From positions 1,488,001-1,552,000 of the forward strand of contig CM065882.1 of the NCBI GenBank assembly GCA_033439255.1: a stretch of DNA of 64,000 nt, given 5' to 3'. This stretch comes from Hericium rajendrae. Its lineage: Eukaryota; Basidiomycota; Agaricomycetes; Russulales; Hericiaceae. Positions 1 through 64,000 of the stretch are shown in pieces. The notes beneath the pieces are model-generated. The model saw only the letters and a program-made list of their open reading frames with translations, had not been told where the DNA came from and did not search any database. A program made the position numbers and the translations under genes. Within the stretch, counting starts at the first letter, position 1. The number at the start of each line of letters is the position of its first letter.

Positions 1-1402
1 GCAAACTAACCTGAAGCATGTGAGCAATGTGCTTGCGCACATTTGCGAATACAAGATGCACATCGCGGGATACAGTTGCTGGCGAGGGTATGTAGTATTC
101 TGGCCTCCCTGTCTTCATCAAGCACTGAAAGCCCCGATCAGCAATGGTCTCGAAAGGACGCTTGCTCTCGGCAACCCAGCAGACAATTTCGGCCCTGCAA
201 GAATACAAGATCAGCGACGAAAAACCCATCGCAAGAACAATTACCTTGTCTGCGGTTTCGTGTGCTGCCTGTGCAAGAAGGTGATCTTCCCCTTCCTGGT
301 TCTCGCAAAGGCTGCCGTTATTGAACCGCTATCTGTTGTCCCTTTAAGAACCTCTCGCGCTGCCTTTGCCGTCTTCGCTTTCATCGCCGAGCGCAAGACG
401 TCCTCGCCCCAGCAAGTCTCAATGTGTTTCCTCAAGTTTCCTGTTGACGTTGCATTGCTCTTGTTGAGATAGCAGCGCACTGTCTTCTTGCATCACGTCG
501 CTCCGCACTTGAAGATGTGGCAGCGACGGTCATCAGTATACCCGATGGACGGCCTTGGAGCGAAGAAGGCGTATATTGGGGATGTCCACTTATCTATGAG
601 TCGCTCTATCACCAAGCTGGTAAGTGCATGTACAGTCTATGAACTAGATATAATGGACTACAAGCTCACCGAGTTCTGCTTCAGAGCTCTCTGCTTCGTG
701 ACATCAGGAACCTTCAAAACTTTCTGTTTGACCTGCGAGACATCTGACAGTATCTGCATGACCTGCAGCAGTTGCATCAGACACATCAGATACTCTCAGA
801 CAACATCAGCTACTCTCAGCTAGCTGTAGAATATTTGACCTCAAGATTCAAAAAAGTATCAATGCAGAATGCTCACAGATTGATCAGAACTGATCAGATT
901 TATGTAAATTTTAGATATTGAAAAGTTTGTTGCATCTAATGATTAGAGTTGGATGACTACTATATCTGCCAATAGTTATTGATTTCAAAATATAAAAGCT
1001 CTGATCAGAAATTGATCTCTAATTAGAGCCTGCAGCTGGATCAGGTCTTGCAGTTGATCAGACTCTGCAGGGTCCATTAGAAAGTTTTGAAGGTTCCTGA
1101 TGGTCTTCCTCTGATGGTGCAGCAGTGGCACCCATGCCCGCTTCATCATCGCTGCCATCCACTTCAATATATTTGACATCTTCTGCATCTTCTTCTTTGG
1201 TCTGGACAGTTGAACGATGGCTCTGTGATGCCCGACTCAGAGCCGCGATGCTGGACTGCATTGAAGACTGCCCGGACTTCGCAGCAGTTGGCCCCTTCTG
1301 CTTCTTTGTCTTGCAAGAAGCTGATGGTGAGCCTGATGCTCTTCGCTTTTCTTGGCTTGTTGAAGACTTGGATGTTCCACGACCTCGAGAATGGCTGGAC
1401 AT
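1..1402 (-). pseudogene. hAT-family transposase relic (N-terminal half, runs off left edge)
   Basis: Read on the minus strand, 1402-1103 gives a Ser/Lys-rich, nuclear-type N-terminus ending in an acidic stretch (EVDGSDDEAG). Coding similarity resumes left of an inserted MITE (702-1102) with HEAESSEAELGEL. After a probable short intron it continues as DKWTSPIYAFFAPRP and a BED-type zinc finger (C..C at about 525-480, then STGNLRKHIETCWG). A good intron (GTAATT..TTGCAG, about 240-192) leads to RAEIVCWVAESKRPFETI, typical of agaricomycete hAT transposases. The catalytic core would lie left of base 1. An in-frame TGA sits inside the BED finger just before CKKTVRCYLN, where the family has Gly, and the MITE splits the gene, so this copy is dead. 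The family call is firm; the exact exon limits are less so. Confidence 0.82.
702..1102. mobile_element. MITE, CATCAGG family, copy 1 (inside the hAT gene)
   Basis: About 401 bp bounded by inverted ends CATCAGGAACCTTCAAAAC and its complement (near-perfect over ~24 bp). The interior is AT-rich with scattered TCTGA/TCAGA words. There is no coding capacity. The hAT coding sequence is recognisable on both sides, so this is a clear insertion. No target duplication could be read with confidence. Copies 2 (6842-7222) and 3 (9103-10205) share the ends and the order of internal words. Confidence 0.8.
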
Positions 1403-1786
1403 GTTGAATGAGTGTTGAGGAACTCAATCGAGGCAATGCAAGGAGGGTTGTATTGATACCATCCGAATTAAAGTTACGGAGGTAAACCTATTTCTTATAG
1501 TTGTGGCTATCCACTCTGAAGCTACACCAGTGTACATTTGTGCCCGAGTATGTTCAGTCACTTAGTGCATTGAGGGAATGCCAGGCGAGCTTGACAAAGT
1601 GCCATTGTTGATTGGCCATCCTGCGCTGGCCCGTCTGTCACAATGTAGCAGTCATCCAATGATAGGCCTGCCCTTCCTATGTACCAATGGGTCATTGTCC
1701 GGCCTCTAGTCATTTAATCTGTAGTGTCCATTCATCATTGACCGGCCTGTCCTCTGATGTCCATTGGATCATTGGCTGGCCCACTT

Positions 1787-2362
1787 GATCCCGCGGGATA
1801 TCAGTTGCTCGGCCCGTCCTCTACCGTCCATTGGGTCATTGGCTGGCCTGTTCCCTTATAATGTCTACTGGTCATTCATCATTGACGGGCCCATCCTCTG
1901 ATGTCCAATGAGTCATTGGCTGGCCCTCTCGATCCCGCGGAATGTCAATTGCTCGGCCGGTTCTCTACCATCCATTGGGTCATCGACGGGCCTGTCCCCT
2001 TATAATGTCTACTGGTCATTCATCATTGACGGGCCCGTCCTCTGATGTCCAATGGGTCATTGGCTGGCCCTCTCGATCCCGCAGAATGTCAATTGCTCGG
2101 CTGGTTCTCTACCATCCATTGGGTCATCAATGGGCCTGTCCCCTTATAATGTCTACTGGTCATTCATCATTGACGGGCCCATCCTCTGATGTCCCATGGG
2201 TCATTGGCTGGCCTGCTCGATCCCGCGGAATGTCAATTGCTCGGCCGATCCTCTACCATTCATTGGATCATTGACAGGCCCATCCTCTTACAATTTCTAC
2301 TGGTCATTGGGTCATTGGCTGGTCCATCCTCTTACAATACCACTGCATATTCATCATTGACT
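1787..2362 (+). repeat. 144-bp tandem repeat, left arm
   Basis: The landmark GATCCCGCGG (or GATCCCGCAG) recurs at 1787, 1931, 2075 and 2219, exactly 144 bp apart. Each unit carries GACGGGCCCGTC-like palindromes and several TCATTGGCTGG / TCATTGACGGG words. Degenerate partial units extend left to ~1620 and right to ~2530. CG, TG and CA variants of the palindromes alternate. Confidence 0.85.
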
Positions 2363-2559
2363 GGCCCGTCCTCTGACATCCAATGGGTCATTGGCTGGCC
2401 TGTCCTTTAACAATGTCTACTGTACATTCATCATTGACGGGCCCGTTCTCTACTGTCTAATGGGTCATTGGCTGGTCCACTTGATCCTACAGGTTGTCAA
2501 TTGCTCGGCCCATCCTCTACTGTCCAATGAGATGTTATTGGATCTCATGGAATCCTGCC

Positions 2560-3480
2560 AGACTCTGTCTTAGACGTTTTCAGATCCCATGTGATCTCAT
2601 GGGATTCTGTTTTAGACATTTTCAAATCCTATGAGATCCTGTGGGATTCTATCTTAGACATTTTTGAATCTCATGAAATCCCACAGGATTCTGTTTTAGA
2701 CATTTTGGATCTCATGGAATCCTGCAGGATTCTGTTTTAGACATTTTTGGAAATCCCGCGGGATTCTCTTTTGGATGTTTTTGGATCTCATGGGATCCCA
2801 TGGGATTTTATTTTAGACATTTTTAGAGATCCCACAGGAATTTGTCTTAGACATTTTCTGACTACATGAAATCCTGCGGGATTCAGTTTTAGACATTTTT
2901 GGAGATCCTGCAGGATTCTCTTTTGGACATTTTTAGATCCCATGGGATCCCATGGGATTTTTAGACATTTTTAGAGATCCCGTAGGATTCTGTCTTAGAC
3001 ATTTTCTGACTGCATGAAATCCCGTGGGATTCGGTTTTAGACATTTTTGGAGATCCCGTGGGATTCTGTCTTAGTAGACATTTTCTAACTACATGAAATC
3101 CCACGGGATTTTGTTTGACATTTTTAGGGATCCCGCGGGATTCTGTCTTAGACATTTTTCGACCACATGAAATTCTGCAGAATTCTGTTTTAGATGTTTT
3201 CAGATCCCATGAGATCTTGCGAGATTCTGTTTTAGACATTTTTAGATCCCATGAGATTCTGTCTTAGATATTTTCAGATCACATAAAATCTCACAGACTC
3301 TGTCTTAGACATTTTTGGATCCCATAAAATCTTGTCTTAGATGCTTTTAAATTTCATAGGATCAAATTATATGAGATGTTGTTTTAGACACTTTCAGATC
3401 CTATCATGGGATATTACAGGATTCTGTTTTGGATAATCTTGTGAAATCTCATCTTAGACACTTTTGGATCTATGGAATTC
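2560..3480 (+). repeat. Short tandem array with GATC-type palindromic cores, left arm
   Basis: Units of about 34-43 bp have the form ATTCTGTTTTAGACATTTTT, then GGATC or GAGATC, then a self-complementary core such as ATCCCGCGGGAT, ATCCCATGGGAT or ATCCTGCAGGAT. The middle of the core varies mostly by C/T and G/A transitions, and order decays toward the loop. No even spacers or constant repeats of CRISPR type are present. Confidence 0.85.
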
Positions 3481-3489
3481 TGTAGAATT

Positions 3490-4370
3490 CTGTTCTATAG
3501 ACTTTTGCTTCTCACATTAGCAAACATAGTCATTTTTCTGACTCATTGACAGTGGTCTGACTCATCTGAAAGTAGTCTGACTTATGCAAATCAGACCATT
3601 GTTAGTGAGTCAGAAAAATGGTCATCTTTGCCTATCTCAGATATATTTATCTAGAAATTCAATCTGAGATACCAGAATAGCAAAGTAACAAGTGATATGT
3701 AAAAATAGTGATATGTGTCTTGAAGTGTAGTACAATATCATCTGAGTGGTAGACAAGTGGTCTGACTGTCATAGCTGTCCTGGCTCACTTGCAAACTGCA
3801 AAATACTAGATAAAATGCTTTGTGTAAAACAAAAATTTGTAACTATCTCAGTTAGTTCTGATCCAATTGATATAAAAATGTTACTATATGAAAGGTCCTG
3901 AAAAACCTACATCTAATCCAATATATTGCTAAACATATTCTTCAATTGAACCATAAAAAACTGCAATATACTGATTTGTACAATTTTTAAGTATAATATT
4001 TGTATCATGACCTCAACCAGTCCTTATATAACTTAATGCATGTTATATTCAAATTGATTTTAAGAAATCATCTATCAAAGAGTGCATATAGTTGTTTAAG
4101 CACACATTCTTATATTTGGCAGTTAATATAAGTAAAAAAGTGTTACATTTGAATTCAGCTCACAAAATGAAGCAAATGTATATAGATATATTGTATAGTT
4201 AAGTACTAAACTTGGCATAATTGCTTATAGAACAATTTGGATGTCAGATCTGAGTATAGCTTGAGATTCTTGGATAATTGCCAAATTGATAAATTACCAT
4301 TGGATCTCATGGGATGACACTAAATTAGCATTTTGCAAAATATCATGGTAACTCAGGTGAAACCTTATAA
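3490..4370. other. AT-rich loop of the palindrome; contains a hairpin at 3531-3620
   Basis: No gene is seen. The only structure is an inverted repeat: CATTTTTCTGACTCA at 3531 pairs with TGAGTCAGAAAAATG ending at 3620, and pairing continues inward with a few mismatches (~30 bp stem, ~30 bp loop). The rest is unique-looking AT-rich sequence. Confidence 0.6.
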
Positions 4371-4379
4371 ATTTCAAAA

Positions 4380-5580
4380 GTATCTAAGACAAAATCCTAC
4401 AAGACTTGATCTCATGAAATCCAAAAGCATCTAACACAAGATTTTATAAAATACAAAAAATATCTAACATAGAGTCCTACAAGATCCTATGAATCTGAAA
4501 ACATCTAAAACAGAATCTTGCAGGATTTTATGTACTAGTCTGAAAATGTCTAAAACAGAATTCCGTGAGATTTCATGTAGTTAGAAAATGTCTACTAAGA
4601 TAGAATCCTGCGGAATCTCCAAAAATGTCTAAAAACTGAATCCCACGGGATTTCATGCAGTCAGAAAATGTCTAAGACAGAATCCTGTGAGATCCCTAAA
4701 AATGTGTAAAACAAAATCCCATGGGATTTCATGTGGTTAGAAAATGTCTACTAAGACAGAATCCCGTGAGATCTCCAAAAATGTCTAAAACTGAATCCCG
4801 CGGGATTTCATGCAGTCAGAAAATATCTAAGACAGAATCTCGCGGGATCCCTAAAAATGTCAAACAAAATCCCGTGAGATTTCATGTAGTTAGAAAATGT
4901 CTACTAAGACAGAATCCCGCGGGATCTCCAAAAATGTCTAAAACTGAATCCCACGGGATTTCATGCAGTCAGAAAATGTCTAAGACAGAATCCTACGGGA
5001 TCCCTAAAAATGTCTAAAAATCCTATGGGATCCCATGGGATCCAAAAACATCCAAAAGAGAATCCCGTGGGATTCTCAAAAATGTCTAAAACCGAATCCC
5101 ACAGGATTTCATGCAGTCAGAAAATGTCTAAGACAGAATCCTGTGGGATCTCTAAAAATGTCTAAAAATCCCATGGGATCCCATGGGATCTAAAAATGTC
5201 CAAAAGAGAATCCTGCAGGATCTCCAAAAATGTCTAAAACTGAATCCCGCAGGATTTCATGTAGTCAGAAAATGTCTAAGACAAATTCCTGTGGGATCTC
5301 TAAAAATGTCTAAAATAAAATCCCATGGGATCTCATGAGATCCAAAAACATCCAAAAGAGAATCCCGCGGGATTTCCAAAAATGTCTAAAACAGAATCCT
5401 GCAGGATTCCATGAGATCCAAAAATGTCTAAAACAGAATCCTGTGGGATTTCATGAGATTCAAAAATGTCTAAGATAGAATCCCACAGGATCTCATAGGA
5501 TTTGAAAATGTCTAAAACAGAATCCCATGAGATCACATGGGATCTGAAAATGTCTAAGACAGAGTCTGGCAGGATTTCAT
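4380..5580 (-). repeat. Short tandem array with GATC-type palindromic cores, right arm
   Basis: This is the reverse complement of the left-arm array (2560-3480). It is out of register by several units, so it was expanded or contracted separately. Many units retain CCGCGG-type cores near 4800-5400. Confidence 0.85.
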
Positions 5581-5764
5581 GAGATCCAATAACATCTCAT
5601 TGGACAGTAGAGGATGGGCCGAGCAATTGACAACCTGTAGGATCAAGTGGACCAGCCAATGACCCATTAGACAGTAGAGAACGGGCCCGTCAATGATGAA
5701 TGTACAGTAGACATTGTTAAAGGACAGGCCAGCCAATGACCCATTGGATGTCAGAGGACGGGCC

Positions 5765-6340
5765 AGTCAATGATGAATATGCAGTGGTATTGTAAGAGGA
5801 TGGACCAGCCAATGACCCAATGACCAGTAGAAATTGTAAGAGGATGGGCCTGTCAATGATCCAATGAATGGTAGAGGATCGGCCGAGCAATTGACATTCC
5901 GCGGGATCGAGCAGGCCAGCCAATGACCCATGGGACATCAGAGGATGGGCCCGTCAATGATGAATGACCAGTAGACATTATAAGGGGACAGGCCCATTGA
6001 TGACCCAATGGATGGTAGAGAACCAGCCGAGCAATTGACATTCTGCGGGATCGAGAGGGCCAGCCAATGACCCATTGGACATCAGAGGACGGGCCCGTCA
6101 ATGATGAATGACCAGTAGACATTATAAGGGGACAGGCCCGTCGATGACCCAATGGATGGTAGAGAACCGGCCGAGCAATTGACATTCCGCAGGATCGAGA
6201 GGGCCAGCCAATGACTCATTGGACATCAGAGGATGGGCCCGTCAATGATGAATGACCAGTAGACATTATAAGGGAACAGGCCAGCCAATGACCCAATGGA
6301 CGGTAGAGGACGGGCCGAGCAACTGATATCCCGCGGGATC
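5765..6340 (-). repeat. 144-bp tandem repeat, right arm
   Basis: Mirror of 1787-2362. The same 144-bp units are found on the opposite strand, with almost no differences. Confidence 0.85.
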
Positions 6341-6679
6341 AAGTGGGCCAGCCAATGATCCAATGGACATCAGAGGACAGGCCGGTCAATGATGAATGGA
6401 CACCACAGATTAAATGACTACTAGAGGCCAGACAATGACCCATTGGTACATAGGAAGGGCAGGCCTGTCATTGGATGACTGCTACATTGTGATGGACGGG
6501 CCAGCGCAGGATGGCCAATCAACAATGGCACTTTGTCAGGTTCGTCTGGCATTACCTCAATGCACTAAGTGACTGTTTCATGTGTGTGCCCTCTGGCATA
6601 GTGGTGCAATTGTAGAATCTATGATTGATGAAAGTAGAAATATATTGTGTATCTTGGCTCAAGGTATCAGATGAAGTAC

Positions 6680-6810
6680 AAGGGTGTGCCTTGTAACCCC
6701 TGCTTAGGGGTACAGGGGTACGGGGGTCCACAGACCCTGACCCTTACCCCTACCCCTTAGTACCCCTACCCCTAACCCCCCGGGGGTATGCAAACCCCTG
6801 CAGATCCCTA
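6680..6810. other. Strand-skewed G-run / C-run tract
   Basis: Runs of three to six G (around 6705-6728: GGGGTACAGGGGTACGGGGG) are followed by a long series of CCCC runs (CCCTTACCCCTACCCC and CCCCTAACCCCCC, about 6738-6800). Both strands could form quadruplex or i-motif structures. It is not a regular telomeric array. The flanks 6576-6680 and 6810-6841 show nothing recognisable. Confidence 0.55.
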
Positions 6811-6841
6811 CTTGACATTGTCACTTGAAATAAGGAACCTG

Positions 6842-7222
6842 CATCAGGAACCTTGACAACTTTCTGATTGACCTGCGGCCATCTGATAGCATCTGTCAGA
6901 ACTCATGCGAGTGAAATCAGATGAATCAGATGGTATAAGCCAGCATCAGACACTATCAGACACTATCAGTTTGTTGGACCTCAAGCTGAGCTGAGAAATT
7001 TCTCAGAATGCTCTCAGTTTTATGTAAATTTTGGATATCAGAAATTATGCTATAGTGGATAGTTAGAGATGGATAACTACTATAGCTAACAATAGATGTT
7101 AACTCTTAAATATATAAGCTGAATCAGATATTGTCATTTGAAAAGTAATCTCAGACAGATTAGATCCTACAGTAGGGTTAGAAACTGTCAGACTCATCAG
7201 AAAATTGTCAACCTTCCTGATG
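6842..7222. mobile_element. MITE, CATCAGG family, copy 2
   Basis: The ends are CATCAGGAACCTTGACAAC at 6842 and the complementary CCTTCCTGATG ending at 7222. The interior carries the same TTTTATGTAAATTTTGGATAT block and TCTGA-rich words as copies 1 and 3. About 381 bp and non-coding. Confidence 0.82.
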
Positions 7223-8330
7223 TGGACATAGATGTCACATCCAGGGAGAGGGGAACCGAATGAGACATGTGAAGTCCTCACCAGCCAGCCAGAGACAAGT
7301 GGACTTCTGGATATGTCCACCTTTGTAACAGATGATAGAGGTCGAGCCGCTACTGCCCAGAAAGTCCAGGGTAGGTGAGTGAGGAGAGTATAAAGGTGTC
7401 GTAGACCTCCTAGAAAGAGTCCATGAGCTAGAGCTAACAGAACCAAGAATGCCTCAGTCCTGCAGCCAAGCAGATGAGTGATGAGCTGGCACCTCCTCTG
7501 AGGGCCAGCAGCAGATATAGTCCTCCTGATGAGGGTTTTGGGGGTCACACACCTTCCTTTGAGGGTTGGATCCAAGAGAACCTTTCAGATATGAGGAGAA
7601 CAAGCAAAGACTGAGACAAAAGTAGACTGAGACAAAAGCAGACAGATGGTGGTGAGTTGGCAAGATAGATACTTATTCCCAATAAGGAAATCCACTCTAA
7701 GTACATGATTCAAACTCAGCTATCCTAATAAGGAAACTCTGCAAAACTCGAAAAGTAGGCCAGGTAGAAAAGAGTAAGAAAGTAGAAGACTATAGTAGTA
7801 ACTGAAGAATCATCTGTTACACTTAGTGATATAATAGAAGAATCATGACCACTGTAATTTAGCCGTAGCTTCTGTAGCATGTAATTATGCAAGGCACATT
7901 TTGATCAAAGAATCTGTAGATGTCATCTGCCTGCTGTAGCTGCAGTAGACAACATATTAACATGCATTATATCATTGACTTTAACTATTCTATGATTTTT
8001 ATATACATGTACCATTAGTTAGCAACATAATTATATGATATATAATCAACTCTTATAAGTTTACTTAAGACTGTATAGAGTTGAGTGTTGCCACATTGTG
8101 TGAGCAGCAGGACGAAGAATGTTGCCCAAATATAGGCATGATTTGTCATCTCAAGTGTGGCTGTACTGGAGCACTGTGACTCAACAAGTTGAAACATTGA
8201 AGTCCTGTCTCAAGGTAAGTTCACAGTATGTATTGATACTAATGCATATGGAATTATAGGTTCTACTACTGCCCTTGCCTCTGCGCTTTGTATCTGGGCC
8301 TTGGTTCCAAAAAATGGTTCTGATAGGTAT
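7223..8330. other. Stretch without recognised genes
   Basis: An open frame on the minus strand (7575-7099) begins outside and ends inside MITE copy 2. It shows no recognisable domain and no supporting splice signals. An imperfect AATAAGGAAA(T/C)... repeat lies near 7680-7735. Otherwise nothing is seen. Confidence 0.4.
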
Positions 8331-9000
8331 GTCAAATAATCTTCTGAATCATAGCACAAATGTTTCTCTCTAGACCTCAAACCTTCATTGATTTACATGA
8401 TCTTGGCGTCATTCGAATTGTGCTCATTGTAGTTTCGAATGAGCCCACATGCGAGGCATTTGGATAAGTATTAGGTGAGTTACCTATCTTATTCTGATAG
8501 GTACTTACTGATAGAAGGATCTTGGCATAGCGCAACAAGCAAAGCATGCATCATCTCATATATAGGCTTGTTCGAATGCTATGATTCATAGCTTTCGAAC
8601 AAGCCTACATATGAGTTGATCCAACCAGCCGTTGCTCTGCAGCAAGACATTCTCTCCTCCTGGTAAGGTGAAATTTACCTTTTAGTGAATTTGTCATATC
8701 TCAATCAATACCATATGTATCGACAATGGTTTAACAGTTTTGGAAAGTGCTGATTTGTACCTTTCCAATAAGCCTATATACACATTGATAGGACCAGGTA
8801 GCACCACACAACAGCAAGATCTCCTGAATGATATGGCAAAATGTGTTTTTGCCATATCTTGGGATATATTGTATGTATCACAGCTCTCTTAGGCTTGGCT
8901 GAAAGTTCTAATTTGTAGCTTTCAAATACACCCTCATGTGTCCATATTGATGGACATTTCATCATGCAAGGGACAAACTTGTCCCATCATCCCCCCTCCT
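8330..9000 (+). repeat. Diverged ~163-bp tandem repeat, four units
   Basis: A motif of the form GCTTTCGAAYAAGCCYACAT is seen near 8431, 8591, 8756 and 8921, spaced 160-165 bp. It is followed each time by a variable GTTGATCC / ATTGATAGGACC-like stretch and a CAGCAAGA-like word. The units are heavily diverged. Related-looking words occur in the tandem repeats at 24.15-25.4 kb. Confidence 0.5.
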
Positions 9001-9102
9001 AAGCGAGTTTTTTTTCACTTTCTCGAATCTCCATCATTTTCTATGATCTTAGGCTTATTTTGCTCACACAATACAGAGCTTTCATTTTATCATATTAATC
9101 AG

Positions 9103-10205
9103 CATCAGGAAGGTTGACAACTTTCTGATTGACCTGACAATTTCTAACCTTACTGACAGCTCCTGATTGACCTGTGTAAGGACTGACTCAGATTGGTGTG
9201 CCACAATGTAACGCCTACGCCAAAAGGGCGCAATGTCAAGCTTGGCTTGACATCTAGCACACGGTATATATACACTTCTAAGTCATGAAGGACCAATTCA
9301 TGACATCATCCCCTCTTTTAGGACACTCGCCCCAGAGTGGAAGGTATAGTATACCCTGGCCCCAAGGGTTACCCAATGGGCTTAGACCTTGATGGCTTTG
9401 GAGGAATTCCAGAGGACCCGGTCTCAAGCAAGTTGTCGCCTCCTGAGAAGTCTTAGGTAAGCCAAGCAGTGACCTCATACCCAAGTGTGTTTCTCAGTCT
9501 ATCAACAATTACTGTCTCAACTGGGATTCGAACCCTCAACCACTGGAAGCTTGACATTATGTAAGGACTGACTCAGATTGGTGTGCCACAATGTAACGCC
9601 TACGCCAAAAGGGCACAATGTCAAGCTTGGCTTGACATCTGGCACACGGTATATATACACTTCTAAGTCATGAAGGACCAATTCATGACAACCTGATCCA
9701 CCTGAAAGCAATCTTAACAGGCAAATATCTGATCAAATTTTTACATTTAAGTAAAGACATTTATTGTCAGATATATAAGTTTTTAATCTCTAACTAATAG
9801 ATATAACAAAATCTCTGATGTCTGAAATTTTCTAAATCTGAGAGTGTCTGATCTAAGATTTTTTTTCAAATCTGGAGGTCAAATATCTGAAAATTATCTG
9901 CAACTGTCTGAGAGCATCTGATGGTGTCTGACACTGTCTGATCCATCTGACTGATATTTGACCTCCAGATTTGAAATCAGACACTCTCAGATTTTTAAAA
10001 ATTTTAGATATCAAAGATTTTGATATATCTATTAGTTAGAGATTAAAAACTTATATATCTGACAATAAATGTCTTTTCTTGAATGTAAAAGTCTGATCAG
10101 ATATTTGCTTCTCAAGATTGCTTTCAGGTGGATCAGGTCAATCAGAAGCTGTCAGTAGGGTTAGAAATTGTCAGGTCAATCAGAAAGTTGTCAACCTTCC
10201 TGATG
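9103..10205. mobile_element. MITE, CATCAGG family, copy 3 (long foldback form with nested insertion)
   Basis: The ends are CATCAGGAAGGTTGACAACT at 9103 and the exact complement ending at 10205. Once the nested 9175-9690 element is set aside, the remainder is a long imperfect foldback: ACCTGATCCACCTGAAAGC at 9691 pairs with its complement near 10138. Pairing continues inward through GACATTTATTGTCAGATAT / its complement to a centre near 9920. Non-coding. Confidence 0.8.
9175..9690 (-). mobile_element. Miniature LTR-type element (TRIM-like), 131-bp terminal repeats
   Basis: Two direct repeats of 131 bp (9175-9305 and 9560-9690) start TG and end CA, differ at about two positions, and flank 254 bp of non-coding sequence. 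The element is bordered by the 5-bp duplication ACCTG (9170-9174 and 9691-9695), as made by an LTR-element integrase. A purine-rich stretch next to the left repeat (read on minus) suggests minus orientation. The internal region includes GGGATTCGAACCC (9523-9535), the complement of a tRNA T-arm. The near-identical terminal repeats suggest a young insertion. It codes for nothing and must have been mobilised in trans. Confidence 0.8.
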
Positions 10206-10305
10206 AGGTAAGTACTAGATGTGTGGTACTGCAATATTGATACCTCTGATTTCTTAGGTGTCACCTTGGAAGTTCCCATGCCCTCAGCAAAGTAGCACAG
10301 AGCAG

Positions 10306-10345
10306 GATGAAGAATCTTGTTCAAATTTGGACAAGATTCTTCATC
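10306..10345. repeat. Perfect 15-bp hairpin at the edge of repeat R1
   Basis: GATGAAGAATCTTGT at 10306 pairs perfectly with ACAAGATTCTTCATC ending at 10345 across a 10-base loop. It marks the far end of the TG/CA-rich module of R1. Confidence 0.7.
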
Positions 10346-11220
10346 ATACAGAGAGGGTGTGCAGTGCAGTGTGGTGCATGGGTGAGGCACAGTGTGGCAT
10401 GGATATGGCTGTGGGTGCAATTCTGTGAGTGTATGCATGGCACAATGGATGAGCTTGTGAGTGAGGCACAGTGCAGCACAGTGGACAGGCACATGGGCAA
10501 GGCATGGTGCGGTGCAGCAGGCAGGCACACGTGCACATCAGAGGCATGGGGTGCAGGCATGGGCACAGGATGCAGGCACACAAGTGAGGTGCAGCACAGG
10601 TATGGTGCAATGTGTGGTCACACGGGCAGGTGTGGTGTGCAAGGCATGATGCGAGAGAGGCAGAGGGCGAGCATGGTGTGGCATGTGAGCACAGGATGGG
10701 CGCAGAGTGGTAGGTGGCATGATACATTGGTGGGTGATGAGGGGCATGCAGTAGGCAGCACGACACATTGGTGGATGGTACGACACATCGGTGGGTGGCA
10801 CGATGCACACGATAAGTGGGAGAGGCACGTGGTGGTGATGTCGAGGGAGGGCCAAAGCAGGAGGGAGCAGCGACAGGAAGTGACTCGAAGGGACAGGGAA
10901 GGAAATTGAGAGTATCGCTCGAATGAGCAATACTCTCAGTGTTAGCACAAATAAACAAAGATTTTTTTTTTTACTTACCTGCCAGGCCCTTATCATCTTA
11001 TAACTGTCCACCAGTGTTTGATTCTACACAAAAGGGGGAGGAAGGGAGGAGGAGAGGAGAGATGGGAGGAGAGTTGATGGTAGCAGCTGCAAGAAACTTC
11101 AATGTGTGTTAAGTCATTTAACCATCGAATGTGTGCAAGTTTGAATGTTTGTAATGTAGTAAATCAAATAAAATCAGGATAAATCTGAAAAAACAACAGT
11201 AGCTATATTTCATTAGTTTA
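10346..11220 (-). repeat. R repeat copy 1 (C-to-T decayed)
   Basis: Read on the minus strand, an AT-rich promoter-like stretch (TTTGATTT.., then CATTCGATGG.., about 11190-11000) leads to AGGTAAGT (10980-10973). A hairpin follows at 10937-10908 (GAGAGTATTGCTC / GAGCGATACTCTC type), then ~560 bp of C-rich low-complexity sequence to 10346. Compared with copies R2 and R3, nearly all CG in the last part appears as TG or CA. Long overlapping open frames here are not credible genes because composition alone explains them. Function unknown. Confidence 0.65.
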
Positions 11221-11509
11221 ATTCATTTGAATGATGGAACTATTTAGCTACTGTACTACATCTGAGAAAGTCCAAATTTATATAGCTATCAGCCATAACA
11301 GGGACGTCAGTTGGTAGGATTGATCCATTCTTTAAGTTGTAAGAGTGTTGGATAAATCTGACCCATCAGTTGTAGGGTAGTGAACAGCCTACAAATGTAA
11401 TCCGATTGATTTGAAAATTAGTGAGCAATACATATGTAAGTCTTAGCAATACAATTCAATCTAAGAAAAGGTAGACATGATTTTTGCAATAAGATTTGGC
11501 ATCATAAAG

Positions 11510-11880
11510 ATCCTATCCTATCCTATCCAATCCTATCTTATCTTATATTATCCTATACTGATTCATTGTATCAGAGTCTGACCGTCTTAACACAGTTCAT
11601 GTCTCATTCCATCCTATCCTATCCAATCCTATCTTATCTTATATTATCATATACTGATTCATTGTATCAGAGTCTGACTGTCTTAACATGCTTCATGTCT
11701 CATTCCATCCAATCTGAATCTTATCCAATCCTATCCCATACAATCCTATTCTCTATTTTCTATCCATCAGACATGTCATATATCCTATCCTATCTAGAGG
11801 TGATCCTTCCTTCTGATTGTAATCCTATCTCATTATATCCTATCCTATCCCATCCTATCCGAAGGTCATCAATATCATCA
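11510..11880 (+). repeat. TATCC-rich degenerate repeat, left subterminal region of KDZ element A
   Basis: Many TATCCTATCC words occur, plus a ~96-bp direct repeat unit (GATTCATTGTATCAGAGTCTG at about 11560 and again at about 11656). It lies just downstream of the transposase stop. A matching GGATAGGATAG region lies at 36180-36540. I take it as a subterminal repeat of the transposon. Bases 11220-11510 hold nothing else, apart from one CATCTGAGAAAGTCC/AGCTAT phrase at about 11259. Confidence 0.5.
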
Positions 11881-11919
11881 CATAATCAAGCCCACTCGGA
11901 CATACCTCACTGATAATGT

Positions 11920-14900
11920 TCACAACTCTGACTCCTCTGCCTTTTTTAGAGCCTGTGCATGTAGATTAGCAGCATCTTCAGCTAGCTTTGCATAGATGCA
12001 GCTATGTCTAAGTGCATATGCAGCTGCACCACGATCTGCAGCTGTGGATGCCACTGAATTCCAAGCACTACTCACTGTCAAATGAGACTGTGCAGTATTT
12101 AAAAATTCCTGGTCCGTTACATCGATCTCCTCCCGCCAACGGTCTCGGTCTGCTCGGTCACGGAACCACTTGACACGTTCACCTGTTCATGTTAACGTTA
12201 GGAACTGCTACTATTCACATGTTGATCGGACTTACTTTCCATACTCCACTCATCCTGTTCTTCTTGTGTTAATGCTGACGGACCGGCAACTGTCCAAAAC
12301 CATGGGTCCTTTTTCTCGGCATCACCTAAGTGTAGCAGTGAGCAGAAGAGCGGGGCATGAGATCCTCAGGCACTAACCTAATTGTCGTGGTTTGGTTGTG
12401 TCCTTCATCCATAGCTCACTATCATGCAATGGCTGAAGTATGGCATCGGTTGCCAGCATGCCCAAGCTAACAAGAGCTGCTCGAGCTCGACGATATTTGT
12501 CGGCGGCACTGACTTGGTCCCTCTTGATATCCCACAGGAATGCCTGAGCATGTGTTGTTGGTCCTTGACCGAAGATCACACTTTTCTTGAACTTGAGATT
12601 GTAGTTGAACATCTTCACTGCATGTCGAACATCACGAAGCGCATCATGCGCTTGACCCACGCGCAATTGATATTCCAATAAAGCTACATCCGACAAACCA
12701 TGTGCTTTCCTGGTAGGCTCATTGAGAGATGACAGTAACAGAAGTTTGATCACCTCCGGATCGATGTCATCGTCGAGGTTAAGATACTGTTGAAGGGCTG
12801 GAAAGGCTGCCAGCTGACGCTGACGCCAGCGATCAAGATCGTTCCGGAACTTGACTCGGCCGATTTCCAAACGTTCCTCCTCGGTGGCCGAGCGTGTTGT
12901 AATCTGTGCTAATTTTTGTAATCTAGCCCTGTAAAATGTTAACAGAAGAGGGCAGCAACACGACAAGAAAACATACTGTTCTGCTTCCAGACGCAGGCCA
13001 TCATTGATGATGGAGACAGAACCCGCATGGCCTTGATTACTGAGGGTGCTCACAGCCTCTGCTTGAAGCAATTCCTGTAACTTTGTAGACTGGGAAGGCG
13101 GCCCTAGACATGTAGAGATAAGACTAATTCACCATCCAGCAAAGCAGTTAATGGCAGACTTACCCTTTTTTGCTTTGTTTGCATATACACTAGTCACTTT
13201 GCCATTTATCATGATGGGTTTGCAGTCCATGGCCGACCAGCTAGATATCAATTCGGGCCCATGGCGATTGCACAGTCCATCAAATGCCCCACTCGATTGT
13301 CGGTACATGGCAGCTGCATTGGTATGTCGACGGTAGAGTAACTGGGCTATTAGTAAAAACAAAAAATCAACAATGGGCACATTCATCGCATGGAATAAGA
13401 TGTAACGAACGCAGGGAGATGACTTTCTGCCAATTCCAGTATCCATGGAAATCATCCAGGATATCGTGACGGTGTCCTGAATTCATTTCCTTCGTACTGC
13501 CTGCAGTCTGGTTTCCTTCCGCCCATGCCGTCTCAATGGTCTCGCTGAATGTTCTGCCCACATGTGGCATAGTATTGAATGAATATTGTAGCTGACAGGC
13601 TTCAATATGTCCCATAATGTGCATCTTCGGTACAAGTCCGTCGATGCGAGAAGCGATGTCTTTCATGTGGGGAAAATGCTTTGCTACTCGTGCGAGAAAG
13701 TATTTCTCGTATTGACAGAAGATGTCATAGCTTAACTTGATGTAGGGGACATACGACCCGTCAACTAATGCCGACATGAGTGCATAATCAGTGTTACAAA
13801 ATCTAAAGCCGAAGTCAGTGCCCGTAGTGTGCATGATACGAAAAATAAAGGATACCTTTCACCCTTCTGCAAGTCCACCATGCCTTGAGGCCAGAACAAA
13901 CCATGGCGCGCACACTGGATACCGTCTACACCACTAACGACAGTATGCTTGAATTTGAGTAAATTTTGGAGGCGCACGACATTGAGTCTGGCACATGTAG
14001 ATCTCTAACAAATCGTAAGTCTAACAGATACGCAAAGCGCAGGTCACTATGCCGCACCTCATCGTCAGTGGCAATGCCCATCTTGTTGAGGTACTTGTTA
14101 TATGCATTGGTCTCCACAAAATAAGCATTGCCGTTGAGTAAAGCCACATCATCAGGGTCATCGACTTTGATTTTACGCTGGAGCCTAAAGTTGCCGTCTG
14201 CAGAAAGGAATAGCGTGTACCTATGACTATGAAGCAGATAGTCAGTTGAGGATACATGCGGAGAAGCAATATGATTACATGTCGTCGGGTGATATGTTTG
14301 CCAATTCTTCCAAGCTAATGTTAATGCCGGGCTCAATACAAGCCGGGCACCTCACAGCATATGACCCAGGTCTCCGCATTGTCAAGATTTTATCGATCCC
14401 ATGAGCCTGGCCAGCACGACGCATCATGGCGAGGGCGCGCCAAACGCGCCCAACCCGCTGAAATTCTCGCCGCCGATCCTGCATACCAGTGAGCAATATA
14501 AACAAAGGACCAATGCACGAAGACTTACTGGAGTATTTTGTGGAAAAACATTGTCGGTATGTCGTTGTAAAGCCGCATAATGATCGTAAGCAGATTTCTT
14601 CGACGCGAGGGTATGGAGATGGAAGTCCTTGAGGAGCGAAAATGTGAAAGCCGTTTGGGGTTGGTCCATGGTGGCTGGGAACAGTCCGTTTCGAAGTAGT
14701 TGGAAGGGATGGGTCAGAGCATCACGGCACTGACAAAATTCGATATGCATCTGATGGATGCCGCTGACATCGACGACAACCATTTCACGCCCTCACGAAG
14801 ACGCTGCCCGATTGGGACATCGATGGCCACCATGACCAAGGCTCAGAATGAAGCCAATGTCGTTTAGAGATGCTCGTTGGAAGAACTTTCCATTCCACAT

Positions 14901-15399
14901 CTGAAGCCGGTGGAACGGGAGGTGTCGATGGGTCGACTTTATGCAGGTCTCGCACGATGGGTGACGAGCCGTGCAGTCGATGCAACGGTAAATTGCTGCA
15001 CACGTGCCTGGGCCGCATGGACACTGTTCTTCAATGGTGGCATCAAACTCGCGCGCCAATACAGTAGCCTGAATGGCGTCCAAATTATCCATGAAGGCCT
15101 TCATGAGGGTACTTGCTCCCTGTGAATCAAATCAGCACGAGGAAAATGTGAGATCAAATTGTGCGCACCTGATGCCGCTTTCCATCTTTATTTTTCCTAC
15201 CCTGGACGTGTGGCATAGAAGCCTGCTGCGTGACAGGTACACTTCTGCTACTTTCGCATTTTCGTTTTTTGGGAGAGAGAACCTTGTCAACTGTCGTACG
15301 AGCACCATAAGTGCGAGTGGAGTTGAGGCCAATCTCTACCTCGGTCTCCTGATCTGAGTCGCTATCGATTCCACCATTGAGAAGGGGTCGCTTAGGCAT
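11920..15399 (-). pseudogene. KDZ-superfamily transposase, element A (one in-frame stop)
   Basis: DNA transposase of the Kyakuja-Dileera-Zisupton type. The start is ATG at 15399 (MPKRPLLNGG). About ten exons can be joined by eye; the first intron is 15168-15120 and the last exon ends in KKAEESEL at 11920. Domains in order: basic N-terminus; a cysteine cluster (CPCGPGTCAAIYRCIDC) about residues 95-125; GIHQMHIEFC; CPACIEPG; then the RNase-H-like core with SADGNFRLQRK (first Asp), SYDIFCQYEKY (second Asp) and STKEMNSGHRHDILDD, preceded by the Glu of SETIETAWAE. Long helical C-terminal parts follow. One TGA (14795-14793) interrupts an otherwise open frame and looks like CGA to TGA, so activity is doubtful. 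It is divergent from the accessory genes at 17193. Confidence 0.88.
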
Positions 15400-15870
15400 G
15401 GATTATGGGAGAAGAGGAAGCCACAGCGATACAACGAAGGAGAAGCAGGGCATGCAGATGGTATTAACAGTAAGACTATACAAAAGGAAGCGCGTCGGTG
15501 ACAACTCTCATCAAAGCGGAACAAAACACGTTCAGGGGCTCGGAATCATGTGCCACACCGGTAAAAGACAGCAATGCCACCTATGGCATGCAAGTGGCTA
15601 TCTTATTTTGAGTGTGTCGTTACAACGGGTGGATACGGCAAATTAGCACTGCGACAGTGATGCATGCGTTTCGAGCACTCACAATGGGATATCTCTCACC
15701 AGCGAATACCCTAACAATTCCGGCCGGTCGAAAGTGATCAGTCTGCGAATGCTTGTGACGTGCGGATATGAGTATAAAAATCACATAAAACATTGAAGAT
15801 CGGTGCTCACCATAGTCATGGAATAGCCAAGGCGTTGAACATAAGAATGCGCCCATAATGGTGCCCAAGA

Positions 15871-17030
15871 GGTCGTGTTCACGAAGACCCCGAAGGGTTG
15901 GAGATATAGGTTATCTGACACCACGGATAGAAATAAACAGAGTCGAGTCCGCGAGAGATGGCCGGGAAAAGAGATTGCGCCAATCAAAGGGCCCTCGCGG
16001 TGGACAACGCGCCTGGCCGCAAGGGTGGTCCCAATGAAATGACGGAGAATCGAGCCCGAGGATGGTTACGAGGAAAGGCGAGGTGTTGTGGCAGCCCACA
16101 TCAGTGACAGGAGGGCACGAGAAACAAGGAGGACCGATCCGTACAGGGCGAACAGAAGGTCGTGCTCACGAAGACCCCGAGGGGTTGGAGACACAGGTTA
16201 TCTGACACCACGGATAGAAACAAACAGAGTCAAGTCCGCGAGAGATGGCCAGGAAAAGAGATTGCGCCAATCAAAGGGCCCTCGCGGCGGACAATGCGCC
16301 TGACCGCAAGGGTGAACCAATGAAATGACGAAGAGTCGAGGCCGAGGATGGGGATGGGGAATGAGGAAACGCGAAGGCATGGTAGCCACTAAAAACCCCG
16401 CATCAATGATAGGAAAAGAGGACGGGCACTCACTGGTCTCGTGATTCTCACAACAGGTTCAGCATATAGTCAAAGTAGAACAGTTGGGTTGGAGTTGAGC
16501 AGTACGAAAGGGCGTGGATGGTGACGAGGCGACAATGACAGCCATCAGTCGAAGTGTCGGGTTGTGTGTGGCTGCTAGTTGATAATGTCAGCATTCGCAC
16601 GCATTGGTTGTTGACTCTGGCTTCGAGCTCCCCTCCCACTATCACCACAGTGTGTGCAGCAGTACCGCTGCCGTTTGAAGTTGCTCGTTGTCCCAGGTAC
16701 GTTGATTTTTGTTTGTCTTTTCCCGAAGAACCTCGATGTTTCATCATCTTACACAGGATAACGCCGCGCCAGCTCTGCCTTGAGTGTACCTTAGTACCCC
16801 CATTCCCCATCTCGGACTCGACTCTCTGTCATTTCATTGGTTCACCCTTGCGGTCAGGCACGTTGTCCGCTGCGAGGGCCCTTTGATTGGCACAATCTCT
16901 TTTCCTGGCCCTATCTCGTGGACTTGACTCTGTTTCTTTTTATCCGTGGTGTCAGATAACCTGTGTCTCCAACCCCTCGGGGTCTTCGTGAGCACGACCT
17001 TCTGTTCGCCCTGTACGGATCGGTCCTCCT
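15871..17030. repeat. Divergent intergenic region with three copies of a ~190-bp repeat
   Basis: Between the transposase and ACC1, a block starting GGTCGTGYTCACGAAGACCC and ending near CCAATGAAATGACG recurs. It occurs at 15871-16060 and 16127-16350 on plus, and inverted at 16811-17030. The second and third copies share an extra ~30 bp (GGACCGATCCGTACAGGGCG). The inner part 16360-16810 is unique-looking. The region must hold both promoters, so the copies may be binding sites or small MITEs. Bases 15400-15870 show nothing else. Confidence 0.7.
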
Positions 17031-17192
17031 CGTATATCGTCTTCGCACTATCCAATATCATTTCTCCTCTCTCCCAGCCAGTTGATCCACTTCTTTCGTG
17101 ACTGTGCGCCATTCAAATACCACATTCACGCTGTGACGCTGACGATCGAGTAGGTTGCAAGGATTCTCGATCAGTGTGATCTCGTTTTCAAC

Positions 17193-19259
17193 ATGTCTCA
17201 ATCATCGTGTAATGCGCCAAAGGTAAGACGTAGTCCTTTTTGTTAGCGTACGTGAGTGCTCATTTGTCCTACCTGTCAGACCTTCCCGTGCCATTATTCA
17301 GCATGGGCGATGCAGCCGTCGTTGGGCAAAGTCATCGTCGCCGCGAACACACGGATGGTTCCTGTTCCTCTCGATATTTCAACTTTCCCTCAGCTTCAGA
17401 CGGATGGACTATGGGGTGTCTTCGAGTGGACGAAATATCCTTGCCCCTACGATACCTCTGCACCATATCTGGCTTATATCCCTGTCCTTTTTCTGAATTG
17501 TAGTCAACCCCACGCCATCCTTGGACGCTCTGTGTCTAAGGACCTTTGGGTACCACATCCACATGATTCTCAGAAGCACGTTGCTACGCCAACCCTTCTA
17601 TCAGCTCTTCGTGTCGAATGGGAGTGGAGTGCCAAGATGACCTCCGAAATATTTCCTCTCCTACAAGCCAGCAGTGTCTTCGCTCATATCACTGTGCCCC
17701 ACACCACAGCTAGCCGGGCTCTGGACTGTTATTCGTTGCTTAAGGCTGGCCTGAGATCCTGGAAAGAATTTGTCATTGTCTTTCGTCATTTTCAGCGTGC
17801 TCTCCTGGAATTGGTTGCCTTCGAGGAGTGGTGGTCTGATGTCCAAGTTCCCGTGGTGCAGCGAAAAGATAGCCTTGCCGTCCGAACCCGCCGAGAAACC
17901 AGAGGGATATTTGCTCCTGATCTGGCAGTATTTCGAACGTTCGCTGCCCTACATGTAGCAGTCTATATCGAGCTCAACTCCGACGATTGGGCCCCCCTGG
18001 ATCCCACGAAAATTGTCAAGATGGCTCAGCGGGATATACAATGCAAGCTTGCCCCTTGGAAGGACTGCAGTACGAAGCATGGTGGTCCGCATTGGTGGTA
18101 CCCGCCCCTCGTCAAGAACACGCGAGACTTCGAGCCCGCAGCGCGTGGCTGTGCTCCTCGTGATGATCTATTTAATCCCACCGACGAGTACAAGGGCGTT
18201 CTAGCAAAACGGGAACACGCTCTAACCAGTAAGTTTGTGACACAATCATTGTCCATGTCTGTGACTGATGCGAGTTTGATAGTGCAACAGCGTTGTCCCA
18301 AAGAGCCAATTGCACATAACGAATGGCGGCGCTGGTACAACACCTCGGATCCGCCCTCGTGGATGCGGCGGCTGGTCGAAATCTACAGAAACGCGATTTA
18401 TATGGTGAACCCGGATGATATGTCTGATCGAGGGACTTCGCGACTTTTCAAGGCACCTCCGTTCCATCTTTTCTGGGGTATCTCTCCTGAGAATCAAACG
18501 ACTTTCTTCTTCCATGCTCTCATCTTACAGGATGCTCTGGATAAATGCTTCATACGAGAGGCAGAGGGTCTCAGTACACGAGATTGGAGACGCATCCTGG
18601 GTGACTCTTATTGGAGATCACAATGGCCAACTCTAGGCGAACGATTTGATCCTGCGATTGACGTGGCGTACGATGCTGCTGAATTTTGGAGATATGGAGG
18701 TCCCATGGTCTTCGGTCCTGATAATGACGACATCATTGTGAATGCCGACCGCGCTGTATCGCCTCTAGAATGTGGTTGCCCTGTGGATGCATCGGCGGCG
18801 GACGATATGGAGATCCGGTACACTTTATTGTATCGCTTCAGCAGGTACACACTCCAGGCAGATCTTGCTGTCATGCATACAAAATACGTCCGGGAGCCTC
18901 CAGGTACCCATGCTTTCGTAACAAGATGTATCCAGACATTCACGGGTTATGCTTCGGACGGCAAGCTGCATTATGAGGGCCATTGGACAAGCCGTACTGC
19001 ATGGGTGAGCGCATTGCAGGGGTTTTTACAGTACTGGCCAGGGTTCGACCACCAAAAGTGGCAGAGAGTCAGCGTGATGCGAGACGTACGCATTGAGACA
19101 CTTGAGGAGGCCGTTTTCTTGAGTGTTGAGCGGCAGCTACTCACATTCTACGTACAAACTTTCATGTGCCACTTAGGGTATATGCCTTCTCCTCTGCTTC
19201 CGTCGCCTTCCCATAGGAAAATATCCTGCAAGTTACATCGTCCGCCCACCTTGGCGTAG
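17193..19259 (+). CDS. KDZ accessory protein 1 (ACC1), unknown function, ~651 aa
   Basis: The start MSQSSCNAPK at 17193 is followed by a 57-bp intron (17223-17279, GTAAGA..GTCAG). A second, 54-bp intron fits at 18229-18282 (GTAAGT..GATAG), and the frame then runs to 19259. No domain of known function is recognised. Landmarks are DGLWGVFEWTKYPCPYD near the N-terminus, HWWYPPLVKNTRDFEPAARG in the middle, then PFHLFWG followed by an F-rich stretch and WRRILGDSYWRSQWP, and ECGCP. The protein at 50049-52037 in element B shares all these landmarks at low overall identity, so it is a real conserved gene. It lies head to head with the transposase and 317 bp upstream of the GRF-like gene. Similar long uncharacterised proteins are common near KDZ elements in mushrooms (memory, not checked). 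Confidence 0.85.
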
Positions 19260-19575
19260 TACTATACTCGATGGCCTTTACAGTTGGTGTGGGCAGCGGC
19301 CTTTATTGTTTGAGCTTTGACTACATTCCGTCTTACCGCAGATCTGTATTTTGTTTACGAACAATAGCAAATTGCTCATCAATTTTGCCTATCTGAATTG
19401 TTTTTTTGTTTTATTACAGGATAATGCGGATGCGTGTGCCACGCAAACAAAGCTGAGTCGTGGCTTTTGAGTGATGACACCTTGGTGCTGATACAATGCA
19501 ATAGTGGTCCGCTCATTCATTTGCTTTAAATGCGTAGGATCATTCGATCAACTCGACTCTTTCGCTCTCACTACC

Positions 19576-20856
19576 ATGCCCAAGACACCCTCAGGACGTT
19601 CTCAACAGCAAGGGGCTGTTTCGTCAGCCCCATATCCATCGACGCCAAGACGGGTTACACAGGGACTGCGACGTCGCAATGCAACGGGGACTCCCGCGGC
19701 AGATGCGGACCCAGCTTTGACAGCAAGCAGCAAGAAGGATAGGAACAAGCAGAACCAGGATCGTATTCGCGCGGCGTTGATGGAGCTGGCCCCGAGGCGT
19801 CCTGCAATTGTGCGACACGAGCACACGGATTTTCGTACACTCGGACCTTACTTGTCAGTGGGAAACACGGATGTCCTTGATGCTGGCAGGTGGTATCAAA
19901 TAGTTAGTATCTGTTGAATGCTTTATATCCTATACTCACGCGATATACAGTGTGCTCCCGCAAGAGGCCAAGGAAAAAGGGATTGTTTCAAATGGCTCAC
20001 AGATCGCCTATCCCCCGATATCATCATCCACAGCGAGCCGTTCGCGTCATGGTGGCGTATCAAGGCAGAACTAGACTCGACATCTCGCATCCAGATCCTT
20101 CAATCTTTGCAGTTGCCATGTACCGTCGCCGAGGATCGTACTCACCCAGCCCAACGGTCCGTCATTGAGGAAGATTCTGAATCTGAAATCGAGTTCTGTG
20201 AGACACCACTGGCTGTGCGCTCGAGAGTAGAAAAATCTCGCACAGCAGCTGCAACGCCTTCTGGATCATTGGTCATTATCTCTGACTCGGATGATGAAGA
20301 CAAAGTTGGCCGCCCAGTCCATATCCCCACTCCTACCGCGAAGCCTGGATCGTCATCCAGGGTTCTTGCACCTCTGCCATCGCGACCTGAGCTCGATGAT
20401 AAGGTCGTTGTGACCATCATGGGATGGTATTCAGTACGTACTCTGTTCCATGCTCCTTGTGAAGTGCTCATTATCTTTTAGGACGTTCGTTCGCCTTCCT
20501 CCGCAGCTATGTGTGCTCGACGAGGGCGCCGTCTGGTCTTGGATGATCACAAGTTGATATTGGGTCAGATTGGACTAGAGCGCACTGTTGGAGTGGAGCT
20601 CTATCATGTTGCGAAGCAGAGGTGGGTCACTTTGCGATGGGATACACCACTGTCGGTAGAGGATGGAGGTCTGGTTCTCCTGCGTGCATCTGGTGTTCGC
20701 ACGATGAGAGACTGGGAAGAACACGCTGAACTCATCCTGGACAATGATGCGGTTTGCTCATCCCGTGCGGTGGCATCTGGGGGACGGTCAAAGTCCAAAT
20801 TATCTTCGCCACCACTTATGTCTTCTCCATTGGATAGAGTGTCTCGTCGTGTATAG
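19576..20856 (+). CDS. GRF-zinc-finger-like accessory protein of KDZ element A, ~394 aa
   Basis: The start MPKTPSGRSQQQ at 19576 was chosen because the homologue at 56316 starts the same way (MSPKAD); an upstream ATG at 19504 is possible. Two introns of 48 bp (19903-19950 and 20434-20481) give an uninterrupted frame. The first join creates GRWYQICAPARGQGKRDCFKW, which matches the GRF zinc-finger pattern (Cys/His..NxGRxFYxC..CxFFxW) with His replacing the first Cys. A Ser/Asp-rich, acidic linker (IISDSDDEDK) follows. The C-terminal part (RWVTLRWDTPLSVEDGG) resembles that of the element B protein. GRF fingers bind single-stranded or damaged DNA in other proteins; a role on transposon ends is inference. 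Confidence 0.72.
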
Positions 20857-21327
20857 TCTTGTCTACGTGGCTTTATCGTTAGCGCTTCCATGCTTCATTT
20901 GTACTGTTATTGGCATGGCTCTATCACTTGTACTACAATGTTTGCTCTGAATGTTCTTTAATTGTACCTCCATCCACAGTTCTATTCCTTCTTGTGCTTA
21001 TCGCAGGTACACATTCTTGATATCAGGTAGCCGGATGTAAGGGAGGCCAGGACAAGCAGTGGAGGATACTGCAGGATGAACAGTGCGTCATTTAGAGATA
21101 ACTGACATTGAATGCCTTGCGGGGCTTACTTACATGTGGCACCCAGACCACCTGCTCAAAGCACACAACTGGTGAGACACCGGTGGCCATACAATGCACA
21201 ATTCATGTTCAAGCCACTTGTCGGTGTGGCTCGCTTTGAAGGGATGACATATATAAACCAGAGTGTAAGCGGGTTATTGGCTATCCCTTCATATTTCCGA
21301 TATACTCGCGCTGACTGTTCACTTCGC

Positions 21328-23501
21328 ATGGCACCCTCTGACGCTGATGAAGAAAGTGTTGTGCGGGCGGGTACACTTAACACTGAGCACAAAGACTGGC
21401 TTCAAAAATTCATCACTGAATGGCTCGAATTTCAGGAGACGAATCCTGCTAAAGGACAAGGGTCACAGTGGGTGCGCAAGAAGGTACTGGATGGCTTCCA
21501 TAGTCAATTCATGAAGGACACAAGCCGCGAGGAGGTTTGCACGGTAACATTGATTTTTTATCTCTTTTTGATTATCATTGCTGAAATAGTACCCCGTGAA
21601 CAGAAAGTCGTGCGCTGGTTCTATAATCAGACTTCCAAGACGCTGAAGTCTCGTGTGAAACCCGTCAAAGCTCCGAAGAAGCCCAAGGCCACCAATGGGG
21701 AGTTTCTTTTCCGTATCGCGCAAGCTGTCCACATCCGGCAAGAAATGCAGGAAGAACGAGAGAAAGGTGAAGAAAGTGATAACCTCACGCTCTGGAGGCA
21801 GGTGGCACGGAAGAGATGGGAAATGTTGACTGAGGAGGAGAAGGCTGTCTGGAATGCAAAGGCAGACAAGGTGAACAAGTCTCATGACAAACCCCCTCCA
21901 GTAGACCACATCTACGGGTATGTTTTCGACTTTCTTCTTCGTTCTAAAAACTCGGCTCATTTTTATGTTCAGGAATCAAGAGCAAGTCATGGCTGCCATA
22001 GTCGGTGCCCTCGAGCCATTGCAAGGTTATGATTGGCACCAATATGGAGATGTCGTGTTCTTCGTTCAAGGCGCATACCGAAATGGTCGCGGCGTTGTAA
22101 AGACATTCTAGTACGTCCTTCGTGCATCACATGCATTACAGTCCAGATGTATTCTAATCGATACTGTGACAGTACTTCAGTTCACGATAGCCCCAATGAC
22201 TTTGGGCCGAAGGACATTGAGGACTATAAGACTGGGCTGCGAAAAGTGTTCAAGGACTGGGCTGAGAAAGTTCTTCCCAGTGCGTAGCTGTTTTTTTATC
22301 TCTTGCTTTGTTGGTGACGTAGTTCTTTAGTCCAAGATGCCATGACCAATTCGATGAAAGATGCCTCTAAGCTGAAGATACACTTCAATTCAAGTGGCCG
22401 ACCGGTAATAGATAACCTACCCATCGAAACAATGACTCCTGCTAGCCTCGGTGAAGTTCTCGAGCAGCTCCTAGCCGGTCTATGGTGTATGTCACTTCGA
22501 ATGCTCTGGTAAATGCTAAGATAGTGGCTTACAGTTTCCATAGCGCGCAGTGCACCGCAAGAGGTATCTGACGATGTGCCGTGGGGCCTTATCAATGCTC
22601 ACAGATCAGCATTTGTCGCCAATGACAACCAATTCAGCCATTTCAAAGTCCTTCAGCCCTCCAAAATGAGCCCGCGGGAGGTCTTCGAGTTTGCTGATCT
22701 CATTCAAAATGCCGATTCGGACGGGCCCTTCCCTTTTGCATTTGTGATAAAGAATGAGAGTCGACAACTGCTTGATCTCGGTGATGACTCGCGAGCAAGC
22801 TCACCTACCGGCACGGGTGCTATCTCGCCAAGTGCCTCTTCTAGGGCATCAAACAGTCCACATGGAATTCGTCCTATTCGTCCCACAGTCTTGGTCCCTC
22901 ACCTTCGAGCAGTCTACCCATCTGGAGGTCATCAATCTCCACCGATTCCGCCTGTCCACGTACATGATCAGCCGGTTTTGAAGGAGTCGGGCCCTGTAGG
23001 ACCGACTCTGGCAACAACCAGTACTACACAAGTTGAGAGCGAGGAGGAGGCACCAGAACCGGAGGTAACACATGTTTCATTAACCGATATTGAGCAGCCT
23101 GCGACACCGGAACCGGTCATCAAAGCCTCCAGAGGCCGCAAACGCAAGGACACGAGTCAGGTTGAATCCATTGATACTATGGAAGACACCGGGAGCTCTT
23201 CAACACGAGGGGTCTCCAAGCGCAAGTCCGCACCACAAGCTGATCGGCCGGGAAAGCGTTTACGCTCACAGGTAACACGCGAGGAAACTGCATCGTAAGT
23301 TGTTATGTATTGGAGTGCCGTAGTACATATACTGACTTGGTAACAGTGCATCCACAAGAACTCGTTCAAAGGCTGCAAAACCAAATGAAAGTGCTGACAG
23401 TGTGGCTGCAGGCCGTCCTCGCCGTTCAACAAGGTCAGTGGTTAAATCTGAATATGTCCTACTTGGTCTTACAATTTCACTACAGGGGAAAGAAGCAGTA
23501 G
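21328..23501 (+). CDS. HMG-box-like accessory protein of KDZ element A, ~597 aa
   Basis: Eight exons join in frame: 21328-21543, 21604-21917, 21973-22110, 22173-22279, 22331-22486, 22535-23294, 23347-23433 and 23486-23501 (1794 nt). The N-terminal helical domain (HKDWLQKFITEWLEF..VVRWFYNQTSK) is followed by an HMG-box-like segment (FLFRIAQAVHIRQEM..LWRQVARKRWEMLTEEEKAVW). A conserved middle part follows, and then a Ser/Pro/Glu-rich tail with basic patches (RGRKRK, KRLRSQ, GRPRRSTRGKKQ). It is probably a nuclear chromatin or DNA-bending protein. The homologue in element B (53772-56019) shares the domain order and the first intron site. The stop is followed within 3 bp by a MITE. No frame break was seen. 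Confidence 0.78.
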
Positions 23502-23503
23502 AC

Positions 23504-23817
23504 TATTGTACCATTTTGATCATAGAGATTGAGCCATGACTGAGCATCTAGCTTGTAGATACTTGTGACGAGTGATCAAAAATAAATAAGCTTGTTTTGC
23601 CCTGGGTTTGCATTTTTTCAAGAGCAAAATTGTGATAGAGACCATCAATTGTCAATGGAGTCTCATCGTTGTGACGGTTTGACTAGCAAGCATGATCATT
23701 CCGCCAAGTGTCAACTACAATGAAACTTCAGCATGCCTTGTCAGCTCATTACTACCTCTGCTCTCCGTTAAGTCTCTGTGACTAGTGATGCGAGCCTATA
23801 ATGAAAATGATACACTA
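23504..23817. mobile_element. MITE, TACTGTACC family, copy 1
   Basis: The left end TATTGTACCATTTTGATCAT at 23504 and the right end ATGAAAATGATACACTA ending at 23817 are imperfect inverted repeats. The interior has GAGCCAT / GTGACTAGTGATGCGAGCC-type words shared with the copy at 33690. It is non-coding and sits 2 bp behind the stop codon of the HMG-like gene, so it probably supplies its 3' end. Confidence 0.65.
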
Positions 23818-24150
23818 GTATGACTTGTGGTACAATGTAAGTGATAGAAATGATAACTATGTCACGACTTAATTGGTGCTTGTTTGTTTGATGATGATAA
23901 ATCCAAGTAAATTGGATTGGATAGGTTTGGCTTAGTTTGGCTTATATTAGATATGGATAAATTGTCAATGGATATCATTAAACAAGTAATTACGATTCCT
24001 TAGAATCGTTTACTCTATACCGCCTTTTCATAGTGAAAACGACACCAAAACGATGACTATGCCCATTAGGCAGTTGGCTTATATAATCACACATCTTCAA
24101 TCTGACGAGTTTGCAGGTTCAACTCCAGCTCTGGTCAAACTTTGTTGATT
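23818..24150. other. Stretch without recognised features
   Basis: AT-rich sequence with some TTGGATTGGATAGG and TTTGGCTTAG words. It may contain the right end of KDZ element A, but no terminal repeat matching the left side could be identified. Confidence 0.3.
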
Positions 24151-24159
24151 TAATGTAAC

Positions 24160-24690
24160 TTGATCAGTTCTCAACCAATTCACCTGTTCTCAAATGCATC
24201 TGGATCTGCTCATTTATTGCTTTCTGACAGTATTTTTTGCATCCTGATCTGTGCAGAACTCATAGAATGCAATGAATTTCTACATTTTCCCTCTATGACA
24301 CTTGAACTTGAGCTAACTCAGCCCATTCTTCACCGATTTACTCGTTCTCAAATGCGTCTAAATCTACTCACTTATAGCTTTGCTATCATACTTCATGCAT
24401 CCAAATCGGCTAAGAACTCGCAGAATGCAAAGTGTTTCTTTTTTTCCTCTTTTAAAATGCTTGCACCCTAGCTAACTAGGTCAATTCCCAACCAATTTAC
24501 TCGTTCTAAAGTGCATCAGAATCTACTTATTGATAGCTTTCTGACGGTACCTCATGCGTCAGGATCGGTGCAAAACTCGCAGAATGCGAATTGTTTCTGC
24601 ATTTTCCCCCTAGAATGCTTGAACTCCAGCTAACTTAATCAGTACTCAGCCGATTCACTTGTTCTCAAATGCATCCTAATATATCAGAAA
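24160..24690 (+). repeat. ~159-bp tandem repeat, three to four units
   Basis: The phrase CCRATTYACTYGTTCTCAAATGC recurs at about 24173, 24333, 24491 and 24649. Between copies lies a block with GCTTTCTGACRGTA, CTCATGCGTC, GATCGGTGCA and ACTCGCAGAATGC. The units diverge by perhaps 15-20%. No coding evidence. Confidence 0.75.
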
Positions 24691-24830
24691 GCTGGTCTCC
24701 AACACAATTTACTGCTCATAGAAAGATACAGCCACTAAAATGATACACAGCAAACAAATGTACATACTGTTTATTAATAAAATGAGCAAAACAATGCAAT
24801 TTATCGGTAGCAATGGGTCCTGAGACTCGG

Positions 24831-25646
24831 TCATGTGATCCTACAAGACCTTGTGCGGCCGAACAAGGTCTTAGCGCCCGCTTACATAAGCATAAGTCGC
24901 CTAGAGAGCCAATACACTGTATACAGTGATTGCTTTATAGCTCTGCAACGAAGCAATCAACCGACAAACGGTAAATTGTGTTCAAATACCTTTGATTACA
25001 CCTGTCCAACCCAATTTAGAATATGAAAATTGGATCACTCCAAGAAGAGATATTTCTCGATTTATGTGCCACATCAGCAAAACAGTATTGTCTCCTATCT
25101 CAACAACAAGTGGTGCTATAATGTTGTAAACTATACTGTTAGAAAGCTACTGTAAATCCAATTTCAATAAGCCCTCATACATCATGATTGATGCAGTATT
25201 AGCAGAGCTATAAAGCAATTAGTCTGCCACATCATCACGGACATATAGTTCAATAGATCAGCATTTTGCCATGCTATCTTACTGTTTGTGACACTATTCT
25301 AAAGCTATTCTAAATTTGATTCCAACAAGCTTTCACTCATTCTGATTCATGTGGTATTGAGAGGGCCATGGTGCAATCTCTATGCCACATCATCAGAAGA
25401 GATCCAGAAAGTTGGTGATGGCCCTACACCATCATTGGACACCTCAGCCGCAACTCACTGTAGATGGGAACTGGGCGTGTCCAAGCCTTGTAGTCAGTGT
25501 GCACTACTGGTAGTATCACACTGACTTCAAAGCTATCTGAAGAAAAGAAGAGAAAGCAGAGAGCGCAACATCAACTACTGCTGACATAAGCTAAGCACAG
25601 CCACCAGACCTTGTGCGGCCGAACAAGGTCTGCTATTGATCACGTG
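24831..25646. mobile_element. Small element with palindromic terminal inverted repeats
   Basis: Both ends carry TCAYGTGATC and, a few bases inside, a 24-26 bp palindrome beginning AGACCTTGT, with CGGCCG in the middle, ending ACAAGGTCT (near 24846-24872 and 25605-25632). The interior (~730 bp) is non-coding and has two diverged ~158-bp units (CAATAAGCCCTCAT near 25166, CAACAAGCTTTCACTCAT near 25324) and a 9-bp hairpin at 25493-25525. Nonautonomous; superfamily not assigned. Confidence 0.6.
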
Positions 25647-25649
25647 ATT

Positions 25650-26110
25650 GGCCATTAGCTTTGTTCAACAATACAATGTTTGACATTGATCATATATTCA
25701 ATCTTGAATCTTGTTTGATTAGACATACAACTAGACTACTACTATAATTGTAGATATTACAAGTATCTATAGTATAAGTATATATAATAGTGTATATCAT
25801 ATATCGAGCTGAGTAGAATAAGATATGACAAGTGTGTACTATATAACACACAAGATTATATATAAAATAAGGTGCTAAGATATATGACATAGCAGAAAAT
25901 GTAGAGTTATCAGAGGTAGGAGCTGAACTACTCATGATTAGATTAGATTAAATAGTGTTTTTTTATATGCTTAAAGTGATGTTTGCACAATTGATGCTCT
26001 CATGCATTTGTATGAGTTTTTTGTTACTCTGGACCTTCATGTTAGTCGACAGGCAATTTTATCAGAAAGTAGTTGCCATATTTGGTCACTAATTTCTGCC
26101 AGTATACAAA
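25650..26110. other. AT-rich stretch without recognised genes
   Basis: TATAGTATAAGTATATATAATAG-like low complexity at 25740-25880. A minus-strand open frame (25935-25690) is explained by composition. Nothing else is seen. Confidence 0.3.
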
Positions 26111-26439
26111 ATATCATCTGAAAAAACCAAATTTTATATAGCTGCAGGTTACATTATAGGTGCTATCACAGAGCTATGTAAGCTATATAGCTTGCTTATC
26201 TAGCTATATAGCATTATGAGAACCTTCATAGCTTTCATAGCTAGTAGTACAGGCTATGTAGTGTTATCATAGCTTCCATAGCTAGTAGTATGATCTATAT
26301 AACACTATCATACTGGGTAGGGTGAGCTATGAAAGCCTATGACTTCTATGAATACTATGTCTTGAAGTCAATCAGGTATTACAAGTTCAAGTCAAAATTG
26401 ATTATATTTAATAATACTACTACTACAATTCAAAGTACT

Positions 26440-27900
26440 ACAGATATGAATCATGCCGGGTGATGCCAAGGCAGGCATGCACCCAATGGTAGCATTCGCG
26501 TAACGCGGCATCCGTGTGTGAGGTACGGTGGGTCTGCGCGAGGTGCGCAAAGCTGGCGTTAGGCGTCAAGAGGCGGCGGAGAATACGCGGGGTGCACGAC
26601 GCACGCAGTAGGCGGCGCACCCATGCGTGAGGCAGCCAGGGCAGGGAGGCACGGCACACGGCTTGCACTTGCAAGGTATGCGGGGACACTTGCGAGGTCC
26701 GACGTGTCCGTACACACGGCATGGGGTCCGCACGCTCTCGCACACGCGCTGGCTGTGCCCGTTCGTGATAGGGCGGGCCTACGCTGTTCGGTGGACTTGT
26801 GCACGGCATGCGTGATGCACAGAAGGCATACGTGGGGCGCGAAAGATGCACACGGGATGTGTGCAATGCACAGGCCCGTGCACGAGCCCAACGGGCCGCG
26901 AGGCCGTGCGCAGGGCATGGGAGGCGGCGCGAGGCACGCGGGGACGTGTGCGAGGAGTCAAGGTGTGGCGAGAGGCAGCACGACGGTGCAGGGCGATGCG
27001 AGGTGTGACGTGACAGGCCTGCGCGCTGGAAGCGGAGGTGCTGGGGACGTGCGCGAGGAACGTGCGCGGGGCGCGACAGGCATGGAAGGTGGCGGGCCCG
27101 GATACACTATGCGGCGAGACAGCGCGCACAATGTGTGCGGGGATGCACGACGTGCAGGCCTGGTGTGGGAGGCATCAGGCATGCGGGGGGCAAGCGACGG
27201 TCTTCGGGCTGTCGCGAGCCCGTGCACGAGACATCGGCTGCCACGGGCCCGTGTGCAATGCGTCAGGCCTGCGTGCGAGGCGCACAGCTGTAAGCAGGAG
27301 GGCGGGCGAGCAGAGCCACACACGACGTGTGAGCGTACGTGCGCTGGCATGCCCGTCCGGAATTGCGGCCAACGGGGTGCACTCCGGTGGTCATGGTCGA
27401 CGGAGGCAGCGCCACGGGCGCTGGTGACGTGGCGGCGAGGCGGCAAGGTCGAAAGGTGATGGGGTGATGGAGGAGAAACGACGGGGGGTGAGGATGGGCG
27501 CAGGAGGACCAAGTCGTCGAGAGTATTGCTCGAATTCGAGCGATACTCTCTGTTTTAGCAAACATACGAAATAGAAAGATTTTTTTACTTACCTATGTCC
27601 CTCGGCTTCCTATGCGTCCCTCTCCGGCATCCGATTCGATGATAAAAGGGAGGGAAGCAGGAGAGAAGAGGGAGGAGAAGAGAAGAGGAGTGGGAAGTGG
27701 TAGCAGAGAAGAGTCGAGACGAAGTTCAATGCACGTTTCGGTGCTTCAGCCACCGAACACGCGCAAGTTCGAATATCTCGAACTTATCAAATCGAATCAA
27801 ATCGAATAGAATTTGAAAAAAAGAGAGACACTACAATGTACTTATAGAATACGATCCAGTCAGACAGATATCTAGCTAAGGTACTACAAGCTACTTGACA
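26440..27900 (-). repeat. R repeat copy 2
   Basis: On the minus strand, 27810-27720 has TTCGAACTTGCGCGTGTTCG then GGTGGCTGAAGCACCGAA, followed by a pyrimidine-rich stretch. AGGTAAGT (27594-27587) comes next, then a 32-bp near-perfect palindrome (27550-27519; GAGAGTATYGCTCGAATTC and its complement). About 1.08 kb of very GC-rich, C-skewed sequence rich in GCGC, CACG and GCATGC words follows, to ~26440. Overlapping open frames on both strands come from the base composition. No tRNA, rRNA or known RNA was recognised. Confidence 0.65.
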
Positions 27901-27935
27901 GCGACATGAATTTAGTGAAGTCTACGACTTAGTCT

Positions 27936-28750
27936 CTGTCACGGCACTTGGCAGCGCCCGGCCCGACCACATTTTGGGCTCCGCTCGCCACGTCTACATA
28001 AGGCCCGTGCAACGCGCGACCTCTCTTTCTTCTCAACTACTACCATCTCTCATTTTCGCGACTTCTCTCTATTATCCTTCAACATCTTGTTATCTCTGGT
28101 AAGTTCTTTATATTGTTGTGTTCTTATTATCACTAATATGGATTATCTTATCAAGATATTTTCGCTTTTTTGTATGTTTACTTGTAAGTCTAATGTTTCT
28201 TAACTACAACTAATACTAATCTTATGTTTATTGTAGAACTATTTTTCGCTTTTTAAAGACTTTGTTGTCTTATATTTTGATTAACAAAGACTTAGGAAAC
28301 TTGTAGAGTAGTATACAATTTGTGTAGTAGTACCTCTTTGAATAAATATAGTCTTATAATTTTCGATGTTTTGTCTGTCTTAAAACTAAGAGATTTTGTA
28401 AGATATAAGGCCTATAAAATGCTTGAAAATATTATCATAATTGTATAGGATATCTGATATATATATCAAGAAGAGGAGATGTAGTGTAGGTAGTCAACAT
28501 AGCTTTGATAGGTCTATAAGACAGAATAGCATATATATAGTCCATAGTTGACATAGCTGTCCTCTTATGCTATGATAGCTATGATAGCTATACCTTTGAG
28601 CTATGACAGCTATGGTAGCTATGATAGCTCTATATAGATGACCCTGCATCTATAGCTAGGCTATATATAAAAGAACACTGCTATGGACCTATCAGAGCTA
28701 TGTAGCTGACATAGCTCTATATAACAGTGGTAATTTTTTCAGATGATGAT
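27936..28750 (+). repeat. Second promoter-like module plus AT-rich body, left half
   Basis: CTGTCACGGCACTTGGCAGC at 27936 is followed by TACATAAGGCCCG (TATA-like), a pyrimidine-rich leader and TCTGGTAAGTTC (donor-like, ~28096). An AT-rich body follows with TTTTCGCTTTTT and an AGCTATGATAGCTATAG-type block. The mirror module starts at 29964 on the other strand with TATATAAGGC and the same TTTTCGCTTTTT words. Divergent from the R2 module by 36 bp. Bases 28750-28960 are AT-rich without features. Confidence 0.55.
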
Positions 28751-28959
28751 TTGAAAGTGAGAATTCAATTTTAATAGTATTTAATGCATGTAAAATAGAA
28801 AAATACTGACTAGATTATACATTGAAGAGATATAAGCTCTATTAAAAAAACTAGTATGAGTTATGTTATTTTTTGTAAAAGTCAGAAAAAAATCCAAATA
28901 TAGAAATTAAATTCTGCCTTTGGTGCTAGCAGCAATGCATACAAATCAATACATCTGAG

Positions 28960-29964
28960 AAAATCCACATGGCTATAGAGCTCTATATAGATTATATAAA
29001 TGTCATAGGGCCATAGCTATGCCACCTATTCTATAGATGGCCATAGAAGGGGGTCATCTATAGAGTGCTATAGAGCTACTTAGGATAGCTATAGAGTGCT
29101 ATGATAGCTATAAAGCTATAAGGGATAGCTATGGTAGCTATAGAGCTACAAGACATAGCTATGAAGCTATGAGGGTAGCTATGTAGATTATATTCACTAC
29201 AGATACCATAGATACTCTAGTGATTATAATCAGCTAAGTACTCTACACATTTACAATAGACTACAATTTTTTTGATCTGAATTTATAGTTATACTAGACT
29301 AAGTAAAGATTGACAACTATCTACATATTGATAAGCTGAATTCATAAAGATCACACTAAAGATAGAAGATAGCAAACAAATTTTATTGACTGACTACAAC
29401 ATGATTATATACTACAGCAATATACTACACAGCATATTCAACATAAAGAACCATAAGACACTATACACATTAGTTAACACTAATAAAGAACACTACAAGA
29501 CTTACAACAACTACAAAAAGCGAAAATCTAAGCTTTAAAAAGACAACAGTATTAGAACATAACAAAGATCACATATTAAGAACTTACTCAACTAAGAAAA
29601 AGCGAAAATCTAAAGACAAGATGAAGACATCAGTACAAAATGTAACAAACCTTACCTAGTAGGACTAGAAAAGTAGTGCAAGTATAAAGAGATTAATATA
29701 GGTTAAAAGAGACGAAGAATAAAGGCTTACCTTTATAAACACAGCAACAACGAGCAACGAATAACGACGTCGGAGGAGCAAAGACGACTATAAGCGAGCA
29801 GATGATGACGACAGCGAGCAAACGACGACGACAAAGGTCGTCGACGTGGCAAGAGGATGGGGGTTAAGAGCAAGAGGCAAGGCGCGTCGAGCGAGCCTTA
29901 TATACGAATCCCGGGCGAAGCCGAGAATCGTGGCTGCCGGGTGTTGCCGAGCGCCGCGTCAGGG
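28960..29964 (-). repeat. Second promoter-like module plus AT-rich body, right half
   Basis: Mirror of 27936-28750. On the minus strand, CCTGACGCGGCGCTCGGCAA, then CGTATATAAGGC, then GTAAGCC (29735) and two AGATTTTCGCTTTTT blocks (~29605 and ~29530), then the AGCTAT-rich part (29000-29190). No open frame of note. Confidence 0.55.
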
Positions 29965-30049
29965 ACTGGGCTGGTAGATTCTGCTACGTCGAGCTTGCTG
30001 CCCAGGGATATACTGTACATTAAATGCCTATCATTCTCATTCGTTTCGA

Positions 30050-31580
30050 TGTTACATGAATTCTGTAGTAGTACTGATTTCTTCTTAATTGTTACGATTT
30101 TATTTGATTTACGAAGGCTCGGACAACTTAGCTTCGCTCGTTCGGTGGCTGAAGCACCGAACGCGCGTGGAAGTTCGACTTACCTCTGTCTCCCTTCCAC
30201 CATCTTCCCGTCTTTCCTCATCCTCGGACCTCCACCGATTTTCCTCCGTCTTCCGTTCCTTCATTCGACGGCTCGAACGTGGTATTGGGGCTAGAGAAGG
30301 TGTCGAGGGGCTCAAGGTAAGTAAAAGCAAACTATCTTATGTCTTTTCGTACTAATCATGAGTGTCGCTCGTGTTCGAGCGACGCTCATTCTTTCGGCCC
30401 TGCCCTCTCCCCATCGCCCGGTCCATGTCCCCAACACCCTCCCCACACCCTCGTCGCTCCCACCACCGCTGCACGATATCGCCGACGCGTCCAGTCGCAG
30501 CACCCACACGACACACCCAACGCATCACGACACACACGGTCCGAACGGCGTGCACGCCCCCGACTCCCCTTTCGCGCGCACGGCCACGGACTACGGACCC
30601 GCGGTATTCCACGCCGTTTGCGCGCCGTCAACGACATGCGCACGGGCCACGTCACCGCCCGTGCCCTCGACGTTCGCGTGCCGTCGAGTCCCGTTGCCGT
30701 GGCAACGGGACCCGGTCGTCCTCCCTTCGCGCTCGCCAACGCCTCCAGCAACCTCACCGGACCCTCTCCACATCCCCCCTCTGTGCCACCAGCGTCACGA
30801 ACGGCTCCAACCCACAGGACCCATGCCCCGCGCGCTCGCCCACGCTTCGCACGCCCTGCGCTGGCAGCCCGTTTCTTGCACGCGCGCGCATCGCCTCAGG
30901 CACGCAGCAACGCCCCGGACACGCGTACAACGCTCCGGCCGCCCGCGCAACGTTCCGCGCTCGCGCACCACGGTCAGCCTGCGCGCGGAACGCCTTGGAC
31001 GCGCGCGCCAAGGCCAGTCCGCGCCCGCAACACCAGGCACGCGCCCTCAACGTCCTGCCTGCCTGGTCAACGCCTTGCGCGCCTGCAGAACCCCTCGCGC
31101 ACACACCACAATGCCCCACCTCCGCACAAGCACCCCTGCGCCCGCACAACCACCCGCATGCCCGCACAACACCCCGCACACGGCGACGACGCCCTGCACG
31201 CCTGCGCATCCTTTCCCAATACCCCGCGCTCGCGTGCAGTCGCGCGCCACGTCCGATACATGCGCGTCGCCCGTTCAACACCCCGCGCGCACGCTTACCA
31301 CCCCGCGCGCATGCTTACCACCCCCGCGCACGCTTAACACCCCCGCGCAGGCTTAGCACCCCCGCGCGCACGTGCACGATGCTCGTTCTGCGTGCAGAAT
31401 GCCCGGCATGTTCGCGCAACGTCCCGCATCCGCTGCAACACCCCATGCCTCCCCCCCACACGTGCGCGCGACGCCTGGCCCGCGCGCGCCCTCCGCGTCC
31501 TCTGCGCCTGCACGTTCAGCAGGCGCTTGATGGCACTTTACGGCATCAGCGCCTGTGCCGGCACTCAATAGAACTTAATT
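30050..31580 (+). repeat. R repeat copy 3
   Basis: 30090-30180 matches R2 (CGTTCGGTGGCTGAAGCACC). CT-rich sequence follows, then AGGTAAGT at 30315-30322 and a 28-bp palindrome at 30360-30387 (GAGTGTCGCTC / GAGCGACGCTC), then ~1.17 kb of C-rich, CG-rich low-complexity sequence ending near 31560 in TTTTTTTTT. All three plus frames stay open for 330-400 codons because TA and TG are rare, so these are not evidence of a protein. CpG is well preserved here, unlike in R1, so this copy is younger or unmethylated. Confidence 0.65.
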
Positions 31581-32179
31581 AGAACTTTTTTTTTACCTCT
31601 GTAATTAGTCAGGATGAAGATAATATAATTTGATTTGACCTATGCTATTGTCTGACTTCTGTAATCTCTATATTCTGGATAATGAGTATAGTTCCTGTAT
31701 ATCTCACAGATACCATAGCATATAGTTTACACTTACCAGGTGATATAGGTGACATAGGCTACATAGGCTCTATAGCAAGTAGAGACATGTCTATAGCTTT
31801 CATAGCTGTGCTAACTAGCTATGTAGGCCTACATAAATAACATACAGGGCTATATAGTCTATATAGCTGCTATAGACCTATATATCTGTATAAGTCATAT
31901 ATATAGCTACCTATAGCATAGATAATTGTGACTGGTAGCTATATAAATTTGGGATTTTTCAGATGTAGAAGGTGCACAGGCTAACAGGAAATGTATGAGG
32001 TAGTAGAAGCATACATATGTTTGCTATGATGCCCATGGGTTGATACATGTGTAAGTAGATCAACAAAGGTATACATAGGTCAAAAAATGTGAGCCAAGAG
32101 TGCATATATGAGTTGGTGTAGTGTATATCATCTGAAAAACTGAAATTTCACATAGTCCAGTGTTGATCTATATGTCCTA
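31580..32179. other. AT-rich flank with AGCTAT-type words
   Basis: 31690-31940 is rich in CTATATAGCT/AGCTATG words and ends in AAATTTGGGATTTTTCAGATG. A second CATCTGAAAAAC phrase lies at 32129. No gene is seen. Confidence 0.4.
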
Positions 32180-35100
32180 TCATAGTACTAGCTTGAAGTA
32201 AACAGACGTAGCAGGAAGGTACAATATGCACTGTGCTTGAGATGCATCCAGCACAGTTGGTGGTTCACTGTGCATATGCATTGGCAATGGGGTCTGTGGT
32301 GCGGTGGCATGTCCTATCGTAGGTGGGGGCTCACTCTGGCAAGTTGCAGGCACATTCATCACATCAGGCAGAGTGTCAGCTGGCACATCGTGCAGGGCTT
32401 GCTCTGTGACAGTTGGTGACATGTGGTCTGGAGGCAGTTGGTCGGCCTCTGGGACAGTATGGTCTGTCGTGGGAGTATCTCTCAGTGCAGCATTGTCTCC
32501 GTCAATGGCAACCCACTCCTCTGGAGCACGACCGTCAAAAAGTTCAATTAGCCAATCATCCGTGAGCATGTCAGTCATCGGCAGCAGTGCAATGTCATCT
32601 CAAATGACATTGCACTCAACAGTGATCGAGTGCTTGCAGGGCCAATATACTAATATTCCTTTGCTCTTGCTGCTGTAGCTAACGAACTTCCCTTTGTCAG
32701 CACATTCATCAAGCTTTAGTCAGTTCTCAATGCAGACCCAGATGGGGCATTCCCATTCATGCAGGTCCAACAGGTCTGATTTCTTGCTGAATGCCCATTC
32801 ATATCGGGTTTGGTTGCCAGTGATCTTTCCTCTGGTGCAGTTCCAAAGCCACATGGCATGTTGCATCACAGTGGCCCAGAGGAATTTAGGGAGTCCCACG
32901 GCCAATAGCATTGCAAGGATGCATGTGACACTCATGCAGAAAAAAAAAGTTCTGTGGCACCATTCTGTGAAGACGAGTCATGCAATATCTTTTCATGATG
33001 TGTGCCTTGCTTCATGAGATGATCTTCGAATGCGAGGCTGGTGTACTTGCCACCTTGGTCAGAATAGAAAGTCTGTATTACAGAGACCCTCCAATGAACT
33101 TGGACAAATTTCTGGTAGTTCACATATTTGTCGAAAGCTTTGCTCTTGTGCTGGAGGAATGAGATGAGGACCTCATAGGTTGTATCGTCCAATAATGTCA
33201 TAGCATACCAATGTCTGGCAAGGGATGCAATGTGAGCAGGGCCGAATAGATCAGATGATACAAGTTTGCCATAGATTGTCGATCGAGATCACGTGCATTC
33301 TTTTGGAAATGGCACATGCTGGATTTTTGCTTGGACACAAGCTCGGCAGAGTTCCATCTCCTGGATCAGATCATCGAGATTAATGCCAGTGATCATGCCA
33401 TGCTTGATTAGAGACTTTGCAGCATCAATTGACATATGGCCTAGCTGGTGATGAAGGTCAGCAGTGGACAGCATGGGATTGGCACTATGGTCATCGATGG
33501 CCACAATGGAAACTAGCACATGTGCGAGTGCATCTGCAGGACTAGTAAATTTGTAGAGGTTGTTGTCACACAGGATGCATGTGATGGTTTGCAAATCTGG
33601 CAATGTCCATCACAGAACATTGTCAAAAAGCCCAATGCATTAATGCAGCTGATTGAAATCAGGGTAAACACTATGCTCAGCATGTACAGTACTGTACCAT
33701 TTTGATCGTAAGCTCATGTCACAGGTCACAGGGACCCTTGAGCTATGCCTAATCATCACTTTGTCACTAGTCACAAGGTCTGATGAGCCTCATTGATATC
33801 TGTGACCAAATTTTGATTATAATTAAATTAAAATCAAAATTTTCTCGGTGTAATGCAAGACCTTTGTGGAGGGCTAAAATCATCTCATTACATGTTCAAG
33901 CTGTCTGAGCATTCACAACAAGATAATATGAGATGTCTCCAAGCATATGAGCCTCAACTCCTCAAAAACATAAGGGATGAGTGAGCCTATTTTATTTTTG
34001 GTCATAGGTCACAGCCCGTTGTGAGCCTAAGAGACCAAATGAGCCTACTAAGTTCTCAGTCACAGCTCAACCTCCATGAGCCTATGATCGAAATGGTACA
34101 GTACATCCTTCAGGGTGATCCTGGTGATTGTGTCACCATTTGGGAAGGTAATAATTACATCACCGCAGCCTGTCATGAAGAAGACATGCTTGTCAGCAGT
34201 GATGATCAGTTTAGGTGCAATCTAATGGAAGTTCAAGAATTCTGATCAGAAAGAGGAGTAGTGGTGACTGGTGCTGATGTTGATGCATTGCATCAGCGCT
34301 GAGTCGGGAACCGTGGCAGCTAGTGCTGAGAAAGCAAAATGGGTCTCGAGGGTGGCAGCCACATTTGCTGTACCTTTCCCATTGCTGTCCTTGTCTTTCC
34401 TGCTGCTCTTGCCCTTCCTATCAGATCCCTGCCCCTTTTTTCTGCCTCCTTTCTGCCAGCAATTAGTGGTGCTGTGAAAATGGTGTCTGCAGTTCGAGCA
34501 CTTGACATTGTTCTTCGTGCCAGAGCTACTGCTATTGCTGTTGCCACACATGCCTTGGCTAGTGCCACACTTCTTTGGATTGGATCCCACAATGAGCACT
34601 GTATCAACCTTGTTGAGCTGGGCCTTGATCGCATGATGATCAAATTTCTCATCGACATGAGAAATGATGGTCATTGGCAGGATGGTCTTTCCAGTGATAC
34701 AAGCAGCTAAGAGCATTGCTGAGAGGACAGGATTGTAGTCAGTGAGGAGCAAGGATAAAATTATGGCAGTGAAATTGGTGTCAATTAGTTTAGCCCCCAT
34801 GCCTGCTAATTCTTCCTTCATGCAAAGCAACAAATTGAAATGCTCATGAATGTCACCGCTGGGTTGACAACGTGTCTCCTGGAGCCATCACCGGAGATTG
34901 ATTTGGACCATTTTGGTCTTGCCCTTGTATTCATTACATGTATGGCAGACCATACTTTGTGTGCACGATCAAGATCTTGCATGCATGAAAGGAGTGATTT
35001 GATGATTGTCAAGAAGATCTGTTGTTTGATGGTGTATTCCTGTTGGAGCCACTTGTTCCACTTTTCTTTGTAATCATCCAGTTGCTTGGTCATCGGATTG

Positions 35101-35510
35101 ACATCCTTTTTGTCTTTATCGAGTGATGTCAATGGTTCCTTTGGTTCCTTGGCAGTGCCTCTCAGATGGTGCATCAAACCTTTTACTCTGATCATGATCA
35201 CAATGCAGGTTTTGTACGTCACCCAGTTCGAGCCATTGGCTGTGAGCTTCGGAACAGTGCAAAGGTTGAATGAGTTGTTGAGCAACATTAATTCAGGACC
35301 AGGGCCCATAACCTCTTAGAAGAACCAGGGTATGGGAGGTATCTAAAATGATACTGAGCAGTCAGGACTCAGTGATAGAAGAATTCACTGCATTGATTAT
35401 GTACCTAGAATGATACCGAGCAGTCAGGACTGCCCATGGAGTAAGTACATTAATAATCAATGAAAGAAGCATAGATCACATACCTCAGTGATAGAAGAAT
35501 TCGCTGAGGT
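32180..35510 (-). mobile_element. Ty1/copia LTR retrotransposon fossil
   Basis: Minus-strand fragments in the expected order are a gag-like part (35309-34818), a gag C-terminal part with a CX2CX4HX4C-type zinc knuckle (34833-34246), a GAG-pre-integrase segment (33603-33289), integrase pieces (33201-32720) and a late segment (32578-32180). Reverse transcriptase and RNase H were not found, and there are many breaks. Upstream, 35340-35510 holds paired motifs (GAGCAGTCAGGACT twice; CAGTGATAGAAGAATTC twice) that are likely remains of the 5' LTR and leader. A MITE (33690-34103) is nested inside. Old and immobile. Confidence 0.78.
33690..34103. mobile_element. MITE, TACTGTACC family, copy 2 (inside the copia fossil)
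   Basis: TACTGTACCATTTTGATCGT at 33690 pairs with the complementary right end ending GGTACAGTA at 34103 over ~30 bp (including AAGCTCATG / CATGAGCC). The interior is rich in GTGACTAGT/GAGCCT words, as in the copy at 23504. The copia coding similarity lies on both sides. Non-coding. Confidence 0.75.
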
Positions 35511-36180
35511 AAACATCCTGCAAACTTGTGCCTACATCAACAGCACGAGGGGCTGAAAGCAACTGTACAGTAGTGTACATAATCGATCTGGGCTCCAGGC
35601 CTGAAACATCTAATCTAAAGGTAAGGAACGAGATAAGATGAAAATCACACTTAGTGTGCTTTGATAATGGGCATTTGCCCCAATCTCAACAAAGGTACAG
35701 GCAAGTGACACACCTGCACATGGCAACACACAATGTGTGTATATGGTTGTACTGACTGACATGCTCACATTCAGCTGTAGCCATCTCTGAGCTGTCACTG
35801 GCCCATCCACAAGGTACATTGAGATGTGGTGAACCAGCATAGGGTGTGGCCAGTGAACATGAAGCACAGTGGGCTGGCATGAGGTGTAGCAGGCATGCAC
35901 GAGGCACTGGCCCCAGCACAATGCTACATGCCAAGTATAAGGCATGAGGTACAGGTACATGACATGCCTACACAGGTGTGCTAACTGATGTGCTTGTGCA
36001 TAGCTATGACCATTTATCAGCCATACATATGCTAGCATGTGTAGCATCTGAGCCCATGCATAAGACATCAGAGGCAGGGCATGGTGTGTCTGATCTATGT
36101 GTGAGATAATTTATATACCTTCATTAATAATAATAAAAAGGAATCGTTTTGCCATGCACAGCATTGGCCCTCTTCCCCCA
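35511..36180. other. TG/CA-rich stretch without recognised genes
   Basis: 35630-36090 is rich in GCACA, CATGC and TGTGC words, much like the decayed C-rich module of R1, but no hairpin or donor motif was found. Overlapping minus-strand open frames are explained by composition. Confidence 0.35.
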
Positions 36181-36540
36181 AGTATGTATGAGAGATAAGA
36201 TTGGATGAAATGAGATAGGATTGGATAAAATGAGATAAAATAGCATAAGTGATTGTATAAGAGTTGAGATAAGATAAGAAAAGATAGGATAGGATAGGAT
36301 GAGATAAAATGGAATAAGATAGCATAGAATTGCATTGATGTGATTGTGATAAGGTGGACACTATATGGTAGACAGTCTTTCATAGTAATGATTCAATATT
36401 GAGATGCTGCAGTTATCTTGCATTAAATTTAGTTGGATAGATTGAAATTGGATAGGATAGGATTGAAGACATGAAAAATGGATGGAATAAGATAGGATAG
36501 GATAGTACATAGAATCTTAGATAGAATTGATAGAATAGAT
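36180..36540 (-). repeat. GATAGGAT-rich degenerate repeat
   Basis: Repeated GGATAGGATAGGAT and GAGATAAGAT words, the complement of the TATCC repeats at 11510-11880. It lies 140 bp outside the truncated HMG-like gene of the inverted copy. This fits it being the other subterminal repeat of an element A relative. Bases 36541-36681 show nothing else. Confidence 0.5.
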
Positions 36541-36681
36541 GGTTTTAAGATTGTATTCTAATATTCAACTACATATATATAACTATAATATCATAGACTT
36601 TTTATTATGTTAAAAGTTAATGTGGATGGATTAATCAATATGATTGGATTAATCCAACCACCTTACAACTCATAGGTAGGA

Positions 36682-38172
36682 ACCCGTGCCGGTAGGTGAG
36701 CTTGCTCGCGAGTCATCACCGAGATCAAGCAGTTGTCGACTCTCATTCTTTATCACAAATGCAAAAGGGAAGGGCCCGTCCAAATCGGCATTTTGAATGA
36801 GATCAGCAAACTCGAAGACCTCCCGCGGGCTCATTTTGGAGGGCTGAAGGACTTTGAAACGGCTGAATTGGTTGTCATTGGCGACAAATGCTGATCTGTG
36901 AGCATTGATAAGGCCCCACGGCACATCGTCAGATACCTCTTGCGGTGCACTGCGCGCTATGGAAACTGTAAGCCACTATCTTAGCATTTACCAGAGCATT
37001 CAAAGTGACATACACCATAGACCGGCTAGGAGCTGCTCGAGAACTTCACCGAGGCTAGCAGGAGTCATTGTTTTGATGGGTAGGTTATCTATTACCGGTC
37101 GGCCACTTGAATTGAAGTGTATCTTCAGCTTAGAGGCATCTTTCATCGAATTGGTCATGGCATCTTGGACTAAAGAACTACGTCACCAACAAAGCAAGAG
37201 ATAAAAAAACAGCTACGCACTGGGAAGAACTTTCTCAGCCCAGTCCTTGAACACTTTTCGCAGCCCAGTCTTATAGTCCTCAATGTCCTTCGGCCCAAAG
37301 TCATTGGGGCTATCGTGAACTGAAGTACTGTCACAGTATCGATTAGAATACATCTGGACTGTAATGCATGTGATGCACGAAGGACGTACTAGAATGTCTT
37401 TACAACGCCGCGACCATTTCGGTATGCGCCTTGAACGAAGAACACGACATCTCCATATTGGTGCCAATCATAACCTTGCAATGGCTCGAGGGCACCGACT
37501 ATGGCAGCCATGACTTGCTCTTGATTCCTGAACATAAAAATGAGCCGAGTTTTTAGAACGAAGAAGAAAGTCGAAAACATACCCGTAGATGTGGTCTACT
37601 GGAGGGGGTTTGTCATGAGACTTGTTCACCTTGTCTGCCTTTGCATTCCAGACAGCCTTCTCCTCCTCAGTCAACATTTCCCATCTCTTCCGTGCCACCT
37701 GCCTCCAGAGCGTGAGGTTATCACTTTCTTCACCTTTCTCTCGTTCTTCCTGCATTTCTTGCCGGATGTGGACAGCTTGCGCGATACGGAAAAGAAACTC
37801 CCCATTGGTGGCCTTGGGCTTCTTCGGAGCTTTGACGGGTTTCACACGAGACTTCAGCGTCTTGGAAGTCTGATTATAGAACCAGCGCACGACTTTCTGT
37901 TCACGGGGTACTATTTCAGCAATGATAATCAAAAAGAGATAAAAAATCAATGTTACCGTGCAAACCTCCTCGCGGCTTGTGTCCTTCATGAATTGACTAT
38001 GGAAGCCATCCAGTACCTTCTTGCGCACCCACTGTGACCCTTGTCCTTTAGCAGGATTCGTCTCCTGAAATTCGAGCCATTCAGTGATGAATTTTTGAAG
38101 CCAGTCTTTGTGCTCAGTGTTAAGTGTACCCGCCCGCACAACACTTTCTTCATCAGCGTCAGAGGGTGCCAT
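36682..38172 (-). pseudogene. Truncated HMG-like accessory gene, inverted copy
   Basis: Copy of 21328-22818, starting at 38172. Exons 1-5 and the introns are intact, but exon 6 is cut after ...SPTGTG at 36682 and followed by unrelated sequence, so the basic tail is lost. Differences from the full gene include Ser to Leu in NADSDGP and His to Arg in NQFSHFK. One is C to T at a CpG in this copy; the other is the same change in the full gene. Confidence 0.85.
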
Positions 38173-38643
38173 GCGAAGTGAACAGTCAGCGCGAGTATAT
38201 CGGAAATATGAAGGGATAGCCAATAACCCGCTTACACTCTGGTTTATATATGTCATCCCTTCAAAGCGAGCCACACCGACAAGTGGCTTGAACATGAATT
38301 GTGCATTGTATGGCCACCGGTGTCTCACCAGTTGTGTGCTTTGAGCAGGTGGTCTGGGTGCCACATGTAAGTAAGCCCCGCAAGGCATTCAATGTCAGTT
38401 ATCTCTAAATGACGCACTGTTCATCCTGCAGTATCCTCCACTGCTTGTCCTGGCCTCCCTTACATCCGGCTACCTGATATCAAGAATGTGTACCTGCGAT
38501 AAGCACAAGAAGGAATAGAACTGTGGATGGAGGTACAATTAAAGAACATTCAGAGCAAACATTGTAGTACAAGTGATAGAGCCATGCCAATAACAGTACA
38601 AATGAAGCATGGAAGCGCTAACGATAAAGCCACGTAGACAAGA

Positions 38644-39924
38644 CTATACACGACGAGACACTCTATCCAATGGAGAAGACATAAGTGGTGGCGAAGATAA
38701 TTTGGACTTTGACCGTCCCCCAGATGCCACCGCACGGGATGAGCAAACCGCATCATTGTCCAGGATGAGTTCAGCGTGTTCTTCCCAGTCTCTCATCGTG
38801 CGAACACCAGATGCACGCAGGAGAACCAGACCTCCATCCTCTACCGACAGTGGTGTATCCCATCGCAAAGTGACCCACCTCTGCTTCGCAACATGATAGA
38901 GCTCCACTCCAACAGTGCGCTCTAGTCCAATCTGACCCAATATCAACTTGTGATCATCCAAGACCAGACGGCGCCCTCGTCGAGCACACATAGCTGCGGA
39001 GGAAGGCGAACGAACGTCCTAAAAGATAATGAGCACTTCACAAGGAGCATGGAACAGAGTACGTACTGAATACCATCCCATGATGGTCACAACGACCTTA
39101 TCATCGAGCTCAGGTCGCGATGGCAGAGGTGCAAGAACCCTGGATGACGATCCAGGCTTCGCGGTAGGAGTGGGGATATGGACTGGGCGGCCAACTTTGT
39201 CTTCATCATCCGAGTCAGAGATAATGACCAATGATCCAGAAGGCGTTGCAGCTGCTGTGCGAGATTTTTCTACTCTCGAGCGCACAGCCAGTGGTGTCTC
39301 ACAGAACTCGATTTCAGATTCAGAATCTTCCTCAATGACGGACCGTTGGGCTGGGTGAGTACGATCCTCGGCGACGGTACATGGCAACTGCAAAGATTGA
39401 AGGATCTGGATGCGAGATGTCGAGTCTAGTTCTGCCTTGATACGCCACCATGACGCGAACGGCTCGCTGTGGATGATGATATCGGGGGATAGGCGATCTG
39501 TGAGCCATTTGAAACAATCCCTTTTTCCTTGGCCTCTTGCGGGAGCACACTGTATATCGCGTGAGTATAGGATATAAAGCATTCAACAGATACTAACTAT
39601 TTGATACCACCTGCCAGCATCAAGGACATCCGTGTTTCCCACTGACAAGTAAGGTCCGAGTGTACGAAAATCCGTGTGCTCGTGTCGCACAATTGCAGGA
39701 CGCCTCGGGGCCAGCTCCATCAACGCCGCGCGAATACGATCCTGGTTCTGCTTGTTCCTATCCTTCTTGCTGCTTGCTGTCAAAGCTGGGTCCGCATCTG
39801 CCGCGGGAGTCCCCGTTGCATTGCGACGTCGCAGTCCCTGTGTAACCCGTCTTGGCGTCGATGGATATGGGGCTGACGAAACAGCCCCTTGCTGTTGAGA
39901 ACGTCCTGAGGGTGTCTTGGGCAT
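38644..39924 (-). CDS. GRF-zinc-finger-like accessory protein, inverted copy
   Basis: Same three exons as the gene at 19576-20856, with the translated segments identical over their whole length. The start is at 39924 and the stop at 38644. No frame break. Promoter and introns are also duplicated, so it could be expressed. Confidence 0.72.
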
Positions 39925-40240
39925 GGTAGTGAGAGCGAAAGAGTCGAGTTGATCGAATGATCCTACGCATTTAAAGCAAATGAATGAGCGGACCACTATT
40001 GCATTGTATCAGCACCAAGGTGTCATCACTCAAAAGCCACGACTCAGCTTTGTTTGCGTGGCACACGCATCCGCATTATCCTGTAATAAAACAAAAAAAC
40101 AATTCAGATAGGCAAAATTGATGAGCAATTTGCTATTGTTCGTAAACAAAATACAGATCTGCGGTAAGACGGAATGTAGTCAAAGCTCAAACAATAAAGG
40201 CCGCTGCCCACACCAACTGTAAAGGCCATCGAGTATAGTA

Positions 40241-42306
40241 CTACGCCAAGGTGGGCGGACGATGTAACTTGCAGGATATTTTCCTATGGGAAGGCGACGG
40301 AAGCAGAGGAGAAGGCATATACCCTAAGTGGCACATGAAAGTTTGTACGTAGAATGTGAGTAGCTGCCGCTCAACACTCAAGAAAACGGCCTCCTCAAGT
40401 GTCTCAATGCGTACGTCTCGCATCACGCTGACTCTCTGCCACTTTTGGTGGTCGAACCCTGGCCAGTACTGTAAAAACCCCTGCAATGCGCTCACCATGC
40501 AGTACGGCTTGTCCAATGGCCCTCATAATGCAGCTTGCCGTCCGAAGCATAACCCGTGAATGTCTGGATACATCTTGTTACGAAAGCATGGGTACCTGGA
40601 GGCTCCCGGACGTATTTTGTATGCATGACAGCAAGATCTGCCTGGAGTGTGTACCTGCTGAAGCGATACAATAAAGTGTACCGGATCTCCATATCGTCCG
40701 CCGCCGATGCATCCACAGGGCAACCACATTCTAGAGGCGATACAGCGCGGTCGGCATTCACAATGATGTCGTCATTATCAGGACCGAAGACCATGGGACC
40801 TCCATATCTCCAAAATTCAGCAGCATCGTACGCCACGTCAATCGCAGGATCAAATCGTTCGCCTAGAGTTGGCCATTGTGATCTCCAATAAGAGTCACCC
40901 AGGATGCGTCTCCAATCTCGTGTACTGAGACCCTCTGCCTCTCGTATGAAGCATTTATCCAGAGCATCCTGTAAGATGAGAGCATGGAAGAAGAAAGTCG
41001 TTTGATTCTCAGGAGAGATACCCCAGAAAAGATGGAACGGAGGTGCCTTGAAAAGTCGCGAAGTCCCTCGATCAGACATATCATCCGGGTTCACCATATA
41101 AATCGCGTTTCTGTAGATTTCGACCAGCCGCCGCATCCACGAGGGCGGATCCGAGGTGTTGTACCAGCGCCGCCATTCGTTATGTGCAATTGGCTCTTTG
41201 GGACAACGCTGTTGCACTATCAAACTCGCATCAGTCACAGACATGGACAATGATTGTGTCACAAACTTACTGGTTAGAGCGTGTTCCCGTTTTGCTAGAA
41301 CGCCCTTGTACTCGTCGGTGGGATTAAATAGATCATCATGAGAAGCACAGCCACGCGCTGCGGGCTCGAAGTCTCGCGTGTTCTTGACGAGGGGCGGGTA
41401 CCACCAATGCGGACCACCATGCTTCGTACTGCAGTCCTTCCAAGGGGCAAGCTTGCATTGTATATCCCGCTGAGCCATCTTGACAATTTTCGTGGGATCC
41501 AGGGGGGCCCAATCGTCGGAGTTGAGCTCGATATAGACTGCTACATGTAGGGCAGCGAACGTTCGAAATACTGCCAGATCAGGAGCAAATATCCCTCTGG
41601 TTTCTCGGCGGGTTCGGACGGCAAGGCTATCTTTTCGCTGCACCACGGGAACTTGGACATCAGACCACCACTCCTCGAAGGCAACCAATTCCAGGAGAGC
41701 ACGCTGAAAATGACGAAAGACAATGACAAATTCTTTCCAGGATCTCAGGCCAGCCTTAAGCAACGAATAACAGTCCAGAGCCCGGCTAGCTGTGGTGTGG
41801 GGCACAGTGATATGAGCGAAGACACTGCTGGCTTGTAGGAGAGGAAATATTTCGGAGGTCATCTTGGCACTCCACTCCCATTCGACACGAAGAGCTGATA
41901 GAAGGGTTGGCGTAGCAACGTGCTTCTGAGAATCATGTGGATGTGGTACCCAAAGGTCCTTAGACACAGAGCGTCCAAGGATGGCGTGGGGTTGACTACA
42001 ATTCAGAAAAAGGACAGGGATATAAGCCAGATATGGTGCAGAGGTATCGTAGGGGCAAGGATATTTCGTCCACTCGAAGACACCCCATAGTCCATCCGTC
42101 TGAAGCTGAGGGAAAGTTGAAATATCGAGAGGAACAGGAACCATCCGTGTGTTCGCGGCGACGATGACTTTGCCCAACGACGGCTGCATCGCCCATGCTG
42201 AATAATGGCACGGGAAGGTCTGACAGGTAGGACAAATGAGCACTCACGTACGCTAACAAAAAGGACTACGTCTTACCTTTGGCGCATTACACGATGATTG
42301 AGACAT
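40241..42306 (-). pseudogene. ACC1 accessory gene, inverted copy (frameshifted)
   Basis: Copy of 17193-19259. Read from 42306, the frame is open through most of the gene. Near 40492 a GGG of the intact copy is GG, which shifts the frame and removes the last ~85 residues. Another visible change is GCAPRDD to GCASHDD (two transitions). The single-base loss in a G run could also be a sequencing error. Confidence 0.82.
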
Positions 42307-42399
42307 GTTGAAAACGAGATCACACTGATCGAGAATCCTTGCAACCTACTCGATCATCAGCGTCACAGCGTGAATGGTGGGGTAGCAACAGAATTGGCT

Positions 42400-42900
42400 T
42401 AAGCAAGATGACTAGCTAGTCACCCCTTAATCACAGTAATCTTAAGCAAGTTTGTAGGCTAGTTTCTCATGACTATAGTAGATGATTGTATATTTTGTCT
42501 GTGTAGACTAGATGAGTGACAGGAATTCAACAACAGTATGACTATTTCCAATGACTAGATTTTATGTGACTACTTGAACTGAGTGTCTATTACCTGATAT
42601 TGGACCACTATGGATAGTGACTAGACGATTAGACTAGATAAGCGACTAAGGTTCGATGACAATGTAACTACTTCCAATGACTAGATTTTCCGTGACTACT
42701 CGAATTGAATGTCTACTCCCTAGTATTGAGCCACTGCGGATAGCGACTAGACAACTTAGCGACTAGATCCTATGACTACATCACATTCTTAAGAATGAGT
42801 CACTATATACAAGCCGCTATGATAACGACTGCATTTTATGAGTTACACAATGACTAGATGACTAGATGACTTGTACAAACGACTAGATGAGCAAGGTATC
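42400..42900 (+). repeat. GACTA-rich subterminal repeat, left end of element B
   Basis: Dense TGACTA, GACTAGATGACTAG and TGACTACT words with two ~120-bp similar units (ATGACTAGATTTTATGTGACTACTTG near 42550 and its relative near 42675). Similar words resume at 44470-44560, after the mitochondrial-carrier pieces, so the repeat zone was split or the pieces were captured within it. Confidence 0.6.
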
Positions 42901-43303
42901 TGTGGTGTGCAACGAGGTCGAAGAATGTCCATAAGAGTCCATGCATTGTCATGCTGTGAGGTAGCCAAGTCCCGCGAGCAGGGGCTTCAGGTTCTCACCA
43001 TCGGGACCTGGGCAGAGTTAGGGTCAAGGTCAATAGATGAACCGGAAACCGACCTTGGATGAGCCGCCGAAATGTCTCGATGGGCCCTCGGTATCATTCG
43101 CCTGCAAGAGCATGCTGCTGGTTTTTCGTTTTCACACTGAAGCCAATTGTTCAGCTCTCCGGTCGATGAAAGAGGAAAGCAGCAACCTACACATCAAGGG
43201 GATATATCATGGCCCACGAACTGACACCGGCAAAGGAACCGCAGACAAATAGAAACAGAGATGAATGGATTGGTGGGGTGGAGCCTTGCTCGCCTGAAGG
43301 TAA

Positions 43304-43900
43304 TCATCCAAGCTTGTGGCTCAATCCGTCATATTCGAAGAAATACAGTGCAGTTCCCAATGTATCGCGGACTTGCAGCTCGTTCAGCAAATTGTGCATG
43401 CCGTACATTGACATTAAAGACTTACAACAATGAAGACAGAACCCGGTGTATAGACCGAGGGGGCCGTCCGTCCTGATGATCTTGCGAACAGCGCTCATCG
43501 TGCTTGACGGTTTCACAAGATGCAGCCCCTTTTTTATCGATTATTGTACGCTGACTATGAGCATCACGAATGGCATGAGCGAGCTGAGGAAGAACGTCTT
43601 TGCAGATGATGCGGATGATGTCAAAAGTCTTATGTGGACAAACGAGCAGGCGTGGGTAGCGTTGCATGCATCGGCAAAGTGTCGCACCTGTACTTGGGGG
43701 GTACACCAAAGCATATTGTTCAGAACATTTCACTTGTCGATTTGGCTATGAAGATCCCTTGACTAACTCGAACGCTGCGAGGATAAAGGTCAGTAGCCTG
43801 CCATCCGGCTGAAGGTCATGACGTAGGACCCACCCGCACTGCCAAATAAGACCAACGACCCAGCTATTGCACCACCACAACTGCCGACGTAGCAACATGG
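43304..43900 (-). pseudogene. Mitochondrial carrier protein, gene pieces
   Basis: Minus strand. 43540-43304 reads KGLHLVKPSSTMSAVRKIIR, TDGPLGLYTGF, then an intron (GTAAGT..TGCAAG, ~43431-43376), then RDTLGTALYFFEYDGLSHKLG, the style of a fungal mitochondrial solute carrier (SLC25 family). Further upstream, ~43880-43800 has GSCGGAIAGSLVLFGSA, like a first carrier repeat. Between them and beyond, the frame is lost and the C-terminal half is absent. It lies inside the terminal repeats of element B, so it is probably captured host sequence. Bases 42900-43300 and 43900-44470 show nothing else. Confidence 0.62.
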
Positions 43901-44647
43901 AAGAAATCACTGTTATTCATTAGTTTACGGTCGTAAAAGTACTCCTTCGTGCGATGATAGATGGTGAGCAACGCAGCGCCTATATCATTTTCAATATGCA
44001 ACGGAGTACAGCCGTCAGGAATGCAACTTACGAACAAATGATATGGTCATGGTGGCCTGCAAATATTGATACGTGACTCGTCGTGATGATTGCCTTGTTG
44101 CTTGTGTGCCTTGTTGCTTGTGGTGTTGCTTGTGGTAGAGCACCAGAGCCACGCGCCGCAACTTCAGCTGCCTTCTCGTGTTGGCGCATTCAACAGGACA
44201 TCCTGACGTCGCAAGAAATCATATCGGGCAGCTGGATCAAATATGAATTTTGACGGGCTTCATTGGAAAGATCGGTGTTGTATCAGTCGGCCTGCACTCG
44301 GGTGCTGTTCGTTCCTCCCGTTCCCTATGGGTTGTGTCCGAGTCAAATCCGATGTAACAGGAAATGAGGGAGTAGCTTACCGGCACCGGAGACGAATGCG
44401 ACAGCTTCGCCATTGGTCTATCTCCAAGCCTCTGGCCCCATGCCGTCGAAGTGGGCTACAAGAATGAGTATATACGAAGAGTTATAAGCACGACTATAAC
44501 ACATGACTAGAAAGCACGACTACATACCACGACTAGAAAGAATGACTATATACGATGGCTATTCCCAAAATGTCAGAGACAAATGCGAGGCTAGGTACGT
44601 TACAGCAAGATAACAGCAAGAAAATTCACGATCTTATCTCAACCGCT

Positions 44648-45230
44648 TCATTCCCCAACCAGCTCCCCCTCGCCCTCGTCCTCCTCCAAAGCCTCTGGAC
44701 GATCGCGCATAGACTCCATCACAATTTCGATCGCATTCGCGATGATGGACTGCTGAAATGCTTCTTCATCCTGTTGGATGGCCACCAGCACTTCCGACAT
44801 GTTGACGACGGCCTCTTCCAAGCCCTCCTGTGCAAGCATTGTTGCTTCAGCTAATGCGCCCTCTGCACCATGATATATCTCCTCCAAGAGACGTTGTGCC
44901 TTCTTCCCGGACGTCAATCCACCCTTTGGGATTGGAATACGCGAGGGTGGCCTATTCGCTCGTGCCATGGCCTGTTCAATGCACAATGCTGGGTCGGCAT
45001 CCGGCGGTGTGATGCTAAATAAAATTATGTTAGATGCTAATGGAACACGAATACTGGAACACTCACACAATCATGGGCATCGTCATTCCATCAATCCCAT
45101 CTTCACCGTCCTGTAAGACTTGTTGGACGTACTCATCCTCGTTGCTGTTGACACCGCATTGCATGAAACTGCGCATCAGAGCTGTTAAGGATGTGACTCC
45201 AGCTTTGAGATTGGTTTTAAAGCCGGGCAT
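44648..45230 (-). CDS. Small acidic helical protein in element B, ~176 aa, unknown
   Basis: Two exons, 45230-45067 and 45014-44648, joined across GTGAGT..TATTTAG, give an uninterrupted 177-codon frame. The start MPGFKTNLKAGV is the first sensible ATG, though an upstream exon cannot be excluded. It has an ITPPDADPALCIEQAMARAN segment, a long helical stretch (EGALAEATMLAQEGLEEAVV) and an acidic end (LEEDEGEGELVGE). No known domain. It lies downstream of and in the same direction as the transposase. No counterpart was seen in element A. Confidence 0.6.
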
Positions 45231-45239
45231 GATGTTCAA

Positions 45240-46120
45240 GCACGGATACTGCAGCGATGCAGCAGCAGAATGGAGAGAGACAAGAAGTAATGAGGAAAGA
45301 CGCGGCAATAAACAAGACACGTTCAGTAACGAGACTGAACGAGACGCGAGACTGAACGAGACGCGGGACTTTACGAGACGTTAGACGCGAGACGCGACGA
45401 GGCGCGATAATTAACAAGACGCGAGACTTCACAAGACGTGACACTTAGCTACATGCACCTGCCCCTCCCCCAAACTCATCGCAAACAGCGACACGGGGTG
45501 CACGCATGGGCGCAGGACTCTCCGCCTCGTGCTCTGCGGAGACACCCAACATGTACCCATACCTGCACCTTCTTCGCATTGCCCAACCAGCGCATGTACT
45601 ACGACGGTGGGAGGTGCACCTGAAAAGATTTCGCCCAGATCTAGACCAAGTGCATTGGGTACGTGCCGTCTTCGATCCCGTCTTTGCCGTCCTCGCCGTC
45701 TTCACCGTCTTCATCCTCTTCCCAATATTCGCACCTGCGTGGCCGTTGACCGTGCTAGTCCCCGCCCTCTGCTGATCCGTTTCTGCACTCGCCAGAATCT
45801 ACCCGCCATCCTTGCCCATGTCCTCTGCTGCCCTCCGCTCATCCCCAGCCGTGTCTGCTGCATCTTCCGCTAAACCTCAGCCGAGCCTGTCACCACCTTC
45901 ACCTCCGCTGCGCCCGCGGCCGACCTCATCCCCGCAACTCGCCGCCCCATCGCCTCGACCTCTGCACATCCTTTGAATGGTCCGCATGCACATGCTTGCC
46001 CTGAGGATGCACTGGACATTCACACGAGAAAGGTGCTTGTGTCACAACAACACGCTGCCTAGAGCCTGGCGTTTCAGCAATCCGAGCCTCCCTGTTTCGC
46101 AGCACTACAAAAATTGTTAC
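45240..46120. other. Intergenic with GACGCGAGAC-type repeats; no gene called
   Basis: 45310-45450 is a run of GAGACGCGAGAC / ACAAGACGCGAGACT words. 45460-45970 is C-rich, with overlapping plus-strand open frames lacking any recognisable domain. I call no gene here. Confidence 0.4.
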
Positions 46121-46129
46121 ATAGAACTG

Positions 46130-49100
46130 TTAATCGTCACCATCCAAGGATCGTCTTTGCTCCTCTGGAAAGAGCAATCGCGCCTCATGGAATAGACCCC
46201 TCCACATGTTCGCTTGCCTGTCAAGATTCTGTTAGCATCAGGATATTGCGACCTTAAACAGACGTACTTTGCGGCATAACTTCCTTGCCCCTTATCGACC
46301 GGGTCACTACTGGTAAGCAGAACGTCTGCTTTCACTTTCCACTGGCGGTACCAACTACGGAACGTCCGCTGTGTTCGACGCATCTCCACTTCGAGCAGAT
46401 TCTTCTGTTCTTTTGATCGCGCGACTGCAGCGCGTTGTCTGAACCAATTGACTCTTTCATCTTCCAAAAGCTTATGTTAGTATCAATTCAACACGACGTC
46501 CAATTGCCACTCACATTCTATCAGCCACTCGTCAGCAGCTGCATCTGTTGAGGAACTACGATAGGAGCCCATTTGCCAAATCCATGATCCTTCACTCGCT
46601 TGGTCCTTTCCCTTTTTCCTGCTCTTCGCACGAGTGCCATGATACACGGTCGGCGCGTAGCAGTCCTCTGGGCGAAGTGGCTTATAGTTGTGACTGTCAG
46701 AGCCGAGGACGACTAGTATTAATCGAGTACGTTCATATTCTTGTCGAAGAGCTTCAAGTCTGGATGAGGCGGTAGATAAAATTTGACCATTGCGAGTCTT
46801 GCTGTTTTGGCCTGTAGTGTCTTTAGTTGATCGCCAGAGAAAACCGCGCATAGCGGAACTTTTCTTTATATCTCGAATAAGATCATTTGCATGACCTTCA
46901 CGGAGTAGCAGCTCTGTCCTTATCGCCTTAGCAAATTGTGCGCAGTGACGAACGGGTGGGGGATGCTGTGACGGAACTGGTAGGGAGACGTCCTCGGGGT
47001 TACAGTGCTGTACCGATGGCATTGGAGGCCACGCGATGGAAGCAAAACTTCGAAGTGTTTCCAGCTCCTCGACAATGAGACCTAGAGAGTCCGTATATAG
47101 AGCCTCCCACTCTTCTACGTCTTCAGCTAATCGTTGGCGTAGAAGTTCGAGCTCGTTATAGATCGCGTCTGATTTCTTCGCTTCGTACTCTTGAAGTTGC
47201 GTATGAATCCTTCGTCTGTTGAGTGGAGTTACAATTTTAGATGGCAATATACAATGTAGCACGCACTCACTGCTTCTGTTCGATATCCATTGCAAACTTC
47301 ACCATCCGCCCTAAACGGTGACTGGGCTCAATGGTAATTCCATTCGCGGCGCGATGTCGCTCGTTCTCCCTGTTGAGCTCTGCCAAGGCTTGCTTTTGTG
47401 TTGGCGCTAGGAGATATGAGTACTTTTCTTCATGGCTAAGCAGTACGGACAGTACCTTTGTCCTCCGCGGGCTCGTACGGGTTCGTGATATCTTCTCGCT
47501 TCCAATATGGATCGTTGACTTTTTGCAACCAGTCTTGCTCCTGCTCATGCCAGTCTTGCAGCGGGGCGTCACGTTCCGTCAGTGAAATTTCCATGTCCTC
47601 TAGCTTTGCTTGGTCTGTATCAAGCCTTGCATGCACTCGCTTGAAACGTTTTGCAAGTAGGGATGCTGAGAGGGTAAAACAGCAGTTAGCAATGCCTTGC
47701 GTGGAATGAAAGTGTCGTCAGAACTTGCCTTCTTTGAATACTTTCTGCATATTATAGTCAGACATATGCCCGTTCAACGAATCGTGTCGATGCCCAGCTC
47801 CCATCTCCCGCGTGCTTCTCGCAATCGAATTCTGGACCGACCAAAGGCGTTCCAGGTCCTCGCCATCTGTATGGCCCGTCCCGGGGATGAAGTGACCATT
47901 GTGTTTTGTCTTGCATTCGGGTTTAATGTGACCCGGTAGATGATACGAACCAATCAGATGATGAGTCTTCGGAAATACTGGAGCACCAGGAAAATCCATC
48001 ATGCGTTTGTCGAAGTTGATCATGTACTGACACACAATGTCGTAGTATTCATACCAAAGGAGGAGTAAAACAAATCAGCGCGTTGCGGAGACTTTCGCAA
48101 AATCTACGCTGCAGTACCTTATGTTCCAGATAGTAAGCTACTCTGCTTGCACGCGTCAAGAATGACACTCACCGCTCGCCTTTCAGGAGATCAACCACCC
48201 CATTTGCCATGATCATACCAGATCGTGCACATGCAAGCGCCAAGATTCCTGATACGATCTTGCCCGAATACTGATTGGTCAAGGCTTTGAAGGAACTACA
48301 CGTTGACGTCTGGCTCCCGTCAGGTTAACGACTATTCCCGGAAACAATGACATCATGACGTACCTCAGCCTTCGCATTCTGGGGGCACTGCTCGAGCCAC
48401 TTTTGATAATCAGTTTCATTGGCAAAAAGGCGGCACCATGTGTTAAAGGACGGTCATTGTGGTCCATGGGCTTATCATGCAGGCTGCTTGAGAAGTTACC
48501 GTCCTTTGCATAACGAAGCGCATGTAGATACCTGGAAGTGTTGTAGGTTATCGAGATTGCTCTACAGACGATGAGAACTTACATGGAATCTGCGGGAGCT
48601 TTCTCCCAATCCGGGTCCATATTGATGCCTATCAGTGGGCAACTTGGACACATCGGCACTAGACAGCCGGGTTCAAGCGGCTCAGTCGCGTTGCGACCAT
48701 GCCATTTCAACGTTTGAAGGAAATCAAAATACCGAGAAGCGCATAAAAGTTGCCTATAACGGTCCTGTTACAGTGTTAGTAATGCATGCAGTAAATGGCA
48801 AGGCAGCATACCGGAACATCCCCTTGGAAGGGATTGTTCGTCAGGCGCTGCAAAACAGCAGAGAAGTCGTACGCAGTGACTTTTGCCCGTACAGAGAGAT
48901 GGTGGAAATGACGAAGGAGATGGAGCGTAAAGACAGTGCGAGGATGTTTGAAGGAAGCGGGCCAAAGGCCAGCCTGTAGAAGTTGACAGGGCCGCTCGAG
49001 AGGCTCATACGTGTCCAGATGGTTGCACCCACAGAATTCGAGCTTGCAGTTCTGGATGCCAGTAGTATGAACACAGATGATCTCCACCAGAGCTTGTCTA

Positions 49101-49716
49101 GAAGAGCTACATCGAAGACCATTGTGACCCAGGTAGATCACCAAGTCGAGGCTACTGAGGGTAGCCTTCTCGAAGAACGAACCCGACCAACGCTCGATAA
49201 CGTGGAAAGGGTCTTGGCGATGGGCTTCAACAATGCATTTCGAGCAGAACATATGTGCGTGAAAACACTCCGTGCATCGATAGAGCGCGTCTTCGCCTAG
49301 GCATTGGGAGCATGTCTTCCCCGCGTCGGCATGGTGATATCGACTGTGAAGAATGTCTAGGTACTTTTGGGCCCAGTTATTGAGGAATTCGTCTGTCGCC
49401 TCACTCATAGATTTCTGTTTAATGGTTAGCGCGAGTTGCCAGAAAGACAGAGCATGATACGCACCGTGCCACTTGCAGACTTCTCCCCCGGCATTGGAAT
49501 AAAGTCGTCCTTCACCATCCCCATAGAGCTGTCTTGGTCTTGTTCATTAGCCAAGGACGGTAACACTTCTAGAACACGTTTCTTCCTAGGGCTCGGCTCC
49601 TCGTGAAAGTGACTCTTTCTGGCTGATCCGTTTGCACCGACTCCACCTACTAAGATTCCGGTCGACAGAGCAATAGGCGTTGGCAGTGGCTCTGCAGCTT
49701 TTCGCTTCTTGCCCAT
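46130..49716 (-). pseudogene. KDZ-superfamily transposase, element B (probably decayed)
   Basis: The start is MGKKRKAAEPLP at 49716 and the last exon ends in EEQRRSLDGDD at 46130. The first intron is GTGCGT..AAACAG (~49470). Domains: basic N-terminus; cysteine cluster (CSQCLGEDALYRCTEC, CSKC); HTTGIQNCKLEFCGC; CPSCPLIG; YAKDGNFSS (first Asp); YYDIVCQY (second Asp); GEDLERLWSVQN with STREMGAGHRHDSLNG (Glu region); coiled-coil C-terminal half; DERVNWFRQRA. By eye the frame changes near 48.45 kb and again near 48.07 kb, between recognisable blocks, so the copy is likely inactive. Same family as element A but strongly diverged. Confidence 0.82.
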
Positions 49717-50048
49717 GGTGAAGCAGGTATGCGCGAATCGACCTGTAAGAAAAGCACGAAGGAGAGGCGTTAGCGAGCTGCCAGGAGGGAGAACTCGGAC
49801 TAAAGAGTGTGGTGAACACGTCAACCAACTAAAACAATTTGCGTCACTGCGATTGCCAATCGCAGGGCCGAGTGGCCAAGTAGCCTGCTATTGTGGCCGG
49901 GCCTCGTTACGTGTTTTGCCATTACCTGTAGAGTTCTTTGTCAATGCGAGAGAAAGAGAAACGTGCGCTCGGATATTAATAACAATGAACGCGCTTTGTT
50001 TCCGAGTAATCGAAGAGCAAAGAAAGAGAACAATGCAAACAAGCCGAT

Positions 50049-52037
50049 CTAAAAAGTATACAGAGCATTATGCATACATGTCGGGGGACGTTCAACCACT
50101 CTCTGCATGGGAAGGGAGGGGAGAAGACCATGTACAGAAACGAAAGAGTCCTGGTAGAACGTAATCAACTTCAACTCATGATCCATATAGTCGTCTCGGT
50201 TCAAACAGATAAGAGAGAAATTCAGAATGGCAGGAAAACCTTTCCATGACGACATGATCTTTCTAAGGTCTTCAAACCACAGCATCCTATCGCGCCAGTC
50301 CTGTTTTTGACAACCATACTCATATTCGATCTCAATGTCGCCGTAGTTCGGGCCATGTGGCCAAACCTTTCTCCGTTGCTCTGCCCGCCCGCTACGCCGA
50401 TCCTCGTCCCAATCTTCTGCTGAGATTTGAAGCTCGTCGTGATGTTCAAATTCCCAAAAGATATGTGCCATGTTGAGCTTGTAGAGGATGATTGCGCGGT
50501 TGGCGGGGTCGTAAGATACATTAGGACTGGCTTTGCAGCCACAAGAAAGTCGACGATTAATGATATTCATAGTTGTGATGTTCGAAGACAGAGAGCCAAA
50601 GAAAGAGTCGGAGCCATAGGCCCAGAAATTGTCTGGCTGGTATTGCCGGTCTTTAGGCCATTGACGCTTCCAGTGAGCGTCACCTAAAAACGATCGCCAT
50701 TCGGACGGCGAAAAGGCGAGATTGCGGTAGATGACATGTCGAAAATCCCACACCCGTGCCAAACAGAACCAATGGTAGAAGAAAGTTTCGCGTGCCTTCT
50801 CTTCTGCTGGACCCCAAAATAGATGGATTGGCGGTAGATGGTACGGCCAGCCGCGGGTCAGGTTCTGGTCCGTGAAGATAGGGACAGTGTTCGCAATGCA
50901 TTGATGCCAAGTCTCAATGATGTTCGGCACCCAATCCGGAGGAGCGACTGAGTTTTGAACACGTCGGCTATTTTGAGTGTGTTTGGGCCGTGACGCATTG
51001 ATAACGTTGCGTTCATGGGCGACTAGTATCTCTTCGTAAGAAAGATGTGTATATGAAGCAGAGCACTACTTACGATCTTGATCTCAGCGCATTTGCATTC
51101 CCAAAGCTCTCTGCGTAAGATGTTTACTATCACGACGCCGGGCATAACCTCGCGCCGCTCTCTCGAATAGGGGATCGTTGGCTGGGGAGGGCGGATAATA
51201 CCAGAGGTCTTTCGTGTGATCTTCGACTGATCCCGCTAGTACTCCCTGATCCCGCCATTCCTTGAAGTCGGCACCGACAAAGTTGCACCAGTCTACCAAG
51301 CGCAGGAGGCCCTTTTGATCGCCGGATCGGAGCGGGTGGTAGTGGGAGACAGGAAGGCGAAGGAATGCGGTGATATGATTGGATTCGAGCATCTGGTACA
51401 CACGAGGGTCCGTGGTAATGCTGCCATGAGTAAGCCTGGGCGTTACTATACGCTGTTCTAAAGCACTGGACCTAAACCAGTCACAGAACGCTTGAAGTTC
51501 GAGCAGGTGACGCTGAACTGCTCGAACACCCTCGACGATGTCTCGCCAGAAGCACGGAGTATCCTTGAGTCGAATTAAGGCCGATGCAATACGGCGAGGT
51601 GCGGTGGATGGGAAACAGACATGTCGAAATGGAGGGAAGTTGATGATCTGAGAAAGACACTGTTGAGCCTCGCCTAGAAGGATGTCCCGCTCTTTGTGGA
51701 AATCTTCGATCCACTCAGAGGACAACACAAGGCGCGGGTGATAAACTGGATGCGGAGACACATCGGACCGTGTAGGCAAACGATACAGGATGGAGGATGA
51801 GTACTCTCTAGTAGGTAAACGTATCCAAGCCAGGTATGGATACTGATAATCGAAGGGCTGTGGAAAGCGGACCCAGTCATGTGGTCCCCACAAGCCATCG
51901 CTGCGAACCAGAGCCTTTTCATCATCTGGCAATTGAGGAATGTAGGTCGTGTGTGCTGCTACGACCATCTCCTGCTCCCCCCATCCAAGAGCCCAGCACG
52001 CATACGGCATATCGAAAGGGCGTGGGGCACTAGCCAT
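50049..52037 (-). CDS. KDZ accessory protein 1 (ACC1), element B
   Basis: Homologue of the 17193-19259 gene. The start MASAPRPFDMPYACW at 52037 aligns with NAPKTFPCHYSAW of the A protein. Shared landmarks are SDGLWGPHDWVRFPQPFD, DLWYPPSPANDPLFERAARG, PIHLFWG followed by TFFYHW, WRSFLGDAHWKRQWP and CGCK, ending at 50049. An intron fits near 51060-51000 (GTAAGT..). Just before it, near 51.1 kb, the better frame (ELWECKCAEIKI) is offset by one base, so there may be a frameshift. It is divergent from the HMG-like gene. Function unknown, but conservation across two diverged elements argues for selection. Confidence 0.75.
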
Positions 52038-52099
52038 GATGGTATTCTGACATGTCAATAACTTGATGAGTGATATGACCGTATATCTAAGCATATATG

Positions 52100-53640
52100 T
52101 TTACCTCGTGTATCTGGGTCGTAACCTACAGTAGAGACTTGGTAGAGGTGCGGAGAGGCGAGTGTCCGTGGAGATAAGGTCTGAGCGCACTACGCGTGAA
52201 GCTCGTTCCTTATGTTTTAAGCCTGATAGAAGGCGAGAGGGAGTCTGAGGAATTGAAGGTGGTGTATGCAGGGTCTGAGCGCACAGCGTGTGAAGCTCGT
52301 TCCCTGCACACGATACCTGATAGGAGGCGACGTGGAATGGAGAGGGGGTACAGACTAACGGCGAGACCTAAAGCCTACAATCAGTGGATCTCCAAGATAT
52401 ACAGAATTACTCACCAATTTGAAAGAACTAGTCGAGCGAAATGGTATAGAGCCTAACGGAGCTAGAGGCAATAGCACAGTGAGGAAAACAGGGGAGGTGG
52501 CGGAGGAGAATCGAGGAGAGAGTACGAGTACGAACACGAAGGCGGCGGCGACTGCTTGAGCGGCTCGATGATGACATAATGCGCCACGGAGGCGCTCAGC
52601 GCTTACGGTTCAATGTTCGACGCACTAGTACTCAAGTACTCACCTTCCTAGTACTTCCCTTGTCTCCTGTTTTTCTATGATCTTTCTCTCCATCTCCGAT
52701 TACCCCATGTTGTCCTCAAAGACGATCACCAGTCCACGCCCAAATCAATAGTCCCGGTCATCGAGGATGGCTGGACAAACGACGCGTCATAACATGGTAA
52801 GTGCTCTCAACCCTTCTGAATCTCTCAAGTCACGTAGCAACGATTTACCAGTCAAGGACACTCATCCAGCCCAAATCGCTGGAAATTCGGGTCGGCCGGG
52901 CCGTTTCTCGCAGGCAAGGAAAGTGAAGCGCGAGCGTCACAGCACCTGTGGTGGACAACGAGGAGTACGGTCGGGAAGGACAGTAGGTAAGATTTCTATG
53001 TCTTTCGCAGTAGAGAAGCTCATCCAACAATCCAGCCTACATCATTATCTTCCGCTCCCGTCGAAAGCTCGTGCGACATCGACGCGCACACTTTCCACAC
53101 CTTCGGCATCACCGGCACGACAAGAACACAGCCGGCTGCTGTGTCAACAGGAAGTCTACTTCGACGAGCATGCGTGGTTGCGAGGGCGGGTACAGATGAG
53201 TTTACCTTGAATGGTTTAATTTCTTTTGCTGTCTATATGCCTGCCGGCCCCGTGTTTTTTTTTTCTTTATAGGATTGCTCATGGCCGCGGCGTCGCACCA
53301 ATCGACTCCACGCGTAGTGCGTCGGGCGGTGCGTCGTTAGGGTCTCAAAATCGGCGTACCCATGCCATACTTATCCATCTTCCCCTACCACACTATCTCG
53401 TCAGCATGTCTGACCCGCTCTTTACGCAGCGACGCTGCACCAATCGACTCCACGCGTAGTGCGTTGAACGGTGCATCGTTAGGATGCTGTGGCCTGCATT
53501 GTTTGTCTCACTCCCGCCACTGCGACGATATGGACCTTAGCTTTGACCGACGTGGATCCGTCGCAACGCGACAATGTGGACCTTAGCTTTGACCGACTTG
53601 GATCCGTCTCGATACCTCCAAGTATGTGACTACGCTTTGC
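52100..53640. repeat. Divergent intergenic region with short direct repeats; possible small ORF
   Basis: Direct repeats are GGTCTGAGCGCAC..GTGAAGCTCGTTCC at ~52178 and ~52270, CACCAATCGACTCCACGCGT at ~53296 and ~53438, and a 44-bp tandem pair (TGGACCTTAGCTTTGACCGA) at ~53531 and ~53576. An ATG at 52767 (MAGQTTRHNM followed by a GTAAGT donor) might start a small gene, but no continuing frame could be established. It separates ACC1 (minus) from the HMG-like gene (plus) and must hold both promoters. Confidence 0.5.
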
Positions 53641-53771
53641 AGCTTTAACACCTGGTGCCACGACCACAATTGCCAGACTTAAAAGCCTTCCCGTGTCGCA
53701 GTGAGTCTTACCTTCCGTCCGCCCGCCCTTCCGTCCAACGAGTCTCTGCTCCTGCCACTGCTTCTCAAGCT

Positions 53772-56019
53772 ATGCCGAACGAGCGTTGGACGACGAACGA
53801 GGAATATACTTGGCTTCACGAACGAGTTGCTGAGGGCTATGCGACCGCCAAACAAGGTGGCACCCTCACGAAGTGGAGAAATGACTTGATCGCAGACTTC
53901 CGCTCCGAGTTTCCCGCCACCCAGAGGACCAAAAAGGACACATCCTTGGAGAGTGAAGAAGAGCTGGAGCAAAGGATGGAACATCTTGATTCCGTACGTA
54001 TTGGTTCGTTGTGTTTTGACTCTACGCTCACATGTTTTTCAGCGTCTTCGCAAATGGCTCGCCAACCACACCAAGAACATTGTGGAAGGGAAGGGCGGGA
54101 GTTCATCCAGAGCTTCCAAGCCAAAGCCCCTCGCACTCAAGGTGGCTGACCTTGGCAATAATCGCGCTCCCAGCGCGCGAGACCTCATGCAGAAAGACCC
54201 AAAGGTTCAAGAACGTTTGGCGGCGATTCATCGAGAAGGTCCCAAGGATGGCAAGAGTATCCAGACCCGTATTAATGAGGAGCTCACTGAGATGCTGAAG
54301 GACCCGGAGACTATACGCCTTTGGAACGGCCGTGCCGCGACTGCGAAGGCGGAATTTCACGAAAAGAAGGAGGAGAAGAAGGCAGCCCAGATTGTTGCGG
54401 CGGAGATCGAAGGCACGTCGAAGTTAGAGCTCGAACGTAGCGAGTAAGCTGCCACAATCATTTATGCTTTCGTGCATCTAATTACTCTCCTATCTAGACA
54501 ACTACGAAACTTGAATTATACCATTCGACATCACGGTCGAGGCTGGAGCGAGAAATGTAAAGTGGTGATGTGCTCTGTTGTGGGGTTTCGAAATGACCAG
54601 GGGATATTGCAAATGACTGTGTATGTATTCTGTTATGCCACACCCGTCTTTGCGCTGATCTGGTTCTGATAGCGATGCCTTCGGACCTGATGGATCCGTC
54701 CTAGCACCTCTTGTCGACACGCTTCAATCTCCCGAGGTTTTCCTCTCCGAGACGTTCAAATCTCACTTGGAGGATATCTTCCCTTCGCCTGCAGCCTCTA
54801 GGGCACGATCACAAACCGTTTCTCCCAGAAAGGATGCTTCTGCGTCTCCTTTGCACTCCCAGCCCACTTTCAGCACTCCTGTTCGTTCTCAAGCACAGAT
54901 GTTCGTGACTCCGAGGCAGAGCAAGGGAAAGGCAAAGGCTATCCAGTCTGTCTCGCGAAAATCGCAAGCATCTGCCACCAGCCGTTCGCGTCTCCCTTTT
55001 CCTCGCCATCCGACAGAGCTGTCACAAGGTTCCGATGACGAATCAGATGCGCAACCTTCTCCATCACGTAGGCTTCGATGCACGCCTCGTCGCATCGTGG
55101 ACATCTCAGATGATGATGATGATGCTGCTGTAGGATCAGGGAGTAACGTGATTACCGATGGCCCCGGACGCGGTGCGAACGAAGAGGAAGACGACAAAGA
55201 TGAAGAACCGCATGTTAGCCATGAGGAGGAAGTCGAGAAGGACGAGGGGGAGATTGAGAAGGACGAGGACGAGGACGAGATCGAGAAGGACGAAGATAAG
55301 GACGAGGATGGGGGCGAAGGCGACAAGAAGGTTGAGGAGAATTACGATGACGAGGAGGATCAGGACGTGCAAGACGAGGCCTCGATCGAACGCGATGACG
55401 ATGATGCTTCCGCACAAGCAGATATTCCGTCGCGACTGATCAAGCAGCTGCGCTCATCTCAGAACGACGCTATCGAGGGCACAGGATCATCACGCAGTTC
55501 TGGATGCCGACCCGGAACAAGAATTGTGCCAAACGCAAGCAGCGAACGGCGGCGGTCGGGGCGCATCCAAGCACATTCTGCGCATATCGAACCGATCACG
55601 GATGCTCCACCTTCTTCGCGACTCAGGTAAGTCGGGTCTCCTTGACATTTGATATCTTCATTTTCATATTCACTTCAACTTTAGGAAGCGACCGGCTGCT
55701 GATAGTAAGTCTACGAATGTCAAACCAGCGACGGATGTTCCTGCTTCACGACTCAGGTCAGCTACATCTCCTTCACATTTGAGATTCATGTTCTTATTCT
55801 TCTTTTTCTTTAAACTTCAGGAAGCGAAAGGCGGACGATAGTGAGGACCAGCCTCCGGCGTCCAAACGTGCCAAGAAAGTGAACACAGAGAAGGCGGCGA
55901 AGGGGGCGAAAGTGGCGAAAGTGGCGAAGGCGGTGAAAGTGGCGAAGGGTGCTGCCCAGGAAAATGAGCTGGAGCCCAAGGGCAAGAAAGCAGCCGGAGC
56001 GAAGCGTTCCCGGAGATAA
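53772..56019 (+). CDS. HMG-like accessory protein, element B, with lysine/alanine-rich tail
   Basis: The start MPNERWTTNEEYTW at 53772 leads into about six exons that join in frame (donors GTACGT ~53997, GTAAGC ~54445, GTATGT ~54620, GTAAGT ~55629, GTCAGC ~55757). The N-terminal helical domain (WLHERVAEGYATAKQG..RLRKWLANHT) and the HMG-like segment (MQKDPKVQERLAAIHRE..LWNGRAATAKAEFHEKK) match the order in the element A gene. A middle part (HHGRGWSEKCKVV, DAFGPDG) follows, then a long Asp/Glu-rich tract (~55160-55400), and a histone-H1-like end (KAAKGAKVAKVAKAVKVAKG) and RSRR stop. Probably nuclear and chromatin-binding. Confidence 0.75.
55612..55850 (+). repeat. Tandem ~125-bp duplication spanning an exon-intron-exon junction
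   Basis: Within the HMG-like gene, the block GCGACTCAG-intron-GAAGCGACCGGCTGCTGATAG is repeated as ACGACTCAG-intron-GAAGCGAAAGGCGGACGATAG. Both copies keep working splice signals, so the duplication added an in-frame RLRKR-A-DS segment. Confidence 0.7.
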
Positions 56020-56315
56020 ATTACTATTCGGTGGCCATCTTAGCAAGATTCTACGCGGAGCATATTGCACTAGATGATAAATTTGGGTATGTCTCACTGT
56101 ATTGTAAATAGTAACAATGCGTGTGCACCGGGTGGTTATGACTGGTGGATAGTTGGCGTGTGGCTGCTGGACAAGGCCACGCTATTGTTGTAAATGGTTT
56201 TGTGGCCTTGTTGACCACGCTTTGACCGTCTGTTGTCTAGGGGTATATAGTATCACTTCTTTCCACCCGCGGGCACTCTTTCGCCCCCGACCCTTCCTCC
56301 TGCGCACCCGCTATC

Positions 56316-57605
56316 ATGTCACCCAAAGCGGATCCCGAACTCAAAGCATTCGTAGAGAAGCTAGCAGGGCCTTGCCCTCGACCTATAACTCTAGTCTGCC
56401 GCCATGGTCTACGGGCCTCAGGACTTCAGTACCAGACCGAGGGTGACAATGTTGGTCGTTGGTACTACGTTGTATGTCGTCACTGGAGATTGGACCGAAA
56501 TCTGATACTGACCACCCTTTAGTGCCGTGAAAGAGAGACTTGCGCGACAGGATGGAAAGCAATTACTGAACCGCTGTCTCCAGAAAAGTTGGCGCTCATT
56601 GCACGTTTCCGACGCGCACGAGCAGAGCAAGCTGATTTGTCGAAGGAGGCTGCAGTGGTTGTCAAGCATCAGCGTTCGGGTCGGCCTAATGATTCTGGAA
56701 GACGTGGGAGATATGAGCGCCGAGCATTGCCACAGGTTGGAAATCGCTCTGACTCTTCGCCTCTACAACGTGCAAGCGATCATCGAACATTGCCACAGGC
56801 TGGAAATCGCTGGGACTCTTCGCCTCCACGGCGTGCAAGGGATCAAAAGGTTACTCCAGGGGCTCGCCGGGAGGCCATCACGGAGCCTCCTTTGCGCCGC
56901 AATATATTCGACCCTCAGTGGATGATTGAATCATCTCCGACGATGTATATGGGTGATCATGAGGGGCAGATTGAGGGTGACGGAGGAAAGCATAGCATTT
57001 TGAGTGTGTTCTTCGCACAGGTTCGTCACCTTCTGCAAGGTGGCATGGGGTTGAAACTGACATTTGTGCCGCAGGATAATCACTCTCCGATAGTGAAACG
57101 GTTATCGTGGCCCAAATCCCAAACGTTCAACATTCTCTATCACATTCCTGTCTTAGCGAGGCTGTTCGACATCAAGCCCACCGACATCGTTGACGTTTTC
57201 GACCCTGTTCAATGCTCGTGGGATTCATCCGTCGTCAAAGACTGCCGATGGGAACCCATTGTCCCTGATGTTCCATTTATCTGGCGCTTTCATAGGATCT
57301 CTGTAGGAAGAGACCTGGATACACATGCTGAAGACTATCGTGCCAGACTTTGCGATGTTCTGGGACCGAATGACCTTCAACGAGAACATTCAAGTCCTGT
57401 GCCTCGGAAAGGCCAAAAGACATCCAAGGTCCTGGCTGCACTCGACAGACAACCAGTTGCCGGCAGCTCTCAACGACGCGTTAAACGCAGTCGTGAAGAC
57501 GACCTTGAGGAAGGACCTTTGAGCATGAGAGGGAAAAGGCGTGCATTACCAAGACCAGCCCTTCGACTGGCGTCGGATGTGATCGAGATTGAGGACTCTG
57601 ACTAG
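56316..57605 (+). CDS. GRF-zinc-finger-like accessory protein, element B, ~412 aa
   Basis: The start MSPKADPELKAF is at 56316. One 51-bp intron (56472-56522, GTATGT..TTTAG) joins in frame and gives CRHG..EGDNVGRWYYVCRERETCATGWK. This is a GRF-type finger (Cys/His, NxGRxxYxC, Cys, Trp). A Arg/Pro/Ser-rich linker with two copies of LPQxGNRxDSSP follows, then a conserved C-terminal domain (WPKSQTFNILYHIP, FDPVQCSW, RFHRISVGRDLDTHAEDY) and a tail with KRSREDD and VIEIEDSD. It is related to the element A protein by its finger and by the domain before the tail. It lies 296 bp behind the HMG-like gene. Confidence 0.72.
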
Positions 57606-57639
57606 GTCAGTGTCATCTTTCATCTTTTCGTGGTGTTAT

Positions 57640-58285
57640 GTGTTGCTCATCGTGTTGCCGATCAGCTATAGGTCTAGTATTGCTGTGCGGAAAAGCTTGA
57701 TGACTACTTCACTGTAGATGACTACATAGATTTGACTATTTGTGACGACTTGTTGGTAGGACTGTTTGGTGATAGCTTATACAAAGGCGACTGTTTCAGT
57801 GAGACTTGCTTGTTTCCAGTGTCGACTAATCGGTATGACTAGTTGGTGATGGCTTATTGGTATGACTATTTCCGTCATGTACTCATCGCTATCCTTGACT
57901 AATTCAGAGCGACTGTATCTGGTGGACCATTGCATACATACTTGTTGAGCAGCAACTAAGTCAACCGACTATATGATGTGACTTGTTTCGCGACTGAGAT
58001 GATGACTAGCTAACTGACTGCATGCAAGCAGCATTGGCCACTTTGTGTTCACTGTATGAGTGGACTACTTGACCGACTTCTTGACCGACTTCTTGACCGA
58101 CTACCATGACTGACTACTTGACTGACTATTTATTACATTAATATACTGCTGTACTACCTGGGATTCTCTTCGATTGAATGACTAAATTATCTGACTTAAA
58201 ATATGACTGCAAGCCTGACTAGATTCAGTCATATGACTGATTAAGGCTAAGGGTGACTAGATAGTCAAGGATCTTAAGCAAATTC
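57640..58285 (+). repeat. GACTA-rich subterminal repeat and right terminus of element B
   Basis: Dense TGACTACTTG, GACCGACTTCTTGACC and GACTATT words, on the same strand as at the left end. It ends with the terminal inverted repeat (ACTAGATAGTCAAGG.., CTTAAGCAAATTC) at 58285. Confidence 0.65.
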
Positions 58286-60066
58286 TATTACATCGGCTCC
58301 GAGACCATGCGTGCGAAGGGTGTCAAGTCCCTATATGGACGTCAGCTGATAGAAGGTGCTCCACGCATTCTTCTCTTTGACACCGGTAGCCAGTACCACC
58401 GCCTCGACGAGTGGAAGAGCGACCTCTGAAATCTCTCAGGTATCCCTACCCCGCCCAGTGATCACGAAACCAACGAAACCATCGTCTTTGGCTACCTCGT
58501 CGCGTGGTTCTTGGGAGAAGTACGTATTTTCTGTCTAATATTTTGGACCAGATAGTGACGTGTCTCCTCTTTTTGCATAGTATGTGGCTCAACAATTCCA
58601 CACAACGACTGTCACACACTTCCACGAATGGCAGGCAGGAATCACCATACCTCTCTGCCACAAATGTATTGATGTGACGACAGTCTTCACACCCACACAA
58701 CTCTCCTCCCGCGCTAACTCTGCGCTGGCAGTGTCGACTTCTATAACAACCTGCAGTACTTCGATGTCGATCACAAGGCTGGGAAGCATGGCATTTACCA
58801 CCGCTACTGCATCGAACATTCCGCAGCCCACTGCGCCGACGTCTTTACGACCGTCTCGCACATCACCGTGTACGAGGCCGAGCACCTGCTGAAACGGAAG
58901 CCAGACGGTGTCCTACCCAACGGTCTGAATGTCGTGAAGTTCCAGGCCATGCACGAATTACAGAATTTACTCGACGTTGAAGAACAAGATCAACGAGTTT
59001 GTTAGGGGTCACTTCTATGGACACATGGATTTCGATCTGGACAACACGTTATATCTGTTGACCGCCGGACGCTATGAGTACCGCAATAAGGGCGTCGATA
59101 TGTTCTTCGAGGCACTGGCGCGTGTCAACTACCATCTTCAGTCTTTCGGATCGAAGATGACCGTCGTGGCTTTCTTGATTATGCCAGCTGCTACTCATTC
59201 CTACACCATCGAATCTTTGAAGGGACAAGCAGTAACAAAACAGCTGTACGACACCGTCACCGAAATCCAGAATCGTGTGGTAGCCCGACTCTTTGACATG
59301 GCCGCGAAATTGGGCGGGTACGCATTCGTTCGCTCTTGTCTGTCCCTTTGGCTAACGGTTTGGTCAGTGATTTCTCCAAGCTACCGCCGGCAGATGAACT
59401 TTTGTCAGATGAAGACCAAGTTATTCTAAAGCGTCGGATCTTCGCACTGAAGCGCAACAGCCTACCCCCAGTGATTACGCATAACATGTCCGATGATGCG
59501 AGTGATCCGATCCTCACTCAGATACGACGCACGAAACTCTTCAACACGTCTCATGATAGAGTGAAGGTTGTCTTTCATCCCGACTTCCTGAACGCCAACA
59601 ATCCGGTACTTGGTCTTGATTACGAGGAGTTTGTGAGAGGATGTCACCTTGGTGTCTTCCCCAGTTATTACGAACCATGGGGCTACGCTCCAGCAGAGTG
59701 CACTATCGTAAGTCTTCTGATTTATAACCATCTGCTTGTCCGTGACACCTATGCTAGATGGGTATCCAATCAATAACGACCAATTTGTCCAGCTTTGGCT
59801 GCTTCATGCAAGATATGATCGACCGCCCGGAAGACGAAGGCTGCTACGTTATCGATCGTCGGATGAAGTCTCCGGAGGAATCTGTCAACCAGCTCGCCGA
59901 TGATATGTTCTCACTCTGTTCGAAGACCCGGAGGCAACGTATCGATCAGCGAAACCGCGTCGAAAGGCTGTCTCCGTTGCTGGACTGGAAAAATCTCGAA
60001 ATCGAGTACTCGAAGGCGCGCCAGCTGGCCCTGCGCCGGGCATATCCGGGCCTTGAGGTTCTCTAG
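58286..60066 (+). pseudogene. Glycogen synthase, 5'-truncated and broken
   Basis: Fungal glycogen synthase (glycosyltransferase family 3) from about residue 90 onward: [39 protein letters not shown], an intron (GTACGT..GCATAG, 58519-58580), [64 protein letters not shown], the catalytic-site region [14 protein letters not shown], an intron (59709-59757) and a normal C-terminus ending [10 protein letters not shown]. It is not functional: the first ~90 residues are missing at the transposon edge, a TGA replaces the expected Trp in EWKSDLW, and the frame shifts near 58.7 kb, 58.97 kb and 59.3 kb. Introns are kept, so it is not a processed copy. Confidence 0.9.
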
Positions 60067-60514
60067 AAATGCGTGAACGTCTGAAAACGAAGTGATCAGA
60101 TGACAGTGTTGGCCAGAACAGGACTCGCAAAGGCGGTCAACAAAGTCCTCTCATACACTCATCAAGGACATAAATTTCCAGCACCGTGTCATTGATCCAC
60201 AGCACCATGAGGTGTATTATACATCAATATTGGGATATGTCCAACAGGTGAAAGCCACCGTGTACACGTGTATGTACAAGCTGCACGATTGGGATAAAAT
60301 ATAGATACAGACAATCCATGCAAGTCAGAGCGAAAGGTTCAGAGACAGGGAAAGAGACGTAGCGACTGGGATATTAAGAGTAGATATTGCGATGCGAAAG
60401 AGTCCGTAGCAGACCAGAGACCTAGAGCAAGAAGTAGGTCAGTCAAGGGAAGGCGGAAACAACAGGGGCAGCAAGAACTATACTCAGTGTGAACACCGAT
60501 CGTCCAATTTTATC
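60067..60514. other. Intergenic stretch
   Basis: Space between the convergent glycogen synthase relic and the F-box gene. Nothing recognised; it probably holds both 3' ends. Confidence 0.4.
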
Positions 60515-62197
60515 TCAATGAAAGTGTAGCCGCTCGCCCAGTGTCACACCCAGCTCTGCGCCATGCTCGGCCGTGAAGCGCGAACACTGCACAATTGCCA
60601 CATCCTCCAATGATGCAAACTCCACAATGCCATGCCGTGCCAGCCTGTCCATCACGACCACGCACTGCGCGAGGGCCTGCACGATTGCCACACCGCTGAA
60701 CCGATGACAGTTGAACAGCTGGACACTTTTGAGGCGTGGTAATGACACGTGGTGCACGAGGCGAGTGCTGTCGGGCTCACGTGTGTCGGGCTCCATAGGC
60801 ATGAGGCATGGTGCAAGCATCGTGATGACGTGGTCCGTCATGTCCGAAGCAACGATGCAGAAGTCCTCCAGGTAACGTGCGTGCGCGAAGAGCCAGGCAA
60901 AGTCCTTCGTGCGCATGTCGGCGTGGTCCATTTCGAGCACGCGCAGTGGCGGGTTCGAGCGTAGCAGGAGACTATGGACGCCCATGCCTGTCGCGTGGTC
61001 ACTGAACGGTGACTGGGAGAAATTGGGCCATTCATCGTCCGAGTCACCGTCTTCGAGTTCGTATGTGTGCTCCGAGGGCCCGGACGGAAGAAACATGGAT
61101 GGGAAGCTGGGGGCGAGGGGACGTGGAGGCGACTCTGGGAGTGGGACGAGTGTCATGGGTGTGTTCGAGCATGCAGGAGGCAGAATGGAGGCGTGTGACG
61201 ATGCAGAGACGGAGATGGGCGTAGTGGGATGCGAGTGATGAGTGAGATATGGATTATGGACGAGAAAAGCGAAATCGACATTGAGGTGCTCGAGGTAGAG
61301 CTCTTTAAGGGCGGGGGTGTCGAGATGGGAAAGGATCACACGTGTGCAAAGTGTACTGTGAAGGACGAGCGAGCGGAGATATGGGAAACGAGCGACTGGA
61401 GGCGGAACTTGAAGATCTGCTTCAGTCAACGTTGGTTCCATCATAATCCCGTTAAAGGAAAAATATTCGAGCATCGGACAGGCAGTAAGGAAATGAAGCA
61501 GGTCAGAGGGATGTATGTTGAGTGAGTGAGAGCCTTCCGTGATGAATAGTGAAACAAAATGCAGAGGAACGAGGACAGCCGGCGAAGGCAGTTTCGTAAG
61601 CACGACATCCATGCAGAGGAGGTTGGAGGTCAACGAAATGGTATATGGTCGGAAAGTACCTGCATGTGCACCGGATAACGAGTCATCCATGTCTGTCTGG
61701 GTGTGGACCTGCTCGAGGACACTGATTTCGAGCTGCTCGAGATTTGGCTTAGCGGCGTCGGAACACCAGAAGCGGTGAAAGCAGATGTGCTCGTGCCAGA
61801 TGCCTTGCAGTGTGAACGAGCGCCATCGATGTAGCGACGACAAGAAAGGGGATAGGATGGGAAGAAGGGAGTCACGGGAGGAGAGTTGAACGTCGACGTC
61901 AAACTCCAGGTCTTTGGAGCGTTGCAGGAATGTGTGCGATGCCTTGTTCGAGCTTACCAGCGACAGCTTCGAGTCGTCGAGCACGATGAGCTGGAACATA
62001 CGCATGTCGTTCTCTGTGATAACCTTCCACTGCTTACAGACCTGGGCAAGGGTGAGCGGGGTAATCGCGGTGCTGTGCGCACAATATAAGAAGATGTCGA
62101 TGAGGACCTCGACCGGAAGCATGTTCATCGGGGTGACGGTGGATGGCTCGAATTCAGCTGTATGAAGATGGCGAATTTGAGAGCTAAGGGTGTCCAT
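60515..62197 (-). CDS. F-box domain protein, ~560 aa
   Basis: The start MDTLSSQIRHLHTAEF at 62197 is preferred because the F-box follows directly; an ATG at 62278 would add 27 residues. The F-box is near residues 30-75 (MNMLPVEVLIDIFLYC..TPLTLAQVCKQWKVIT). Leucine-rich, LRR-like segments follow (LEYFSFNG, LRSLVLHS, LKELYLEHL, LRVLEMDHADM, LKSVQLFNCHRF, LEDVAIVQCSRF) and an acidic insert (LEDGDSDDEWPNF). The whole frame is open. A short intron is possible near 61.66 kb (AGGTACTTTCC). Such proteins act as substrate receptors of SCF ubiquitin ligases; the target is unknown. It looks intact and is the most ordinary host gene here. Confidence 0.85.
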   Translation of the reverse strand: MDTLSSQIRHLHTAEFEPSTVTPMNMLPVEVLIDIFLYCAHSTAITPLTLAQVCKQWKVITENDMRMFQLIVLDDSKLSLVSSNKASHTFLQRSKDLEFDVDVQLSSRDSLLPILSPFLSSLHRWRSFTLQGIWHEHICFHRFWCSDAAKPNLEQLEISVLEQVHTQTDMDDSLSGAHAGTFRPYTISLTSNLLCMDVVLTKLPSPAVLVPLHFVSLFITEGSHSLNIHPSDLLHFLTACPMLEYFSFNGIMMEPTLTEADLQVPPPVARFPYLRSLVLHSTLCTRVILSHLDTPALKELYLEHLNVDFAFLVHNPYLTHHSHPTTPISVSASSHASILPPACSNTPMTLVPLPESPPRPLAPSFPSMFLPSGPSEHTYELEDGDSDDEWPNFSQSPFSDHATGMGVHSLLLRSNPPLRVLEMDHADMRTKDFAWLFAHARYLEDFCIVASDMTDHVITMLAPCLMPMEPDTREPDSTRLVHHVSLPRLKSVQLFNCHRFSGVAIVQALAQCVVVMDRLARHGIVEFASLEDVAIVQCSRFTAEHGAELGVTLGERLHFH

Positions 62198-62890
62198 GGT
62201 GAGAGAGAAAGATAAAGAACCACGTTTGTGCAGAAGGCAACCAGGGTCGGTCGCTTGCTGAGATGCTCCGTGGTCCACTGCACGTGCAAATTTAGGAAAG
62301 GCGTGGTCGCTGTCGTGAATTGGTGACTAGCCGTGCTCAACAATGAGGAAAAGGGTTTTCTGGACGGGAAGTAAGCTTAACCGCATAGATATAGAAGATT
62401 ATAACACACGCACCTTTGGTTCTCCACGCTATAGCTGTCGATTGCCGCCTGCTCCTCTCACTATATGGGGTTGCCGGTACTCGAGTATTTCAACCCTGTT
62501 CAAGCCATCCGCGTACTCGCCCAGCGGCTAAGTTGAACAATTTTACTGTAAGTTAGTGATCAGTACTTCAGTCACTGACATATGTCGTATTGACTTACGG
62601 TTGTGTGTTGAATTTGGTCGATTGAGCAAGTGATGAAGCTCAAAGACGGAGCAGCACTCAACCAGTCGTCAGGATTAAACGCTACTTACTAGTCTCATGT
62701 GTGTCATCCGTGATGGCAGAACACAAACATCCATAAACGGTAGTCGTTTTCTGGAGGGCAGAATTTTAATTACCATATTTGGAAGTAAAGGTTCTGCACC
62801 GGTCCCGGACGTCAGACCGGGCCGGAACTCTGAAGCGCTGCACAACGGTGAAGTCATACACCTTGTCTTGCATCCTGCAACGGCATAACA
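62198..62890. other. Divergent intergenic region
   Basis: Between the F-box gene (minus) and the unknown gene (plus). Short open frames at 62343-62531 and 62697-62888 have no recognisable domain. Confidence 0.4.
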
Positions 62891-64000
62891 ATGGGTAAGC
62901 TTAAAGATTTCTTTTTCGTTGCTGGTGACTTGCTGTTAACTATAAACAGGTCGTAAGGCGACAACGCACGACAAGCAGGGCAAAAAACGTACCCAGGAGG
63001 ACAGGGCAAAACTCGATAAGAAGAGCGAGTTAGAGAAGAGGTACGTGGTTATCTTGTGCTTTATGTTTCACTAACGAAGTCTTTCTTTAGGCGTTATTAC
63101 CGCAAGAAGCAGTTAACTGAACGATCCACGAAGTTTGTGATCGTTCAGTTGACTGCAGGCGATTTGCGCCAGAGAGCTGAACAGGATGCTCAGCGTGTTG
63201 CGTCTGCAGCATCTCGCAAGGCGGCGCGATACATTCCCTCATGTTTGGTCCTGCCACTTGTGCAACACGTCCCGCCGCCACTCGCGCAGCACGTCCTACA
63301 CCCCGTCCCCCTTCCCCCTGCGCAGCACATCTCGACACCACTCGCGTCCCTCGTCCCGCAGCACGTCGAGCAGCATGTCCCATCACCACTTGCGGAAGAT
63401 CTGCCACCGCACATCTCACTGCCCACACAAATCGTCACGCATCGTCTCCTCAAGTTTGCTGCTCTCTCGGTTCCCTCCGCTTTTGCATTACCATTCACGC
63501 TTTGGCTCGGTCAAGTCGAAAGCTGGCTGACGCAATCTCAACTTCTCTGGGTCTGGGACGCAGTGGACATGGACGGCGCTGTTCTTACTCTGCAGCGTCA
63601 ATTACTGCCCACGATAAAAGATCAGCTGGTCAGGAGTAAGGCTGATGTGGGATACAACAGTGTCGTCAAGCGGCGTAGGGAGTTTGAGCAAGCACTTGCT
63701 GGTGGTCGATATCTGCTTGAACGAGCGACAATGATATGGAATAGAAATCCGTGGTCTCCGGAGCTGCAGGGTGAACCGGGATACGTGCTTTCTCGTGTTC
63801 AGGCTCTTGTTTTCGGAATTCTGGCCACTGTGCAAGGCATTCGTTCAGAAATCCTATCATGGAGGGATAAGGGCTATGTATCCGTCAAGTCGACTCTAAA
63901 AGAGGTGATTGAGCTTCTTCCTTTGACAACTGTCATTTCTGATATGTGTTCCAGCTCCTCAAGAAGAAGGTCAAACGAAATATCAAGATTGGATCGTGCG
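62891..64000 (+). CDS. Unknown protein, multi-exon, runs off right edge
   Basis: The start codon is at 62891, followed at once by an intron (62895-62949, GTAAGC..AACAG). Exon 2 is 62950-63040, a second intron is 63041-63090 (GTACGT..CTTTAG), exon 3 is 63091-63905 and is fully open, and a third intron is 63906-63955 (GTGATT..TTCCAG). The product begins MGRKATTHDKQGKKRTQEDR, continues RRYYRKKQLTERS, then a Pro/His/Val repeat (QHVPPPLAQHV type) and a helical part (WLGQVESWLTQSQLLWVWDAV; RSEILSWRDKGY). No domain is recognised; the basic start resembles N-termini of repeated mushroom ORFs. It has no internal methionine-initiated frame of note. Confidence 0.65.

Follow-up and report, generated by a model that had tools for sequence, protein, structure and literature searches.

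An ACC1, GRF-like and HMG-like gene module in two distantly related KDZ transposon lineages of Hericium rajendrae

Maize En/Spm elements combine a CACTA transposase and subterminal repeats with a second element-encoded DNA-binding protein, TnpA, and VANDAL elements possess Mutator-like transposases. Excerpts of two reports (PMC5735166, PMC10398659) describe the targets of VANC in Arabidopsis VANDAL elements as short-motif repeats which are different between related families. In mushrooms, KDZ elements of the Kyakuja type carry TET/JBP genes, and Kyakuja termini are CA..TG with a 7-bp target duplication (Kojima, 2025, PMC12730594); the words HMG, GRF and accessory are absent from the main text of that study. 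In the literature searched, part of it in excerpt, no description of the gene trio presented here was met, and with Iyer et al. (2014), where a description would most be expected, outside this search, novelty in print is not established.

Two KDZ elements and their copies

The stretch of DNA analyzed here (the window; 64,000 nucleotides of a H. rajendrae contig) contains two elements, A and B. The following features were assigned to element A and its surroundings:

11299-11798, no strand: left end of element A, bounded by comparison with a 99.7%-identical copy (L002) in a different flank
12373-15399, minus strand: KDZ transposase A, several exons (Pfam KDZ; upper limit 15399 taken from the initial annotation)
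17259-19256, plus strand: ACC1-A, ~640 aa, probably with one small in-frame intron
19576-20853, plus strand: GRF-like gene A, three exons, spliced model (GRWYQI/C....CFKW)
21328-23298, plus strand: HMG-like gene A, six exons, spliced model
23987-24500, no strand: start of the unrelated repeat X, present also in other A copies and in one B copy
36682-42376, minus strand: A2, a second, inverted A accessory array, corresponding to A positions 17123-22818

Element B and its flank comprise:

42376-58299, no strand: element B, boundaries by comparison with copies on contigs C5 and C6
42376-42875, no strand: left GACTA array, 16 copies per 500 bp (0.6 expected)
46130-49716, minus strand: KDZ transposase B (Pfam KDZ and CxC2; outer limits taken from the initial annotation)
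50052-52037, minus strand: ACC1-B, two exons, exon border uncertain
53772-55630, plus strand: HMG-like gene B, four exons
56334-57605, plus strand: GRF-like gene B, start provisional for the first exon
57300-58299, no strand: right GACTA array, 18 copies per 1000 bp (1.0 expected)
58300-59773, plus strand: flanking fragment of a glycogen-synthase-like gene that B interrupts

Both transposases exceeded the cut-off for Pfam KDZ (PF18758), with the domain at 13370-13858 in A (E 1.1e-34) and in the exon 47721-48074 in B (E 2.6e-26; KDZ region 47721-48119), and the two KDZ transposons named in the initial annotation were recovered. Transposase B also contains CxC2 (within 48779-49543, E 1.9e-28); in transposase A no Pfam match to a CxC cluster was found in the N-terminal exon 14796-15131, with 14427-14792 lying outside the scan. 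One in-frame stop interrupts the KDZ exon of the window B transposase; it is absent from the three further B copies that were compared at this position. The best tree of 26 KDZ domains places A beside six other elements, five of them dioxygenase-bearing and one without a found accessory gene (85/85); joining A and B in one clade costs 6.2 log units (p-AU 0.069), a difference that does not reject them as sisters. A and B represent two distantly related lineages of KDZ DNA transposons.

The left terminus of element A reads 5'-CAGGGACGTCAGTTGG and is followed by short repeats (5 AATCC and 12 ATCCT per 500 bp); the ATCCT stretch overlaps a simple tandem repeat. No right end was found before repeat X at 23987, there is no second GCCATAA in window positions 1-40000, and a matching terminus was not found anywhere in the window. 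The accessory array originally described for A was confirmed, but the second one, A2, had been overlooked. Identity is 99.85% over the 3426 bp of L010, the ACC1 frame of A2 is shifted by a one-base offset and, for A2 at least, the nearby KDZ gene is part of another element. The window as a whole is rich in repeats and nested elements. An intact A-type copy of 12.9 kb is located elsewhere in the genome (C6:1227808-1240711), with CA..TG ends and the 7-bp target duplication GGCAACA on both sides; Kyakuja elements are characterized by a lack of terminal inverted repeats, and in this copy the outermost ~26 bp of the two ends differ, while just inside them an inverted repeat matches in 369 of 393 columns. 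Another A-type copy (C17:381804-394717) has the same ends without a target duplication.

Element B has the termini 5'-GGTGGGGTAGC...CATCGGCTC-3'. Its genes had been placed at 46130-57605, which is indeed inside the element, but the ends at 42376 and 58299 had been missed. Two other B copies, on C5 and C6, are flanked by the 6-bp target duplications ATCCAT and GAGGTC, and B ends are GG..TC. The 7-bp duplication and CA..TG ends of Kyakuja were thus found for the A-type copy on C6, but not for B.

Short-motif arrays are located at the ends of both lineages. AATCC occurs 11-17 times per 500 bp at five A left ends outside the window and at two A right ends, although the left end of A in the window contains just five copies, which counts against the array model. 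Five ends of lineage B hold 12-16 GACTA/TAGTC per 500 bp, and each of the two motifs was found at most once per orientation at the ends of the other lineage. Both lineages therefore possess, in noncoding parts of the element, short-motif repeats of their own, AATCC in A and GACTA in B, as known for VANC targets. One putative right end of a TET-bearing KDZ element has no array; this end may be the mere edge of a duplicated block.

Relationship of the accessory proteins of A and B

The initial annotation held that A and B carry homologs of the same three proteins. This is clear for ACC1, and for the GRF-like and HMG-like proteins it comes down to weak similarity together with shared introns. ACC1-A and ACC1-B are, judged by their sequences, clearly homologous (alignments of 323 aa at 25.7% identity, E 2e-23, and of 298 aa at 25.8%, E 7e-19), with z-scores of 70-99 in all 16 pairs of a shuffle test. 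ACC1 matched no Pfam family, ACC1-B found nothing of value among solved structures (best E 0.4), no relatives of ACC1-A were found in viral and prokaryotic collections, and viral contigs contained none for an exon of ACC1-B. An AlphaFold2 model from three window sequences was unusable (pLDDT 33).

The GRF-like proteins align in hhalign with an E of 7e-4 at a probability of only 27% (four cross controls: E 0.06-0.43), and one intron is located at the identical alignment column and phase, which points weakly to homology. Zn_ribbon_GRF of Pfam matched GRF-like B below the cut-off (19.1 bits versus 25.9, E 0.0014) and GRF-like A not at all. The three-exon layout of the A gene recurs in copies on C7, C10 and C6. 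For the HMG-like proteins the hhalign result alone is non-significant (E 0.11, probability 0.5%) and a shuffle test of nine pairs gave z-scores of 2.1-6.6. Each of the three introns of the B gene has an A counterpart of the same order and phase, and for two the position agrees as well; together with the weak similarity this tentatively suggests homology. The layout of the A gene recurs in copies on C7 and C6, with an extra break in the C10 copy. Pfam HMG_box matched HMG-like A below the cut-off (E 0.12, 13.2 bits versus 25.4) and did not match HMG-like B. A single-exon model of the HMG-like protein (pLDDT 64) shows four helices, and among its 21 Foldseek matches 20 carry the title of an HMG-box protein or of a complex containing one, all with E-values above 1 (1.7-8.3).

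Co-occurrence, selection and dioxygenase genes in the genome

In both KDZ lineages all three accessory genes are located inside the element ends. Among the matches listed, every one of the 15 B-type ACC1 genes has KDZ, GRF and HMG each within 10 kb, while A-type ACC1 has KDZ within this distance in 10 of 14 cases and GRF plus HMG in 11 of 14; overall, 26 of 29 loci have both GRF and HMG within 10 kb, the exceptions being three of the 14 A-type loci. The chance of a listed KDZ match lying within 10 kb of a random site is ~5.4%. GRF/HMG matches away from ACC1 were, among those listed, restricted to an array on C14, 45 kb from its ACC1, and a fragment at C1:518628, so that the case in which the homologs would mostly occur apart from KDZ transposases did not materialize in this genome. 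Six further diverged ACC1 relatives have no listed GRF/HMG match within 20 kb, and only one of them has a listed KDZ match within 10 kb. As many copies are recent duplicates, these counts overstate the independent evidence. Within lineages, dN/dS was 0.06-0.25 in all 20 unsaturated pairs (28 pairs in total, eight saturated), the result of a comparison between copies that had been proposed with the initial annotation. The module forms part of the mobile unit and is present again in most of the copies that were found; in each lineage it evolves under purifying selection. The location inside the termini, the 26 of 29 loci and the low dN/dS support the view that the trio is conserved and co-inherited as a module in KDZ elements, in agreement with the co-selected module originally proposed.

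The absence of a TET/JBP oxygenase noted at the outset was corroborated, as PF12851 has no match in the window, and elements bearing the trio yielded no TET/JBP gene. Among the matches listed, none lies within 10 kb of the 14 A-type ACC1 genes, and four of the 15 B-type genes have one 8.3-9.4 kb away, yet 2.4-3.0 kb from a KDZ gene that is not B's. Other KDZ elements in this genome carry TET or another dioxygenase-like gene. Of 223 KDZ candidates 150 were scored, and the matches listed gave, after removal of second-exon matches of the same gene, 130 loci. TET alone occurs at 32 of these, another dioxygenase-like gene alone at 24, ACC1 alone at 28, both at five (ACC1 being 10.7-12.4 kb away in four of these) and none of the three at 41. 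The remaining lists of matches likewise give minimum numbers; dioxygenase-like matches number at least 61, corresponding to 56 places after second pieces were dropped.

Possible roles and comparison with known systems

As two distantly related KDZ families carry the same three genes inside their own ends, the data suggest a function of the trio for the element that carries it, and the end-motif arrays make a role in transposition, silencing escape or end recognition plausible. The preferred reading, to which we assign about an even probability, is that A and B would each mobilize the three-gene module, with a putative DNA-binding helper complex acting on the element ends for synapsis and/or anti-silencing, in the manner of VANC in plants or TnpA of Spm. 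ACC1 (~640 aa) and the GRF-finger-like and HMG-box-like proteins would act jointly on the element's own DNA, the latter two by binding or bending it. The complex would recognize the lineage-specific arrays at both ends, AATCC in A and GACTA in B, and would there help the two ends of an element of 13-16 kb to pair, relieve host silencing, or both; in other KDZ elements this task may fall to TET/JBP or a related dioxygenase. The arrays could instead be bound by the cysteine clusters of the transposase itself. Doubtful at present is a more far-reaching version, in which the three proteins would provide fungal KDZ transposons with sequence-specific derepression and end recognition that needs no dioxygenase and is matched to the end motifs of each lineage. 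The trio would thereby be a fungal counterpart of plant VANC and, within one genome, belong to a set of three or more alternative accessory modules for evading or overcoming host silencing.

It appears somewhat unlikely that the trio works solely in the transpososome (end recognition, DNA bending, synapsis, single-strand handling), with no relation to silencing. The elements are long and have subterminal arrays, and HMG and GRF domains bind nucleic acid in known proteins; however, many KDZ elements lack the trio (no A/B-type ACC1 within 13 kb at 97 of 130 tallied loci), and the trio is therefore not generally needed for KDZ transposition. A sequence-specific function in anti-silencing only, with the trio replacing the dioxygenase of other KDZ elements, would be VANC-like and is unlikely. 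ACC1 and dioxygenase genes are mostly found on separate KDZ loci (both at five of 130), and the targets of VANC are short-motif repeats that vary from one related family to the next (PMC5735166, PMC10398659). Yet this exclusivity partly reflects element lineage rather than function, 41 of the 130 loci have neither TET nor another dioxygenase-like gene nor ACC1, and no Pfam family or solved structure to which ACC1 is related could be detected. That ordinary host genes were caught by chance and are carried passively is very improbable and was rejected: transposons do capture genes and in-frame stops occur in seven of the 21 gene models, but the trio is common to two lineages, dN/dS is low, introns match and GRF/HMG are nearly always beside ACC1. 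Chance clustering of unrelated repeats is refuted, since, for all the repeats and nested elements filling the window, the genes are enclosed by termini with target duplications in an arrangement that recurs genome-wide.

Returning to the putative helper complex at the element ends, mushroom KDZ elements have been known mainly via their TET/JBP genes, and the trio represents a second, unrelated accessory module kept through deep divergence. The combination of this trio with element-specific end motifs in one genome allows a direct test of the role of accessory genes in large DNA transposons, and offers a fungal setting for how transposons beat silencing without DNA oxidation.

Like Kyakuja, the elements have a KDZ transposase and extra accessory genes, and an A-type copy shares the CA..TG ends and the 7-bp duplication. 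Unlike Kyakuja, A and B carry ACC1, GRF and HMG, with TET/JBP not found, an inverted repeat of ~390 bp adjoins the ends of the A-type copy on the inside, and B has 6-bp duplications and GG..TC ends. With VANDAL/VANC they share the status of DNA transposons with extra genes of their own and family-specific noncoding short-motif repeats, anti-silencing by the trio being putative and the transposase being KDZ instead of Mutator-like. En/Spm resembles A and B in a second element-encoded, in A and B putative, DNA-binding protein and in its subterminal repeats, and differs in its CACTA transposase and in the proteins involved.

Layout, ends and homology of the A and B elements

The three accessory genes, ACC1 and the GRF-like and HMG-like genes (the trio), are part of the mobile unit in both lineages and recur across the genome. 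Both transposases belong to the KDZ family (Pfam). Gene models, built with a small script from spliced alignment of copies of each lineage, bear out the initial annotation in that accessory order and orientation differ: A reads transposase (-), ACC1 (+), GRF (+), HMG (+), whereas B reads transposase (-), ACC1 (-), HMG (+), GRF (+). Comparison with two other copies, one 99.5% identical at about 977-993 kb on C5 and one on C6, places the ends of the window's B element at 42376 and 58299. The comparison copies are flanked on both sides by 6-bp repeats (ATCCAT, GAGGTC); window B itself has no target duplication. An A-type copy (C6:1227808-1240711) starts with CA, ends with TG and has GGCAACA on either side, and a C17 copy shows the same ends and no duplication. 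Judged by match positions, the transposase gene and the whole trio lie inside these A and B units. The left end of window A lies at 11299; its right end was looked for and not found. The C6 copy of B is a mosaic, with 96% identity across ACC1 and the accessory region but 84% across most of its transposase (L045, window 46131-48988), which suggests exchange between B subfamilies.

That A and B carry the same three proteins, as initially claimed, is certain for ACC1 by sequence comparison (shuffle z = 70-99 in 16/16 A-B pairs) and only probable for the other two. The GRF-like proteins are weakly similar (hhalign E 7e-4, probability 27%; cross controls E 0.06-0.43; shuffle z = 0.6-5.6, nine pairs), and the GRF-A profile scored three B GRF-like proteins at 6.6, 2.1 and -0.1 bits, the top of 900 shuffles being 7.1. 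Both show the motif order GRWYxx-C-(x)n-C, with GCWY instead in one B copy, and their genes share a phase 0 intron directly after GRWYxx, in the identical alignment column. For the HMG-like proteins the hhalign match is non-significant (E 0.11, probability 0.5%; HMG-B/GRF-B control E 0.06), with shuffle z = 2.1-6.6 (nine pairs) and HMG-A profile scores of 6.9, 1.8 and -1.0 bits for three B proteins (top of 900 shuffles, 4.2). All three B introns are matched by A introns, alike in order and phase.

Introns of the HMG-like genes in A and B
Intron 1: immediately 5' of the RW(F/L)xN or KW(L)xN motif; phase 0; identical point
Intron 2: upstream of a conserved Trp; phase 2; points offset by 11 columns
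Intron 3: 8 residues past RN; phase 2; identical point save for gap placement

In whole-genome searches, A proteins retrieved no B GRF or HMG genes, and B proteins no A ones. Taken together, both genes are probably, not certainly, homologous between A and B. The transposase tree is compatible both with a trio from the common ancestor of A and B and with passage between the lineages.

Co-occurrence and selection within the genome

All distribution counts refer to this single fungal genome (46.8 Mb, 19 contigs), in which the window occupies C5:1488001-1552000, and the genome-wide match lists are lower bounds. A/B-type ACC1 was counted at 29 loci (14 A, 15 B), including recent duplicates, with about four subfamilies per lineage on our reading of pairwise identities. 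KDZ, GRF and HMG each lie within 10 kb of all 15 B-type genes; for the A type this holds for 10, 11 and 11 of 14, respectively. Two A-type copies on C9 have no KDZ, GRF or HMG match within 60 kb, about 45 kb separates ACC1 from the GRF and HMG genes on C14, and the KDZ gene nearest to A2, an inverted second A accessory array (36682-42376), is that of B.

Six more diverged ACC1 matches have no GRF or HMG match within 20 kb, and one of the six lies less than 10 kb from a KDZ match, among the KDZ matches listed. Two (C3:1667972 and C7:434418) have a Plavaka fragment about 2 kb away, and the former also adjoins a dioxygenase-like gene. Given these adjoining fragments, a transposon outside KDZ may have carried ACC1 as well.

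Regions with diverged ACC1 and a Plavaka fragment
C3:1666288-1671946
C7:431353-435332

Within lineages the trio is under purifying selection. Comparison between copies, as the initial annotation had proposed, gave a computable dS for 20 of the 28 within-lineage pairs, and in every one of these dN/dS (Nei-Gojobori) was 0.06-0.25, with dS near saturation (> 1.8) in seven; the remaining eight, all involving window A, had pN/pS of 0.31-0.45. Stops occur in 7 of 21 gene models, and that in window ACC1-B may be an artefact of a mis-set exon border.

Dioxygenase genes and a split glycogen-synthase-like gene

At least 46 TET/JBP matches are present (38 above cut-off), and 36 of the 46 listed have a listed KDZ match no more than 7 kb away. 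A second family, which matched no Pfam entry above cut-off and is labelled dioxygenase-like by us from its HxD...H pattern, occurs at no fewer than 56 places, 25 of the 56 within 7 kb of KDZ and 20 at 2.1-2.6 kb from a KDZ gene (e.g., L052:4789-5436). This family may represent an additional accessory gene of KDZ elements and could correspond to the PE type of Kojima. The 130 KDZ loci tallied carry TET only (32), the other dioxygenase-like gene only (24), ACC1 only (28), TET and ACC1 (4), the other dioxygenase-like gene and ACC1 (1) or none (41). In three of the four TET and ACC1 loci (C1, C17, C18) the TET gene belongs to a neighbouring element at near-equal distance. There, near contig ends, a B element adjoins a KDZ element with TET (C1:9106-23931, C17:25249-40071, C18:396816-411630), and the near-equal spacing makes one subtelomeric duplicated block likely. 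Six below-cut-off TET/JBP matches have a Plavaka transposase 7.0-7.7 kb away (e.g., C2:33965 with C2:26562) and likely mark TET-like-bearing Plavaka elements.

B also interrupts a glycogen-synthase-like gene, whose 3' part flanks window B (58300-59773) and whose 5' part (L048:2182-2491) lies about 0.51 Mb distant on C5, adjoining another, inverted B copy with a differing final base. At both fragments the 6 bp adjoining B is CGAGAC. This pattern fits B insertion and a later inversion with a B copy at either end. Such an inversion could also account for the reversed orientation of A2. The alternative is misassembly at the 99.5%-identical repeats. Glycogen-synthase-like genes, perhaps a mobile or duplicated family, occur at no fewer than six more places, five with the exon layout of the interrupted copy.

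Further glycogen-synthase-like genes
C8:1473647
C12:2067763
C5:1630461
C5:1415709
C6:2121301
C1:4276093

Elsewhere in the window, a large inverted repeat (1555-6575), whose longest arm measures 1 kb and was reported as 100% complementary, is built largely of units of about 42, 76 and 144 bp.

End-motif arrays and a proposed role of the trio

Both lineages have motif arrays at their ends. GACTA occurs 16 times in the first 500 bp of B (0.6 expected) and 18 times in the last 1000 bp (1.0 expected), and at none of eight A ends examined. In the 13.9-kb interior of B, that strand has 14 occurrences and the opposite one 6. AATCC occurs 11-17 times per 500 bp at five non-window A-type left ends and two right ends, five times at the left end of window A, together with an ATCCT simple repeat, and no more than once at any of five B ends.

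The trio may form a DNA-binding complex, which would act on the element's own ends for synapsis or anti-silencing. As many KDZ elements lack the trio or carry a dioxygenase gene, a regulatory role is mildly favoured. The end motifs could equally be read by the transposase rather than by the trio. Regarding earlier work, TET-bearing KDZ elements are described by Kojima (2025; PMC12730594), in the main text of which the words HMG, GRF and accessory are absent; term searches of PMC12810828 and PMC8889193 yielded nothing on the trio, and no description of it was found in the portion of the literature searched. With regard to VANC, the anti-silencing protein of Arabidopsis VANDAL elements, the layout of the end arrays in A and B is as expected of such a matched protein-target system (PMC5735166; PMC10398659).
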